Part shown: positions 1 to 64,000 of the stretch, in pieces
Numbering within the stretch: position 1 is the first letter of the stretch
How the letters are laid out: each line of letters starts with the position of its first letter
NCBI GenBank assembly: GCA_009599575.1
Contig: VWND01000025.1
Span: 124,001 to 188,000, forward strand
DNA length: 64,000 bases
Direction of reading: 5' to 3'
DNA from: Blumeriella jaapii
Taxonomy: Eukaryota > Ascomycota > Leotiomycetes > Helotiales > Drepanopezizaceae
Notes under the pieces: generated by a model
The model's database searches: none
What the model was told of the DNA's origin: nothing
What the model saw: the letters and a program-made list of their open reading frames with translations, nothing else
Made by a program: the position numbers and the translations under genes

Positions 1-2242
1 ATCGCTCCACTGAATCAAGAACTCCGTCTTGATTCGTCTGGTGGCCTCGTGCTCGCCTGATCCTGACCGTGCGGAGAGTAAAGAATCGATTTCGTCCACG
101 AAAATGATACTTGGCGCTAACGCCTTGGCCAGCGAGAACAGTGCCCGAACAAGCTTCTCTGATTCTCCCAGGTATTTGCTTGTCAAGCTGCTTGCTGAGA
201 TCGAGAAGAACGTCGATCGCGACTCCGTGGCAACTGCTCTCGCCAACATGGTCTTGCCGGTTCCCGGCGGACCGAAAAGGAGCATACCACGAGCTGGCTC
301 GCGAAGCCCCATAAATAGATCCGGTCGAAGGAAAGGGTAGACAACTGCTTCCTTTAATGCCGTCTTCGCAATATCCAGACCCGCCACATCATCCCAGTGC
401 ACCTCGTCACCCTGAACCACAATTTCGTTGAAGATCTGCTTCGCGGCACCTTCGTCTACTCCTTTGGGTAGATTCTTCATCAGTTGCTGTACTTTTCTCT
501 CCCAGGCACTAACTGCCAGATCGGCTGCGGCTTCAGAATCGTCGGAAGTTGGCGTTGTAGGATCTGCGAGGATTTCGCGCTCCTTCTGCTTCTGCTTTAC
601 TCTTCTTCGACTTCGGCTTCGACATCTGACCACTGCTGCTCGTTGTATCGTCGTCGATGCTCTGAGATGATGTCTCATCATCAGTCCTTCTGACGTCTCT
701 CCTCTGTACCCCCCTGGCATTATCGTTCCCCTGGGGTCGGTCCCGATGTCGAGGCGAAGAGGTATTTGCCGGCACTGGCTTTCTCGGCGTTCTAGTAGAA
801 GCCCTGTCACCCTCGCCTTTCGGCTTGGACTCGGCGGGTTTCCTTCTCGTTGGTAGCTCGGATTCCGCGGCGCTTTTCCTCGCACTTGTTTCCGGGTACT
901 CTTTGAGATACGTGGGATAGGTCGACGGCTCAAGCTTTGCTGTGCTTCTTGCATGGGATTGCGGCGGGGAAGTCTTCTTCGCTTTCGTTGCACCTGGTTG
1001 AGGGAGTGGTGGCGAGGGAGGGTCCATGTCCATCAATTCCTTCAGGGCCGATGCAGTGAGCATGCTCCCCGCAACAGCGCCCGGTTGGCCAGGATCCGTA
1101 GGCGGGAATGGATACACGTTGGATCGAGACGAAGCGCCCTTGCCAGACAACAAGTCGGGCGTACTTGAGCCTCGGGGGTGCGAGTGTGTGTCGGGGACCA
1201 GGGTTCTGGTTTTGCTGTCGTAGCGCACGTTCTGCGTCGGTGTTGGGTCGCTTCCACTCTCTTTCCGTCCAGCTTCGGAGAGGGCAGTCGAGCTCTTGTC
1301 GGCCTCGTTATCCAAGCTGCGTCCAGGTCTGTCTCTGTTTGCCTTTCCAATAGACTGCCATGCTACAGTAGCCGCCTGACTTGTGACGATGTTGTCATTT
1401 CGCGATGTCGAAGTTTTTTGAGTTCTGAGACTGTGCTTGAAGCCCGCCCTATCCCCCGAACGTAGGGTGTGAAGCATCGATCTCTGTTTCTCGGGGCTGG
1501 GACTTCGCGACGTTTTCTTTGCCGGGAGCGCCAGTGAAGCCGCAGACGACGGTGTGATCGTTCTCGGCAATGACGACGACGCAAGGTTGGAAGACGAATA
1601 GCCTCGATGCGAATGGTCGAAAGAAGGCCGGCTCCCAACCACCGCACGCTCCGAGCTATTCTTCATCAACATCGCCGGCCGTTGCGGGAGAGGTGGCGGT
1701 GTTGGTCGCGACAGGTCGGGGTAGTTCATGGCAGGAATTGTGCCATTGCCAATCGTCCCCTTCTCGTTGTTCTCCGCGTCGGAGCCCTTTCTCGGCGTCT
1801 TGGACAGGGTCTTCTGCTTCTTTTCCGTCCCGCCCTCGGACTCTGCCTCGGCCTTCTCCTCTCGCGACTGCTTCAGGGCTTCCAGCAAGTCGACCCGCTC
1901 CTTGCACTGCATCTCCATGTCCCGCAGACTGTCCTTCAGCGCCTTCTCCGTCTCGGATCGCGGGATGTATCCTACGGGAACCCGGTAGGCGTGTGGTAGT
2001 AGATCTGGTCCAAGGCCGATCGCCACGAGCGTAATGCTTCTGCTTCATTGCCCTGTCATCGGCGACCGTCAGCCTTGGGGTCCCTTTGGGGGCTCGTCGA
2101 CCGCGTGCTCTCCTGGACGCGCTCTCGTTCTGCGGGGAGACGGGTCTCTTACCAGTCCCTCGAAATACACTGCGGTGGAGCAGATCAAGTAGCACTCATC
2201 GTACGTCTTCTGCAGCGACGCGGAGGTTTTGTTTCGCATCAT
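1..2242 (-). CDS. SAP1-like MIT-domain AAA ATPase, 3' part cut off by the window edge
   Basis: This is a meiotic-clade AAA ATPase of the SAP1/Vps4/spastin type, expected to remodel protein assemblies by ATP hydrolysis. Exon 1 (2242-2153) starts with two Met codons; the upstream one is chosen. A 100-bp intron (2152-2053, donor GTAAGA, branch CTGAC, acceptor ACAG) follows. Exon 2 gives an N-terminal MIT domain ([16 protein letters not shown], then [11 protein letters not shown]), a disordered Ser/Pro/Lys-rich linker of about 400 residues, then the AAA domain: Walker A GPPGTGKT (codons from about 273 downward), Walker B IIFVDEID, and [11 protein letters not shown]. The order MIT, linker, AAA is normal for the family. 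The reading frame is broken twice: one base appears missing at about 1991-1993 (within IYYH/AYRVP) and one extra base appears near 595-610 (after [10 protein letters not shown]). The second shift returns to the original frame. The clade and domain calls are strong. Whether the shifts are real or sequence errors is open. Confidence 0.9.
2053..2152 (-). other. Intron 1 of the SAP1-like gene
   Basis: This 100-bp spliceosomal intron has donor GTAAGA, a branch-like GGCTGACGG and acceptor GACAG. Removing it joins the first 30 codons to [10 protein letters not shown] in phase 0, which is the expected MIT helix. Confidence 0.85.
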
Positions 2243-2319
2243 GGCCGCACCGCTGGAGGAGCCTCGTTGGACGGATCATGAAAGTGGGCGGGGGAGTAGT
2301 GTGTGGTTTTCAAGTCGCG

Positions 2320-2442
2320 CGGTATGTGTGGTTGTGTGGTTGTGTGATTGTGTGGTTATGTGGTTGTGTGGTTATGTGGTTGTGTGGTCGTGGTTGTGTG
2401 GTCGTGGTTGTGGTCGTGTGGTCGTGGGCGTTTCGAGGTTGG
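2320..2442 (+). repeat. GT-rich microsatellite (TGTGTGGTTG-like units)
   Basis: Tandem degenerate units of TGTGTGGT, TATGTGGT and TCGTGGT follow one another. The tract lies about 80 bp upstream of the SAP1-like start codon, so it sits in that promoter region. Confidence 0.8.
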
Positions 2443-2614
2443 CCACTGACTGACCGACCGTGACGTTTCTCTGCCTCGACCCTCGACCCGCGCTGCTTTT
2501 ACCCCGCCCGCACCACAGCCTCACGTGGATATCCAGCCAAGATGCCGCTGTACTGTACAGTACAGACTCCTCGGGCCAGATGATAGATGATACATGTTTC
2601 TCTGCTGCTATCGA

Positions 2615-2650
2615 CCTGTACAGTATGTACAGTATGTACAGTATGTACAC
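2615..2650 (+). repeat. TACAGTATG tandem repeat
   Basis: Three to four 9-bp copies of TACAGTATG are visible. This is one of many GTAC/CAGTAC-type clusters in the intergenic DNA of the GC-balanced half. Confidence 0.8.
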
Positions 2651-3973
2651 GCCAACCTTCCCGGACCACACTCATTGCAGTTCCCACTCGCTCCATCTGA
2701 CAGCCGAAGTTCCGTCGCCCTCTCTACTGATTCTCCAGTACAGTAAGTCAACAAACCCACAGCCATCTCTCCCTGTCCAAGCTTGCCCTCCTCCATAACC
2801 GAAAAAAGGAGGGCAAAGAAGAGGGGGGAAAAGAGAAAAAGAGAGAAAGGAGAAAGGAGAAAGAAAAAAGAAAAAAAAAGAAGAAAAAGAAGAAAAAATC
2901 ACTACGCACACCAATCCCCGGCTCTCCGAAACCACAGTTGAGCCAAGCTGGCTAGAAGCCATGATTCACAAGACAGCGCGTCCCGCTGCAGATGTACGCG
3001 CCGCCGGCCTTGCGCGTTCTGTATCTCTGACCGCTATCCGAGATGGAGGAAGCCGCGGAAAGGCCATCGTGGCAGAGGTCAAGCCGTCCGCCGACCTGGG
3101 GATCCAGAGCGCTCGGTGTCGAAAGGCGCAAGAAGCATTTGCCGGATGTGTACTATACCATAGTACTGTACTGTACTGTACATACTGTATATACTGTACA
3201 CAAGATGCACTTTCGTAGAGGCGGCCTGGGGAGGGGGAGCGCACGCCAAGGGCTTAGATGCATCTTGGTGTGATGGCTTGATTCAGGGCGTGGAGGATGA
3301 AAATAAGGAGTTCCCAAGACCTAGGCATACACAGGAGTTATGTACGGTGTACAGGATGGAGTGAGTGTTTTCGGGCATACATCGTAGAGCGGTAGCCGTT
3401 ACGCATTCGACGTGAAAAGCCAGAGAAGCTGCTTGTTTACTGTGCTGTAGATGCGAACCAGCTACGCGAGCCCCCTCGGCTAAGGCGTCGTCCTGGATTG
3501 TGGCCGACGGCTCGCTCATTGGCAATAACACCACACTTGCTCGTTCTCCTCCTATCTGCTTTCGTGCGGCTCGTCTCACGCAAGAAGATCCCAAGTTCCG
3601 ACTCCTTTTCCTCCTTTGTCCCTTCGTTTGCATCTTTTCGTCTGGTCCACGGCCGTCTCGTCTCGGCCCTCCACACTATCGCCTGTCTAGATGGCCGCGA
3701 TGCACTTACAGTGCAAAGCGTGCGTCGGTCCCCTTCAAGCGGGACTGTCTCAGCGGGAGCGGAAGTGAGGGGGCTCGACGTCATGCATCGAACTGGTGAG
3801 TTGGTCTGGTCGTGCTGATGATGTAGCACGTCGGATCGGACTGTGGTGCTTGTCCGCCTGTTGACTTACACCTCTTCTCGCCGCTTCTGTCTCTCTCTCC
3901 GTCGTCTGACTCCCACATCGACGCTGCCATTCTCCTCTCGTGTGCGGGTGTCGTGGAATCGTGTGTTGAAATC

Positions 3974-4943
3974 ATGTCTTGGGGTAGCAGCACCGCGGAG
4001 CAGAACCCGACAGAGGCTGTGGATGTGCCGGAGACCGATATTGCGTGAGTCGTCCCGGACCGGAGGAGCGGAGTCTCCAGCAAGCGTACAGCAGACGGAA
4101 AAGGGGTGAAGATGTGCTCATGAAGGTACCGTAGCTTCTACACAGCCGGCACGCCCAATGGCCAGAAGATCTCCATGACGCTCGAGGAGCTGGGGCTGAA
4201 GTACGAGACGACGCACGTGGACCTCACCAAGAACACGCAGAAGGAGGAATGGTACCTGAAGATCAATCGTGAGTCTCTTCTCTGTCCCGCGGGATTCTTC
4301 TCATGGGCTTGTTTCATGGTGTGTTCTTGCTGATGGCGAACACTAGCCAATGGACGCATTCCAGCCATCATCGATCGCACGCCGACGAGCGATGGCAAGA
4401 GCAACGAGAAGAGGGTCTTTGAAGGGATGGCGATCATGCTGTATCTCTGTCAAAAGTACGATCCGAACCATCTCATCTCGTATCCTTTCGATACCGACAA
4501 GTAAGTGTTTTCCTTCCGCCTTGCGACTGCTTGGGTCTCTCTTCGCAGGTGTCTCGGGTAGACATGTATCTTCCTGTTAGAACAGGACAAGGATACTGAG
4601 ATGAGAAGAGAAAATGGCGGATCAAAGGTTGACAAGCCTCGGTTGCTGACTTCCAACAGATACTGGGAGACGGTCGAATGGATGACTTGGATGCAAAGTG
4701 GCATCGGTCCTATGCAGGGACAGGCGAATCACTTTTACAGATACGCACCCGAGAAGATCGAGTATGCTGTCAACCGCTACCAGAGCGAGGTAAGTTCGCT
4801 TCACTTCACACTTGTCTCGTCTCATCTTATTATTTCACATCTCGCACTCTCTGCCTCCAACTTATCCATTCATCTTTACCTTCTTTCACATCCGTTGAAG
4901 TAGCATGTGTCCATCCCCAATTCTTCACCCATTACCTGGCATG

Positions 4944-4979
<36 letters not shown>

Positions 4980-5700
4980 TACAATCCAGAGCCCTAACCC
5001 CCCAATCCCAAACTAACACCCCCCTCCCACCAGACTAAGCGCCTCTACCAAGTCCTCGAGTCGCGACTCAGCGAAAAAAAGAGCAACAACCACACGGCCG
5101 CCGGCACCGAGGCGTCGACCGCCGGCGGCGAGGAAGACGGCGGCGGACCCTGGATCGTCGGCGACAAGCTGACTATCGCTGACATTGCCTGTTTCTCGTG
5201 GGTCAACTGGGCGGAGTGGGCGGGCGTGGAGCTGGACGGGTTTCCGTGAGTGTTTTTCCTTCCGATACTTCCCGTTCAAGATCCTTTCCTCTCTTCTCAA
5301 TCCCCATTTTGCCCTTTTCTTCCAAGAAGTCCCTCCTCTCGTCTCGTCCGACGTTAGCGCACCGGGAACGAGACACAGGGGAGGGGGAAGGAATGGTATC
5401 TAATCCCAGACACACACACACGCAAACATCTTTCTTCCTCTCCCCCTTGTGAAAGGAAAGCAACTCTCTACTCAACTTACCTACTTACTGACCCATCATC
5501 CCAAACCCAACAGCGAGCTCCAAAGGTGGACCGCGAAGATCAACGCCCGGCCCGCCATCGCGCGCGGCCTTGACGTCCCGGAGCCGTTCGAGATGAAGGC
5601 CAAGATGCAGGGCGGCGCCGAGGCTGCGGCGGAGTACGCCAGGGAGCAGGCGAAGTGGGTGATGGATGGGCAGGAGAGGGATCAGGAGAAGCATTCGTGA
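3974..5700 (+). CDS. Ure2-like glutathione S-transferase, 295 aa, six exons
   Basis: This is a cytosolic GST of the fungal Ure2/YfcG-like class, expected to conjugate glutathione to electrophiles or reduce disulfides. Exons are 3974-4044, 4135-4268, 4347-4500, 4660-4789, 5034-5245 and 5514-5700. All five introns are GT-AG, with donors GTGAGT, GTGAGT, GTAAGT, GTAAGT and GTGAGT, and the joined frame is open to TGA. The thioredoxin-like N-domain begins [20 protein letters not shown] and contains [11 protein letters not shown], the cis-Pro loop that contacts glutathione. The all-helical C-domain holds [19 protein letters not shown] and the family signature [18 protein letters not shown], which includes the conserved N-capping Asp. 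A Gly/Glu/Thr-rich insert (about residues 180-200) lies before the C-terminal signature and is probably a surface loop. Intron 4 (4790-5033) carries a (TC)n run. The first 20 residues are not conserved-looking. I find no defect, so the gene is probably functional. Confidence 0.95.
4945..4977 (+). repeat. (TC)n microsatellite inside GST intron 4
   Basis: About 16 TC dinucleotides lie in the intron, upstream of the CTAAC branch site (5012-5016) and the CCACCAG acceptor. Confidence 0.9.
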
Positions 5701-5948
5701 GTAGTTCGTGTGCGTATGTGTACTGTAGATTGATCGGGACGGGGTGAACGGGATATGACCACCTCCCCTTAGATAGATGGCACAACAAGGCCTTCTCCGC
5801 CTCATAGCTGCTCCCATTCTTTCTCTGTGTTTTTGTGTCTTGGTGGGTTTTCCCTTGGCCTCTTCATCCACCGATATGTGGCCGTGTCGGTGTGGTTTTC
5901 GTGCCTGCTTTTACCATATGCTTCTTGAATCATACACAGAATGAAACG

Positions 5949-5949
<1 letters not shown>

Positions 5950-6017
<68 letters not shown>
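5950..6017 (+). repeat. Uninterrupted 68-nt poly-G tract
   Basis: Sixty-eight consecutive G residues start 249 bp after the GST stop codon. Such a run can form G-quadruplex structures and is hard to sequence, so the exact length may be uncertain. Confidence 0.9.
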
Positions 6018-6018
<1 letters not shown>

Positions 6019-6227
6019 AAAAACTTTTAAATATGTCGTGGGTTGTTTAGATAAGAAAAGATAGAAAAAAGAGCTTTGTAAAGGTCGTGATGTGGTTTAT
6101 CATCCATTACATGCTATATGCATTTGCTTGCTCCTCTTATCCTCCAGACCACCAACCAAGCAACCCACATCCAGAACCAAACCCGCGAACTGAAGGATGG
6201 CGGCTTTTGATGGCAAGGAACGAGATG

Positions 6228-6243
6228 CCCCCCCCCCCCCCCC
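6228..6243 (+). repeat. 16-nt poly-C tract
   Basis: Sixteen C residues follow CGAGATG. With the runs at 13163-13189 and 14182-14197 this is one of several long G/C homopolymers in the gene-bearing half. Confidence 0.9.
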
Positions 6244-6829
6244 TCTCTCCCACTTCTCCGATCGTAAATGTAAGCACGAAAAATCATATCTACTGTGTCT
6301 GAACCAGAAAGAAGAAACATTTGTAAAGGCAAGAGAGTTCAGCTCTTTTACTGTTTTGGGGATTCTGAGAACTTGATGTTAAATTTCTTGTAAAACTGTG
6401 TTGTGTTATTTGTTTGTACAGTATTTTCATAATGCTTTCTATCTTGAATCCTATGTGCCTAATTACAGACAGAATATACCTACAGTATATACCTACAGTA
6501 TATACCGACAGTACAGCCTACAGTACATGCCTACCTACCAATTCATATGCAGCACGTATCTAAATAAAAACCTTCCAAGCCCTTCAAAGGTTTGTGATGA
6601 CAGAGAACCTTCAAAGCCCTGAAAGGTCCGTGTCACAAAAGGAAGTAAAAAGAAACGAGTGTTTACCAGTCAGCGTAGGAGTTTTAAACCCAAAAAATCC
6701 TAGTGTTGAAAACTTCGTATTATTTAAATTCTTTGAAAAGATTTCTAATACTTTTTTTAAAAAGAAAAAAAAAACTCGTCAAAATACCAAAACCGTTCTA
6801 AAGCAAACCGACCATTTGTTTATTTTTTT

Positions 6830-7745
6830 AATATGTTCAACTCCGTTAAGTCTTTTAACTTCCTTAACCCCTTCAGCTTTCTCAACTTCTTTATTTCTTT
6901 CAATTTTTTTGCTTTTTTTCAACATTTTCAACTTTCTAATTCGCTTCCTCAACTCTTCCAACACTTTTAACTCAGTCAACTCTTTCAACTTTTTTATATA
7001 TTTTTTTTTTACGGTCTCAACTTCCATAACTTTTTTTCACTCCTTCAACTCTTTTCATTATTTCCTTTCTCAATTCTTTCAACACTCTCAACCTTTTTAG
7101 CCTTTTTTATTTTGTTAATTTTCTTAATTCTTACAATTTCCTTAATCTTTTCAATTCTCTGAATATTCTTAACTCCCTCGACTCCTTTGACTCCTTCGAC
7201 TTTCTCAACTCCTATAATTTTCTCAACTTTTCTATTCCGTTCACTTTTTTCAGTTCCTTTAATTTTCTCAATCCCCTTTACTTTTTTTATTTTATTTTCA
7301 ACTTTTTCAATTCTTTCAACTTTCTTAATTCTTTTAACTTTTTTAATTTTCTCAACTCTTTTAATTCTTTCAATTTTCTTAACTCTTTCAACTCTTTCAA
7401 CTTTCTTAACTTTCTCAACTCTCTCAATTCTTTTAATTCTTTTAATTCTCTCAACTCTTTCAATTCTCTTAATTCTATCAACTCTTTTAACTTTCTCAAC
7501 TTTCTCAACTCTTTCAACTCTTTCAAATTTCTCAATTTTCTCAACTCTTTCAACCTTTTTAATTCTTTCAATTTTCTCAACTTTTTCAATTTTTTCAATT
7601 TTTTTAATTTTTTCAATTTTTTAATTTTTTTTAAATTTTCTCAACTCTTTTAATTCTTTCAACTTTCTCAACTCTTTCAACTTTCTCAATTCTCTCAACT
7701 CTTTCAACGTTCTTAACCACAATTTTTTCGACTCTTTTAACTCTT
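6830..7745 (+). repeat. Polypyrimidine minisatellite with a degenerate 9-bp unit
   Basis: The plus strand is almost purely T/C with regular AA steps. The unit is close to TTTCAACTC, and variants such as TTTTAATTC and TTTCTTAAC alternate. Because the unit is a multiple of three, long frames stay open on both strands: Lys/Leu/Glu-rich on minus (7287-7616) and Leu/Ser/Phe/Thr-rich on plus (7187-7624). I read this as a repeat, not a gene. Strand asymmetry of this kind can form triplex or unwound DNA. Confidence 0.85.
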
Positions 7746-7844
7746 ATTATTATACAACACAACACAAATTAACCACCGAAATCCGCATCGACAACGCCGA
7801 CCTATAGTATCTACCAACCAATCACTTACCCACTTACTTACTTA

Positions 7845-8515
7845 TTATCCAGCGTTTACGCTCACAATTCAGCTTTCACGTTTATTATCCAATATTCACG
7901 TTTACTATCCAACATTTACTATCCAGTGTATATTATCCAGCATTTACTAACTAGCGTTTATTATCCAGTGTATACTATGCCGCGTTTACGTTTGTTTATC
8001 CCGCATCTATATTCACGTTTACTGTTCAACGTTTATTATCCAGCCTTTTTTATCCAGCATTTACTAACCAGCTTTCACTATTCCGCGTTCACGTTCACGT
8101 TCATTATCCAGCCTTCACGTTTACGTTTACTATCCAGCGGTTACTTATCAGCATTTACTATTCCGCGTTCGCGTTCACGTTCACGTTAACTATCCAGCCT
8201 TTACTATCCAGCGTTCACTAACCAGCTTTTAATATCCAGCCTTTACTATCCAGCCTTCATTATCCAGCGTTCACGTTCACGTTTACTATCCAGACTTCAC
8301 GTTCATGTTTACTATCCAGATTTCACGTTTACTACCCAGCGTTCACGTTTACTATCCAGACTTCACGATCACGTTTACTATCCAGATTTTACGTTTACTA
8401 CCCAGCGTTCACGTTTACTATCCAGCCTTCACGATCCAACCTTTACTATCCAGCGTTCACGTTTACTATCCAGCCTTCACTATCCAACCTTTACTATCCA
8501 GCGTTCACGTTTACC
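7845..8515 (+). repeat. Minisatellite of TTTACTATCCAGC and GTTCAC modules
   Basis: The modules TTTACTATCCAGC, GTTCACG and CTTCACG are shuffled in tandem for about 670 bp. Later copies (from 8280) are more regular, with a higher-order unit of roughly 18-40 bp. I see no coding potential. Confidence 0.85.
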
Positions 8516-8652
8516 CTCACACTTATACTATCTCAATGCCAATCCCAACCCATCCCAATCCCAATCCATCCCAATTCCATCCCAAGCCAGCCCAAGCCAG
8601 CCCAGGCAAAAGCAAGCGAGTAATACGTGTAAAAATGCGATCGGGACATCTC

Positions 8653-8690
8653 CCTACTTACTTACTTACTTACTTACTTACCTACTTACA
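8653..8690 (+). repeat. (TACT)n microsatellite
   Basis: About eight copies of CTTA/TACT are present, followed by variant steps. It lies about 530 bp past the 3' end of the convergent zinc-finger gene. Confidence 0.85.
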
Positions 8691-8699
8691 TGCGTGCTT

Positions 8700-9223
8700 G
8701 CGTGCGTAATTGCTTGATTTTCTGCCTGTATATACTAGACGCTGCGTTCGTTACATAAGGGTACGTTACAGTAAGAGCTGATAAAACAAAAACCACCGAG
8801 TCCAGATAAAAGAAAAGGTCGAAGAGAAAAAAACGCACTGCGCCATGCCGGTCCGTCCCTCCTCTACTACATTAGATATTTGAAGCTGTCCTTGCCGGCG
8901 AATCATCACCCGCCCATCCCATCCCATCTTATTCTCATCATGTCATGAAATTCGTACGCAAAATCATCTTCCCTGCCCCGTCTCGTGTCGTGTCGTCTCG
9001 TGTCGTGTCCTGCGTGCGTGCGTGTGTGCTCGTAAAGTCGTGGCGTGCTGATAAAATAAGACGTGGGTATCTCTGAAGAAATGTGTATATACAGTACACA
9101 AAGCCGGCCTTCCTTTCCTTTCCTTCCCTCCTTCTTTCCTTCCTTCCTTCCGTTGGCTTCTCCCCTCATGCCTGCACGCCCTCGGATGCCGAGGAATATT
9201 GCGACGTGACCAGCCAAGGAGTG
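8700..9223. other. 3' flank of the C2H2 gene
   Basis: No gene is seen. A (TTCC)n-type microsatellite (9111-9151) and CGTGTCGT repeats (about 8981-9010) lie just past the stop codon, probably in the 3' untranslated or intergenic DNA. Confidence 0.55.
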
Positions 9224-11445
9224 CTAATACGCCCGCGTCGCTCGGCCTTCTTGCTTGACGTCCCCTTCGGCCGTGGCGACGGCAACCAAGGCATCGAGCC
9301 CGGCCATGTCTCGTGACTTCGGGACCTGCTCGTGTGGCGGGACGAGGGTGCGGGCGCCCCCCGGCCCGTACGTGTAGGCTCCGTCGGGGCCGGAGGCGTG
9401 GTCGGGGGCGTATCCGGGACTGGGCACGATCCGGCGCGCGACCCAGCCGTGCGAGGGAGCGAGGCCGGGCACCCCCCCTTCGGATCCACGGGGCTCGGCG
9501 GGCGCGGTCCGCGTCTGCTGCATCGACGGCGGGGGCCCGTGATACCATCCGTGACGCTTGGCGGCCATGGGAGTGACCGACGCGACGGGGGCACTCAGGT
9601 GGTGCGTGGGGTCGCCACCGCGCCCCGCGTGCGGTCGCGGCCAGGAGGACGGCTCCTCGAAGCGATGGGACTCCGGGCCCGCATCGGGGGGCGGGCGTGG
9701 AGCCCCGTCCGGGCCGTGGCGCGCCACGCCTTGGTCCCAGTGTCGGCTCGTCGGTCGTTCGTAGGAAGACTCGTGCCGGACGGGCGCCCGAGGGGGCGAG
9801 GTGACCCAGGCCGGATCGTACCGCGGGACGGGGCTCCCCGGCCGCGGCATGGAGACCAAGCTGGCGATGCCGGGCAGCCGCACGGGCTGCGACGGGACGA
9901 TGGCGGCGCGCGGCAGGGGACCCGGCCCGGCGGCGTAGTGGGTATCGGCGTTCATGACGTTCTGGAGGCGGCTGGTGAAGTTTTCGACGGCCGGCCGCGA
10001 CTCGGGATGCCACGTTCTGCGCCGCGATTCGTGGTCGACGGGACCCGTCGCCTCGCGCGCGTACCAGCCCCCGGGGGAGAGGGTGGGACTGGAGATCTGG
10101 CTGCTCGCCGGCGAGTAGGCGCGGTGCAGCGGCGGGGGCGCGTATGCGTGTGCCGTGGGCGAGTGGAAGGGGTTGGCCCCCGAGGGCACCGACAGCCGGC
10201 GGCCCCCGGCGTCGTGGTCGGGGGAGCGACCGGTGTCGGGGTAGAGACCGGTCGTCCGGGCCGGGGCCGCGAAGGTCGGCGGGGACGGCATCCCGGGGCC
10301 CCAGCGAGGGCTGCTCTGGCCCGCGGAGAAGGTGGCGGACGTCGGCGTGGGCGGGCGCGGGTAGGGGACGTGACGGGGGAGGTCACTCGATGATGGGCTG
10401 CCGGGTCGGGACTCGTGCGAGCCCCGGCGGCGCTCGCCGGCCATGACCAGCGGGGGCGGTCGCCGTCGGGCGCCGCCCTCGCCGTACGACGAGCCGGCGG
10501 AGCTGCTCATGCTGGCCACGCTCGACATGGACAGCGCGTTCCGCCGATGCGCCGCCGCCGCCCGGGACCCGCCGGCGTCCCGGCCGCCGCCGCCGCCGTC
10601 GCCGCTCGCGCGCGGGCCGTGGGCCGGGCCCGGTCGGTCCGCCCCTGTCGCTGAAAGCGGGCGCCCGAGGCGGCCAGGGACTCGGGCGGGATGTCCTCGT
10701 TCTGGTGGATGGTCTGGGCATGCTGGCGGAGGTTGTCGAGGCGCGAGAACCTGCGCGTGCAGTGGCACTCGAACGGCCGTTCGCCCGTGTGTTTCCTGTG
10801 CCGTCAGCAAGGGGTCGGGGCGGTGCCGGCGTGGCCATCGACGCACCTGATATGCCGGGCCAGATGCTCACTCCGGGTGAAGCTCAAGCTGCACGGGGGG
10901 TAGTCGAGGCAGTAGAACATCTGCTGCGACTTGCTCTTCTTCTTCTTCTTCTTGATGTGGTGGTGGTGGTGGTGGTGGCTGGATCGGCTGCTGCGGCCGT
11001 CGGCATCGAGGCTCGCGCTGCCGTCCGAGGCCTCGTCGCCATCGGTCGCCGCGGCCATCTCGACGTCGCCGGAGCCTCGGGATCGGGGGGAGCGGAGCGA
11101 GGCGGCGAGCGGCACGAGGGGCGACGAGGCCGGCGGCAGAGGCTTTTGGCCTGCCAGCGCGCCCGCGTGGGCCTTGGGGGGCGTCGTGGGCGTTGTGAGG
11201 GTCGTGGGCGTCGTGGGCGTCGTGAGCGTCGTGAGGTGGTCGTCGCCGTCGGCCATGGGGAGGTGGGCTTGACGGGGTGTTGGGAGGTGCGCGCCCGCGG
11301 CCGTGGTGCGGGGACGCGGGGGGGCCGGATGGGCGTCTTGCGCAGCACCGCGGCGGCGCGGGTCCGCGACCCGGACGTTGGATGTGGGAGAGAGCGTCGT
11401 CGTCGTCGTCGTCGTCGTCTTGGTCGTCGTCGACGTCGAAGCCAT
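9224..11445 (-). CDS. C2H2 zinc-finger transcription factor (Usv1/Rsv/Adr1-like finger pair)
   Basis: This is a probable DNA-binding nuclear regulator with two adjacent C2H2 fingers. Exon 1 (11445-10847) encodes a low-complexity N-terminus (Thr repeats, then a seven-His and poly-Lys stretch) followed by finger 1 ([20 protein letters not shown]). A 51-bp intron (10846-10796, donor GTGCGT, branch GCTGAC, acceptor CACAG) splits the finger linker. Exon 2 restores [10 protein letters not shown] and finger 2 ([21 protein letters not shown]), then NEDIP. The C-terminal part is Pro/Ser-rich with [10 protein letters not shown] and [13 protein letters not shown], and ends with [10 protein letters not shown] near the stop. 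Between finger 2 and the C-terminal part the frame changes by what looks like one missing base, within about 10545-10620, in a run of GCC/CCG repeats. The fingers would bind a GC-rich or STRE-like site, but this is inferred from related fingers only. The start at 11445 is tentative; an alternative in-frame Met lies at about 11256. Confidence 0.85.
10796..10846 (-). other. Intron of the C2H2 gene, inside the finger linker
   Basis: The 51-bp GT-AG intron has a GCTGAC branch site 7 bp before the acceptor. Splicing rebuilds the classic linker (HIR, then KHTGERPF). Confidence 0.9.
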
Positions 11446-11513
11446 CGTGGTGGTGGTGGTGGGGGTGGGGGGGGGGGGGGTGGCGGCGGAGGCGGAGGAG
11501 GAGGAGGAGGAGG
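11440..11513 (+). repeat. G-rich GGT/GGC/GGA repeat with a 14-nt G run
   Basis: Tandem GTG, then a 14-nt G run (11467-11480), GGC and GGA triplets lie immediately upstream of the C2H2 start on the opposite strand. The tract overlaps the probable 5' leader of that gene. Confidence 0.85.
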
Positions 11514-11685
11514 ATCTGGCGGATCGAATTGTGGATCGAAATGTGCGAGTCCGGATATATGACGGAAGAGGAGGCTGGTCTGGGGGGGGGCAGGGCAGAC
11601 GTGATGTGCCCGCGGGGTTGAAGTGGGATGGCGGGGGAGAAAAGTCTCTCTCGCGGTCTATGCTCCGACGGTCGAAGCGGAGGCT

Positions 11686-11792
11686 CGAGTCGAGTGAGTC
11701 GAGTGAGTCGAGTCGAGTGAGTTGAGTTAAGTCGAGTCGAGTCGAGTTAAGTCGAGTTACGTCGAGTCGAGTCGCGTCAGTCGAGTCGAGTT
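11686..11792 (+). repeat. GAGTC pentanucleotide microsatellite
   Basis: About twenty copies of GAGTC or close variants (GAGTT, GAGTGAGTC) lie in tandem, 240-350 bp upstream of the zinc-finger gene start. Confidence 0.9.
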
Positions 11793-12147
11793 GGGAGAGG
11801 CTCCTGTACAGTCAGTACCTACAGTACTGTACCAGGAGTGGCCGTCGTGGGCGGGTCCGCGATATGCGACGGCGGGGATCGAGGCAATCGGGGGGCCGCG
11901 AGCAGAAGAAGAAGACGAGGACAAGAGAGCACAAGAAAAGAGAAAACAAGAAAAGAGAAGATCGGAGGAGATAAGAACCGAAAAGAAAGAAAAGTCCGAA
12001 GAAGAAAGCCGAATCAGACCCAGAGTGAAGGGAGTGGCGTCGAGAGAAGCCGAGCGCGTGTATCGACCGTACCGAATGTCGGTCTGTACCGGTACCGTCC
12101 ATGCGATGGCACGCGGGCCTGGATGTGTGGAAGTCTGTGTGGACTGT

Positions 12148-12200
12148 GGAATGGGCTGGATGTATGGGCTGGATGTATGGGCTGGATGTATGTTCTGGAT
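12148..12200 (+). repeat. GGCTGGATGTAT tandem repeat
   Basis: Three to four copies of a 12-bp unit GGCTGGATGTAT are visible, the last one diverged. Confidence 0.85.
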
Positions 12201-12333
12201 GTGCTAATCTGGATGTGCTGTACGGTATCTACACAGATACTGTACTGTACCGTATCTACCGTACGGAAGTACTGTGTACTGTACATACATATGTAGGTAC
12301 CGAGCAGGTCTGCAGGCACCAGGGGCGTCGAGC

Positions 12334-12412
12334 TACAGTACATACAGTACATACCGTACATACCGTACATACCGTACATACCGTACATACCGTACATGCC
12401 GTACCGTGTCGC
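12334..12412 (+). repeat. CCGTACATA tandem repeat
   Basis: Two CAGTACATA copies followed by about six copies of a 9-bp CCGTACATA unit. The GTAC core is self-complementary. Confidence 0.9.
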
Positions 12413-12688
12413 GCGTGTTGACGATGTACAGATACAGATTCAGATTCAGGACTGTGGATACCCCGATGCTTCGCTGTCGCCCGCTCCTGTCACGGCGGTC
12501 TCGTGATCGACGCCCGGTGCAAGGCCAGACCAGCGGTGCCACGCTACCGGCTCGTGATGTCGTGGCAGAGCGACCGGAGCCGATGCGACGGTCGGAGCTC
12601 GTACCTATTAATGCCGCGGTCAGGTGCGAGGAGATCTGGATGTCTGATATCTGATATCTGAATGTTTGAATATTTAGATTATTAAATA

Positions 12689-12815
12689 TCTGAATCTCTG
12701 AATCTCTGAATCTCTGAATCTCTGAATCTCTGAATCTCTGAATCTCTAAATATCTGAACTTTTGAATCTCTGAATCTCTGAATCTCGCCATCTCTAAATC
12801 TCGCCATCTCTGAAT
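12689..12815 (+). repeat. 8-bp tandem repeat (GAATCTCT)
   Basis: About fifteen copies of GAATCTCT are visible, with a few CGCCATCT and AAATATCT variants. Confidence 0.9.
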
Positions 12816-13162
12816 CTCGCCTATCACTGTTTACTTACTTACCTGATTCCGCCCCCACCCTCTCTCCCTTTCCACGTTCCAGCCTTTCCTACCTACTAGG
12901 TACATACAGTACCAACATACACAGTACACTACAACTACCTACCTACCTACCTACCTATCAACCCACCAACCCATCCACCTACCCACCCGACGTGTTCTTC
13001 ACCGTGCTTGCACGCAACGCCACACATCCCCAACGAAGCGACCTCCCCACACTACTCACTCGCCTACCAGCTAGCACAGTACAGTACACACAGTACACAC
13101 AATAAGTACACCGCGCTCGGCGGTTCCTGAATAGCAAAACGTATGTGTGTGTGCCTGCTCTT

Positions 13163-13189
13163 CCCCCCCCCCCCCCCCCCCCCCCCCCC
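13163..13189 (+). repeat. 27-nt poly-C tract
   Basis: Twenty-seven consecutive C residues follow a (GT)n step. This is the complement-strand counterpart of the long poly-G run at 5950-6017. Confidence 0.9.
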
Positions 13190-13782
13190 ACACCTCACCC
13201 CTGACCGCAACGCACCCCCTCCAGCATGTGCGGCACGGCACAGCCCTCGCCCTCGCCCTCGCCCTCGCCCAGCTGCCAGCCCCCGCGGGCCCTTATTCGT
13301 CGAGCTGTGGCGCGTGCGAGCGTGAACGGTGCGTCAGATGGGCGTGGTAGGGACTACTCGGTACATATGTACATACATACACACACATATACAGTATAGT
13401 ACAGGACTGTAGTGTATGTGTAAAGGCACAATTCGCTCAGGATATACAGAATGTACAGTACAGTACAGTACAGTATATCGAAATCGTAGGCTCGTTCCTG
13501 TGTGTCCTGTCCGGTATGTCCTTGGTAAGTATGTAAGCATCATGCATACGCACTGCACTGCACTGCACTGCACTGCACGGTATGTATATGTGTGTGTGTA
13601 TGAACTATATGTACAGTATGAACTGTATGTACGAACGTGGAGAAAGTCGGTATCGGGAAACGGTATCGGGAAACGGTACAGTACTGTATTGTATGTGTAG
13701 ATGCTGTGCATCCTCCGTACATTATGTGTATGTATGTATACACACACAGCACAGCATCTCCAAGCAGCAGCGGGCTCCACCC

Positions 13783-13813
<31 letters not shown>

Positions 13814-14699
13814 TATCTCTCCCCACCCGCCTTTCCCGCTCAAAGTTTACTTGTACTGTACTGTACGTGTACTGTACCTGTACATACATACTGTATGTAT
13901 GTACCGTACATGTTACCTACAGATACAGCACCGTAGTACCGTACGTAGTACAGAACGGTAAGTAGCATGTGCGTGTGGCTTGTGTCCCGATCCCAAGCTA
14001 GAAAATCCGATGTCTCACTCGGTGCGGCATGCACGGTACGGTACGGTACTGTACTGATAAGGGACCTACATACAGTACCGTACCGTACCTCGCTTACACA
14101 GACGTTCGTCTACAGTACTCCATGTACGTACATACAAACAAACTAACAAACAAACATACATACATACCCCCCTCTCCCCCTCCCCCCCCCCCCCCCCTTA
14201 AACCCAGCCAGCCCCGTCTTCTTCCTTCCCTCGCCACGCTTCACCGCTGTATCTATCCATTGCGCCTCCCACCCACACACCCACACACCCACACACCCGC
14301 TCCTGTCGTTGGTTGCCAGCGCGCGCTTGGACGTAAGCGTGCAAGCATCATACCTGTACATCCTGTACAGTACATCCATCCATCCAGTACAGCACAACAC
14401 ACAAACAGCACCGTACGCAAACTCCCGCGCTGGTGCTACGACGGCACCGTTGTTGTCGTCGGCTCGCCATGCCTGCGAACACCCCCCCTTTCTCAGCCGA
14501 GGCAGCGAACCCACCCGCACCCGCACCCGCACCCGCACCCCGTCCGAGCCCGCCTTGCGGTGCGGACCGGCACCCATCGTCGTCGCGAGGAATGCTCGGT
14601 TCGCGTCGTGAGCGATCGGGATGTGCGTTGGGGAGTCAGCAGCGTGGGCTTGAGGGGGGTGATGCGGAGGGGTGGTGGTGGTGGGGGTTTTTGATGGGT

Positions 14700-15015
14700 G
14701 AATCTGTAGGTAGGGAGGAGGGAGGTAGGGAGGAGGGAGGTAGGGAGGTAGGTGGGTGGGTAGGTAGGTAAGTAGTAAATAAGTAGTAAGTCAGTAGTGC
14801 GGAAGTAGTAAGTAAACAAGTAGCAAGTAAACAAAAATTAGTAGGTAGTAAATAAGTAGCAAGTAATAGCAAGTAAGTAAGTAAGTAAGTAGTAAGGAAG
14901 TAGTAAGGAAGTAGTAAGGAAGTAGTAAGGAAGTAGTAAGGAAGTAGTAAGGAAGTAGTAAGTAGTAATTACCTTAGTAAGTAAGTAGTAAGTAGGTAAG
15001 TAGCAAGTAAATAGT
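14700..15015 (+). repeat. GTAGTAAGGAA / GTAGGTAG array
   Basis: The tract starts with GGAGGGAGGTAG units, passes through AAGTAGTAAGTAA and contains about six copies of the 11-bp unit AAGTAGTAAGG (14891-14955). It is followed by GACA and AAACAAAC repeats to about 15145. Confidence 0.85.
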
Positions 15016-15747
15016 ACCTAAGTAAGCGAACAAACCAACAACAGACAGACAGACAGACAGACCAATAACCATTTAAAAGAAAAGATAAACAATTAAATAA
15101 ACAGATAGACAAACAAACAAATAAACAAACAAACAACAAACAAATAAAGAGCTTAAAAGCTAAAAGCTAGGTAAATATCTACAACAAATATAATAATTCC
15201 TGTACCCTACACATAATAACCACGAGCCCAAAGGCCAACAAACCCGTGATATTCGGTACTCAGCGATCCGATCAACAACAGATCCAATTCGGCACCGTCA
15301 TGGGAAGAAGGAAGGAAGGAAGGAAGCTTGCTTTCACTTAGTCTATGGTCTCCAATTTTCCAAGCTGGCGTTCGAGAGCTCAACGATACGTGTATCAACC
15401 AGCATGTCAATCACCTATCCGTCCACGCCACGCTGAGAGAGAGGAGGCTTTCTCAGAAGGTATGAGGTCAGGCTGTTACGATACCCTCCTTCCGATCGCT
15501 TGGGCTTGGACGTGGTACATCGACGATCAACAGCGTGTGTTGCACTGTACTGTATGTAGCATGTTGAACGCGGTGGGAAGAGATGCAATCCTGACAAGAG
15601 TATAATGTGCATGCGATGATCGCCAGAAGATGAGACGCGAGAGCTACAAAGCCTTCCGGAAAAGCTACAGGGCGCACAGCACCGTGACGTGATGCGCCTG
15701 CGCAGACGGCTAGCCAGAGCGAAGACCGACAGATCTTGGAGATGTGC

Positions 15748-17043
15748 TCACTCGTCCTCAAACTGGTACTTCATCTCCGCGCCCACGAGCATCTCCCTCG
15801 TGTTCAGCCTCGCGCTCCAAACCATGTTCTCCGTCAACCCGACCTCTCGCAGCGGGCCGGGCCCGCCGTCTCCCACGGTCTGGATGTCAGAGTCGCCGTG
15901 AACGAAGCCCTTCGCCCGGTGATGCATGAAGATCGGGGGGGTGACCGTGAAACACCTGTCCATGACGTTAGCCTGATGCGCTGCCGGTGGAGCGAGACTC
16001 GCAAGCCATGAGGCCTTGCACGAGGACCCGGCTTCAACATCGCCTCCACAAACACGAACCTCATCCCAAGCTGGGTCTCCTGCCTTCCCCATCTACACAA
16101 CCCCGAGAGCGCGTTGTCGAATGGCCCAGTCAGGTGATCGACGCTCAAATCGTACATCACTTTCCTGGCGCCTTGCAGACTCAACGCGTACGCAAACGAG
16201 CAGATCGGGCCTCCCGAGATATGCACCCAGCGCGTGTACGGACTCGCCGTGAAGTTCTGGAAGCCCGCGGTGTGGGATGGATGCGGGACGGTCGGGTCGT
16301 TGCGCATCGTGTACTTGGTGGAGAGCGCGATGAACTCGGGCGACGTGGCATCCAAGGACTCGTACTCGGGGAGCGTCTCGGGGAAGACCTCGCCGCAGTG
16401 GCCGAGCCAGAGAAGGTCCCACTTGTCGCCGTAGGGCGACGCAGGCGGCAGTCCGTCGTCGGGGGAGGTTTGGAACGAGCGCGTGCCGGCGGCGATGCGC
16501 TGCAGTTGGCTCTTGAGCCGGACGTCCCAGTCCATGTCGTCTTCCATGATCAGGGCGGTGGAGATGCCCTCTTCCACCATGCTATACCGGCCGTCGTCAG
16601 ATTTCCAGGCCCGCGAAGAAGCATGAGAGGGGGTTGACCAACGTCCGAATCGCATTCATGTGGCTTCTCCAGCTCCCCAGGTTGTTCTCCCACAATACTG
16701 TGCGGTTGACCCCGAACGGCAGCGCTTTGTCCACAACCGACTCGCCCCGCACGCCCTCCACCCAGTCGATCTTGAAGCCCGTCAGGCTGCTGATCAGGGC
16801 CAGCGCATCTCTCTTGTCGCTCCGCTCCGCCAGCCCAACCGCAAACACCTTTTCGAAGCCCAGCGTGGCGTTGGTGATCGGATCGACGTCCGGGGCCGGG
16901 TCCGAGGAACTGCTATTCGTGTACGAGGCGGGGACATGGGATGGGTAGACCCGGAAGGCATGCGGCCTGGTGTAGAGAGCGAAGGAAACGAACAAGCCAA
17001 ACGAGAGGCCGACGGCGAGGGGGAGAGTGCGTAGTTGGGGCAT
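15748..17043 (-). CDS. Glycosyltransferase family 25 (LPS glycosyltransferase-like), 376 aa, three exons
   Basis: This is a predicted type II membrane glycosyltransferase of the fungal GT25 family, probably acting in the secretory pathway on an unknown acceptor. Exons are 17043-16643, 16581-16060 and 15955-15748. Intron 1 (16642-16582, 61 bp) has donor GTTGGT, branch CTGAC and acceptor TATAG. Intron 2 (16059-15956, 104 bp) has donor GTTCGT, branch CTAAC and acceptor GACAG. Both donors differ from the usual GTRNGT, but splicing gives a continuous conserved protein. Residues about 8-24 form a signal anchor (LPLAVGLSFGLFVSFAL). Then come FEKVFAVGLAERSDKRDAL, GSWRSHMNAIRT, the acidic metal-binding segment ALIMEDDMDWDVRLK, WDLLWLGHCGE, HLTGPFDNALSGLCRWG, and TVTPPIFMHHRAKGFVHGDSD near the end. 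The length is normal for fungal members. No break is seen, so it is probably functional. Confidence 0.93.
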
Positions 17044-17162
17044 GCTGGGCGAGGGCGAGGGCGAGGGCGCGTGTGTCTCACAACCCGAGGGTTCTCGATT
17101 CCGAGATCAGGGACTGGTGTGCTCTTGTCGTGAGAGTCTCTCGAGCGGTTGTTTTGCTGGGC

Positions 17163-17242
17163 AAGTGAGTGATTGAGTGATTGAGTGAATGAGTGAATGA
17201 GTGAATGAGTGAATGAGTGAATGTGTGAACGAGTGAACGAGG
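17163..17242 (+). repeat. GAGTGAAT/GAGTGATT microsatellite
   Basis: About nine 8-bp copies lie 120-200 bp upstream of the GT25 start, in its promoter region. Confidence 0.9.
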
Positions 17243-19048
17243 GATCGAGGAAGCTCAGTTGTACAGTACGTGTTGAAACTCGACTTAGCTCCACAGCGCG
17301 CCTTCCCGCTTGATACGGTACAACCTGCGGGAGCGGGAGCAGGCAGAACTGCAGCGGGATAGCTGCATGCCAGCCAATAAAAGCCGCCTCGCAGAGTGAT
17401 TTGGCGGGCATATCTAAATGATTTCCTGGGGTAGCAGCTGCGTGTAGGGAAGGGATCCTGGTTGAGGCCAGGAGTATGAAGGCCAAACTCGGTGCACGGA
17501 CTAGGGCGTACTGGGGATTTACAGTTTACTAGGTTTTTGAGTCTTTCTAGAAAATACGTTCTTTTTTCTACCTAAACTACTTGGCCTACTTGATTAACGA
17601 CCGACGCAGGGACTATGAAATGAAGCTCTGCAATTGTTTTTTACTTTAGAAAATTAAGCTGCTATAGTTTAATAAAACAAGACAACAACCATTTTAGTAT
17701 TCACGACGAATCGGTGTATGAAAAAGTGTTTGGAAGTATTTTAAAAACGCAATAAATAAATACTGGATTTATTTGTATAAAAAAGAAAAAACGATACGGA
17801 AACGATTTAAAAAAAGAACGTTTATATAATCGAAAACGACCAAAAAAACTAATACATTATTACCCGAAATATTCGACAAGATCTTTATACTTTTAGAAAA
17901 AAAATTCAACGACCAAAGCAAAAAAAATTTATTAAAAAAATGATTGTTGCAATAACAAAATTTTTAATTAAAAAGTTATCAACTATTTATGTCGGAAAAG
18001 ACTTTGCATATCAGAAAAAAACTTAACACCATATTTTCTGAAAATACCACATTTTGTTATTTTACAATATTATATTATATTATTTATACCAGTATTGACT
18101 ATGTCAGCCCTAATAATATCGGCACTAGTAATGCTTAGATTCGACCGATCTTATAGTTTTACTAAAAATGTATCGGCAAAAAAAAATTGAACAAGCTAGA
18201 CTATATCTTTGACATTTCAAGTTTTCTAATTTTCACCGGCATTGTACTTTCGCGCAATAGCCATTTTCTTAAAAAGCGAATTGTAAAGCTTTTTAGGTTT
18301 AATTACAAAATAAAAGGTATTTTGGCAAACAGATCACAAAGCATTGAAACTGAAAAACAAAAAGTCTTCGACTGGTTGAAAACCTAATACTTAGCTGAAC
18401 AAAATTCGATTCAAAAAACCAATTTAAAAATTAAATAGGCGAACTTGCTTAAAGGGCAAATAAAACGCTGGCATAATATCGTTTCAGAACACTTACGTCT
18501 TTACACAAAAATTGGATGCAAAATATTTGAAAAAAAAAAAAAACAGTACTGAATAATGCGTTTGCATAAGATTTTTGTTAAACGGATATTAACCAGCATT
18601 TTCTGAAGATTGTTATTAAAGCTTTTGTATTTAAAGTAAGAGACAAGGAATTACGATTCAACATATCAGATACCAACGTTTTATTGTATTTTTGTATATG
18701 AGAAAATATATAAAATTTTCTTTTTTCCGAAACTGTGTTCAAAACCAAAACCCATATTTTCTCACCAAATAAAAACGTTACGTTAAGGGGGTGTGAAAAA
18801 AAATTATGGACTAAAAGTCCGGAATCATTGCTTTTATTATATTAGTCCTATATAAGAAAAAAAAATATATAATCAATTTTTAAAGCCAATTAATAGCTCT
18901 TTTTCAAGTTGTACGACTTGCATAAGTTTTTACAATATACAAATTCCGCCAAAAAGATACGTTACACTAAGAAAACAATTTTTAATAATAGTTATCGCAA
19001 TAAAAATTTAATATTTAAAAATTGTGACGCTTTAGAAATTATAATAAT

Positions 19049-19285
19049 TGTCCTGCATAGCCGAATAATTGGCAGGAACTCTCACCGGAGGCTAGAAAAA
19101 TGAGATTGTATGCAGTAGTCTTTTACTTGTGTTATTATAGGTCTGGCTAGCGAGCCCTCCGTATAAAACGAAAGGTCAAGGCTCGCTTAATTATTGTTCG
19201 GAAAAACTAGCTTTCGAAAAAGCTCATTGCCACGTGTCGACGATCTTTTCTGAGTTTTAAAATATTTATTTATTTATCAATAAAT
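19049..19285 (+). repeat. Dispersed repeat D, copy 1
   Basis: The repeat starts TGTCCTGCATAGCCGAATAA and includes CTCACCGGAGGCT, a GCGAGC...GCTCGC hairpin and CACGTG. It matches the copy at 20501 in the same orientation over about 235 bp. The class is unknown. An LTR pair or a short interspersed element are both possible. Confidence 0.6.
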
Positions 19286-19615
19286 GCGTACATAAATAAC
19301 ATACTTGTTTCAAAAAAACTCCCCCAAAAAATATAAATAACATAATACACTTTTTGGCTGATCGCCGGTTCCGGTGGTTAGCTATTTCCAAAATACGGAA
19401 AAAAAAAATTTCTAATTCTCAAAGCGGTCGAAACGCGTTGTTACTGCAATCGTAATTATGACGGCGTGGCCTTTTCGGCTCTTCGGCCTTTCGGCCCCTA
19501 GGCACCACCCATCAAGATGGCCGGCACTATCCTGGCCGAACCCTAAACCCACTGTATATAGTTCTTTCAGGAGAACCTTTTCCAGGTTCTGCACTTTGAT
19601 ATTCTAAGCCCTTCG

Positions 19616-19884
19616 TGTGACGACTCACTCTTTTGCCACCTCTCGTGTCATTCCAGCAACTACGTATAGTTGCAAGATCCCTGGTCTCCTGGTGGGTATC
19701 CCTATCAATTGTGGAGACTACTTATGTATGTAAGGCTTTTTCTCTTTAGCAATCTCTGCCTTTTGCAGTTGTTGATTTTAAGTAAATATTTTTGTTACAG
19801 AACCGAAGGCTCGTTTCTTATATCATATGAACCTGGCGACCCAAGTTGACTGATCTCAGCCCTCCGACCGATTAGATCGTCACA
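19616..19884 (+). mobile_element. Solo LTR of family A with perfect 5-bp duplications
   Basis: The 269-bp LTR runs TGTGACGACTCACTC to GATCGTCACA, an inverted terminal match of 8 bp. The 5-bp target duplication CTTCG is perfect on both sides (19611-19615 and 19885-19889). It is the reverse complement of the LTRs bounding A-I. It shows almost no RIP, unlike the full-length copies. A solo LTR usually arises by LTR-LTR recombination. Confidence 0.92.
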
Positions 19885-20500
19885 CTTCGCTTATATGTTT
19901 TCCAGCTTACGTATCGTTATATTACATTAAAGTTAAACATTTCCTGTTCAGCCTTAAAGTTACACCTTCGTTTCACAGACTACTTCGGCGTTTGTAACTG
20001 TTTTACTGCGACGCCGCTATACCGCTTTTCGCTGTAGCCAGCTTTTGCAGCAAACGTTATACTATTTTTAAAGATTTTATCGACCAAACCTTTTTCGAGC
20101 TTAGAGAGCTAATTTTTTTCGCCCGAAAACGCTGCGGTAAAGACTCTGCGAAAAGGCCGACGATTTTTCCGACAATTTATTTTTCCCCTTGTATAGTTTC
20201 CGCTGAACCCCGAGACACTATTTAAAAAACCGGCAAATTGGGACCTTTTTACTAAGCGTTCTGTCAGAGGGCACGGCTCGGAGGGCACGGTCCTCGGAAC
20301 TTAGCTGGTCCCCGAAATTCTAAGTTCCGAGGCAAGACCCACCTAGCTGGTTCCCAGGGATATGATCAAACGGATCCCTCGTATTTTGATGAATCTCTAA
20401 GATTCAGTTTTTGGATAAATGCTATTTTTTTGCTTTTTGGTTTACAATTCCTCGTGACATTTTAAATCTTTTTTTTTTACGAACCGGCCGGCAGGCATTT

Positions 20501-20735
20501 TGTCGTGCATAGCTGAATAGTCGGTAGGAACCCTCACCGGAGGCTGGAACGGATAAATTATATGCAGTAAGATTTTTCTTCTATTGTTTTAAGTCTGACT
20601 GGCGAGCTTTCCGCAAAAAACGGAAAGTTCGGGCTCGCTTAGTCAGTCGCTTGGAAAAGCTAGTCTCCGAAAAGGCTCGTTATCACGTGACTACGAACCT
20701 TTCCGAGCTTCAAGAACATTTATCTAATAATGGGC
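20501..20735 (+). repeat. Dispersed repeat D, copy 2
   Basis: It is less mutated than copy 1. It starts TGTCGTGCATAGCTGAATAG, and a hairpin of GCGAGCTTTCCG with CGGAAAGTTCGGGCTCGC follows at about 20607-20641. An ORF (20651-21022) begins inside it but has no recognisable domain. Confidence 0.6.
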
Positions 20736-21005
20736 TGCCTTCCCATATTTATCCTACGGGCACTCGGATAATATGGGAGAAAGCAAATGTCCCATTAAAT
20801 CCAAATGTTCCATTTCAAATTATTATTTTTTACGATTGCATTTTATATAATAATACTATCAACGCCAGATATTTACTTACGCTAAAATTGTGTAATAATA
20901 GAAGCAGGAAGCTATTTTTAGATTTTAGATTAAATATCTCAATTTTATTAATTAAAAGTAATTTAAACAAGTGTTTTGTACGTATTTTTTTTATATCACT
21001 TTTGT

Positions 21006-21281
21006 TGTCACAGCTAGCTTGAGGATGATGATCGGGATGATATGAACCAAAAGGTACGTATGTAAATTAAAAGAAAAACACCGAGCTAGAATGCTCGGGG
21101 TCGCGAACTTTATGTACAATGGGTTTGCGCTTGTGAATCACGTAATTTAGCGCGAGGCTTAGTGGCCGAAATAGTCCGTGTCCAAATCTTTATTTAACAT
21201 CATCAGCAATTATACTATTGGCAATTATATTATTGGCAACCATTATTAGCAATTATTATTAGCCAGGCCAGGATTGTAACA
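21006..21281 (-). repeat. LTR of C-I (3' LTR)
   Basis: The 276-bp LTR reads TGTCACAGCTAGC to GTAACA on plus. Its reverse complement aligns with the LTR at 61384-61647 through shared segments such as CCGAGCATTCTAGCTCGG. Confidence 0.8.
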
Positions 21282-22382
21282 TTATTCTTCTTTTTCGAAA
21301 AATTGCGTCCGCGCAGTTGCGGTTATAAATTTATCGTTTTCCAATTCAGTATAATCTTTTCTGCTTTCGTTATAAGCTTGCAATTATACGAAAAACGCTC
21401 GTAAAAAGTTTTTGGCGGTAGGATGCGATCGGTAAAATGCTTGAAAAATATAAGAGGCCGTTATAACGTTAAAACAAAAGTACTATTCGAGATCTTTATT
21501 AACGCTTTTTTAATTAATTTAATATTATAATACTTTTTTATATAATTTCGAATTTATTATTTTTTCGATCTTTTATTCCGTTTATTCAGAAAATAATTAA
21601 ATAAAAGCTGGTTCGGGGCGGCGTTGGCCAAATAAAAGATTGCTGATATGCTTTCGAAGCGAATATAAATAAAAGATTGGATAAATTAATTAATTTGCGA
21701 AAAAATTAAATTTTCAATTTTTTTTTATTTTATCGACGATTTTAATTAAGCCGTACCATTTGTTTAAAAGCTTTGGAAAAGTCGGTCGAGCTTTTAATTT
21801 TTGATATTTACTAATACTTCGTCGCTTATATTCTAATTTATTAATCGTTTGTATAAATTAGCGAAGCGTTTTATTTTAGCTTGTTATTGCGTAATAAACG
21901 ATTGCGCGTATTTTATAATCTTTTTAGCTCGGAAAGCCAAATGCAAAGCTTCGTCGCGATTAAGCTTTTCGATGGCCGAACGAAAAAAACGGAAATTATT
22001 TATATTTTAGAATATACGAATTTCGTATTTATTTAAAATTTAAAAAAAAAAACGTTGCCGAAAAACTCGTGCGGCAAAATCAATTATATAATATTTATTA
22101 AAAATAAAAAGCGTTTTTAATTGTTTTAATAATAAAAGCAAAAGGAACGGAAGCGTTGCTTAATATATTAGTTTATTATTTCGATTTGCTTATCGATATT
22201 AAAATTATACGTAATAATTAATTTAATTTTGGTTTTTAATATACGACAGAATTTTTATTAAAAAACCGAAACAAACTAAGCTTTTCGGTCCGAAATAATT
22301 AAATCCGGCATACCGAAATAGCGCATTTAATAAATTAAAAATAAAGCTGCCAATCTTTTCGCTGTAATAATTTTATAGCAAG

Positions 22383-22499
22383 TGTAAAACGGTGATACCT
22401 TGTATTAATAGGAGTTGGTAGTTTTAGCTATGATCGAGGCATGAACCCCTCCGAGACCCCCTGCCACTGACTATTTTCAACAGGTATAAAAGCAAAGCA
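22383..22499 (+). repeat. B-I 5' LTR, first part
   Basis: It begins TGTAAAACGGTGATACC and is interrupted after AAAGCA by A-I. The matching second part resumes at 28913. Confidence 0.88.
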
Positions 22500-22767
22500 T
22501 GTGACGATCTAATCAGTCGGAGGGCTGGGAGATCAGTCAGCTGGTCGCCGTGTTCACATGGTATGAAACGAGCCTTTGGTTCTGTAACAAAGATATTCAT
22601 TTAGAATCAACAACTGCAGAAGGCAGAGGTTGCTAAAAGGAAAGAGCTTTATATATATAAATAATCTTTACAGTTGATAGAGAGACCTATCAGGAGACCA
22701 GGGAGTTTGCAGCTATACGTAGTTGCTGGGGGTGATAAAAGAGGTGGTAACAGAGTGAATCGTTATA
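22500..22767 (-). repeat. A-I 3' LTR
   Basis: On plus it reads TGTGACGATCTAATC to TCGTTATA. The right terminus shows TCGTCACA changed to TCGTTATA, a direct RIP-type change. Confidence 0.9.
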
Positions 22768-25128
22768 TTATCCCCCCGTCCGAAAAAAACGCGCCTTCGA
22801 GCTTTTATTTATTGGTACGTCGCTATCCAAGTGATCGTACGAATTTAAATCTTCGGAATACGCCTTTAGTCAATTTACAAGTTTTGCAAAAGAACCGGGA
22901 AGCTTTTTATGCGCCAAGTGAAAGTCGCGTATTTTTAAAAAAGCATATATAAAATCAGACGCGGGATATTACGTAAGATTTTTATTTAAGCCTATCTAAG
23001 AAGTTTTGTATTAAAAGGTTTTTCGCTGTATTCGACAGGCGATTAATTTTTCGATTTCGTATTTAAGCTTACTAGTTATATTAATAAGTTCAGGAGTTGG
23101 ATTAACCTGATCTGAAAGCGCGTCGTCAGCTGTTTTACGCAATCGATTAACGTAAAAAACTGGGTGTACGTTTATAATATTGGAAAGATTTAATTTAAAA
23201 GCGTTATCGAAGATTTTGGTTATAATTTTAAAAGGGTCGTTTATAAGATTGTCGAGCTTGCGAAAGGGCCGAAAGATCGGAAATAAACGTATATCGAGCT
23301 ATACGTAGTCGCTAACGTTAAAATCGATCGCGCGGCGAGATTTATTCGCATTTTTTTTTATTTTGTCGTGGGTTTATTGAAAATGCGATTTGGCGAGGTT
23401 TTAAGCGTCGTAATAGCGGCGAGCGTACGCACGAGCTTCGTTTGCGTTTAGTTTGTGTAAAGGATTGGAAGAAAAAGAAGTATCGAGCTTTTAATTTTAA
23501 TTGATATAAGGAATATAATCGTGTATAATTTTAAAAAATAAAAGGCTATCTAGACTTTCGTAAAAGAGGATTATTTAAGCGAAATTTATTATTAAAAGAA
23601 ATTCGTTTTAATTGTTTTAATAAAAATTTACGAAAAGTCGAAAGCGTTTTTGCAAATATTGGTTGTAAATTTCGGTCTGATTATCGGTTTCGGAATAAGC
23701 GGCTATCGAAAGCTTTAATTGCGTACCGAGTATTTTGTTTAATTTAAACCAGAAAATAAATTAATATTAAAGGCCACGATCGTTAATAATATTTTTTAAA
23801 AAGCCAAAATATTTGTATACGTAAAATATATATAATTTGGCGAAGCTTCGAGCGTCGATATTTTTGTAGCAAAGGATCGAAATAGTTTGCTTGGAAAAGC
23901 GATTTATTATTACGAACACGTTATCGTAACCGTGTTTGTTTTTGTTAAAATTGTAAAAGTTTATTATAACGTATTTTTAAAAATGGTTAGAAACAGAAAA
24001 AGGCTAAAAAAAGCCGGGGCGTTTATTTTTTAAAATAGAACTTTTTCGATAAGCGTAGCAATTACGATAGTATTGTTTTACGAAAGCTGTTATATTTTGC
24101 TAATAATATTAGTCCGAAAGCAATTGCGTAGTTTTGCGAGCGTTGAAATAAGCGGTGGAGATTTGATCGTGCATTTTTCGTATAAAAGTCAAACGAAAAT
24201 AATCGACGTCTGGTATTATTAGGCGACCGTAATATAACAGCAGATCGCGTTTAAATATATACGAAGTGTTATTAGCGTTGTTTTTTTTCGTAGCGTTTCG
24301 TATAGCTTTTTTTCGGAAGGCTATTAGGCTGTTAGTTATGCGATTAGCGTGGAAAATTTGATTAACGATACGAAGTGCGAGAGAAAGATCAGCTATTTTA
24401 ACGATAAAAACAGTTGTTTCGAAAGCCGTAAAAGGTCGAAGTTTTTTAATTAAAAAGCGGTAATCGATCTGATCGGTTCGAAAAAGAGTTTGCAGGCGCT
24501 AGATGCGTTTAAAAAAGTTTTGGCGGTCGAGTTCGCTCGTACGACGTGTTAATGCGTTAGCTAAAAGGTTGTGTTTATTTAATTTGTACGTAATAAAAAA
24601 GTTGTAATCGGCGAAAAGCTCGGCTTAGCGTGTTTATCGAGCGTTTAAGAATTTAAAAGTTATAAAATATTTTAAAGTTTTATAATTAATGATAATTTTA
24701 ATTTAATAAACTGAGCTAGTTAATTTAGTACGGAAATTGCTTAAAAATCTTATAATTGCAAGTATTTTTTTGTCGTATACGACGTAATTTAATTTTGCGG
24801 AGGCTATAGTTTTGCTAAAATAGGCGATTGGAAGTTAATTGTTATTATGGAATTAAAAAAGCACAGAAGTTATTACGCCGTCGGAAGCGTTAATTTTTAA
24901 TATGCAGAAAAAGTTTTGCTTGTAATATTATAGAATTGGTGTAATAGTAAAAGCTAGTGTAAAAAAATCGAAACTTTTTTGATATTCAGAAGTAAAATTG
25001 TAAGAAACGTTAGCTTTGGTTAAATAAATTAAAAGCTTTGCAATTATATTATAGTTTCGAATAAAACGTCGGTAAAAGTTACAAAAATCAAAAAAGCTTT
25101 GTATATTTTTTATAATAGTAAAAGGCTT

Positions 25129-25734
25129 TTAGTAGGCGATTACGGAGACTTTTTTTAAATTTATTTTTAAGCTTTTAGTCGAAATAATAAAATCTAAATA
25201 ACGGGTCCGAGTAACGTTAAATTCAGATTTTCGAATATCGGCCTGTAATTTAGCGTTAGCAAGCTTTTGGAACATTTTGCGAACGTGTATAGCGTATTTT
25301 AAAGGGTCGGACGAGTAAATAAAAATATTATTCAGATATATAATACAAAAATCGTTTAAATAGTCGAAAAAAACGTTGTTTATATAACGTTGATAAGTTG
25401 CGAGTTTATTAATAAGGCCGAAAGGTAGCATTTTGCATTTATAAGCGCCGTAACGCGTACGAAACGTCGTCAGTTTTTTATTAGCGGGGTTTATTCGAAT
25501 TCTATGAAAAGCTTAACGAATATCGAGCTTCGTAAAAATTCGCGCTTTCGAAAAACGAGCAAAAGTTTTATCGATAAAAGGAAAAGGGTAGCGATTTTTA
25601 CGAATAATATTATTAAAAATTCGATAATCGATACAGAAACGTAATAAACCGTCGGGTTTTTTAGCGAAAAGCATTAAAGCGGCGAAAAAAGCGGTAGAAA
25701 ATTCGATAAAACTTTTGTCAAGATTATTTTGCAA
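25129..25734 (-). pseudogene. A-I reverse transcriptase remnant
   Basis: Two frames carry Ty3/gypsy RT signatures. The first (25734-25513) has LFAKKPDGLLRFCIDYR, NRYPFPFIDKT and IFTKLDIR. The second (25431-25129) has MLPFGLINKLATYQRYIN, the catalytic-site segment IIYLNNIFIYSS (family YLDDI with both Asp changed to Asn, as G-to-A RIP would produce) and ADIRKSEFNVTRTRYLDFI. The order is normal. Not functional. Confidence 0.9.
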
Positions 25735-26397
25735 ATAGGTTTTAATAATTTCGAGCTTTGGAATCGATATTTTATATAAAAAAATGTATTTTAGTTTTTT
25801 TTTATTTATAATAAGCTCGATTTTGTGGTCGTAGAGCCGGTGAAAAACTAGCTCGTTATTAGCGGCTTTAGAAAATACGTATTCGAAGTTTTTGTACTTC
25901 GGAAAAAAAGATTCGAAAAAAGGTTTATTCGAAGTTAGTTTTGTTAAGCTAATTAAAAGGGTCGAAATCGATATTTCGTTGGTTTTAAAACGTTCGAAAA
26001 AACTGTGAAATTAAGTCTTAAGGAAAGTGTTATACGTAAGGTCGTTTAGTATTTTATCGATTTCGTACAGAAAAGTTAAAAACATTTTAATTGCTTTTTT
26101 TCTAAAAATCAGCTTGAAAGCGTATGTAATGATCTGGCAGATGGAAATTGGGTAAGCAATAGATTGAGGGATTCGTTTTCGAATTGGTTTGAAAGGTTCA
26201 GAAGGTGGTTTGTCTGAATTATCGATTATATTAAGCTGAAAGGCCATTGCGGCGAAAGCTTTTCTTCGGTTTTTGGTGTAACTGTTTTTCGTAGAACGAG
26301 GAAGCTGTTCTGACGAAAGAAGAAAAGAAAAAAAAAAAATAAGAAAAAAAGGATCGTTAGCTTGGAAAGATGGTGGTATGATTTTTTGTATTATTCT

Positions 26398-26430
26398 ATT
26401 GGCGTCGCTATCGAAATTAGCATCGCGAAT
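26398..26430 (+). repeat. 33-bp module in A-I
   Basis: ATTGGCG, core TCGCTATCGAAATTAGCAT, CGCGAAT. It lies between protease and RT of family A, an element unrelated at this position to family B. Confidence 0.65.
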
Positions 26431-26782
26431 GAAATTCGATCTTTTCGCGCTTCGCACAGCGTCGTAGGCCTGTTATAATTAGTTAAGGTTTTTGTTACGT
26501 TTTACAACGTCGTTTTGATAGCGAGATTGAATTTTTCGAAGGTGTAAATAAGAGATTTTAATATAACGAGCGTAAAAAGCTGTGGAAGAATAAAACTTCG
26601 GCTAATAAAACTTGCGTTTATTACAATTTAATAAAACTTAATGTTCGGCCAACCAAGCTTTTTTTAGAATTATATTATGATTTCCGAAGTTGATAATTAA
26701 GAAAAAAGTAAACGATTGTATTCGGTTGTTAATAATAAAATTAAAAAGCGTAAAATATATAATTAAATAGCCATAAGTTTTA

Positions 26783-27010
26783 TTATATTTTTTTATAAAA
26801 AAAAAAGCCGGGAAAAATTAAATCAAAAGTTTTAAAAAAAAAAGAAAAGGATTTAATTAGCGCCGAATCGATTAACGTATAACCGTTCGTTCCAAAGTCG
26901 GCGAGCGCTTTTATTTTGTACGAAAAATTATTTTTAATAAGTATAACGGGAATTATTAATAAATCGCTATTAAAAAGCTTTCGAACGTTAAAATAACGTA
27001 TATCGCGCAA
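26783..27010 (-). pseudogene. A-I aspartic protease region
   Basis: The frame contains IPVILIKNNFSYKIKALADF then GTNGYTLIDSALIKSF, resembling a retropepsin segment with the active-site D[ST]G altered. It lies between the gag-like region and RT, as expected. Confidence 0.65.
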
Positions 27011-27049
27011 TACGTTTAAAAAAAAGGTTTTGCTTAGGCCTGAGCGTTT

Positions 27050-28510
27050 TTCCGATTGGCGGGAAAGCTTTCGATTTTTTCGTATGCGTTTTGAAAGTCG
27101 TTTGGAAAAAGGTTTTCGTTTTTACTATTATTATCGGAAAACGAATTTTCGGCCGGCTCGACTTCGTTTACACTTATTAGTCTGGGAAAGCTTTTAAATA
27201 GAACCGAGGGTCGGCCCGTAGAGGGTCGTGCAAATTGGCCTTTCTGAATTTTCTGGTGTGGAATAAAAAACGAGCGTTGTCGTTGGTCCGATCGAAAAGG
27301 AAAAACGCCAAAGGAAACGTTTTGGCGTAGAGGAGAAGGAAAAACAGAGGGCTAAAAAGAAATCTGTAAAGCATTTGAACGATTTTCGTACGTACGGTTT
27401 AATTCGTAATACGCTTTGGTTAAGAATTTATTATTTTGATAAATAATAAATTTGGTTGAAAAGCGACTCGCGTATAAAGTTCGTTTAGTCAATTAATTTT
27501 GTTTTTTTTATCGAACGGCGGTAAATTAATTTTTAAAAGTCGTTGTACGCGCTTATTTTAAATACAGCTTTTTTTATAAACGCTTTGGTATTTTATTACG
27601 GAAGGCGTTCCGAAGCTGTTTATCGGTCCGTATTTAAGCGTTCGTTGCGAAAGTAGAAAATCGCAGGTAAAATCGCTAAAAATCGTCGTGCGTATTTATT
27701 GTAAGCATTTTAAATTCGTTTTCCGCTTTTTAAATATTTAAAAGGTTAATTAGAAAATCGGCGACTTTTTTTATTAATTTTTCGGAAAATATAAGGTCGG
27801 AACGGTTTAAAATACGCGGGGTCAGAAACTTTTTTGCCACGCTTTCGGTCTGATCGAATATGTAATTTTTGCGAAATCGATCGCTAGCGAAATAATCGTG
27901 GTAAAGTTCGAAGTTGTCGAGAATTTTAATTTTTCAATAGCGTGTTTTATAATTTTTATTATTATTTAATTTAAATTTAAAATTCGAAACGCGTTTTATG
28001 CGAGCTAATCGAAAGTCAGCAAATAAATAGGAATTATAGCGTTTAAAAAGCGCGCTAAAGTTTTGGCCGTCAGAAGGAAATTCAAAAAAAGTTCGCGAAA
28101 GCGTAAAAATTGATTTGCAACGTTTGTTAATTAAAATGAAACGTTGCGAAAAAAAAAAGAAGCAGCAGATTCGCGATTGGCAAAAATATATTCGATAAAT
28201 TTTATCAAACGCTTTAATTAAAAGGTTTGTCGCAATCGTATAATTTCCAGAAGTTGTCGTTCACGCTTTTGCGCTTTTTTCAGTTGATTTTGCAAAAGTC
28301 TTAACTGAGCGCTTTCAGCGCTAGGCTGCGAGGTGGCAAGCGAAATGATTGGCGCTCTGCCTTTTCTTTTGTTTTTTTTTCCTCGGGAGAAAGACTGTTT
28401 TTCAAAAGAAAAAGCTTTTGAAAAAGGCTGCTTTTTTGCTGATTAAAAGAAAGGTTAAGATATAATAACAGGAGCTGAAAAGCTTTGCTAAAAGAAAGAT
28501 CGTTGAACAA
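27050..28510 (-). pseudogene. A-I gag-like region
   Basis: AT-rich decayed coding sequence lies between the 5' LTR and protease. Short open pieces remain (28510-28301 and 27374-27177), with no domain I can name. The gag assignment rests on position. Confidence 0.5.
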
Positions 28511-28640
28511 AAGCCATTTTTCGCGAAATGCGGAAATAAGCCTTTTTACGACCGGTCGATCATTTTGGTATAATCCGTGAGGAATTCGAAGAAAAAGATA
28601 GTTTACGCCGTCGTTAGCGTAGAAAAAAAGTTGTTAATAA

Positions 28641-28907
28641 TATAACGATTTAATTAATCGGAGGGCTGGGAAATCAGTCAGCTGATCGCCGTGTTTATAT
28701 AGTATAAAACGAGCCTTTGGTTTTGTAACAAAGATATTCACTTAAAATCAACAACTGCAGAAGGCAAAGATTGCTAAGGGAAAAGAGTCTTATATATATA
28801 AATAGTTTCCACAGTTGATGGGGAGACCCACCAGAAGACCAGGGAGCTTGCAGCTATACGTAGTTGCTGGGGTGACAAGAGAGGTGGCAACAGAGTGAAT
28901 CGTCACA
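28641..28907 (-). repeat. A-I 5' LTR
   Basis: On plus it reads TATAACGATTTAATT to TCGTCACA. Here the left terminus is mutated (TGTGACGA to TATAACGA) and the right one is intact, the reverse of the other LTR. Confidence 0.9.
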
Positions 28908-28912
28908 AAGCA

Positions 28913-29063
28913 CTCTTTTAGATAGTACCATAGGCACGCAGTTCAATTTATACTTTCATTTATTTTTTTTTTTTTTTTCTTCAGTTTTTTTTAAAGATTT
29001 TCTAGACTATCTTACCCATCGATATATAGCCGTATTAATTTGGTTTTCCTACCTACTTTTATA
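28913..29063 (+). repeat. B-I 5' LTR, second part
   Basis: It resumes with CTCTTTTAGATAGTACC and ends CTACTTTTATA, matching 41786-42052 and 52817-53082 once A-I is removed. Confidence 0.88.
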
Positions 29064-29065
29064 TT

Positions 29066-29091
29066 TGGTAATTTACGCAGGGATTTAAACT
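29066..29091 (+). other. B-I primer-binding site resembling a tRNA 3' half
   Basis: Two bases after the 5' LTR, TGG is followed by seven bases and then GCAGGGATTTAAAC. This matches the complement of a tRNA 3' end with CCA, acceptor stem and T-arm (GGRTTCGAACC pattern, RIP-altered). B-II has the same site, more mutated, at about 42055-42080. Confidence 0.6.
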
Positions 29092-29835
29092 TCGGTGTTT
29101 TCGTTTTTATATATTCGCCGATATATTTTTTAAATTTATAATTAAGATCGATTTCGATATTTCGCCACTACGGCTTGAAAGACTTTTTATATAATATTGT
29201 TCGCAGCTGTATTATATGAAAGATCTTTAATAGCTTTTTTTATTTTGCGCATAATTATTGAATTACAAAAATGCAATATATTTTAGAAACGTTTGAAATT
29301 ACGATTAGGCAATCTTGAACCGTGCGAAATTTAAAGTTCGAAAGTCGCTCTTTTGTTTAAGAATAATAAATCGAATATTGGTTTATACGTTTCGACCGCT
29401 GCGCTCGACCTTTTTAAATTAGATTTCTTTTGGTCAAACGCCTAGCGAAAACTCAACCTTCTGATTTTACGCTTTGTGATTATAGTAATTACAATTTGCG
29501 GCTTTTTATTAAAAATAATAAAAAAATGGCTGTACGTGCATTGGCCTAAGCTACGAAATATCGAAATCGTAAATTATATAATAATATTATATTAATCTAA
29601 TTAACTTATTAAAAAACAAGTTTTTTAATATACTACTCAAATGTCTAAATACAATTTTATTTTATTTAATTTTTTTAGAGAATACAGAAACCTTTTTAAT
29701 AGCTTTTTTATTAAAAACGATTTATTTCATATTAAAAACTTTTAATTTGCAATTCTAGAAAACATTTATTTATTTAATTTAAATTTTACTAACACTTTCG
29801 TTAATATTATAAATAACGACGCTTTTCGTTTTCTT

Positions 29836-31080
29836 ATGCGAGGCCGTATGCTTCTCTTTGAGTCCTCTGGTGCACTTTTATTTAATGGCGCCAATATTAC
29901 CGATTTTATCGAAAAATATAAAAAAACTTATAAGGATTTCGAAGTCTTCGAGACTAAAATGTTCGATAAGCTTCTTCGCTACTGTGATCCGACCACTAAG
30001 GATATTATCAAATCGATGAATAAATAAAAAGCTATTAGGATTCGAAACTGGCGTAAGCTGGTTAAAGCTTTGAAATCGGAATTCCGAAACTACGATCGCT
30101 AGCAAATTCGCGATACTATCGCTTTTCTTAAGCAGTTTATTATGATAATCCGCCAAGCCAAAAAACTCAAAGCTTATTATCGTATTTATACGAAAGTTTT
30201 TGACGTTTTCGTTAATAAAAAGGTTTTAAGCGAAGTTAAATAAAAAAGATTGTTTTTACTTAGCTTTTCAATTAGTATTCGTAACAAAACTATTAAGCAT
30301 TTTAAGATTAATAAACAAGATTTTGAAATCTTCGATTAATATTTCAAATTTGTGAAATTCGTTTTCAAACAAAACCAAAGCGAACGTATTATTAAAGCTA
30401 TAAATTAAAAAAAATCTTTTTCTTTTATTTATAAAAAAGACGTGGAAGCTCTAGTGCAAAAATATGCCTAGCTATTAAAAGTTACCGAAATCGCTAAAAA
30501 ACAATCAGTTATTATATTATTTAATCGTTTTGCAAAACTTATTAGCTTGGAAAAGCTTAATAAGAATATCGAAACTTTCGTGTTAAAATTTACCGATATT
30601 AAAATTTAAAAGTTTTAAAGCAAAGTCGAAAATCTTATACAGCAGCAAAAAAAATTCTTTTACGTTAATTCGGATAATAAAAACGATTAAAATAGCTTTT
30701 ATAATAATTACTTTTTTTAAGATGCGCGAAGCGATTAGCTTCGCCAAGCTATCGTAGAAATAATAGTTGCCTAATAGCAACTTTCTTATGCTAGCGATCA
30801 AAATCAGCGAAATATTAATTATAATAACGATTATTAGAAAAGAAAAGAAAATCAACGCGGAAACCAGAATCGCGGCTATTAAAATAATAAAAGTAATTAT
30901 TAAAACAAATCTTATAGCCCTAAATATGGGTTTTATAATAATAAAAAAATTTATTGCGAAAAACCTTATATTCGCTTAAAATGTAAAGCATTTAATTTTT
31001 GTATAAATAATAAAATTTGTTATATTAATAAATACGAAGCGATTTGCTTCGGACCGACGAAAGCAGAAATAGGCCCTTTT
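29836..31080 (+). pseudogene. B-I gag remnant
   Basis: It begins MRGRMLLFESSGALLFNG then ANITDFIEKYKK and LLRYCDP, which resembles fungal Ty3/gypsy gag N-termini. Decayed coding sequence continues to a Cys-containing stretch near 30960-31075 (CKAFNFCINNKICYIN), possibly a modified zinc knuckle. In-frame stops (TAA, TAG) are frequent. The start at 29836 has a matching Met in B-II at 42822. Confidence 0.75.
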
Positions 31081-32413
31081 AATAAAGCTGAAAATCAAAA
31101 CTGGTTAAATATTATTCGTTTAAAAATAAAAAATACGAAATAGAACGATTGCTTAAAAAACAGAAAGGATGCAAAAACGATTTTTATTAATAAAAGAAAA
31201 AACATTTCCGAAAGCGTATTAATTAAAAAGAAAACTTTTATCCCGAGCGTAAATAAAGTTTAAATATATAAATAAAAAACAAATATATATATTATTAATA
31301 CAATTATCGCATTTGCAAATATTATAGCTGCATAATTAAGCCAGCGAATTATAAGAAAGCAAAATGCTTCTGTTTTATTCGCCAAATTAACTGATGTAAA
31401 AAAAAACGTTAGAATCGAAAAAAAAAAAAAAATTGGAATTCGAAAAAAAACCGATAAAATTATCAGAAAAACGCTTATAATGGAAAAAATTAACGACGAT
31501 ATAAAAGATATCGACACCGACACTTCGGTTTAAATTATTTAGAAAATACCAGCTTCTAAGCGTTTATTATTAATGCGAAGCGAGAAATAAATCGATAAAT
31601 ATATCAGCTCTGAAGCAATCGACGAAGTTATTAAAAAAATTATAAAACAAAAAATTAAATTGAAATTCAGCGATTTATTTAATACAAAAGAAAAATTCGA
31701 TAAAGTTATTAATAAACAAATCTTTATATTAAAAAGAAACGAAAAGATTGAAATTATTCGAAAAAAAAACGATTTTAAATTGGAAAAAGATTAGAAAGAA
31801 ATTTACAACACCGCAGTTAATTTAGCCGATAAAAAAGAATCTTCGGAAGAAATCAGCTTTTTGGTTTTCGTTATAAAAACTTAAAAGTTAAAACGACGAA
31901 ACTGCTTTTATACGGCTATAAAAGCATTAAAAATAAAAATAATACTTAAGAAAAATACGACCGCCCTCGCTTTATTCGATAATAAAACCGAAATTAATTG
32001 CATAAACTAAGAAACAGCCGAAGCTAATAGTATACCGATTATTACCGACAAACGAATAATTTATACGACCGTTAATAAAAATATTATTAAATTTAATAAA
32101 ATTGTACGAAATATAAAAGTCGACGTTAAAAATATTATTATTTATGAAAACTTTTTAATAATAAAAAAATGCTTTTATTTTATTATTTTTGAAATGCTTT
32201 GAATCTTGGAAAGTTTCGTCAGTTTTAAATATATCGAAAACGGCCAAATAAAAGCTTTTTTCTAAAACTAAAACCGATTTTTTTAAGGTTAAATTATCGT
32301 CGCCGGCGACAAAGTTTTTTTAATCGACGTTTTATTAGAAAACGAATAGCCGGCTCTAGTTTTAGAATAAACGCTAGGCTATAATAAAACCTGGAAAATA
32401 CTCGGTTAAAAAT

Positions 32414-32446
32414 ACTTACGTTATTAATCGAAATAGCATCGCGAAT
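32414..32446 (+). repeat. 33-bp module in B-I, upstream of RT
   Basis: Left arm decayed (ACTTACG), core CGAAATAGCAT, right arm CGCGAAT. The equivalent B-II copy is at 45401-45433. Confidence 0.6.
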
Positions 32447-34356
32447 AAAATTGACTAATATTAATATTTTTGGCTATTAATTCGGAAATAAGAGTTTCGA
32501 AGATTTTGTTTTCGTATTAAACAAACCCGACTTATATATTTTATTTTTTTATATTAATATTAGCATTTTTTATAAGCGCAAAGCTGATAAAGTACGATTT
32601 GTGAATTTTAGCGAATCCGGTAAAAATATTTTCGGAAGGATAAACGATTGGTTTGAAAAAGATAAAATAATAAGATTATTTTAATTAGTTATTAACGAGC
32701 TCGAAAGATTTATTACCGGCCGATTTTCTAATTTATTATTTGGCAGCCGATTTACAAAAAAACGATTTGATAATTTAGTAATCGGAATTTAATTTTTGCT
32801 AAAAAAAAAAAAAGTCTTATACGAAGTCCTACGCAACCGAAAAAAGGTTATAGCTTTCGATTTTACCGAAATAAGCTAATTTAGCTTTAACGTTACGTCT
32901 TATATCGATATTAAAACTGTATCGTATAAAGCCTGGCAAGAAAAGACCTTTTTAATTTCTAAAATCCTTTAGGATAAAGTCGTCGAAATGCTAAAAAAAC
33001 GAATTAAGCAAAAGATTTTCGAATTCTGCCACGGCCTATATAAAAACAAATGGTTTATTGTTATTAAAAAAAAGAAAAGCATTTACAGGTTTATTACCGC
33101 AATTGTCGAAATAAACAAAATAACGATACGAAACGTTAACGTGCTATTTAATATCGATTAATTTTCGAACGAATTCGCAGGATTAACGATCGCTTTTTCG
33201 ATTTATTTTCCGGCTACGACCATTTAGTATTTGATTTACGATTTCGAAATATAATAGCAATTTAAATATTAATCGGCCTGCTGCGTATAATTAAAATACT
33301 TATAGGAGCTATTAATTTAATCGCTTAATTCGTAAAAATCGTGTACAAAGTTTTTATAATTTGTATTTTTGATATTGCTTTTTTTTACGTTGACGACGTC
33401 GAAATGAAAAGTTTTAAATTATATTATAATAATAAGGAAATTTTTTTTAAAATTCGACGCTATATAATAGAATATATTTAAAACATCGACAAAATTATAA
33501 TTTGCTTCGAAAAAGCCAAAGCTATTATTGGCTTTCGATCAAAATTTTGTATATCCGAAATAAATATCGTCGGTTATATAATTAATAGCGCTGGCCGCTA
33601 TTTTTAACGAAAAAAAATTAAAAAGATTTACGAATAAAAAAAGTGTAAAAATATTATCGAAGCTAAAGCTTTTATTAGCGTTATGATTTATTATCGCAAT
33701 TAAATTAAAATTTTTTTTTAAAAAGCTATATTTATTTACGCTACGATAAAAAAAAGAATCGATTTCGTTTGGGAAAAAAAACAAAGCAAAGCTATAAAAA
33801 TTTTTAAAAGCGATTTTTTATCGGCCTTATCGCTTATGCGAATCGATTACAGCCCAGACGCAAAAGAAATCATTCTGACTGTCGACGCTAATATTTTCGA
33901 TTAAAAAGCTGTATTATAATAAATCGATAAAAATAAAAAACGGCATTTTTTACGATTCGAAAGCGGCTTATAATTTTTCGCGGAAGCACGCTACGATATT
34001 ATTAAACGAAAATATCGAGGCGTTTTTAAAATAATAAAAAAAATAAAAAGCGAATTATACGGCGTATATTTTATTTTAAAAATAAACGCAAAAGTTTTTG
34101 TCGATTAATTAAATAAAAAAGCTAATAATTTGCTAAAAGCATTCGTTATTAATTAAATAGCTTGGATGCGATTTATAGATTTCGAAGTTAAGTATATTAA
34201 AAAAATAATTAATATAGCGGCAAACGGCTTTTCGAAACGAAAACGCTTTTATCCGTTTGATTTCGCTAAATAAAGCAAACAAAATATTAACGAATAAATT
34301 GCTAACGAAATCGGCTGTTTCGTTATTTGCGCTTTAAGCTTTATAAAGCCAAAACC

Positions 34357-34452
34357 ATTCGCGTTGTTATTTCGGCTGGCACCGCGAGTAAAAAACATTA
34401 ATTTTCGGGCCGAAAAAGCATTCGCGTTATTATTTCGGCTGGCACCGCGAGT
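34357..34452 (+). repeat. 33-bp imperfect palindrome, two copies in B-I
   Basis: Copies lie at 34357-34389 and 34420-34452. Each has arms like ATTCGCG and CGCGAAT around a GGCACC-containing core, exactly 33 bp. The same unit occurs at 26398-26430, 32414-32446, 37485-37517, 45401-45433, 47345-47377, 47408-47440, 50479-50511 and 55873-55905. All ten have the GCAC/GCATCGCG side on the right. Confidence 0.75.
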
Positions 34453-36489
34453 AGATTTGACCGAAAACGATCGGGATAAGCCGATTAGCAACGAAAAAAA
34501 ACTTTTAATCGATAATTACGAAACCGAAGATTTTTATTTAATTGCATATTATTTAATTATTTTAGCTAAATTATTTAACGTGCCAAATTATTAGTTTAAA
34601 TTATTTACCAAGCTTTCGATTATATTTTAGCCGATAGAAAATTATATAAAATAGAAAATAATATATATTAAAAACGATTAGTAATAAATAATAAGGCCGA
34701 TAAGTTTTAAATAATAAAAAAAGCCTACGAAAAAGTGTTTTATAAAAAAGCAAAAGCTATTTATTACCGAATCAAAAACGATTTTTAATAAAAAAAGTAT
34801 TTCGAAAACTGCAAAGCTTTCGTTAAAAGCTGCATTTTTTATTAAAAACGAAAGCCTGGCCGAAAAAAAAACTTATTATATCCGACGTAGTTTTTTAAAA
34901 TCTGAAAAAAGATTAATTTCGATATTATACGCGTATTAATTACCGATCGCGGTTATATATGCTTCGTATTCGCTATTAACGATTTATCCGAATGGCTTGA
35001 AAAACGATTTTTCCGAAACGCTATTTCCGAAATTATAGCGACTTTTTTTTAAAAAAACGTTATATATCGATACGGTTTGTTTAGCAAATTAAACGTCGAT
35101 AATAAATCCGAAAATAAAAGCGTTGTCGAAACTTTTATAAAAAAATACGGTATTTAGCGTATTTAAATTTTAGCTTATAATTCGAAAGGCAACGGATCCG
35201 TTAAACGAAATTATAAAAATATTTTTAACGGCTTTTTAAAAGCTATTCGAAAAAGTTATAAGCGTTGGTCGCGGAAATTTTCGGAAATGCTTTTTGTTAT
35301 GCGTATATATATATACGCTTTTATTAAAGTAATTTTATTTTTTATTTAATACGGCAGAAACGCTCGATTGCTTTTGGAAATAAAATGGCTTGTGTAAAGG
35401 TTTTATAACGTAGTTAAAATAAAAATAAAAGCAGATTTATTAATAATAAAATTTAAGCAGTTCGATTACCGCGATATAAATATAAAAAAAATGATTTTAA
35501 AAAAAAAAAGATATAAGAAGGCAGCTAAAAAAGTTTAAAATAAAATTAAGGTTTTAAAAAAAACGTTAATTAAAAAAGAAGATTTGGTTTTAGTTTACGA
35601 CGTTTAGCGCGCTATTAACAAATCGGCCGATATTAAATTTAATTATAAATAGCTCGGATTTTACGAAGTATGCGAAGCCGAGTTAAATAAAAGCTATTAT
35701 AAGCTTACGGAATTCGATAAAACAAAACTGAAGGAAACGTTCGCCGCTAACCGGTTAAAACGATTTTACAAAAAAAATTAGCAAATATATCTTTTGGATT
35801 TTGATTTAGACAACGATTCCGATTTCAGCGAATCCGACGACGATCGACCAAAGCGATTATATTTCTGAAAAAAAAAAAGCCTAATCCTCTGGAAAGGTCT
35901 GGAAACAACCGGACGATATCCCCGCTACTGAAAGCATAGTTTAAGTCGTGATTCCATTTATAACCGAAAAAAAAAAAGTATTTATAAAATTGTTTATTAA
36001 TTGTTTTATTATTTTTGCTATTTATTGTTTTTTTTTTATTATACACTATTTTACTATTTTCGTTTTGCTTTGCTTGTATATAATTTAATTATTTTGTTTT
36101 ATATATATTATTTATTTTTAAGATTTTTTTTTATATTATTTGGGATATTTATTGTATTTTTTTTTGTTTGATTGTATTTTTGTTTATTAAAACAAAAGCT
36201 TTGTATATGTTTAAGCCGTATATTTGATATATTTATACCGTTCGCATATTTTACGAAAACTATTTTTTATACATTTTATTATTTACTACTTTTTGTATTA
36301 TTTATTTTTTTCGTTATTTTAAACGAATGCCTATTTGAACAATTATAATTTATTAGAAAAACAGCATACGGATTTCCGTAACTTTTGAATACAAATATTT
36401 TATAATTTTTGTATTTTTTTTTATTTATTTTTTAATAAATATAATATACTTTTTTAATTAATAAACCTATCGATATTATATCGTTTCCT

Positions 36490-39400
36490 AAGCAAAGCGT
36501 TGTTAAATTTAGCAAACTTATTTTTAATTTATTTTAAAACGGAATTATTATACGCAATTTTTTTAAATTTAAGCAAATATATAATACCGCTATTTTAAAT
36601 TAATAAACAGCTTTCGTAAAAACGTTTATAAAATAATTCGATATAATAACTAAAAACGTTAACGAATTTTTATTCGATTACGAAGGTTTCGTTAAAGCTG
36701 AATTCGTTCGCAAAGATTTTAATTACGATAAGTTTTTATTAAATTACGATAACGTTTTAAAAGCTTTCGAAGCAAAAAAAACTCGAAATAATAAAAAAAA
36801 AAATGATAAATCGAATATTGCGTTTCCTGCCAAATCAATAAAAAAAGGATATTCAAAAATACGTTTTTAGCAAAATTATTAGTATTATTTTATTTCGGCA
36901 TTTCGCTCGCTTTTTCGAAATTATTATTTTTACGAAAAAAAAAATTTGAATACTAAACGTTTATATTTTTAAAACGCAAGTTTTAAAAGCTAATAATTCA
37001 AAAGCTCGCAGATTTATAAGCTTTTTTACAGCTGTTTGCAAACTAATTGACGACGTTATGCAATCGCTAAAAAAAGTTTTAATCGGCTGCGAAATTTTAA
37101 GTTTAACTTTTTTTTAAAGCAAAAAACTAAGCGTCGCTAAATGCGGCATTTTTATATCGAAAGAAAAAAACGACGCTATTCCGATATTTTAAATTTACGA
37201 CGACGAAAAAAACGAGAAAGCTAATATTATTTTCGTTAGTTCGAAAAAATATACGCGGTAATAATTAATACTTTTAAAACAGCTAAAACAATTCGACGAT
37301 TTTTATTTTCGATTGTCGAAAACGAATCCGAAAACGAAATTAAAAGCGTTACAGCAAATAATCGCTTATTCGAATATAAAAAACTTATTATATTTATAAA
37401 AACGATTTCGAAAAAAACAAAAATAAAAAACGTAAAAAAGCGCGCCGATATTTCCGAAACTTTTTTTGTTCGAAAAAGAAAATTATTCGCGTCGTTAGCA
37501 GAAAAAGCATCGCGAATAAAAACAGCCGGAAATCGACGCCGAGTTATAGCTTTTAAATTAATTAATAGAAAACGCGACGATTTTACGGAATTAAACTTAA
37601 AAAACGCCGGCATTCCGAAAAAGAAAAATTTAAACGATTTTAAATTTGATTTTTCGAAATTAAATACGTAAATACCGAAAACGCTTGCTGCGTTTAAAAA
37701 CGTCGTACCGCTATCGCTAATATTTTAGATTTTAATAAAAGCATTTAAGATTTCGATTATTATACGATTCGACCGAAAAGGCTTGGAAAAAAATATCGAA
37801 ATTATCGCGAAAAAAATTATACAAAAAGTATAAAATCAGATTATTTTATTTAAAACTTTTGCTTTTAACGACGAAACGATTTAAAAGTTTTATTTCGATA
37901 TTTTTATACAAAAACCAAATAAATCCGTCAGCTTTTTTTTTTTTGCTTTAAACGAAAATTAAATTAAGCTTTTTTCGGAAAATTGCAAATGTAATACGCC
38001 GGAATAAATAAAAAAGATTTTTAAAAACGATAATTCGTTTTTATTCGAATTTTTTTTCGTTAAGAAACTTCGATTTTTTAATTTCGTTTTTACGAATAAC
38101 GTTAACGCCAAAAAAAACGGCAAGTTTTGCTATTTTCATATGCGTTATTACGCGGCGTATTGCGATTTAATTATAAAAGAAATTAACGTTATCGGCTTCG
38201 CTGATCGATTCGTTGCTATTAAAAATTCGGATTACGACGTATTCGAAATTAATTTTAATAATTAATTTATATTTCGACGAAAACTGCGAAAACTATTTAA
38301 GCGCGTGCTAAAGCTTATTTAAGCTACGCAAATTTTAAAACAAATCTTAAGGTTTTCAGCGCGATTATAAAACTCGATTGAAACGTAAAAAAATAAAAGT
38401 AATAAGTATTTTTAAAAGCCGACTTTTTTGGTTTTTCGACCGAAAGTGTGTTTTAAAATTTATTTAAACTAAGCTGCGAATTCGTTAATTATATAAAATT
38501 TTATAACGAAAAAAACAAATTATTATTATATTTTATAAAAAAAAAAGTAGTTATATATAAGCATTATTTCCGATTGGTTAAAACCCAAAAAGCGCTTACA
38601 GTTTTTTTCGCTAATATGCTTTACAGTTTTATTTAACAAGTTTTTAAAATACATCCCGGCTTTTACTTCGCTGTTTTAATTATTCGAAACTTTGGAAACT
38701 ACCGCTTCGTGGCATATTTTGACGTTTCGATCGCTTTAGGTTTCGCTGGCCTCGATCGTATTACAATTATAAAATTCGATATCGCCGATTTTTAAAAAAA
38801 GGAAAAAACCGAAGATTTTACCGACGTCATTTTCGATTATTACGTTTTGCTTGCATTCGTATATAATTCGGAAATAATCGAAATTTATTTGTAATTATAT
38901 TACGACGCTAAATTAATTAAAACTATTCAGAAAAGCCTAGCTTTTTCGTATTTTAGCGCGTTTAAAATAATAGCCTCGGCTATTTTATCGGACTACGAAA
39001 TTAAAAATTACGGAGTAGAAAATAAAATGATTTTTGTCAGCTTTTCGATTAAGCAAAAGGTTTTCGTTAAATTCAGGATTTAAAAAACCGACGGCGCGAT
39101 ACTAATTTATTCGAATAATTATACGGCGCAAAAGTATAAAAACTATTTCGAAAACGATAATTCGATAAATAATTTAATATTGTTTATATTACGGCGAAAG
39201 TAATTATAGCATTTTCGGTGGTTTCGACTGCAAACGATTATTTCCGAATTATTTCGTAGAATAGTTTTTTTTACAGGTTTCGAAACTTTTTTAAAAACAT
39301 TCGTCGGCAAATAACCGTAGTCCGACCTATCAGTTTTACGCGAAATAAAAGCGTTAATCGGTTTTAATTACGACGAATTAATCGATTATTTTTACGATTT

Positions 39401-39700
39401 CAACACAAAACTTTTTAGCGCTTTTTGTAAAGCGTAGGACCACGTTTAGAAGCTGAAATTTATTATCTACGGAAAAAAATCGTAGAAAATATCCGTTGCG
39501 GCGGCATTTAATAATATTATCGACGAAAAAGCTATTAAAATATTCGTAAATTTAAACGATATTTCGATTAACATTTTATCGAGCCATTTTTTAAAAAAGC
39601 AGAATGAATAAAATAATTTAAACGATAAGCGAAACGCTATCCTTTTATAGAAGCCAATAGCAAAAAGGCCAAGAACGGATTAGAAAATTAAAATAATATA
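36490..39700 (+). pseudogene. B-family extra coding-like segment downstream of pol
   Basis: About 3.2 kb between the post-pol AT spacer and the 3' LTR keeps codon-like structure on plus, with RIP stops. Examples are FKLINRKRDDFTELNLKNAG, LAAFKNVVPL, FNFVFTNNVNAKKNGKFCYF, HMRYYAAYCDLIIKEI and FADRFVAIKNSDYDVFEI. I recognise no family. The same segment at the same place in B-II (about 49500-52690) shows it is a stable part of the element. It could encode a very large accessory protein (about 1000 residues if uninterrupted), an env-like product or a captured host gene. Confidence 0.6.
37485..37517 (+). repeat. 33-bp module in the extra segment of B-I
   Basis: Both arms are intact (ATTCGCG and CGCGAAT), with core TCGTTAGCAGAAAAAGCAT. 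The equivalent B-II copy is at 50479-50511. Confidence 0.7.
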
Positions 39701-39829
39701 AGATTAAAAAGTTCGGTTTTTAATTAATTGATTTTTAAATTATATAAGATAAACTAGATTATATTTATTAAAATTATATTTTTTTTTGATTGTAATCAAA
39801 AACGATTACGTATATTGTTTGGGACAGAA

Positions 39830-40096
39830 TATAAAACGGTAATATTTTGTATTAATAGAAGTTAATAGTTTTAATTATGATCGAAGCATGGATTTTTCCG
39901 AGACCTTTTGCTATTGATTATTTTTAACAGATATAAAAGCAAAGCATCCTTTTAAATAATATTATAAGCACGCAGTTTAATTTATACTTTTATTTATTTT
40001 TCTTTTTTTTTTTTCAGTTTTTTCTAGGGATTTCCTAAACTATTTTACCCACCGACATATGGCCGTATCAGTCTGGTTTTCCTACCTACTTTTACA
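39830..40096 (+). repeat. B-I 3' LTR
   Basis: The 267-bp LTR runs TATAAAACGG to CTACTTTTACA and retains the unmutated TTTTACA end. A short purine-rich GGGACAGAA precedes it and may be the polypurine tract. Confidence 0.88.
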
Positions 40097-40673
40097 CAAG
40101 AAATTAATAAAATTTTTTTAAACAGGCGATTTATTATTACAAAAGCGAAATCGTATTTATTTTCGTTTAATAAAAGCTTCGTAAAATCCATCGTTAAATA
40201 TTAATAAAATCTGCTGAATATAGGCAAAAGCTTTAAAAAGCCCGGATTTTTATCGCGCTTAACTTTTATTCGTATGCAACGACAATTCGAAACGTATTAT
40301 TATATATTTGCTTTTATAGTTTTTTAATAGTATTTGCGACCGAACAAAAGTTTTATTTTTTTTATTTCAGCGTATACTACGTAAAATTGTTCGTAAATAT
40401 ATCGGATTAAAAAAGTTCGTAATTTAAAAAGTTTTAAAAATATTATTAATTTACTTTAAAAAAACAATTTATTCTATCGCAGTTAATAATTAAAATTATA
40501 ATTGCGAATTTGTATTCGTTGCGCTTCGAAAAAAAAAAAGTTTTTATTAGCTTACAGCAAATCGTTTATAATTGTATAATTATATATATCGTATACGATT
40601 ACGAAAATTAAATTTGCGGATTTTTTTGTAAATATTTTATTTTTTTCGCTTTTGCTGTTTTTTTCGGAAAAAG

Positions 40674-40941
40674 TGTGACGATTTAATCAGTCGGAGGGCT
40701 GGGAGATCAGTCAACTGGTCGCCGTGTTTATATGGTATAAGAAACGAGCTTTTGGTTCTGTAACAAAAATATTTATTTAGAATTAATAACTGCAAAAGGC
40801 AAAGGTGCTAAAAAAAAAAGTGTTTTATATATATAAATAGTTTCCGCAGTTGATGGAAGATTTACCAAAAGACCAGGAAGCTTGCAGCTACACGTAGTTG
40901 CTGGGATAACGAAAAAGATGGCAAAAGAATAAATCGTTATA
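40674..40941 (-). repeat. A-II 3' LTR
   Basis: On plus it reads TGTGACGATTTAATC to TCGTTATA, 268 bp, and is followed by the same integrase-end sequence seen after 22767. Confidence 0.9.
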
Positions 40942-41785
40942 TTATTTTTCCGTCCGAAAAAAGCGCGCTTTCGAGCTTTTATTTATTGGTACGTCGCTAT
41001 TCAAATGATCGTATAAATTTAAATTTTCGGAATACGCTTTTAGCCAGTTTATAAATTTTGCAGAAGGACCGGAAAGCTTTTTATGCGTTAAGTAAAAGTC
41101 GCGCATTTTTAAAGGAGCGTATATAAAATCAAACGCGGAGTATTATATAAGATTTTTATTTAAGCTTATTTAAAAAGCTTTGTATTAAAGGGTTTTCCGT
41201 TGCATTCGATAAGCGATTAATTTTTCGATTTCGTATTTAAGCTTATTAATTATATTAATAAGTTTAAAAATTGAATTAATCTGATTTAAAAACGCGTTGT
41301 TAGCTGTTTTACGCAGTCGATTAGCGTAACTGGATATACGTTTATAATATTAAAAAGATTTAGCTTAAATGCGTTATCGAAAATTTTAATTATAATTTTG
41401 AAAAGGCCGTTTATAGGATTGTCGAGTTTGCGAAAGGGCCGAAAGGTCGGAAATAAACGTATATCGAGCCAAACGTAATCGTTAACGTCGAAATCGATCG
41501 CGCGGCGAAATTTATTCGCATTTTTTTTTATTTTGTCGTAGGTTTATTAAAAATACGATTTAGCGAGGTTTTAAGCGTCGTAATGGCGGCGAGCGTACGC
41601 ACGAGCTTCGTTTGCGTTTAATTTGTATAAAAAATTGGAAAAAAAGGAAGTATCGAGCTTTTAGTTTTAATTAATATAAGAAATATAATCGTATACGATT
41701 TTAAAAAATAAAAAGCCGTTTAGATTTTCGTAAAAAAAAATTATTTAAACGAAATTTATTATTAGAAGAAATTCGCTTTAATTAT

Positions 41786-42052
41786 TATAAAACGGTGATA
41801 CCTTGTATTAATAGGAGTTGGTAGTTTTAGCTATGATCGAGGCATAAACCCCTCCGAAACCCCCAGCCACTGACTACCTTCAACAGGTATAAGAGCAAGG
41901 CATCCCTTTAGAAAGTACCATAAGCATATAATTTAATTCATATCTTTATTTATTTTTCTTTTTCTTTTTTCAGTCTTTTTTAAAAATTCCCTAGATTATT
42001 TTACCTACCGACATATGGCCGTATCAGTTTGGTTTTCTTATCTACTTTTATA
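41786..42052 (+). repeat. B-II 5' LTR
   Basis: 267 bp, TATAAAACGGTGATACC to CTACTTTTATA. Confidence 0.9.
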
Positions 42053-42821
42053 TTTAATAATTTACATAAGGATTTAAATTTCGGTGTTTCGTTTTTATAT
42101 ATTCGCCGATGCATTTTTCAAATTTACAATTAAAATCGATTTCGATATTTCGCCACTACGGCTTAAAAAATCTTTCGTATAATATTATTCGCAGTTGTAT
42201 TATATAAAAACTTTTAATAACTTTTTTTATTTTGCGTATAATTATTAAATTACAAAAGTGCAATATATTTTAGAAACGTTTGAAATTACGGTCAGGCAAT
42301 TCTGAACCGTGCGAAGTTTAAAGCTCGAAAATCGCTTTTTTGTTTAAAAATAACAAATCGAATATTAATTCGTACGCTTCGATCGCTGCGCTCGGCTTTT
42401 TTGATTTAAATTTCTTTTGATTAAACGCTTGGCGAAAACTTAACCTTTTAATTTTACGTTTTATAATTATAGCAATTATAATTTGCGGCTTTTTATTAAA
42501 AATAATAAAAAAATGGCTGTACATGTATTAGTTTAAGCCACGGAATATCGAAACCGTAAATTATATAACAATATTATATTAATTTAATTAATTTATTGGA
42601 AACAAGTTTTTTAATATATTACCTAAATATTTAAACGTAATCTTATTTTATTTAATTCTTTTAAAAAATATAAAAACTTTCTTAATAGCTTTTCTATTAA
42701 AAACGATTTTTTTTATATTAAAGATTTTTAATTTGTAATTTCAGAAAACATTTATTTATTCAATTTAAATCCTACCAACATTTTTACTAATATTATAAAC
42801 AACGACGCTTTTCGTTTTTTT

Positions 42822-43970
42822 ATGCGAGGCCGCATGCCCCTCTCTGGCTCTTTTAATACACTTTTATTCAGTGGCGCCAACGTTACCGATTTTATTAAAA
42901 AATATAAAAAAACCTGCGAAAATTTCGAAATTTTTAAAACTAAAATATTCGACAAACTCCCTCGCTATTATAATTTAATTACTAAAAATATTATTAAATC
43001 GATAAATAAATAAAAAGCTATTAAAGCTCGAAACTGGCGCAAATTAATTAAAGTTTTAAAATCGGAATTTCGAAATTACGATCGCTAGCAAATTCGCGAT
43101 ACTATCGCTTTTTTTAAACAATTTATTATAACAATCCGCCAAGCCAAAAAACTTAAAGCCTATTATCGTATTTATACGAAAGTTTTTAACGTTTTCGTTA
43201 ACAAAAAAGTTTTAAGCGAGGTTAAGCAAAAAAAATTGTTTTTATTTGGCTTTTCAACCAGCATTCGCAATAAAACCATTAAACATTTTAAAATCGATAA
43301 ACAAAACTCTAAAACCTTCGATTAATATTTCAAATTTGTAAAATTCGTTTTTAAACAAAACTAAAGCGAACGTACTATTAAAGCTATAAACCAAAAGAAA
43401 TCTTTTTTTTTTATTTATAAAAAAAACGTAAAAGCTTTAATATAAAAATATGCCCAGCTATTAAAAGTTACCGAAATCGCTAAAAAACAATCAATTATTA
43501 TATTATTCAATCGTTTTGCAAAGTTTACAAATTTAAAAAAGCTTAACAAAAATATCGAAACTTTCGTATTAAAATTTACCGATATTAAAATTTAAAAATT
43601 TTAAAGCAAAATCGAAAGTTTTATATAATAGTAAAAAAAACTTTTTTACGTTAACTCGGATAATAAAAACGATTAAAATAATTTTTACAATAATTACTTT
43701 TTTTAAAATGCGCGAAGCGATCAGCTTCGCCAAGCCACCGTAAAAGTAATAACTGCCTAATAGCAACTTTTTTTTATGCTAGCGATTAAAATCAGCGAAA
43801 TACTAATTATAATAATAATTATTAAAAAAAAAGAAAAAACCAACGCGGAAATTAAAATCGCGGCTATTGAAATAATAAAAGTAATTATTAAAACAAATCT
43901 CGTAGCCTTAAATGTGAATTTTGTAATAACAAAGAAATTTACTGCGAAAAATCCTATATTCGCTTAAAAT
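42822..43970 (+). pseudogene. B-II gag remnant
   Basis: It starts MRGRMPLSGSFNTLLFSG then ANVTDFIKKYKK, parallel to B-I. This N-terminus appears closer to the unmutated family consensus in places. Stops follow from about 43010. Confidence 0.75.
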
Positions 43971-46900
43971 GGAAAGCATTCAATTTTTGTATAAATAATA
44001 ATATTTGCTATATTAACAAATATAAAACGATTTGCTTCGGACCAACGGAAACAGGAATAAACCCTTTTAATAAAGCTAAAAATCAAAATTAATTAAATAT
44101 TATTCGCTTGAAAATAAAAAATACGAAATGGAACGATTGCTTGAAAAACAGAAAAAATATAAAAACGATTTTTATTAATAAAAAAAAAACATTCTAAAAA
44201 GCGTATTAATTAAAAAAAAAACTTTTATCCTAAGCGTAAATAAAATTTAAATATATAAATAAAAAACAAATATATATATTGCTAATGCAAATATCGCATT
44301 TGCAAATATTATAACTGCATAATTAAGCCAGCGAATCACAAAAAAGCAAAATGCTTTTATTTTATTCGCCAAATTAATTAATATAAAAAAAAACGTTAGA
44401 ATCGAAAAAAAAAAATTTTGAAATTCGAAAAAAAACCGATAAAACTATTAAAAAAACTTTTATAATAAAACAAATTAACGATAATATAAAAAATATCGAT
44501 ACCGATATTCCGATTTAAATTATTTAAAAAATACCAGCTTTTAAACGCTTATTATTAATGCGAAGCGAAAAATAAATCGACAAATATATCAGCTCCGAAG
44601 CAATCGACGAAACTATTAAAAAAATCATAAAACAAAAAATTAAATTGAAATTTAGCGACCTATTTAGCATAAAAAGAAAATTCGATAAAATTATTAATAA
44701 ACAAATTTTTATATTAAAAAAAAAACGAAAAAATTAAAATCACCCGAAAAAAAAACGATTTTAAAATAAAAAAAAATTAAAAAAAAATTTATAATATCGC
44801 AGTTAATTTAGCCGATAAAAAAAAATCCTCGGAAAAAATCAGCCTTTTAATTTTTATTATAAAAACCTAAAAATCAAAACGACGAAACTGCTTTTACATA
44901 GCTATAAAAGCGCTAAAAATAAAAACAATATTTAAAAAAAATACGACCGTTTTCGTTTTACTCGATAATAAAGCCGAAGTCAATTATATAAACCAAAAAA
45001 CAGCCGAAGCCAATAATATTCCGATTATTATCGATAAACGAATAATTTACACGACCGTTAATAGAAATATTATTAAATTTAATAAAATTATACGAAATAT
45101 AAAAATCGACGTTAAAAGTATTATTATTTATAAAAACTTTTTAATAATAAAAAAATGCTTCCATCTTATTATTTTTAAAATGCCTTAAATTCTAAAAAGT
45201 TTCGTCAGTTTTAAATACACCGAAAACGGCCAAATAAAAGCTTTTTTTTTAAAACTGAAACCGATCTTTTTAAAGCCAAATCACCGTCGCCGACGATAAA
45301 ATCTTTTTAATCGACGTTTTATCGGAAAACGAATAGCCGGCTTTGGTTTTAAAACAAACGCTAAGCTATAACAAAACCTGGAAAATATTCGGCTAAAAAC
45401 ATTTACGTCGCTAATCGAAATAGCACCGCGAATAAAATTGGCTAATATTAATATTTTTAGCTATTAATTCGGAAATAAAAATTCCGAAGATTTCGTTTTC
45501 GTATTAAATAAACCCGATTTATATATTTTACTTTTTTGTATTAATATCAGCACTTTTTACAAGCGTAAAGCTAATAAAATACGATTCGTGAATTTTAGCG
45601 AATTCGATAGAAATATTTCCGAAAAAATAAACGATTAATTTAAAAAAAATAAAATAATAAAATCATCCTAACTAATTATTGGCGAATTCGAAAGATTTAT
45701 CACCGGCCGATTTTTCAGCTTATTATTTAGCAGCCGATTTATAAAAAAACGATTTAATAATTTAGCAATCGAAATTTAATTTTTGCCAAAAAAAAAAAAG
45801 GTTTTGTACGAAATCTTACGCAACCGAAAAAAAATTATAGCTTTCGATTTTACCGAAATGGGCCAATTCAGTTTTAACGTTACGCTTTATATCGATATTA
45901 AAACCGTGTTTTACGAAGTTTGGCAAAAAAAACCTTTTTAATTTCTAAAGCTTTTTAAAATAAAATAATCGAAATGCTAAAAAAACGAATTAAATAAAAA
46001 ATTTTCGAATTTTATTACGGCTTATACAAAAACAAATAGTTTATCGTTGCGAAAAAAAAGAAAAGCATTTATAAACTTATTATCGCAATCGTCGAAATAA
46101 ACAAAATAACGATACGAAACGCTAACGTGCCACTCAACGTCGATTAATTTTCGAACGAATTCGCAAAACTAACGATCGCTTTTTTTTTCGATCTGTTTTT
46201 CGGCTACGATTATTTAATACTTAATTTACGATTTCGAAATATAACAGCAATTTAAATTTTAATCGGTTTGCTACGTATAATTAAAGTATTTATAAAAGTT
46301 ATTAATTCGGTCGTTTAATTCGTAAAAATCGTATATAAAATCTTTATAATTTGCATTTCTGATATTATTTTTTTTTATATTAACGACGTCGAAATAAAAA
46401 GCTTTAAATCATATTATAATAATAAATTTTTTTTTCCGAAAGTTCGACGCTATATAATAAAACATATTTAAAACATCGATAAAATTATAGTTTGCTTCGA
46501 AAAAGCCAAAGCTATTATTAGCTTTCGATTAAAATTTTGCATGCCCGAAATAAATATCGTTAGCTATATAATTAATAGCGCCGGCCGCCACTTTTAATAA
46601 AAAAAAATTAAAAAAATCTGCGAATAAAAAAAATGTAAATATTACCGAAACCAAAGCCTTTATTAGCGTTATGATTTATTACCGCAATTAAATTAAAAAC
46701 TTTTTTTAAAAAGCTGCATTTATTTACGCTACGATAAAAAAAGAAATCGATTTCGTTTGGAAAAAAAAATAAAGCAAAGTTATAAAAGTTTTTAAAAACA
46801 ATTTTTTATCGGCCTTATCGCTTATGCGAATCGATTATAACCCAAACGCAAAAAAAATCATTTTAACTATCGACGCTAGTATTTTCGATTAAAAAGCTGT

Positions 46901-47344
46901 ATTGTAATAAATCGATAAAAACAAAAAACGGCATTTTTTACGATTCGAAAGCGGCTTATAATTTCTCGCGAAAATACGCTACGATGCTATCAAACGAAAA
47001 TATCGAAGCGTTTTTAAAATAATAAAAAAAATAAAAAGCGAATTATACGGCGTATATTTCATTTTGAAAATAAACGCAAAAGTTTTTATCGATTAATTAA
47101 ATAAAAAAGCTAATAACCTGCCAAAAGCATTCGTTATTAATTAAATAGCTTGGATGCGATTTATAAACTTCGAAATTAAATATATTAAAAAAACAATTAA
47201 TACAGCGGCAAACGGCTTTTTTAAACAAAAACGTTTTTATCCGTTTGATTTCGCTAAACAAAACGAATAAAATATTAACGAATAAATTACTAACGAAATC
47301 GGTTGCTTCGCTATTTGCGCTTTGGATTTTACAGAGCCAAAATC

Positions 47345-47440
47345 ATTCGCGTTGCTATTTCGGCTGGCACCGCGAATAAAAAACATTAATTTTCGGACCG
47401 AAAAAGCATTCGCGTTATTATTTCGGCTAGCACCGCAAAT
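47345..47440 (+). repeat. 33-bp module, two copies in B-II
   Basis: Copies at 47345-47377 (both arms perfect) and 47408-47440 (right arm RIP-changed to CGCAAAT), same sites as in B-I. Confidence 0.7.
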
Positions 47441-49499
47441 GAATTTGACCGAAAACAATCGGGATAAGCCGATTAATAACGACGAAAATAAACTTTTAAT
47501 CGATAACTACGAAATAAAAGATTTTTATTTAATCGCATATTATTTACCATTTTATTTAAATCATTTAGCGTATCAAATTATCAGTTTAAATTATTTAAAA
47601 ACCAGGCTTTCGATTATATTTTAGCCGATAAAAAACTGTATAAAATAAAAAATAATATATATTAAAAACGCTTAATAATAAATAACAAAGCTGATAAATT
47701 TCAAATTATAAAAAAAACCTACGAAAAAATATTTTATAAAAAAGCTGAAATTATTTATTACCGAATCAAAAACGACTTCTAATGGAAAAAATGCTTCGAA
47801 AACTGTAAAGTTTTCGTTAAAAGCTGCATCTTTTATTAAAAACGAAAACCTGGCCGAAAAAAAAACTTATTATATCCGATATAATTTTTTAGAATTTAAA
47901 AAAAAATCAATTTCGACGTTATACGCGTACCGATTATCGACCGCGGATATACGTGTTTCGTACTCGCTATTAACGATTTATTTAAATAATCTGAAAAAAA
48001 ACCTTTTCGAAACGCTATTTTCGAAGCTATAACAACCTTTTTTTAAAAAAACGTTATATATCGATACGGTTTGTTTAGCAAATTAAACGTCGATAATAAA
48101 TCCGAAAACAAAAGCGTTGTTAAAACTTTTACAAAAAAATACGATATTCAGCGCATTTAAATTTCAATTTACAATTCGAAAAGCAACGGATCCGTGGAAC
48201 GAAACCATAAAAATATTTTTAACGGCCTTTTAAAAACTATTCGAAAAAGCTATAAGCGTTAATTACGGAAATTCTCGGAAATGCTTTTTATTATGCGCAT
48301 ATGCATACACGCTTTTATTAAAATAATTTTATTTTTTATTTAATACGGCAAAAACGCCCGATTATTTTTAAAAACAAAATGGCTTATATAAAAGTTTTAT
48401 AACGTAGTTAAAATAAAAACGAAAGCTGACTTATTAGCAATAAAATTTAAACAGCTAAATTACCGCGATATAGATATAAAAAAAATAATTTAAAAAAAAA
48501 AAAATATAAAAAAATAGCTAAAAAAGTCTAAAATAAAACCAAGATTTTAAAAAAAACGCTAATTAAAAAAAAAGATTTAATTTTAATTTACGACGTTCAG
48601 CGCGCTATCGACAAATCGGCCGATACTAAATTTAATTATAAATAGCTCGAATCTTACGAAATATACGAAGCCGAATTAAATAAAAGCTATTATAAACTTA
48701 CGAAACTCGATAAAACAAAACTAAAAAAAACGTTCGCCGCCAACCGGTTAAAGCGATTTTATAAAAAAAATTAGCAAATTTACCTTTTAAACTTTAATTT
48801 AAACAGCGACTTCGATTTCAGCGATTCCGACGACGATTCCGACCAAAGCGATTATATTTCTAAAAAAAAAAAAACTTTTGAAAAAATTTAAAAACGACCG
48901 GACGATAACTTCGCTGTTAAAAACACAATTTAAGTCGTGATTCCACTTATAACCGAAGAAAAAAAATGCTTACAAAATTGTTTATTAATTATTTTATTAT
49001 TTTTTATTATTTATTATTTTCTTTTTTTATTATATATTGTTTTATTATTTTTGTTTTGCTTACTTATATATAATCTAATCATTTTATTTTATATATATTA
49101 TTTATTCTTAAGACTTTTTTTTATATTATTTAAAATATTTATTATACTTTTTTTTATTTAACTGTACTTTTGTTTATTAGAACAAAGGTTTTGTATATAT
49201 TTAAGCCGCATATTTGATATATTTATAATGCTCGGATATTTTACGAAAACTATTTTTTATACATTTTATTATTTGCTATTTTCTGCACTGTTTACTTTTT
49301 TCGCTGTTTTGAACGGATGCTTGCCTAAATAGTTATAATTTATTAAAAAAATAATATACGGATTTCCGTAATTTTTAAATACAAATATTTTATAATTCCC
49401 GTACTTTTTTCCAATTACTTTTTAATAAATATAATACATTTTTTTAATTAACAAATTTATCGATACTATATCGTTTTTTAATTAAAGCGTTGCTAAACT

Positions 49500-52400
49500 T
49501 AGCAAACTTATTTTTAATTTATTTTAAAACGGAATTATTATACGCAATTTTTTCGAATTTAAGCAAATATACAATGCCGCCATTTTAAATTAACAAGCAG
49601 CTTTCGTAAAAATATTTATAAAACAATTCGATATAATAATTAAAAACGTTAATAAATTTTTATTCGATTACGAAAGTTTTATTAAAACTAAATTTATTCG
49701 CAAAAGTTTTAATTACGATAAGTTTTTGCTAAATTACAATAACGTTTTAAAAATCTTCGCCGAAGCAAAAAAAACTCGAAATAACAAAAAAAAAATAACA
49801 AACCGAATATTACGCTTTTTGCCAAATCAACGAAAAAAAAATATTTAAAAATACGTTTTTAACAAAATCACCGGTGTTATTTTATTTCGGCACTTCGCTC
49901 GCTTTTTCGAAATTATTACCTTTATTAAAAAAAAAGTCTGGATATTAAACGCTTATATTTTTAAAACGCAAATTTTAAAAGCTAATAATCCAAAGGTCCG
50001 CAAATTCACAGGCTTTTTTACAATTGTCTGCAAACTGGTCGACGACGTTATACAATCGCCAAAAAAAGTTTTAATCGGCTGCGAAATTTTAAATTTGATT
50101 TTTTTTTTAAAACAAAAAATTAAGCGTCGCTAAATACGGCATTTTTATATTAAAAAAAAAAAACGACGTTATTTCGATATTTCAAATTTACGACGACGAA
50201 AAAAACGAAAAAGCCAATATTATTTTCGTTTAATTCGAAAAAATATACGCGATAGCAATTAATACTTTTAAAGCAATTAAAACAATTCGGCGATTTTTAC
50301 TTTTAATTATCGAAAACGAATCCGAAAACGAAACCAAAAGTATAACAGTAAATAACCGCTTATTCGAATACAAAAAACCTATTATACTTATAAAAATAAT
50401 TCCGAAAAAAATAAAAATAAAAAACGTAAAAAAACGCGCCGACATTTTCGAAACTTTTTTTATTCGAAAAAAAAAATCATTCGCGTCGTTAGCAAAAAAA
50501 ACACCGCGAATAAAAACAGCCGGAAATCGACGCCGAGTTATAAGCTTTAAGCTAATTAACAAAAAACGCGACGATTTTACGAAATCAAATTTAAAAAACG
50601 CCGGCATTTCGAAAAAAAAAACCCAAACGATTTTAAATTTGATTTTTCGAAATTAAATACGCAAATATTAAAAACGCTTGCTGCGTTTAAAAACGTCGTA
50701 CCGCCGATACTTCAAATTTTAATAAAAGTATTTAAAATCTCGATTATTATACGGCTCGACCGAAAAGATTTGAAAAAAAATATCGAAATTATCGCGAAAA
50801 AAATTATATAAAAAACACAAAATTAAATTATTTTATTTAAAAATCTCGCTTTCGACGACGAAACGATCTAAAAGTTTTATTTCGATACGTTTATACAAAA
50901 ATCAAATAAATTCGTCAGCTTTTTTCTTTTTGCTTCGAACGAAAATTAAACCAAGCTTTTTTCGAAAAATTACAAATATAATACGTTAAAGCAAATAAAA
51001 AAAACTTTTGAAAACGGTAATTTATTTTTATTCGAGCTTTTTTTCGCTAAGAAACTCCGATTTTTTAATTTCGTTTTTACAAATAACGTTAACGCTAAAA
51101 AAAACGGCAAATTTTGTTATTTTTACGTACGCTATTACGCGGCGTATTACGATTTAATTATAAAAAAAATTAATATTATCGGCTTCGCTAATCGATTCGC
51201 TGTTATTAAAAATTCGGATTACGACGTATTCGAAATTGATTTTAATAATTAATTTATATTCCGACGAAAAACTGCGAAAATTATTTAAGCGCGTGCTAAA
51301 ATTTACCTGGGCTACGCAAACTTTAAAATAAACCTTAAGGTTTTTAGCGCGATTATAAAGCTCGATTAAAACGTAAAAAAATAAAAACAACAAATATTTT
51401 TAAAAGCCGACTTTTTTAGCTTTTCGACCGAAAATATATTTTAAAGTTTATTTAAATTAAATTGCGAATTCGTTAATTACGTAAAATCTTACAACGAAGA
51501 AAACAAATTATTATTATATTTTATAAAAAAAAAAGTAGCTATATACAAGTATTATTTTCGACTGGTTAAAACCCAAAAAACGCTTACAGCTTTTTTACTA
51601 ATATATTTTATAATTTTATTTAATAAGCTTTCAAAATACACCCCGGCTTTTACTTCGCTGTTTTAATTATTCGAAACCTCGGAAACTGCCGTTTCGTAGC
51701 TTACTTTAACGTTCCGATCGCTTTAAGTTTCGCTGATCCCGACCGTATTATAATTATAAAATTCGATATCGCCGATTTTCAAAAAAAGAAAAAAATCGAA
51801 AACTTTATTAACGCCATTTTCGATTACTACGTTTTGCTTGCATTCGCATATAATTCGGAAATAATCGAAGCTTATTTGCAATTATACTACGACGCCAAGC
51901 TGACTAAAATCACTCAGAAAAGCTCAGCTTTCTCGTATTTTAGCGCGTTTAAAACAATGGCTTTAATTATTTCATCGAATTACAAAACCGAAAGCTACGG
52001 AATAAAAAATAAAATAACTTTTATTAGCTTTTCGATTAAGCAAAAAGTTTTCGTTAAATTCAGAATTTAAAAAACCGACGGCGCGATACTAATTTATTCG
52101 AATAATTATACGGCGCAAAAATACAAAAACCATTTCGAAAACGACGTTTCGATAAGCTATCTAATATTATTTATACTGCGGCGAAAGCAATTACAACATT
52201 TTCGGTAATTTCGATTGCAAACGATTATTTCCGAATTATTTCGTAAAATAGTTTTTTTTACAAACTTCGAAGCTTTTTCAAAAGCACTCGTCGGCAAACA
52301 ATCGTAATTCGACCTATTAATTTTACGCGAAGCAAAAGCGTTAATCGGTTTTAATTACGACGAATTAATCGATTATTTTTACAATTTCAATATAAGACTT

Positions 52401-52690
52401 TTTAACGCTTTTTGCAAAGCGTAAAACTACGTTCAAAAGCTAAAATTTATTATTTACGCAAAAAAGTCGTAGAAAACATCCGTCGCGGCGACGCTTAATA
52501 ATATTATCGACGAAAAAGCTATCAAAACGTTCGTAAATTTAAACGATATTTCGATTAATATTTTATCGAATTATTTTTTAAAAAAGCAGAATAAGCAAAA
52601 TGATTTAAACGACAAGCGAAACGCTATTTTTCCGCAAAAGCCAATAGCAAAAAGGCCAAAAACGGGTTAGGAAACCGAAAGAATATAAAG
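49500..52690 (+). pseudogene. B-II extra coding-like segment
   Basis: It is collinear with 36490-39700. The longest surviving piece (51834-52070) reads MLAFAYNSEIIEAYLQLYYD and so on. RIP stops break the rest. Confidence 0.55.
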
Positions 52691-52816
52691 CTAAGAAATT
52701 CGGTTTTTAATTAATTGGTTTTTAAATTATATAAAATAAATTAAATTACATTTATTAGAATTATGTTTTTTTTTAATCGTAATCAAAAACGATTACGTAT
52801 ATTATTTGAAACAGAA

Positions 52817-53082
52817 TATAAAACGGTAATACTTTGTATTAATAAAAATTAATAGTTTTAGTTATAATCGAGGCATAAACCCTTTCGAGACCCTTTGCCA
52901 CTGATTACTTTCAACAGGTATAAAACAAAGCACCCTTTTAAATAGTATTATAAGCATACAATTCAATTTATACTTTTATTCATTTTTCTTTTCTTTTTTT
53001 CAGTCTTTTCTGGGGATTCCCTAAACTATCTTACCCACCGATATGTGGCCGTATCAGTCTGGTTTTCCTACCTACTTTTATA
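52817..53082 (+). repeat. B-II 3' LTR
   Basis: 266 bp, TATAAAACGGTAATAC to CTACTTTTATA, preceded by a purine-rich GAAACAGAA. Confidence 0.9.
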
Positions 53083-54599
53083 TTATTTTAGTAGAAATTT
53101 ACGAAAGGTCGAAAGCGTTTTTGCAGATATTGGTTGTAAATTTCGGTTTGACCGTCGGTTTTAAAATGAGCGGCTGTTGAAAGTTTTAATTGCGTATCGA
53201 ATATTTTGTTTAATTCAGATTAAAAAATAAATTAATATTAAAGGTTACGATCGCTAATAATACTTTTTAAAAAGTTAAAATATTTGTATACGTGAAATAT
53301 ATATAATTTGGCGAAGTTTCGAGCGTCGATATTTTTATAACAGAAAATCGAAATAATTTGCTTGGAAAAGCGATTTATTATTACGAATACGTTATTATAA
53401 TCGTATTTGTTTTGTTAAAATTGCAAAAGTTTATTATAACGTGCTTTTAAAAATAATCAAAAATAAAAAAAAACTGAAAAAAGCCGGAGCGTTTATTTTT
53501 TAAAATAAAACTTTTTCGATAAGCGTAGCAATTGCGATAATATTATTTTACGAAAGCTGTTATATTTCGCTAATAATATTAGTTCGAAAGCAATTGCGTA
53601 GTTTTGCGAGCGTTGGGATAAGCGGTAAAGATTTGGTCGTGCACTTTTCGTATAAGGGCCAAACGAAAGTAATCGACGTTTAATATTATTAAGCGATCGT
53701 GATATAACAGCAGATCGCGTTTAAATATATACGAAATGTTGTTATTGTTTTTTTTCGCAGCGTTTCGTACAGCTTTTTTTCGGAGGGCTATCAGGCTGCT
53801 AGCTGTGCGATTAGCGTGAAAAAGCTGGTTAACGATACGAAATGCGAAAAAAAAATTAGCTATTTTAACGATAAAAACAGCTGTTTCGGAGGCCGTGAAA
53901 AGTCGAAGTTTTTTAATTAAAAGGCGGTGATTAATTTAATCGGTTCGAAAAAAGGTTTGCAGACGCTAAATGCGTTTAAAAAAGTTTTAGCGGTCGAATT
54001 CGGTCGTACGACGTATTAATACGTTAGTCAAAAGATTGTATTTATTTGGTTTGTACGTAATAAGAAAATTGTAGTCGGCGAAAAGCTCGGCTTAGCGTGC
54101 TTATCGAGCGTTTAAAGATTTGAAAATTATAAAATATTTTAAAGCTTTGTGATTAATAATAATTTTGATTTAATAAATTGAATTAAGTAATTTAATACGA
54201 AAATTGCTTAGAAATTTTATAATTGCGAGCATTTTTTTGTCGTATACAACGTAGTTTAGTTTTGCGAAAACTATGGTTTTGCTAAAATAAACGATTAAGA
54301 ATTAATCGTCGTTATAGAATTGCGAAAGCATAAAAGCTATTACGCCGTCGGAAGCGTTAGTTTTTAATATGCAAGGAAGGTTTTGCTTATAATATTATAG
54401 AATTGATGCAATAATAAAGGCTAGTATAAAAAGGTCGAAACTTTTTTAATATTTAAAAATGAAATTATAAAAAACGTTAGCTTTGGTTAAATAAACTAGA
54501 AATTTTGCAATTATATCGTAGTTTCGAATAAAACGTCGGTAAAAGTTATAAAAACCAAAAAAGCTTTATATATTTTTTATAATAATAGAAAGCTTTTAA

Positions 54600-55200
54600 T
54601 AAGCGATTACGAAAAAATTTTTTGGGTTTATTTTTAGGCTTTTAATAGAAATAATAAAACTTAGGTAACGGGTTCGAATAACGTTGAATTTAGACTTTCG
54701 AATATCGGCTTATAATTTAGCGTTAACGAGCTTTTAAAGCATTTTGCGAACGTATATAGCGTGTTTTAAAAAATCGAACGAATAAATAAAAATATTATTT
54801 AAATTTATAATATAAAAATCGTTTAAATAATCGAAAAAAACGTCGTTTATATAATATTAATAAATTGCGGGTTTATTAATAAAGCTAAAAAATAGTATTT
54901 TGCATTTATAAGCGTCGTAACGCGTACGAAACGTCGTTAATTTTTTATTAGCAAAATTCATTCGAATTTTATAAAAAATTTAACGAATATCGAGCTTTAT
55001 AAAAATTCGCGCTTTCGAAAAACGAGCAAAAGTTTTATCGATAAAAAAAAAAAGGTAGCGATTTTTACGAGTAATATTATTAAAAATTCGATAATCGATA
55101 TAAAAACGCAATAAACCGTCGGGTTTTTTGGCGAAAAGCATTAAAACAGCGAAAAAAGCGATAAAAGGTTCGATAAAGCTTTTGTTAAAGTTATTTTACA
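54600..55200 (-). pseudogene. A-II reverse transcriptase remnant
   Basis: It aligns with 25129-25734 of A-I on minus, with the AKKPDG-type segment at about 55115-55140, but carries more stops. No long frame remains. Confidence 0.75.
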
Positions 55201-55785
55201 AATAAGTTTTAATAATTTCGAGCTTTAGAATCGATATTTTGTATAAAAAAATGTATTTTAGTTTTTTTTTATTTATAATAAGTTCGATTTTATGGTCGTA
55301 AAGCCGGTAAAAGGCTAGCTTATTATTGGCGGCTTTAAAAAACACGTATTCGAGGTTTTTGTATTTCGGAAAAAAAGATTCGAGGAAAGGTTTATTCGAA
55401 GTTAGTTTTATTAAGCTGGTTAAAAGGGTCGAAATCGATATTTCGTTCGTTTTAAAGCGTTCGAAAAAACTGTGAAATTAAGTTTTAAGAAAAGTGTTAT
55501 ACGTAAAATTGTTTAGTATTTTGTCGATTTTATATAAAAAAATTAAAAATATTTTAATTGCTTTTTTTTTGAAAATTAGCTTGAAAATATAAATAGTGAT
55601 TTGGCAGATGAAAATTGGATAAGCAGTAAGTTAAGAGACTCGTTTTCGAACTGGTCGTTTGGAAGGTTCAGAAAATGGCTTATTTAAATTATCGATTATA
55701 TTAAATTAAAAGGTTATCGCGGCGAAGGTTTTTTTTCGGTTTTTGATATAATTGTTTTTCGTAGAACGAAAAAGCTGTTTTGACG

Positions 55786-55816
<31 letters not shown>

Positions 55817-55872
55817 ATAAAAAAAGGATCGGCAGCTTAAAAAAGTGGTGGTATGATTTTTTGTATTATTTT

Positions 55873-55905
55873 ATTAGCGTCGCTATCGAAATTGGCACCG
55901 CGAAT
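55873..55905 (+). repeat. 33-bp module in A-II
   Basis: ATTAGCG, core TCGCTATCGAAATTGGCAC, CGCGAAT. Same site as in A-I. Confidence 0.65.
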
Positions 55906-56112
55906 AAAATTCGATTTTTTCGCGCTTCGCATAGCGTCGTAGGTTTGTTACAATTGTTTAAGGTTTTTATTACGTTTTACAGCGTCGTTTTAATTGCGAG
56001 ATTGAATTTTTCGGAAGTGTAAATAAAAAATTTTAATACAACGAGCGTAAAAAGCTGTGAGGGGGTAAGATTTCGGCTAATAAAACTTGCGTTTATTATA
56101 GTTTAATAAAAC

Positions 56113-56341
56113 TGTGACAGCTGGCTTAGGGGTGATCATGGTGAATGATATGGGCCGAAAGATACGCGTGTACGTTGAATACTAAGGTGAAAAGCTCTAA
56201 GATAAACGGGAGCTCTGAACTATTAAATACAGGTTGATAAGGGTCCGTGCGCAAACCTTAATCCTACCACTGGCAATTACTACTGGCAAATTACTACTAG
56301 CAATTACCACTGGCAATTTACCACCGGCCAGGATCGTAACA
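56113..56341 (-). repeat. Short C element, LTR 1
   Basis: 229 bp, TGTGACAGCTGGCTTAGG to GATCGTAACA on plus. Confidence 0.9.
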
Positions 56342-56894
56342 CTACCCCCCCCTTTCGAAGAACTGGTCCCCAGATCTGAAGCCGTAGAACCCAACCCGTA
56401 TTTCCTTCTATTTCAATCCACCAGGCAGACGTAGGTTGCCAGCCATTTTGTCGCAAAAGCAGGCGTAGGTTGCCAGCCGTTTTAATCGTATAGGCAGAGG
56501 TAGGTTGCCAGCCTGCAGTTAGATGCAAGCTCTTATAGATCGACAGGCTTAGCGAAAAGGTCGAATCGTATTGAATAGTATGCAGTTAGGTGCAAGCTCT
56601 GGTAGCAGTTAAGGTGCGAGCTCGTAGATCGACAGGCTTAGCGAAAAGGTCGAATCGTTAAAAGAAAGAGGGTTCCGAATTGCAGAGGCAGGTCGAAATG
56701 AGGGACGGGCTCCAGCTTTTTCTGGAAACAAGATCAATGGAAGGGAATATTGATCGAGGCACCGACGAACACGTCGGTACGGGTGGCGTAAGGAATACGA
56801 GTTGCAAAGGCAGATCGAATTTTTGAACCGTAAATACAAAGCTTTCCAGCTAGATACAAAGCTTCCCAGCGGAGTGTGTGTGACCTTAGTATTA

Positions 56895-57150
56895 TGTGAC
56901 AGCTGGCTTAAGGGTGATCATGGTGAATGATATGGGCCGAAAGATACGCGTGTACGTTGAATACTAAGGTGAAAAGCTCTAAGGTACGGAAGCTCTGAAC
57001 TATTAAATACAGGTTGGTAGGGGTCCGTGCGCAAACCTTAATTCCACCACTGGCAATTACTACTGGCAATTACCACTAGCAATTACTACTGGCAGCTATA
57101 CCACTGGCAGCTATACCACTGGTAGCTATACCACTGGTAGGATCGTAACA
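56895..57150 (-). repeat. Short C element, LTR 2 (shared, longer)
   Basis: 256 bp. It is longer because of an internal minisatellite of ACTGGCAGCTATACC units (about 57080-57140). Confidence 0.9.
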
Positions 57151-57752
57151 CTACCCCCCCCTTTTGAAGAACTGGTCCCCAGATCTGAAGCCGTAGAACC
57201 CAACCCGTATTTCCTTCCATATTTTCAACCCATCAGGCAGACGTAGGTTGCCAGCCATTTTATCGCATAAGCAGACGTAGGTTGCTAGCCGTTTTGTCGT
57301 AAAAGCAGGCGTAAGTTGCCAGCTATTTTAATCGCATAGGCAGAGGTAGGTTGCCAGCCATTTCGTCGTATAGGCAGAGGTAGGTTGCCAGCCGTTTTGT
57401 CGCATAGGCAGGCGTAAGTTGCCAGCTATTGTATGCAATTAGGTGCAAGCTTTGATAGATCGACAGGCTCAGCGAAAAGGTCGAACTGTTGTATGCAGTC
57501 AGGTGCAAGCTCTGATAGATCGACAGGCTTAGTAAAAGGGTCGAATCGTTGAAAGAAAAAGGGTTTCGAATTGCAGAGGCAGGTCGAAATGAGGGACGGG
57601 CTCCAGCTTTTTCTGGAAACAAGATCAACGGAAGGGAATATTGATCGAGGCACCGACGAATACATCGTCGGTACGGGTGGCGTAAGCCTAGATACAAAGC
57701 TTCCCAGCTAGATACAACGCTTCCCAGCGGAATGTGTTTGACCTTAGTATTA

Positions 57753-57981
57753 TGTGACAGCTGGCTTAGGGGTGATCATGGTGAATGATATGGGCCGAAA
57801 GATACGCGTGTACGTTGAATACTAAGATGAAAAGCTCTAAGATAAACGGGAGCTCTGAACTATTAAATACAGGTTGATAAGGGTCCGTGCGCAAACCTTA
57901 ATCCTACCACTGGCAATTACTACTGGCAAATTACTACTAGCAATTACCACTGGCAATTTACCACCGGCCAGGATCGTAACA
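57753..57981 (-). repeat. Short C element, LTR 3
   Basis: 229 bp and nearly identical to LTR 1, as expected for the outer LTRs of one recent insertion. Confidence 0.9.
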
Positions 57982-58171
57982 AAAACTTGGTGTTCGACTA
58001 ATTAAGTTTTTTTTAGAATTATATTATAATTTCCGAGATTGATAATTAAGAAAAAAATAAACGATTGTATTCGATTATTAATAATAAAATTAAAAAGCGT
58101 AAAATATATAATTAAATAGCTACGAACTTTATTATATTTTTTTACAGGAAAAAAAGCCGGGAAAAATTAAA

Positions 58172-58357
58172 TTAAAAATTAAAAAAAAAAAAAAAGGATT
58201 TGATTAACGCCGAATCGATTAATATATAACCGTTTGTTTTAAAATCGGCGAACGCTTTTATTTTATACGAAAAGCTATTTTTAATAAATATAACGAAAAT
58301 TGTTAATAAATCGCTATTAAAAAGCTTTCGAACGTTAAAATAACGCATATCGCGCAA
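58172..58357 (-). pseudogene. A-II protease-region remnant
   Basis: It keeps MRDMRYFNVRKLFNSDLL and ALIKSF, matching the A-I frame at 26783-27010. It lies just right of the tandem short C element. Confidence 0.65.
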
Positions 58358-59490
58358 TACGCTTAAAAAAAAGGTTTTGCTTAAGCTTGGGCGTTTTTTC
58401 GATTGGCGGAAAAGCTTTCGATTTTTTCGTATGCGTTTTAAAAATCGTTTGGAAAAGGGTTTTCGTTTTTATTATTATTATTAAAAAGCGAATTTTCGGC
58501 CGGTTCGATTTCGTTTACGCTTATTAGCTTGAAAAAGCTTTTAAATAGAACCGAAGGTCGGTCCGTAAAAAATCGTGCAGATTGGCTTTTTTGAACTTTT
58601 TAATATAAAATAGAAAACGAACGTTGTCGTTGATCCGATCGAAAAGGAAAAACGCCAAAAAAGGCGTTTTGGCGTAGAAAAAAAGGAAAAATAGCAGAGG
58701 GTTAAAAAGCTTGTAAAATATTTAAACGATTTTCGTACGTACGATTTGATTTGTAATACGTTTTAATTAAAGATTTATTATTTTAAAAAATAATAGATTG
58801 GTTAAAAAGCGATTCGCGTATAAAATTTATTCGGCTAATTGATTTTGTTTTTTTTAACGGACGGCGGTAAGCTAACTTTTAAAAATCGTTGTACGCGTTT
58901 ATTTTAAATACAGCTTTTTTTGTAAACGCTTTGGTATTTTATCGCGAAAAGCGTTTCGAAGCTGTTTGTTAGTTTGTATTTAAGCGTTTACTGCGAAAAT
59001 GGAAAATCGCAGGTAAAAGCGTTAAAAATCGTTATGCGTATTTATTGCAAGTATTTTAAATTCGTTTTCGGCTTTTTAAACGTTTAAAAAATCGGCCAGA
59101 AAATCGGCGATTTTTTTTATTAATTTTTCGAAAGATATAAGGTCGGAACGGTTTAAAATACGCGGAATAAAAAATTCTTTTGCTACGCTTTCGGTTTGAT
59201 CGAATATATAATTTTTGCGAAATCGATCGTTAGCGAAATCGTCGTGGTAGAATTCGAGATTGTCGAGAATTTTAGTTTTTCAGTGGCGTGTTTTATAATT
59301 TTTATCATTATTTAATTTAAATTTAAAATTCGAAACGCGTTTTATACGAATTAGTCGAAAATTAGCAGATAAATGGGAATTATAGCGTTTAAAAAGCGCG
59401 CTAGGGTTTTGGCCGTCAGGAGGAGATTCAAAAAAAATTCGCGAAAAGCGTGGAAGTTGATTTGCGGCGTTTGTTGGTTGAAATGAAATA

Positions 59491-60862
59491 CAGTGGGTAG
59501 ACATATGAAGTTGCGCGTCAGTAAATAGTCCGTACCCTAACAAAATTCTACTACCTTTACAATTTTATAACTCCACCAATAATTAATCGATTTTAAATAC
59601 AAATAGCTTAATTGAAAGCTGAAAATCGAAAGAATATTCGATTTCAATTAGTATTTAGTATACCATCCATTTGCAGCTCTAATAGCGTTTACCCGCTTTT
59701 GCATCCTTTCCGCCAGTTTATTTAATAACTGGTTTTTCAAAAGCTTTCACGCTTTTTATGCAGTACTGATTAATAAACGCTAAATTATATTATTATCTTT
59801 TATAACAATTAATTCAGATTTAAGCTTAATTATTTTAGCTTTTAGCATTTTTCACAGATTTTTAATCGGATTAAAATTCGGCGAATAAAGCGGCCAATTT
59901 ACTAATTTAATATTTATATTACAAAACCATTTCTAAATAAAACGCGCTTTATAAATCGAAGCGTTATTTTGCATAAAAAATACTATTATCGTGAAAAATC
60001 GTAGGAAAATATTTTTCGAAAACTTCGAGATATTTAGCGGCTATAACGTTTTTTCTACGAGTCGCATTTGAATCTCCGCGTATTACGATCAAATTTGTTC
60101 GAATTTCTTAGCCGAATGCAATTCAAAACATAGTCGATCGACTTTTAATAGGCTTTTTTTAAACTGCTTAAAATTATAAGCTTTTAGCTATTAAATTGCG
60201 TTAATATTAAAAAATATAAATCGATAAAAATATTAACTTTTCGTTCGATAAACAAATTTTTAACGATTTTTTTTTCCACGTTTAATTAAATATTCGTTAA
60301 ATCAGCGTTAGCGACGCTAATAAAAAAATGGTTTATTATCGTAAAAAAATGCTTATTGCAATCGCGCGGCAGCGCGTTCGTCGATTAAAACAAATCGTTT
60401 TCGACAGCGTTATTTTTGTATACCGGATTTTTTTAAAAATCGATATATCGTTTTCTTCGAAACGTACGAAACGGTAAAAAAGCGTAATTAGGCCGCTGTA
60501 ATCTTTGGCGTACGGGCAATTGCTTTGAAAATAGCTTTTTTATCGCGTTTCGTAATAAAAAAAAGCGGGCGTTTTCGAGATTGTGATTTACCGTCGGGTT
60601 ATAAAAACGCGTTTTTAACCGTATAACGCGCGGTGGATAAGCTGCACTTTTCCGACTCCGCAAGCCAGGTATAAGAAATCTTATACTTTCTAGCGCCAAT
60701 AATACGATTTCTAGCCTTTTAAAAAAAGTGCTCAAAGGGCTGGCGAAACGTTTCGGCTGTTCGTGGCATAATAGTATAATTGCGAAAAAAAGGTGTGTTT
60801 TGTTGTAAACGCGAAAAGTCGCGGTCGGGGGCCGACGCGCAACTTCATGTGTCTACGTACTG
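59491..60862 (-). mobile_element. Tc1/mariner DNA transposon, 1372 bp, with TA duplication
   Basis: Terminal inverted repeats of about 29 bp match at both ends (CAGTGGGTAGACATATGAAG and the reverse complement CAGTACGTAGACACATGAAG), with TTGCGCGTC shared after them. The target duplication is TA (59489-59490 and 60863-60864), and A-I shows the empty site. The layout is like fungal Tc1/impala elements. Confidence 0.93.
59650..60769 (-). pseudogene. Tc1-like transposase, RIP-inactivated
   Basis: The start is MPRTAETF at 60769. Frames are broken by RIP stops. Near 59960-59990 there is FMQNNASIYKA, where the family has a catalytic Asp (QDNA). At 59848-59900 the signature WPLYSPNFNPIKNLW is the SPDLNPIEN catalytic segment with the Asp changed to Asn and the Glu to Lys. 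The acidic catalytic residues are lost, so the enzyme is dead. Confidence 0.85.
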
Positions 60863-61383
60863 TATTGCGAAAAAAAGCAGCAGATTCGCGATTGGCAGAA
60901 GCACGTTCGATAGATTTTACCAAACGCTTTAATTAAAAGGTCTGTCGCAGTCGTATAGTTTCCAAAAGTTGTCGTTTACGCTTTTGCGCTTTTTTTAGTT
61001 GATTTTACAAAAGTCTTAATTAAACGCTTTCAGCGCTAGGCTGCAAGAAAAAGGTGGCAGGCGAAGTGGTTGGCGCTCTGTTTTTTTTTTTTGTTTTTTT
61101 TTCCTCGGGAGGAGGACTGTTTTTTAAAAAAAAAAGTTTTTGGGAAAGGCTGCTTTTTTGCTGATTAAAAAAAGAAGGGAGGTTAAGGTGTAGTAGCAGG
61201 AGCTGAAAAGCTTTGTTAAAAGGGGGATCGTTGAATAAAAGTTATTTTTCGCGAAATGCGGAAATAAGCTTTTTTACGACCGGTCGATCACTTTGGTATG
61301 ATTCGTGAGGAATTCGAGAAAAAAGATAGTTTACGCCGTCGCCAGCGTAGAAAAAGAATTATTAATAATATAACGATTTAATC

Positions 61384-61647
61384 TGTTACGATCCTCCCCT
61401 GGCCAGTGGTATGGTTGCCAGTGGTATGGTTGCCAGTGGTATGATTGCCGGTGGTGTTGGAATAAGGTTTGGGCACGGACCACCTCGGCTACTAGGCCTC
61501 GCGCTAAGTCACGTGACCTATAAGCGCAACCCACTGTATATAAAGTTCGCGACCCCGAGCATTCTAGCTCGGTGTTTTTCTTTTAATTTATATGCGTACC
61601 TTTTGATTCATATCACTTTTTTAATTATCTTTAAACTAGTTATAATA
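61384..61647 (+). repeat. C-II 5' LTR
   Basis: 264 bp. The first 220 bp are almost free of RIP, including tandem TGGTATGGTTGCCAG units, CACGTGACC and TATATAAAG. The last 45 bp are strongly RIP-changed. Confidence 0.85.
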
Positions 61648-62774
61648 TAAAAAAAAACCAAACAATTTTCGTTGAAAAGCTTTGTATCCACGGTTAAAAA
61701 CTCGATTTGCTTTTGCAATTCGAACTTTTTTCAGGCCGTCCGTACCGACGTTTATTTATCGATATTTTGATTAGAATTTTCTTTTATTAATTTTGTTTCC
61801 AAAAAAAACTGAAGTTTTTTTTTTTTATTAATTCGATCTGCTTTTACAATTCGAATCGCTTTTTTTTAATATATTTTATATTTTTTTTATAAATCGACGC
61901 GGCATCCGAAAACGAACGCAATTCGTACGATTCGGCTTCGAGTTAGCATTTTTATTTTCTGCTTCCGCTTTTGGCGCTTCCGAATTTCTATTCGTTTCAG
62001 GCTTTTTCGACGATTCTGACAGCGAATTTTTATTTTACGACTTTTCTATTAAACCACAGTTATCTGCTAGATTTTTTCGCTTTATTATCGAATCTAAAAT
62101 CGAATTGTACGACGCTAACACTTTAATACCCTTAAACCGACGAATACCCCCAAACCGATTACCTAGCATATCTGCTAACGCTAAAAAATTCACTGCGGTT
62201 TAGCAGCTTCAAATCGCTTAAATAATCGCTTAAGCTATCGCCGCCGCTCGTTTTCCAGCTTCCGCTAATATCGCCCGCGACGCTTTTTTTCTATTTCGAG
62301 CTTCGCGCGCTTTTACCGCAAACTTCCAATTAATTTCCGAATATTATTTTTTCGTCCTCGATCTAGCTATTTTCCGAATCGAATTATTCAAAATCAAATA
62401 TCTTTGCTACGTTTTCAGCGACTATTAAAAAAAATTAAATATAATATATAAAAAATAAATATAAAACTGTTTATTAAAAAATACTTAAAAAACTTTATAT
62501 AAAATATAAACTAAGCCAAAATATATTTTAAATATATTATTAGAAAAGCAAAAACTATTATTTTAAAGCATTTAAACCCCGAGTTTTATAATTAAGCCCA
62601 ATCGGCCCGAAACGTTTTTCGTATTTTTAATCAACGCTTTTTTAATTACAACCGCGTTTAATCTGCCAAATTGCAATATAATAAGCTTTATATAAATAAC
62701 GGTCAAACTTATAATAATTTTCGTTTTTTGTTTATTCGTTACGTAATTATTAGCAAAATTGCTAAAAACCGTTG
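61384..62774 (+). mobile_element. C-II: plus-strand C element, 5' part, inserted in the A-II 5' LTR
   Basis: The 5' LTR is 61384-61647 (TGTTACGATCC to CTAGTTATAATA, RIP-changed from CTAGCTGTGACA). The leader after it aligns with the 5' internal part of the short C element. From about 61900 to 62770 there is decayed coding-like sequence, probably gag by position. A-III interrupts it at 62775, so the rest lies beyond the window or is lost. Confidence 0.75.
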
Positions 62775-63043
62775 TGTGACGATCTAATCAGTCGAAAGGC
62801 TGAGAGATCAGTCAACTGGTCGCCTTGTTCATATGATATAAGAAAACGAGCCTTTGGTTCTGTAACAAAAATATTCACTTAAAATCAACAACTGCAAAAA
62901 GCAGAGATTGCTAAAAAAAAAAAGTCTTATATATATAAATAATCTTCACAGTTAATAGGAGACCCACCAAAAAACCAGAAAGCTTGCAACTATACGTAAT
63001 TGCTAGGATGATACGAAAAGTGGCAACAGAATAAATCGTCACA
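62775..63043 (-). repeat. A-III 3' LTR
   Basis: Both termini keep the unmutated 8-bp inverted ends TGTGACGA and TCGTCACA. Confidence 0.9.
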
Positions 63044-64000
63044 CTACCTCTCCGTCCGAAAAAAACGCGCTTTCGAGCTTTTATTTATTAATACGTCGTT
63101 ATCCAAATGATCGTACAAATCCAAACCTTCGGAATACGCCTTCAGCCAGTTTATAAGTTTTGCAAAAAAACCGGGAAGCTTTTTATACGCCAAATGAAAA
63201 TCGCGCACTTTTAAAAAAGCATATATAAAATCGGACGCGAAATACCACGTAAAATCTTAATTTAAACTTATTCAAAAAGCTTTATATTAAAAAGTCTTCC
63301 GCTGCACTCGACAAACGATTAATTTTTCGATTTCGTATTCAAGCTTACCAGTTATATTAATAAATTCAAAAGCTAAATTAATTTAATTTAAAAGCGCGTC
63401 GTTAGCTGTTTTACGCAATCGATTAGCGTAAAAAACTAAATATACGTTTATAATACTAAAAAGATTTAGCTTAAAAGCGTTATCGAAAATTTTGGCTACA
63501 ATTTTAAAAAAGCCGTTTATAAAATTGTCGAGCTTGCGAAAAAGCCGAAAAATCGAAAATAAACGCATATCGAGCCATACGTAATCGCCAACGTTAAAAT
63601 CGATCGCGCGGCGAAATTTATTTGCATTTTTATTTATTTTATCGTAAGCTTATTAAAAATGCGATTTAACGAAATTCCAAGCGTCGTAATAGCGGCGAAC
63701 GTACGCACGAGCTTTATCTGCGTTTAGCTTATAAAAAATTAAAAAAAAAAAAAATATCGAATTTCCAATTCCAATTAATATAAAAAGTATAACCGTATAC
63801 AATTTTAAAAAATAAAAAGCCACCTAGACTTTTATAAAAAAAAACCATTTAAGCGAAATCTATTATTAAAAAAAATTCGTTTTAATCGTTTTAATAAAAG
63901 TTTACGAAAGATCGAAAGCGTTTTTACAAATATTAATTGTAAATTTCGGTCTGACCGTCGGTTTTAAAATAAGCGGCTATCGAAAGCTTTAATTGCGTAT
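62775..64000 (-). mobile_element. A-III: third family A copy, cut by the window edge
   Basis: The 3' LTR is 62775-63043 (TGTGACGATCTAATC to TCGTCACA, 269 bp). It is followed by the integrase end of family A, matching 22768-24000 of A-I. Decayed, heavily RIP-mutated. Confidence 0.9.

What the first reader, a model, noticed from the sequence alone, without database searches (positions are those of the whole stretch)
26398..55905. A 33-bp imperfect palindrome at ten sites inside two different retrotransposon families
Exactly 33 bp each time, with 7-bp arms close to ATTCGCG and CGCGAAT and a core near GAAAT..GGCAC. It sits once in family A (26398, 55873) and at four places per copy in family B (32414, 34357, 34420, 37485; B-II equivalents 45401, 47345, 47408, 50479). 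The length is 11 codons, so it adds residues without shifting frame. All copies face the same way in the window although A and B run in opposite directions. Family kinship cannot explain several positions within one element. A mini mobile unit, an introner-like insertion or a recombination signal are possible.
Basis: partly seen in the sequence, partly recalled or inferred. Interest (0 to 1): 0.75.

Follow-up and report, generated by a model that had tools for sequence, protein, structure and literature searches.

The report
Hairpin repeat inside two fungal retrotransposons
A 33-letter near-palindrome really does recur at five positions inside two different, heavily mutated jumping-gene families of a fungus-like genome; it looks like an old in-frame insert that was copied along with them, and nothing seen here shows that it still moves by itself.

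Summary
The ten units exist at the stated coordinates, 33 bp each. They are five positions: one in family A, four in family B, each seen in two element copies. With each position left out in turn, 9 of 10 sites rank first in the window for a profile of the others; 32414 ranks 15th. The arms alone do not beat chance. Genome-wide there are 2,268 B-type and 610 A-type strand matches. Five restricted searches gave no convincing unit outside A and B. The unit is fixed: no empty site among 40 scored copies for A and 40 for B1. At B2/B3, 39 of 40 copies carry two units and one carries one. In 11 of 13 further B copies the frame runs unbroken from RT through the units into integrase. Six distant B relatives lack it, with a 53-64 residue linker against 99. 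Best reading: an RPE-like palindromic in-frame insert, placed in polyprotein linkers before the families amplified, perhaps by template switching. Its outer arms hold C only in CpG, which this genome's RIP-type decay spares. Autonomous mobility, target duplication and recombination were not shown. 'All face the same way' holds for A, B1 and B4 only.

The parts
26398..26430 (+). unit A1 in element A-I (antisense to A's coding strand), upstream of RT
55873..55905 (+). unit A1 in element A-II
32414..32446 (+). unit B1 in B-I, upstream of the RT region (weakest of the ten)
45401..45433 (+). unit B1 in B-II, between a weak protease match and the RT region, same frame as both
34357..34389 (.). unit B2 in B-I, RNase H-integrase linker, orientation undetermined
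34420..34452 (.). unit B3 in B-I, 63 bp after B2
47345..47377 (.). unit B2 in B-II
47408..47440 (.). unit B3 in B-II
37485..37517 (+). unit B4 in B-I, in an unassigned 3' open frame
50479..50511 (+). unit B4 in B-II
22500..28903 (-). element A-I (LTRs about 260 bp), RT piece on the minus strand at 25132-25512; inserted in the left LTR of B-I
28906..40094 (+). element B-I, main part (its LTR start lies at 22385-22500)
41786..53084 (+). element B-II (LTRs about 269 bp), nested in A-II
40673..61382 (-). element A-II, interrupted by B-II (41786-53084) and by an insert at 56113-57981; right end not settled

Best explanation
The unit is an old palindromic insert of 33 bp (11 codons; 4-5 of 6 frames open in 5 of the 6 copies looked at). 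It was placed at about four spots, in insertion-tolerant linkers of two different LTR retrotransposons, before each family amplified, and has since been carried passively by their copies. The copying probably took place between or within element RNAs and cDNAs during reverse transcription, by hairpin-assisted template switching (inferred), followed at B2/B3 by a local 63-bp duplication or contraction. The outer arms stay alike because, in their commonest form, their C and G lie in CpG, the context spared by this genome's RIP-type decay. Shown: recurrence, fixation at A1 and B1, confinement to A and B within the patterns searched, in-frame reading at B2/B3 and at B1-II, absence of unit-like peptides from the distant relatives examined. 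Inferred: insertion at A1, B1 and B4, template switching, absence of a present function.
For: Leave-one-out ranks; A-II/B1-II match over 39 columns although A and B are coded on opposite strands; RNase H-integrase linker of 99 residues in B-I against 53-64 in 6 of 6 relatives, with none of three unit-like peptide patterns; unit frame unbroken from RT or RNase H into integrase in 11 of 13 further B copies; none of five unit-like peptide patterns in the 120 listed of 665 A relatives; no empty site in 40 of 40 scored copies at A and at B1, exactly +33 bp in the 12 further A copies where both flanks aligned; one copy with a single unit and 63 bp less; CpG observed/expected 2.5-3.5 in the elements against 1.05 in 1-16000.
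Against: No empty site in this genome, so insertion at A1, B1 and B4 is not shown; B4 was not tested. Linkers of A relatives vary too much to see an insert. No target duplication recognised. Four of eight folded units give no better hairpin than shuffles. The four B units read in one frame with similar peptides (FA.L...APR) after lysine-rich residues, as a peptide repeat would. In both window copies of B the integrase region continues in another frame after B3, as it does in 1 of 13 further copies. Template switching was not tested.
Confidence: 0.45

Rival explanations
1. A peptide repeat of the B polyprotein: a linker segment reading K-x-F-A-x-L-x-x-x-A-P-R was duplicated inside B, for instance as protease sites or spacers, and the palindrome is incidental; A later captured one copy in antisense.
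For: B1-B4 read in one frame and B1-B3 lie between enzyme regions; similar A-rich letters just before all four B units (by eye); B2/B3 differ from a single-unit copy by one 63-bp step.
Against: The A unit is antisense to A's coding strand yet matches B1 best. Codon third positions of the arms do not vary more than the others (by eye). None of three peptide patterns in 6 of 6 relatives.
Confidence: 0.25
2. A functional dyad or RNA hairpin kept in several copies: packaging signal, or a binding site for a dimeric DNA-binding protein, shared by A and B.
For: Alike arms around a variable centre; stable fold for B2-II (-14.6 kcal/mol, z -3.8) and B4-I and B4-II (z -2.6, -2.7); no empty site among scored copies at A and B1.
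Against: CpG sparing can explain arm conservation without selection (inference); four of eight folds are unremarkable; number and place differ between the families; distant relatives examined lack it.
Confidence: 0.15
3. A self-mobile mini-element like Rickettsia palindromic elements, moved through the host genome by its own or a borrowed enzyme.
For: 33-bp palindrome with open frames in both orientations, read in frame.
Against: Restricted pattern searches of the genome gave only A/B-like copies or unrelated letters; no empty sites at A or B1. These searches required near-exact arms and certain flanks or centres, so diverged host copies could be missed.
Confidence: 0.08
4. A loxP/FRT-like tyrosine recombinase site (13+8+12 layout with variable 8-bp core).
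For: Layout only (loxP and FRT layout recalled).
Against: The one rearrangement seen, a 63-bp difference, is explained by repeat contraction or a pre-duplication state. No recombinase was sought.
Confidence: 0.03
5. Chance likeness of CpG-rich words in RIP-decayed DNA.
For: Arms alone are within chance; CpG is over-represented about threefold; 32414 ranks only 15th; two of nine alignments are reached by shuffles.
Against: Leave-one-out ranks and most alignments against dinucleotide shuffles.
Confidence: 0.04

Closest known systems
Rickettsia palindromic elements (RPE)
   Same: Palindromes with stem-loops found fused in frame in protein genes, at least one product active (passages of PMC2229807).
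   Different: RPEs are 105-146 bp, in Rickettsia, also intergenic and in RNA genes; this unit is 33 bp and was found only in two LTR retrotransposon families.
[quoted passage not shown]
   Same: Dyad-symmetric DNA that encodes a repeated peptide, in some taxa tied to mobile elements (abstract and outline of PMC2996958).
   Different: PARCELs encode a 25-residue motif in tandem arrays; here 11 residues, dispersed, one tandem pair.
Mitochondrial double-hairpin elements and GC clusters of fungi (recalled, no call)
   Same: Short hairpins that enter genes (recalled).
   Different: Mitochondrial; no link tested.
Ty3-type LTR retrotransposons of fungi
   Same: A has a Pfam RT piece (PF00078) and both have RT-RNase H-integrase relatives.
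   Different: The relatives examined show none of the unit-like peptide patterns.

Membership tests
Rickettsia palindromic element | palindromic stem-loop | tested here: inconclusive
   6-10 of 12 arm positions pair; 4 of 8 folded units better than most shuffles
Rickettsia palindromic element | in-frame insertion in coding sequence, relatives without it | tested here: inconclusive
   supported at B2/B3: frame unbroken in 11 of 13 copies, linker shorter in 6 of 6 relatives; not resolvable at A1; B1, B4 not compared for insertion
Rickettsia palindromic element | dispersal over many host genes and intergenic sites | tested here: not met
   within the restricted patterns used
Rickettsia palindromic element | length 105-146 bp, in Rickettsia | tested here: not met
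   33 bp; a pattern with 25 specified letters has 0 exact matches in the GTDB contig collection
PARCEL | 25-residue tandem amphipathic repeat | tested here: not met
   11 codons, at most a pair in the copies seen
MITE / DNA transposon derivative | terminal inverted repeats with target-site duplication | tested here: inconclusive
   inverted arms present; A-rich flanks make a short duplication unreadable by eye
Tyrosine-recombinase site | strand exchange at the core by a recombinase | not testable with these tools
   no recombinase sought
Introner | spliced intron with splice sites | not tested
   33 bp; no transcript data

The most novel reading that the evidence does not exclude
A eukaryotic counterpart of RPEs that lives only inside retrotransposons: a 33-bp hairpin that spread in frame from element to element, in at least one case across families and coding strands, by template switching in shared particles, so that retroelement genomes host their own parasite.
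Probability: 0.2. Interest if true: 0.72.

Novelty: new variant of a known kind. Interest (0 to 1): 0.4.

Why it matters
In-frame palindromic inserts are described from Rickettsia. A case confined to two LTR retrotransposon families of one eukaryote, with opposite coding strands, would point to exchange of very short hairpins between retroelement genomes, which comparing sister species could date. It is also a warning: in RIP-decayed DNA, words whose C and G lie in CpG survive and look specially conserved.

Tried and rejected
Chance likeness: rejected for full units, accepted for arms alone. Copies outside A/B: pyrimidines at centre positions 18-19 gave 14 hits, all aligned to site B4; G/C at -4 gave 4, two aligned to B4 and two unrelated by eye, one of which (L053) scores 22.5 bits on a profile whose best chance places in the window reach 22-25; two G/C with one mismatch gave 1, the same place as a B4 copy; G/C at -3 gave 4 and T-A at -4/-3 gave 1, judged B-like from their centres only, apart from that same B4 copy. 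One search was uninformative because one mismatch let B copies in. Other families in fetched DNA: a profile scan of the 58 records held (57 loci and the window) gave 88 places above 24 bits, 87 of them aligned to known A/B sites and one in a G+C-rich stretch of L053, a composition effect of an AT-rich background. Elsewhere: 0 exact matches in GTDB contigs and IMG/VR, collections of prokaryotes and viruses. One B protein search found nothing, the next found 11. Literature: six searches whose listings, capped at 12-15 rows in three of them, named no paper on such a unit in fungal retrotransposons; beyond listings I saw only the outline and abstract of PMC2996958 and passages of PMC2229807. Species: not identified; named A relatives include Sclerotinia, Monilinia, Clarireedia and Podosphaera, so a leotiomycete-like ascomycete is a guess.
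Full report
What was checked. Self-comparison shows a nest of LTR elements: A-I (22500-28903) inserted in the left LTR of B-I (28906-40094), and B-II (41786-53084) inside A-II. So the ten sites are five positions (A1, B1, B2, B3, B4), each seen in two copies, with B2/B3 63 bp apart.

Is it more than chance. The elements look RIP-decayed: GC 0.26-0.33, (CpA+TpG)/(ApC+GpT) 0.61-0.68 against 0.94 in 1-16000, CpG at 2.5-3.5 times expectation against 1.05. CpG-bearing words are therefore common. The largest shuffle values are 22-25 of 33, whereas A-I/B4-I share 26 direct and B4-I/B2-II 26 inverted. With each position left out in turn, a profile of the others puts 9 of 10 sites first; 32414 ranks 15th, or 3rd if B2/B3 are inverted. 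That profile used the copies aligned without gaps: B1 13, B2 15, B4 19, A 2, B3 only 1, because my filter dropped gapped rows. A-II and B1-II align over 39 columns including the AAAATT after the unit (52 against a shuffle maximum of 37). Six further pairs exceed all 300 shuffles, mostly narrowly; A-I/B4-I is reached by 2 and A-II/B4-I by 14 of 300.

Anatomy. Seven-bp outer arms, then a few more pairs around a centre of about nine bases; of 12 arm positions 10 pair at the two best sites, 6 at the worst. Of eight units folded as RNA, the B2-I, B2-II, B4-I and B4-II units beat most shuffles (z -2.5 to -3.8), while B1-II, B3-I and both A units do not; B1-I and B3-II were not folded. In six copies translated, two frames per orientation are open, with one frame more in B2-II and one fewer in B1-II. 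The outer arms in their commonest form contain C only in CpG, so the decay that blurs centre and flanks leaves them alone; this may suffice to explain why they look so alike. A, B1 and B4 point the same way. B2 scores as well or better inverted against B1 and B4, but direct against A.

Where it sits. A is coded on the minus strand (RT piece 25132-25512, PF00078, E 9.5e-12). Its unit lies upstream of RT in a stretch that corresponds, by alignment to relatives read by eye, to a variable protease-RT linker. B is coded on the plus strand. A weak protease match stands at 44871-45185 (E 2.4e-4, below Pfam's cut-off), then B1 in the same frame, then the RT start, about 100 bp after the unit. RT and RNase H match six relatives at 37-41% identity up to just before B2, and integrase-region matches begin after B3, although a Pfam scan of 47712-48029 found none. 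In 11 of 13 further B copies one alignment to relative P0125 runs across B2/B3 in a single frame, the frame FALLFRLAPR; in 1 of 13 the frame changes after B3, in 1 the alignment does not span the units, and in both window copies the frame changes after B3. B4 lies in an unassigned 3' frame. The coding strands of A and B oppose each other while the A and B1 units agree, which a shared peptide cannot explain.

Distribution. The genome (47.4 Mb) has 2,268 strand matches of a B-type pattern with up to two mismatches and 610 of an A-type pattern. Palindromes can match on both strands and the sets may overlap, so these are not element counts; the pattern read backwards gave none. Five restricted searches for units with other centres or flanks returned 14, 4, 1, 4 and 1 places: two unrelated by eye, the rest B-like, 17 of them placed by alignment to B4 (the B4 place recurs) and the others by their letters only. 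These searches demand near-exact arms, so diverged copies could be missed.

Empty sites. A joined-flank query should rank an empty site first. For B1, all 40 scored places (of 483 candidates) span the unit: 39 are 253 bp and one 252 bp for a 220-bp query. For A, none of 40 scored (of 622 candidates) aligns across the junction as an empty site would. The window's copy and the 12 others with both flanks aligned carry exactly 33 extra bases, and in the other 27 only one flank aligned. At B2/B3, 39 of 40 scored places (of 474 candidates) carry 95-106 extra bases, 35 of them exactly 96, and one carries 30. That copy (L057) has one unit and lacks the 63 bp between: a contraction or a pre-duplication state. 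B4 was not tested for empty sites.

Relatives. Of 665 proteins related to A's pol, the 120 listed hold none of five unit-like peptide patterns. For B, 11 proteins passed. The six close ones hold none of three such patterns, and from the RNase H end to a landmark matched by eye their linkers are 53, 58, 61, 63, 63 and 64 residues against 99 in B-I. Two units and their spacer make 32 of the 35-46 extra residues. At this distance that supports an insertion at B2/B3 but cannot date it.

Interpretation. I take it as an old palindromic insert, tolerated because it is in frame in flexible linkers, placed about four times before amplification and now passive. Confinement to retroelements and the A-B1 likeness across coding strands suggest exchange between element genomes; template switching is my inference and no call tests it. 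A B-internal peptide repeat with one antisense capture by A is the strongest rival.

Novelty. RPEs are the nearest known kind in working (PMC2229807, passages), but length, host and dispersal differ, so it is not filed as one. Six paper searches listed nothing on such a unit (capped listings).

Noticed in passing
56113-57981: A 1.87-kb insert in A-II with 229-bp terminal direct repeats 99.6% identical, GC 0.47, (CpA+TpG)/(ApC+GpT) 1.03, flanked by AAAAC on both sides (56108-56112 and 57982-57986): apparently a young LTR-type element little touched by RIP.
   Followed up: partly
6824-8514: C-rich imperfect tandem arrays (GC skew -0.75 in 7001-8000; units such as TTTCAACTC) beside the gene-rich part.
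   Followed up: partly
48900-52800: Family B carries nearly 4 kb after the integrase region (matches to relatives end near 48852); three pieces tested (49849-50130, 50234-50653, 51627-52067) match no Pfam family at E 0.05.
   Followed up: partly
27278-27310 and 58625-58657: In the AT-rich part, the only other places with at least 9 of 12 arm pairs, five of them G-C, in the 12-9-12 layout; roughly equivalent positions of A-I and A-II.
   Followed up: no
L057 (G000:C5:754700-755000): A B copy with a single unit at B2/B3.
   Followed up: partly
34453-34609 and 47441-47546: In both window copies of B the integrase region is in another frame than the linker with B2/B3, whereas 11 of 13 other copies keep one frame.
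   Followed up: partly
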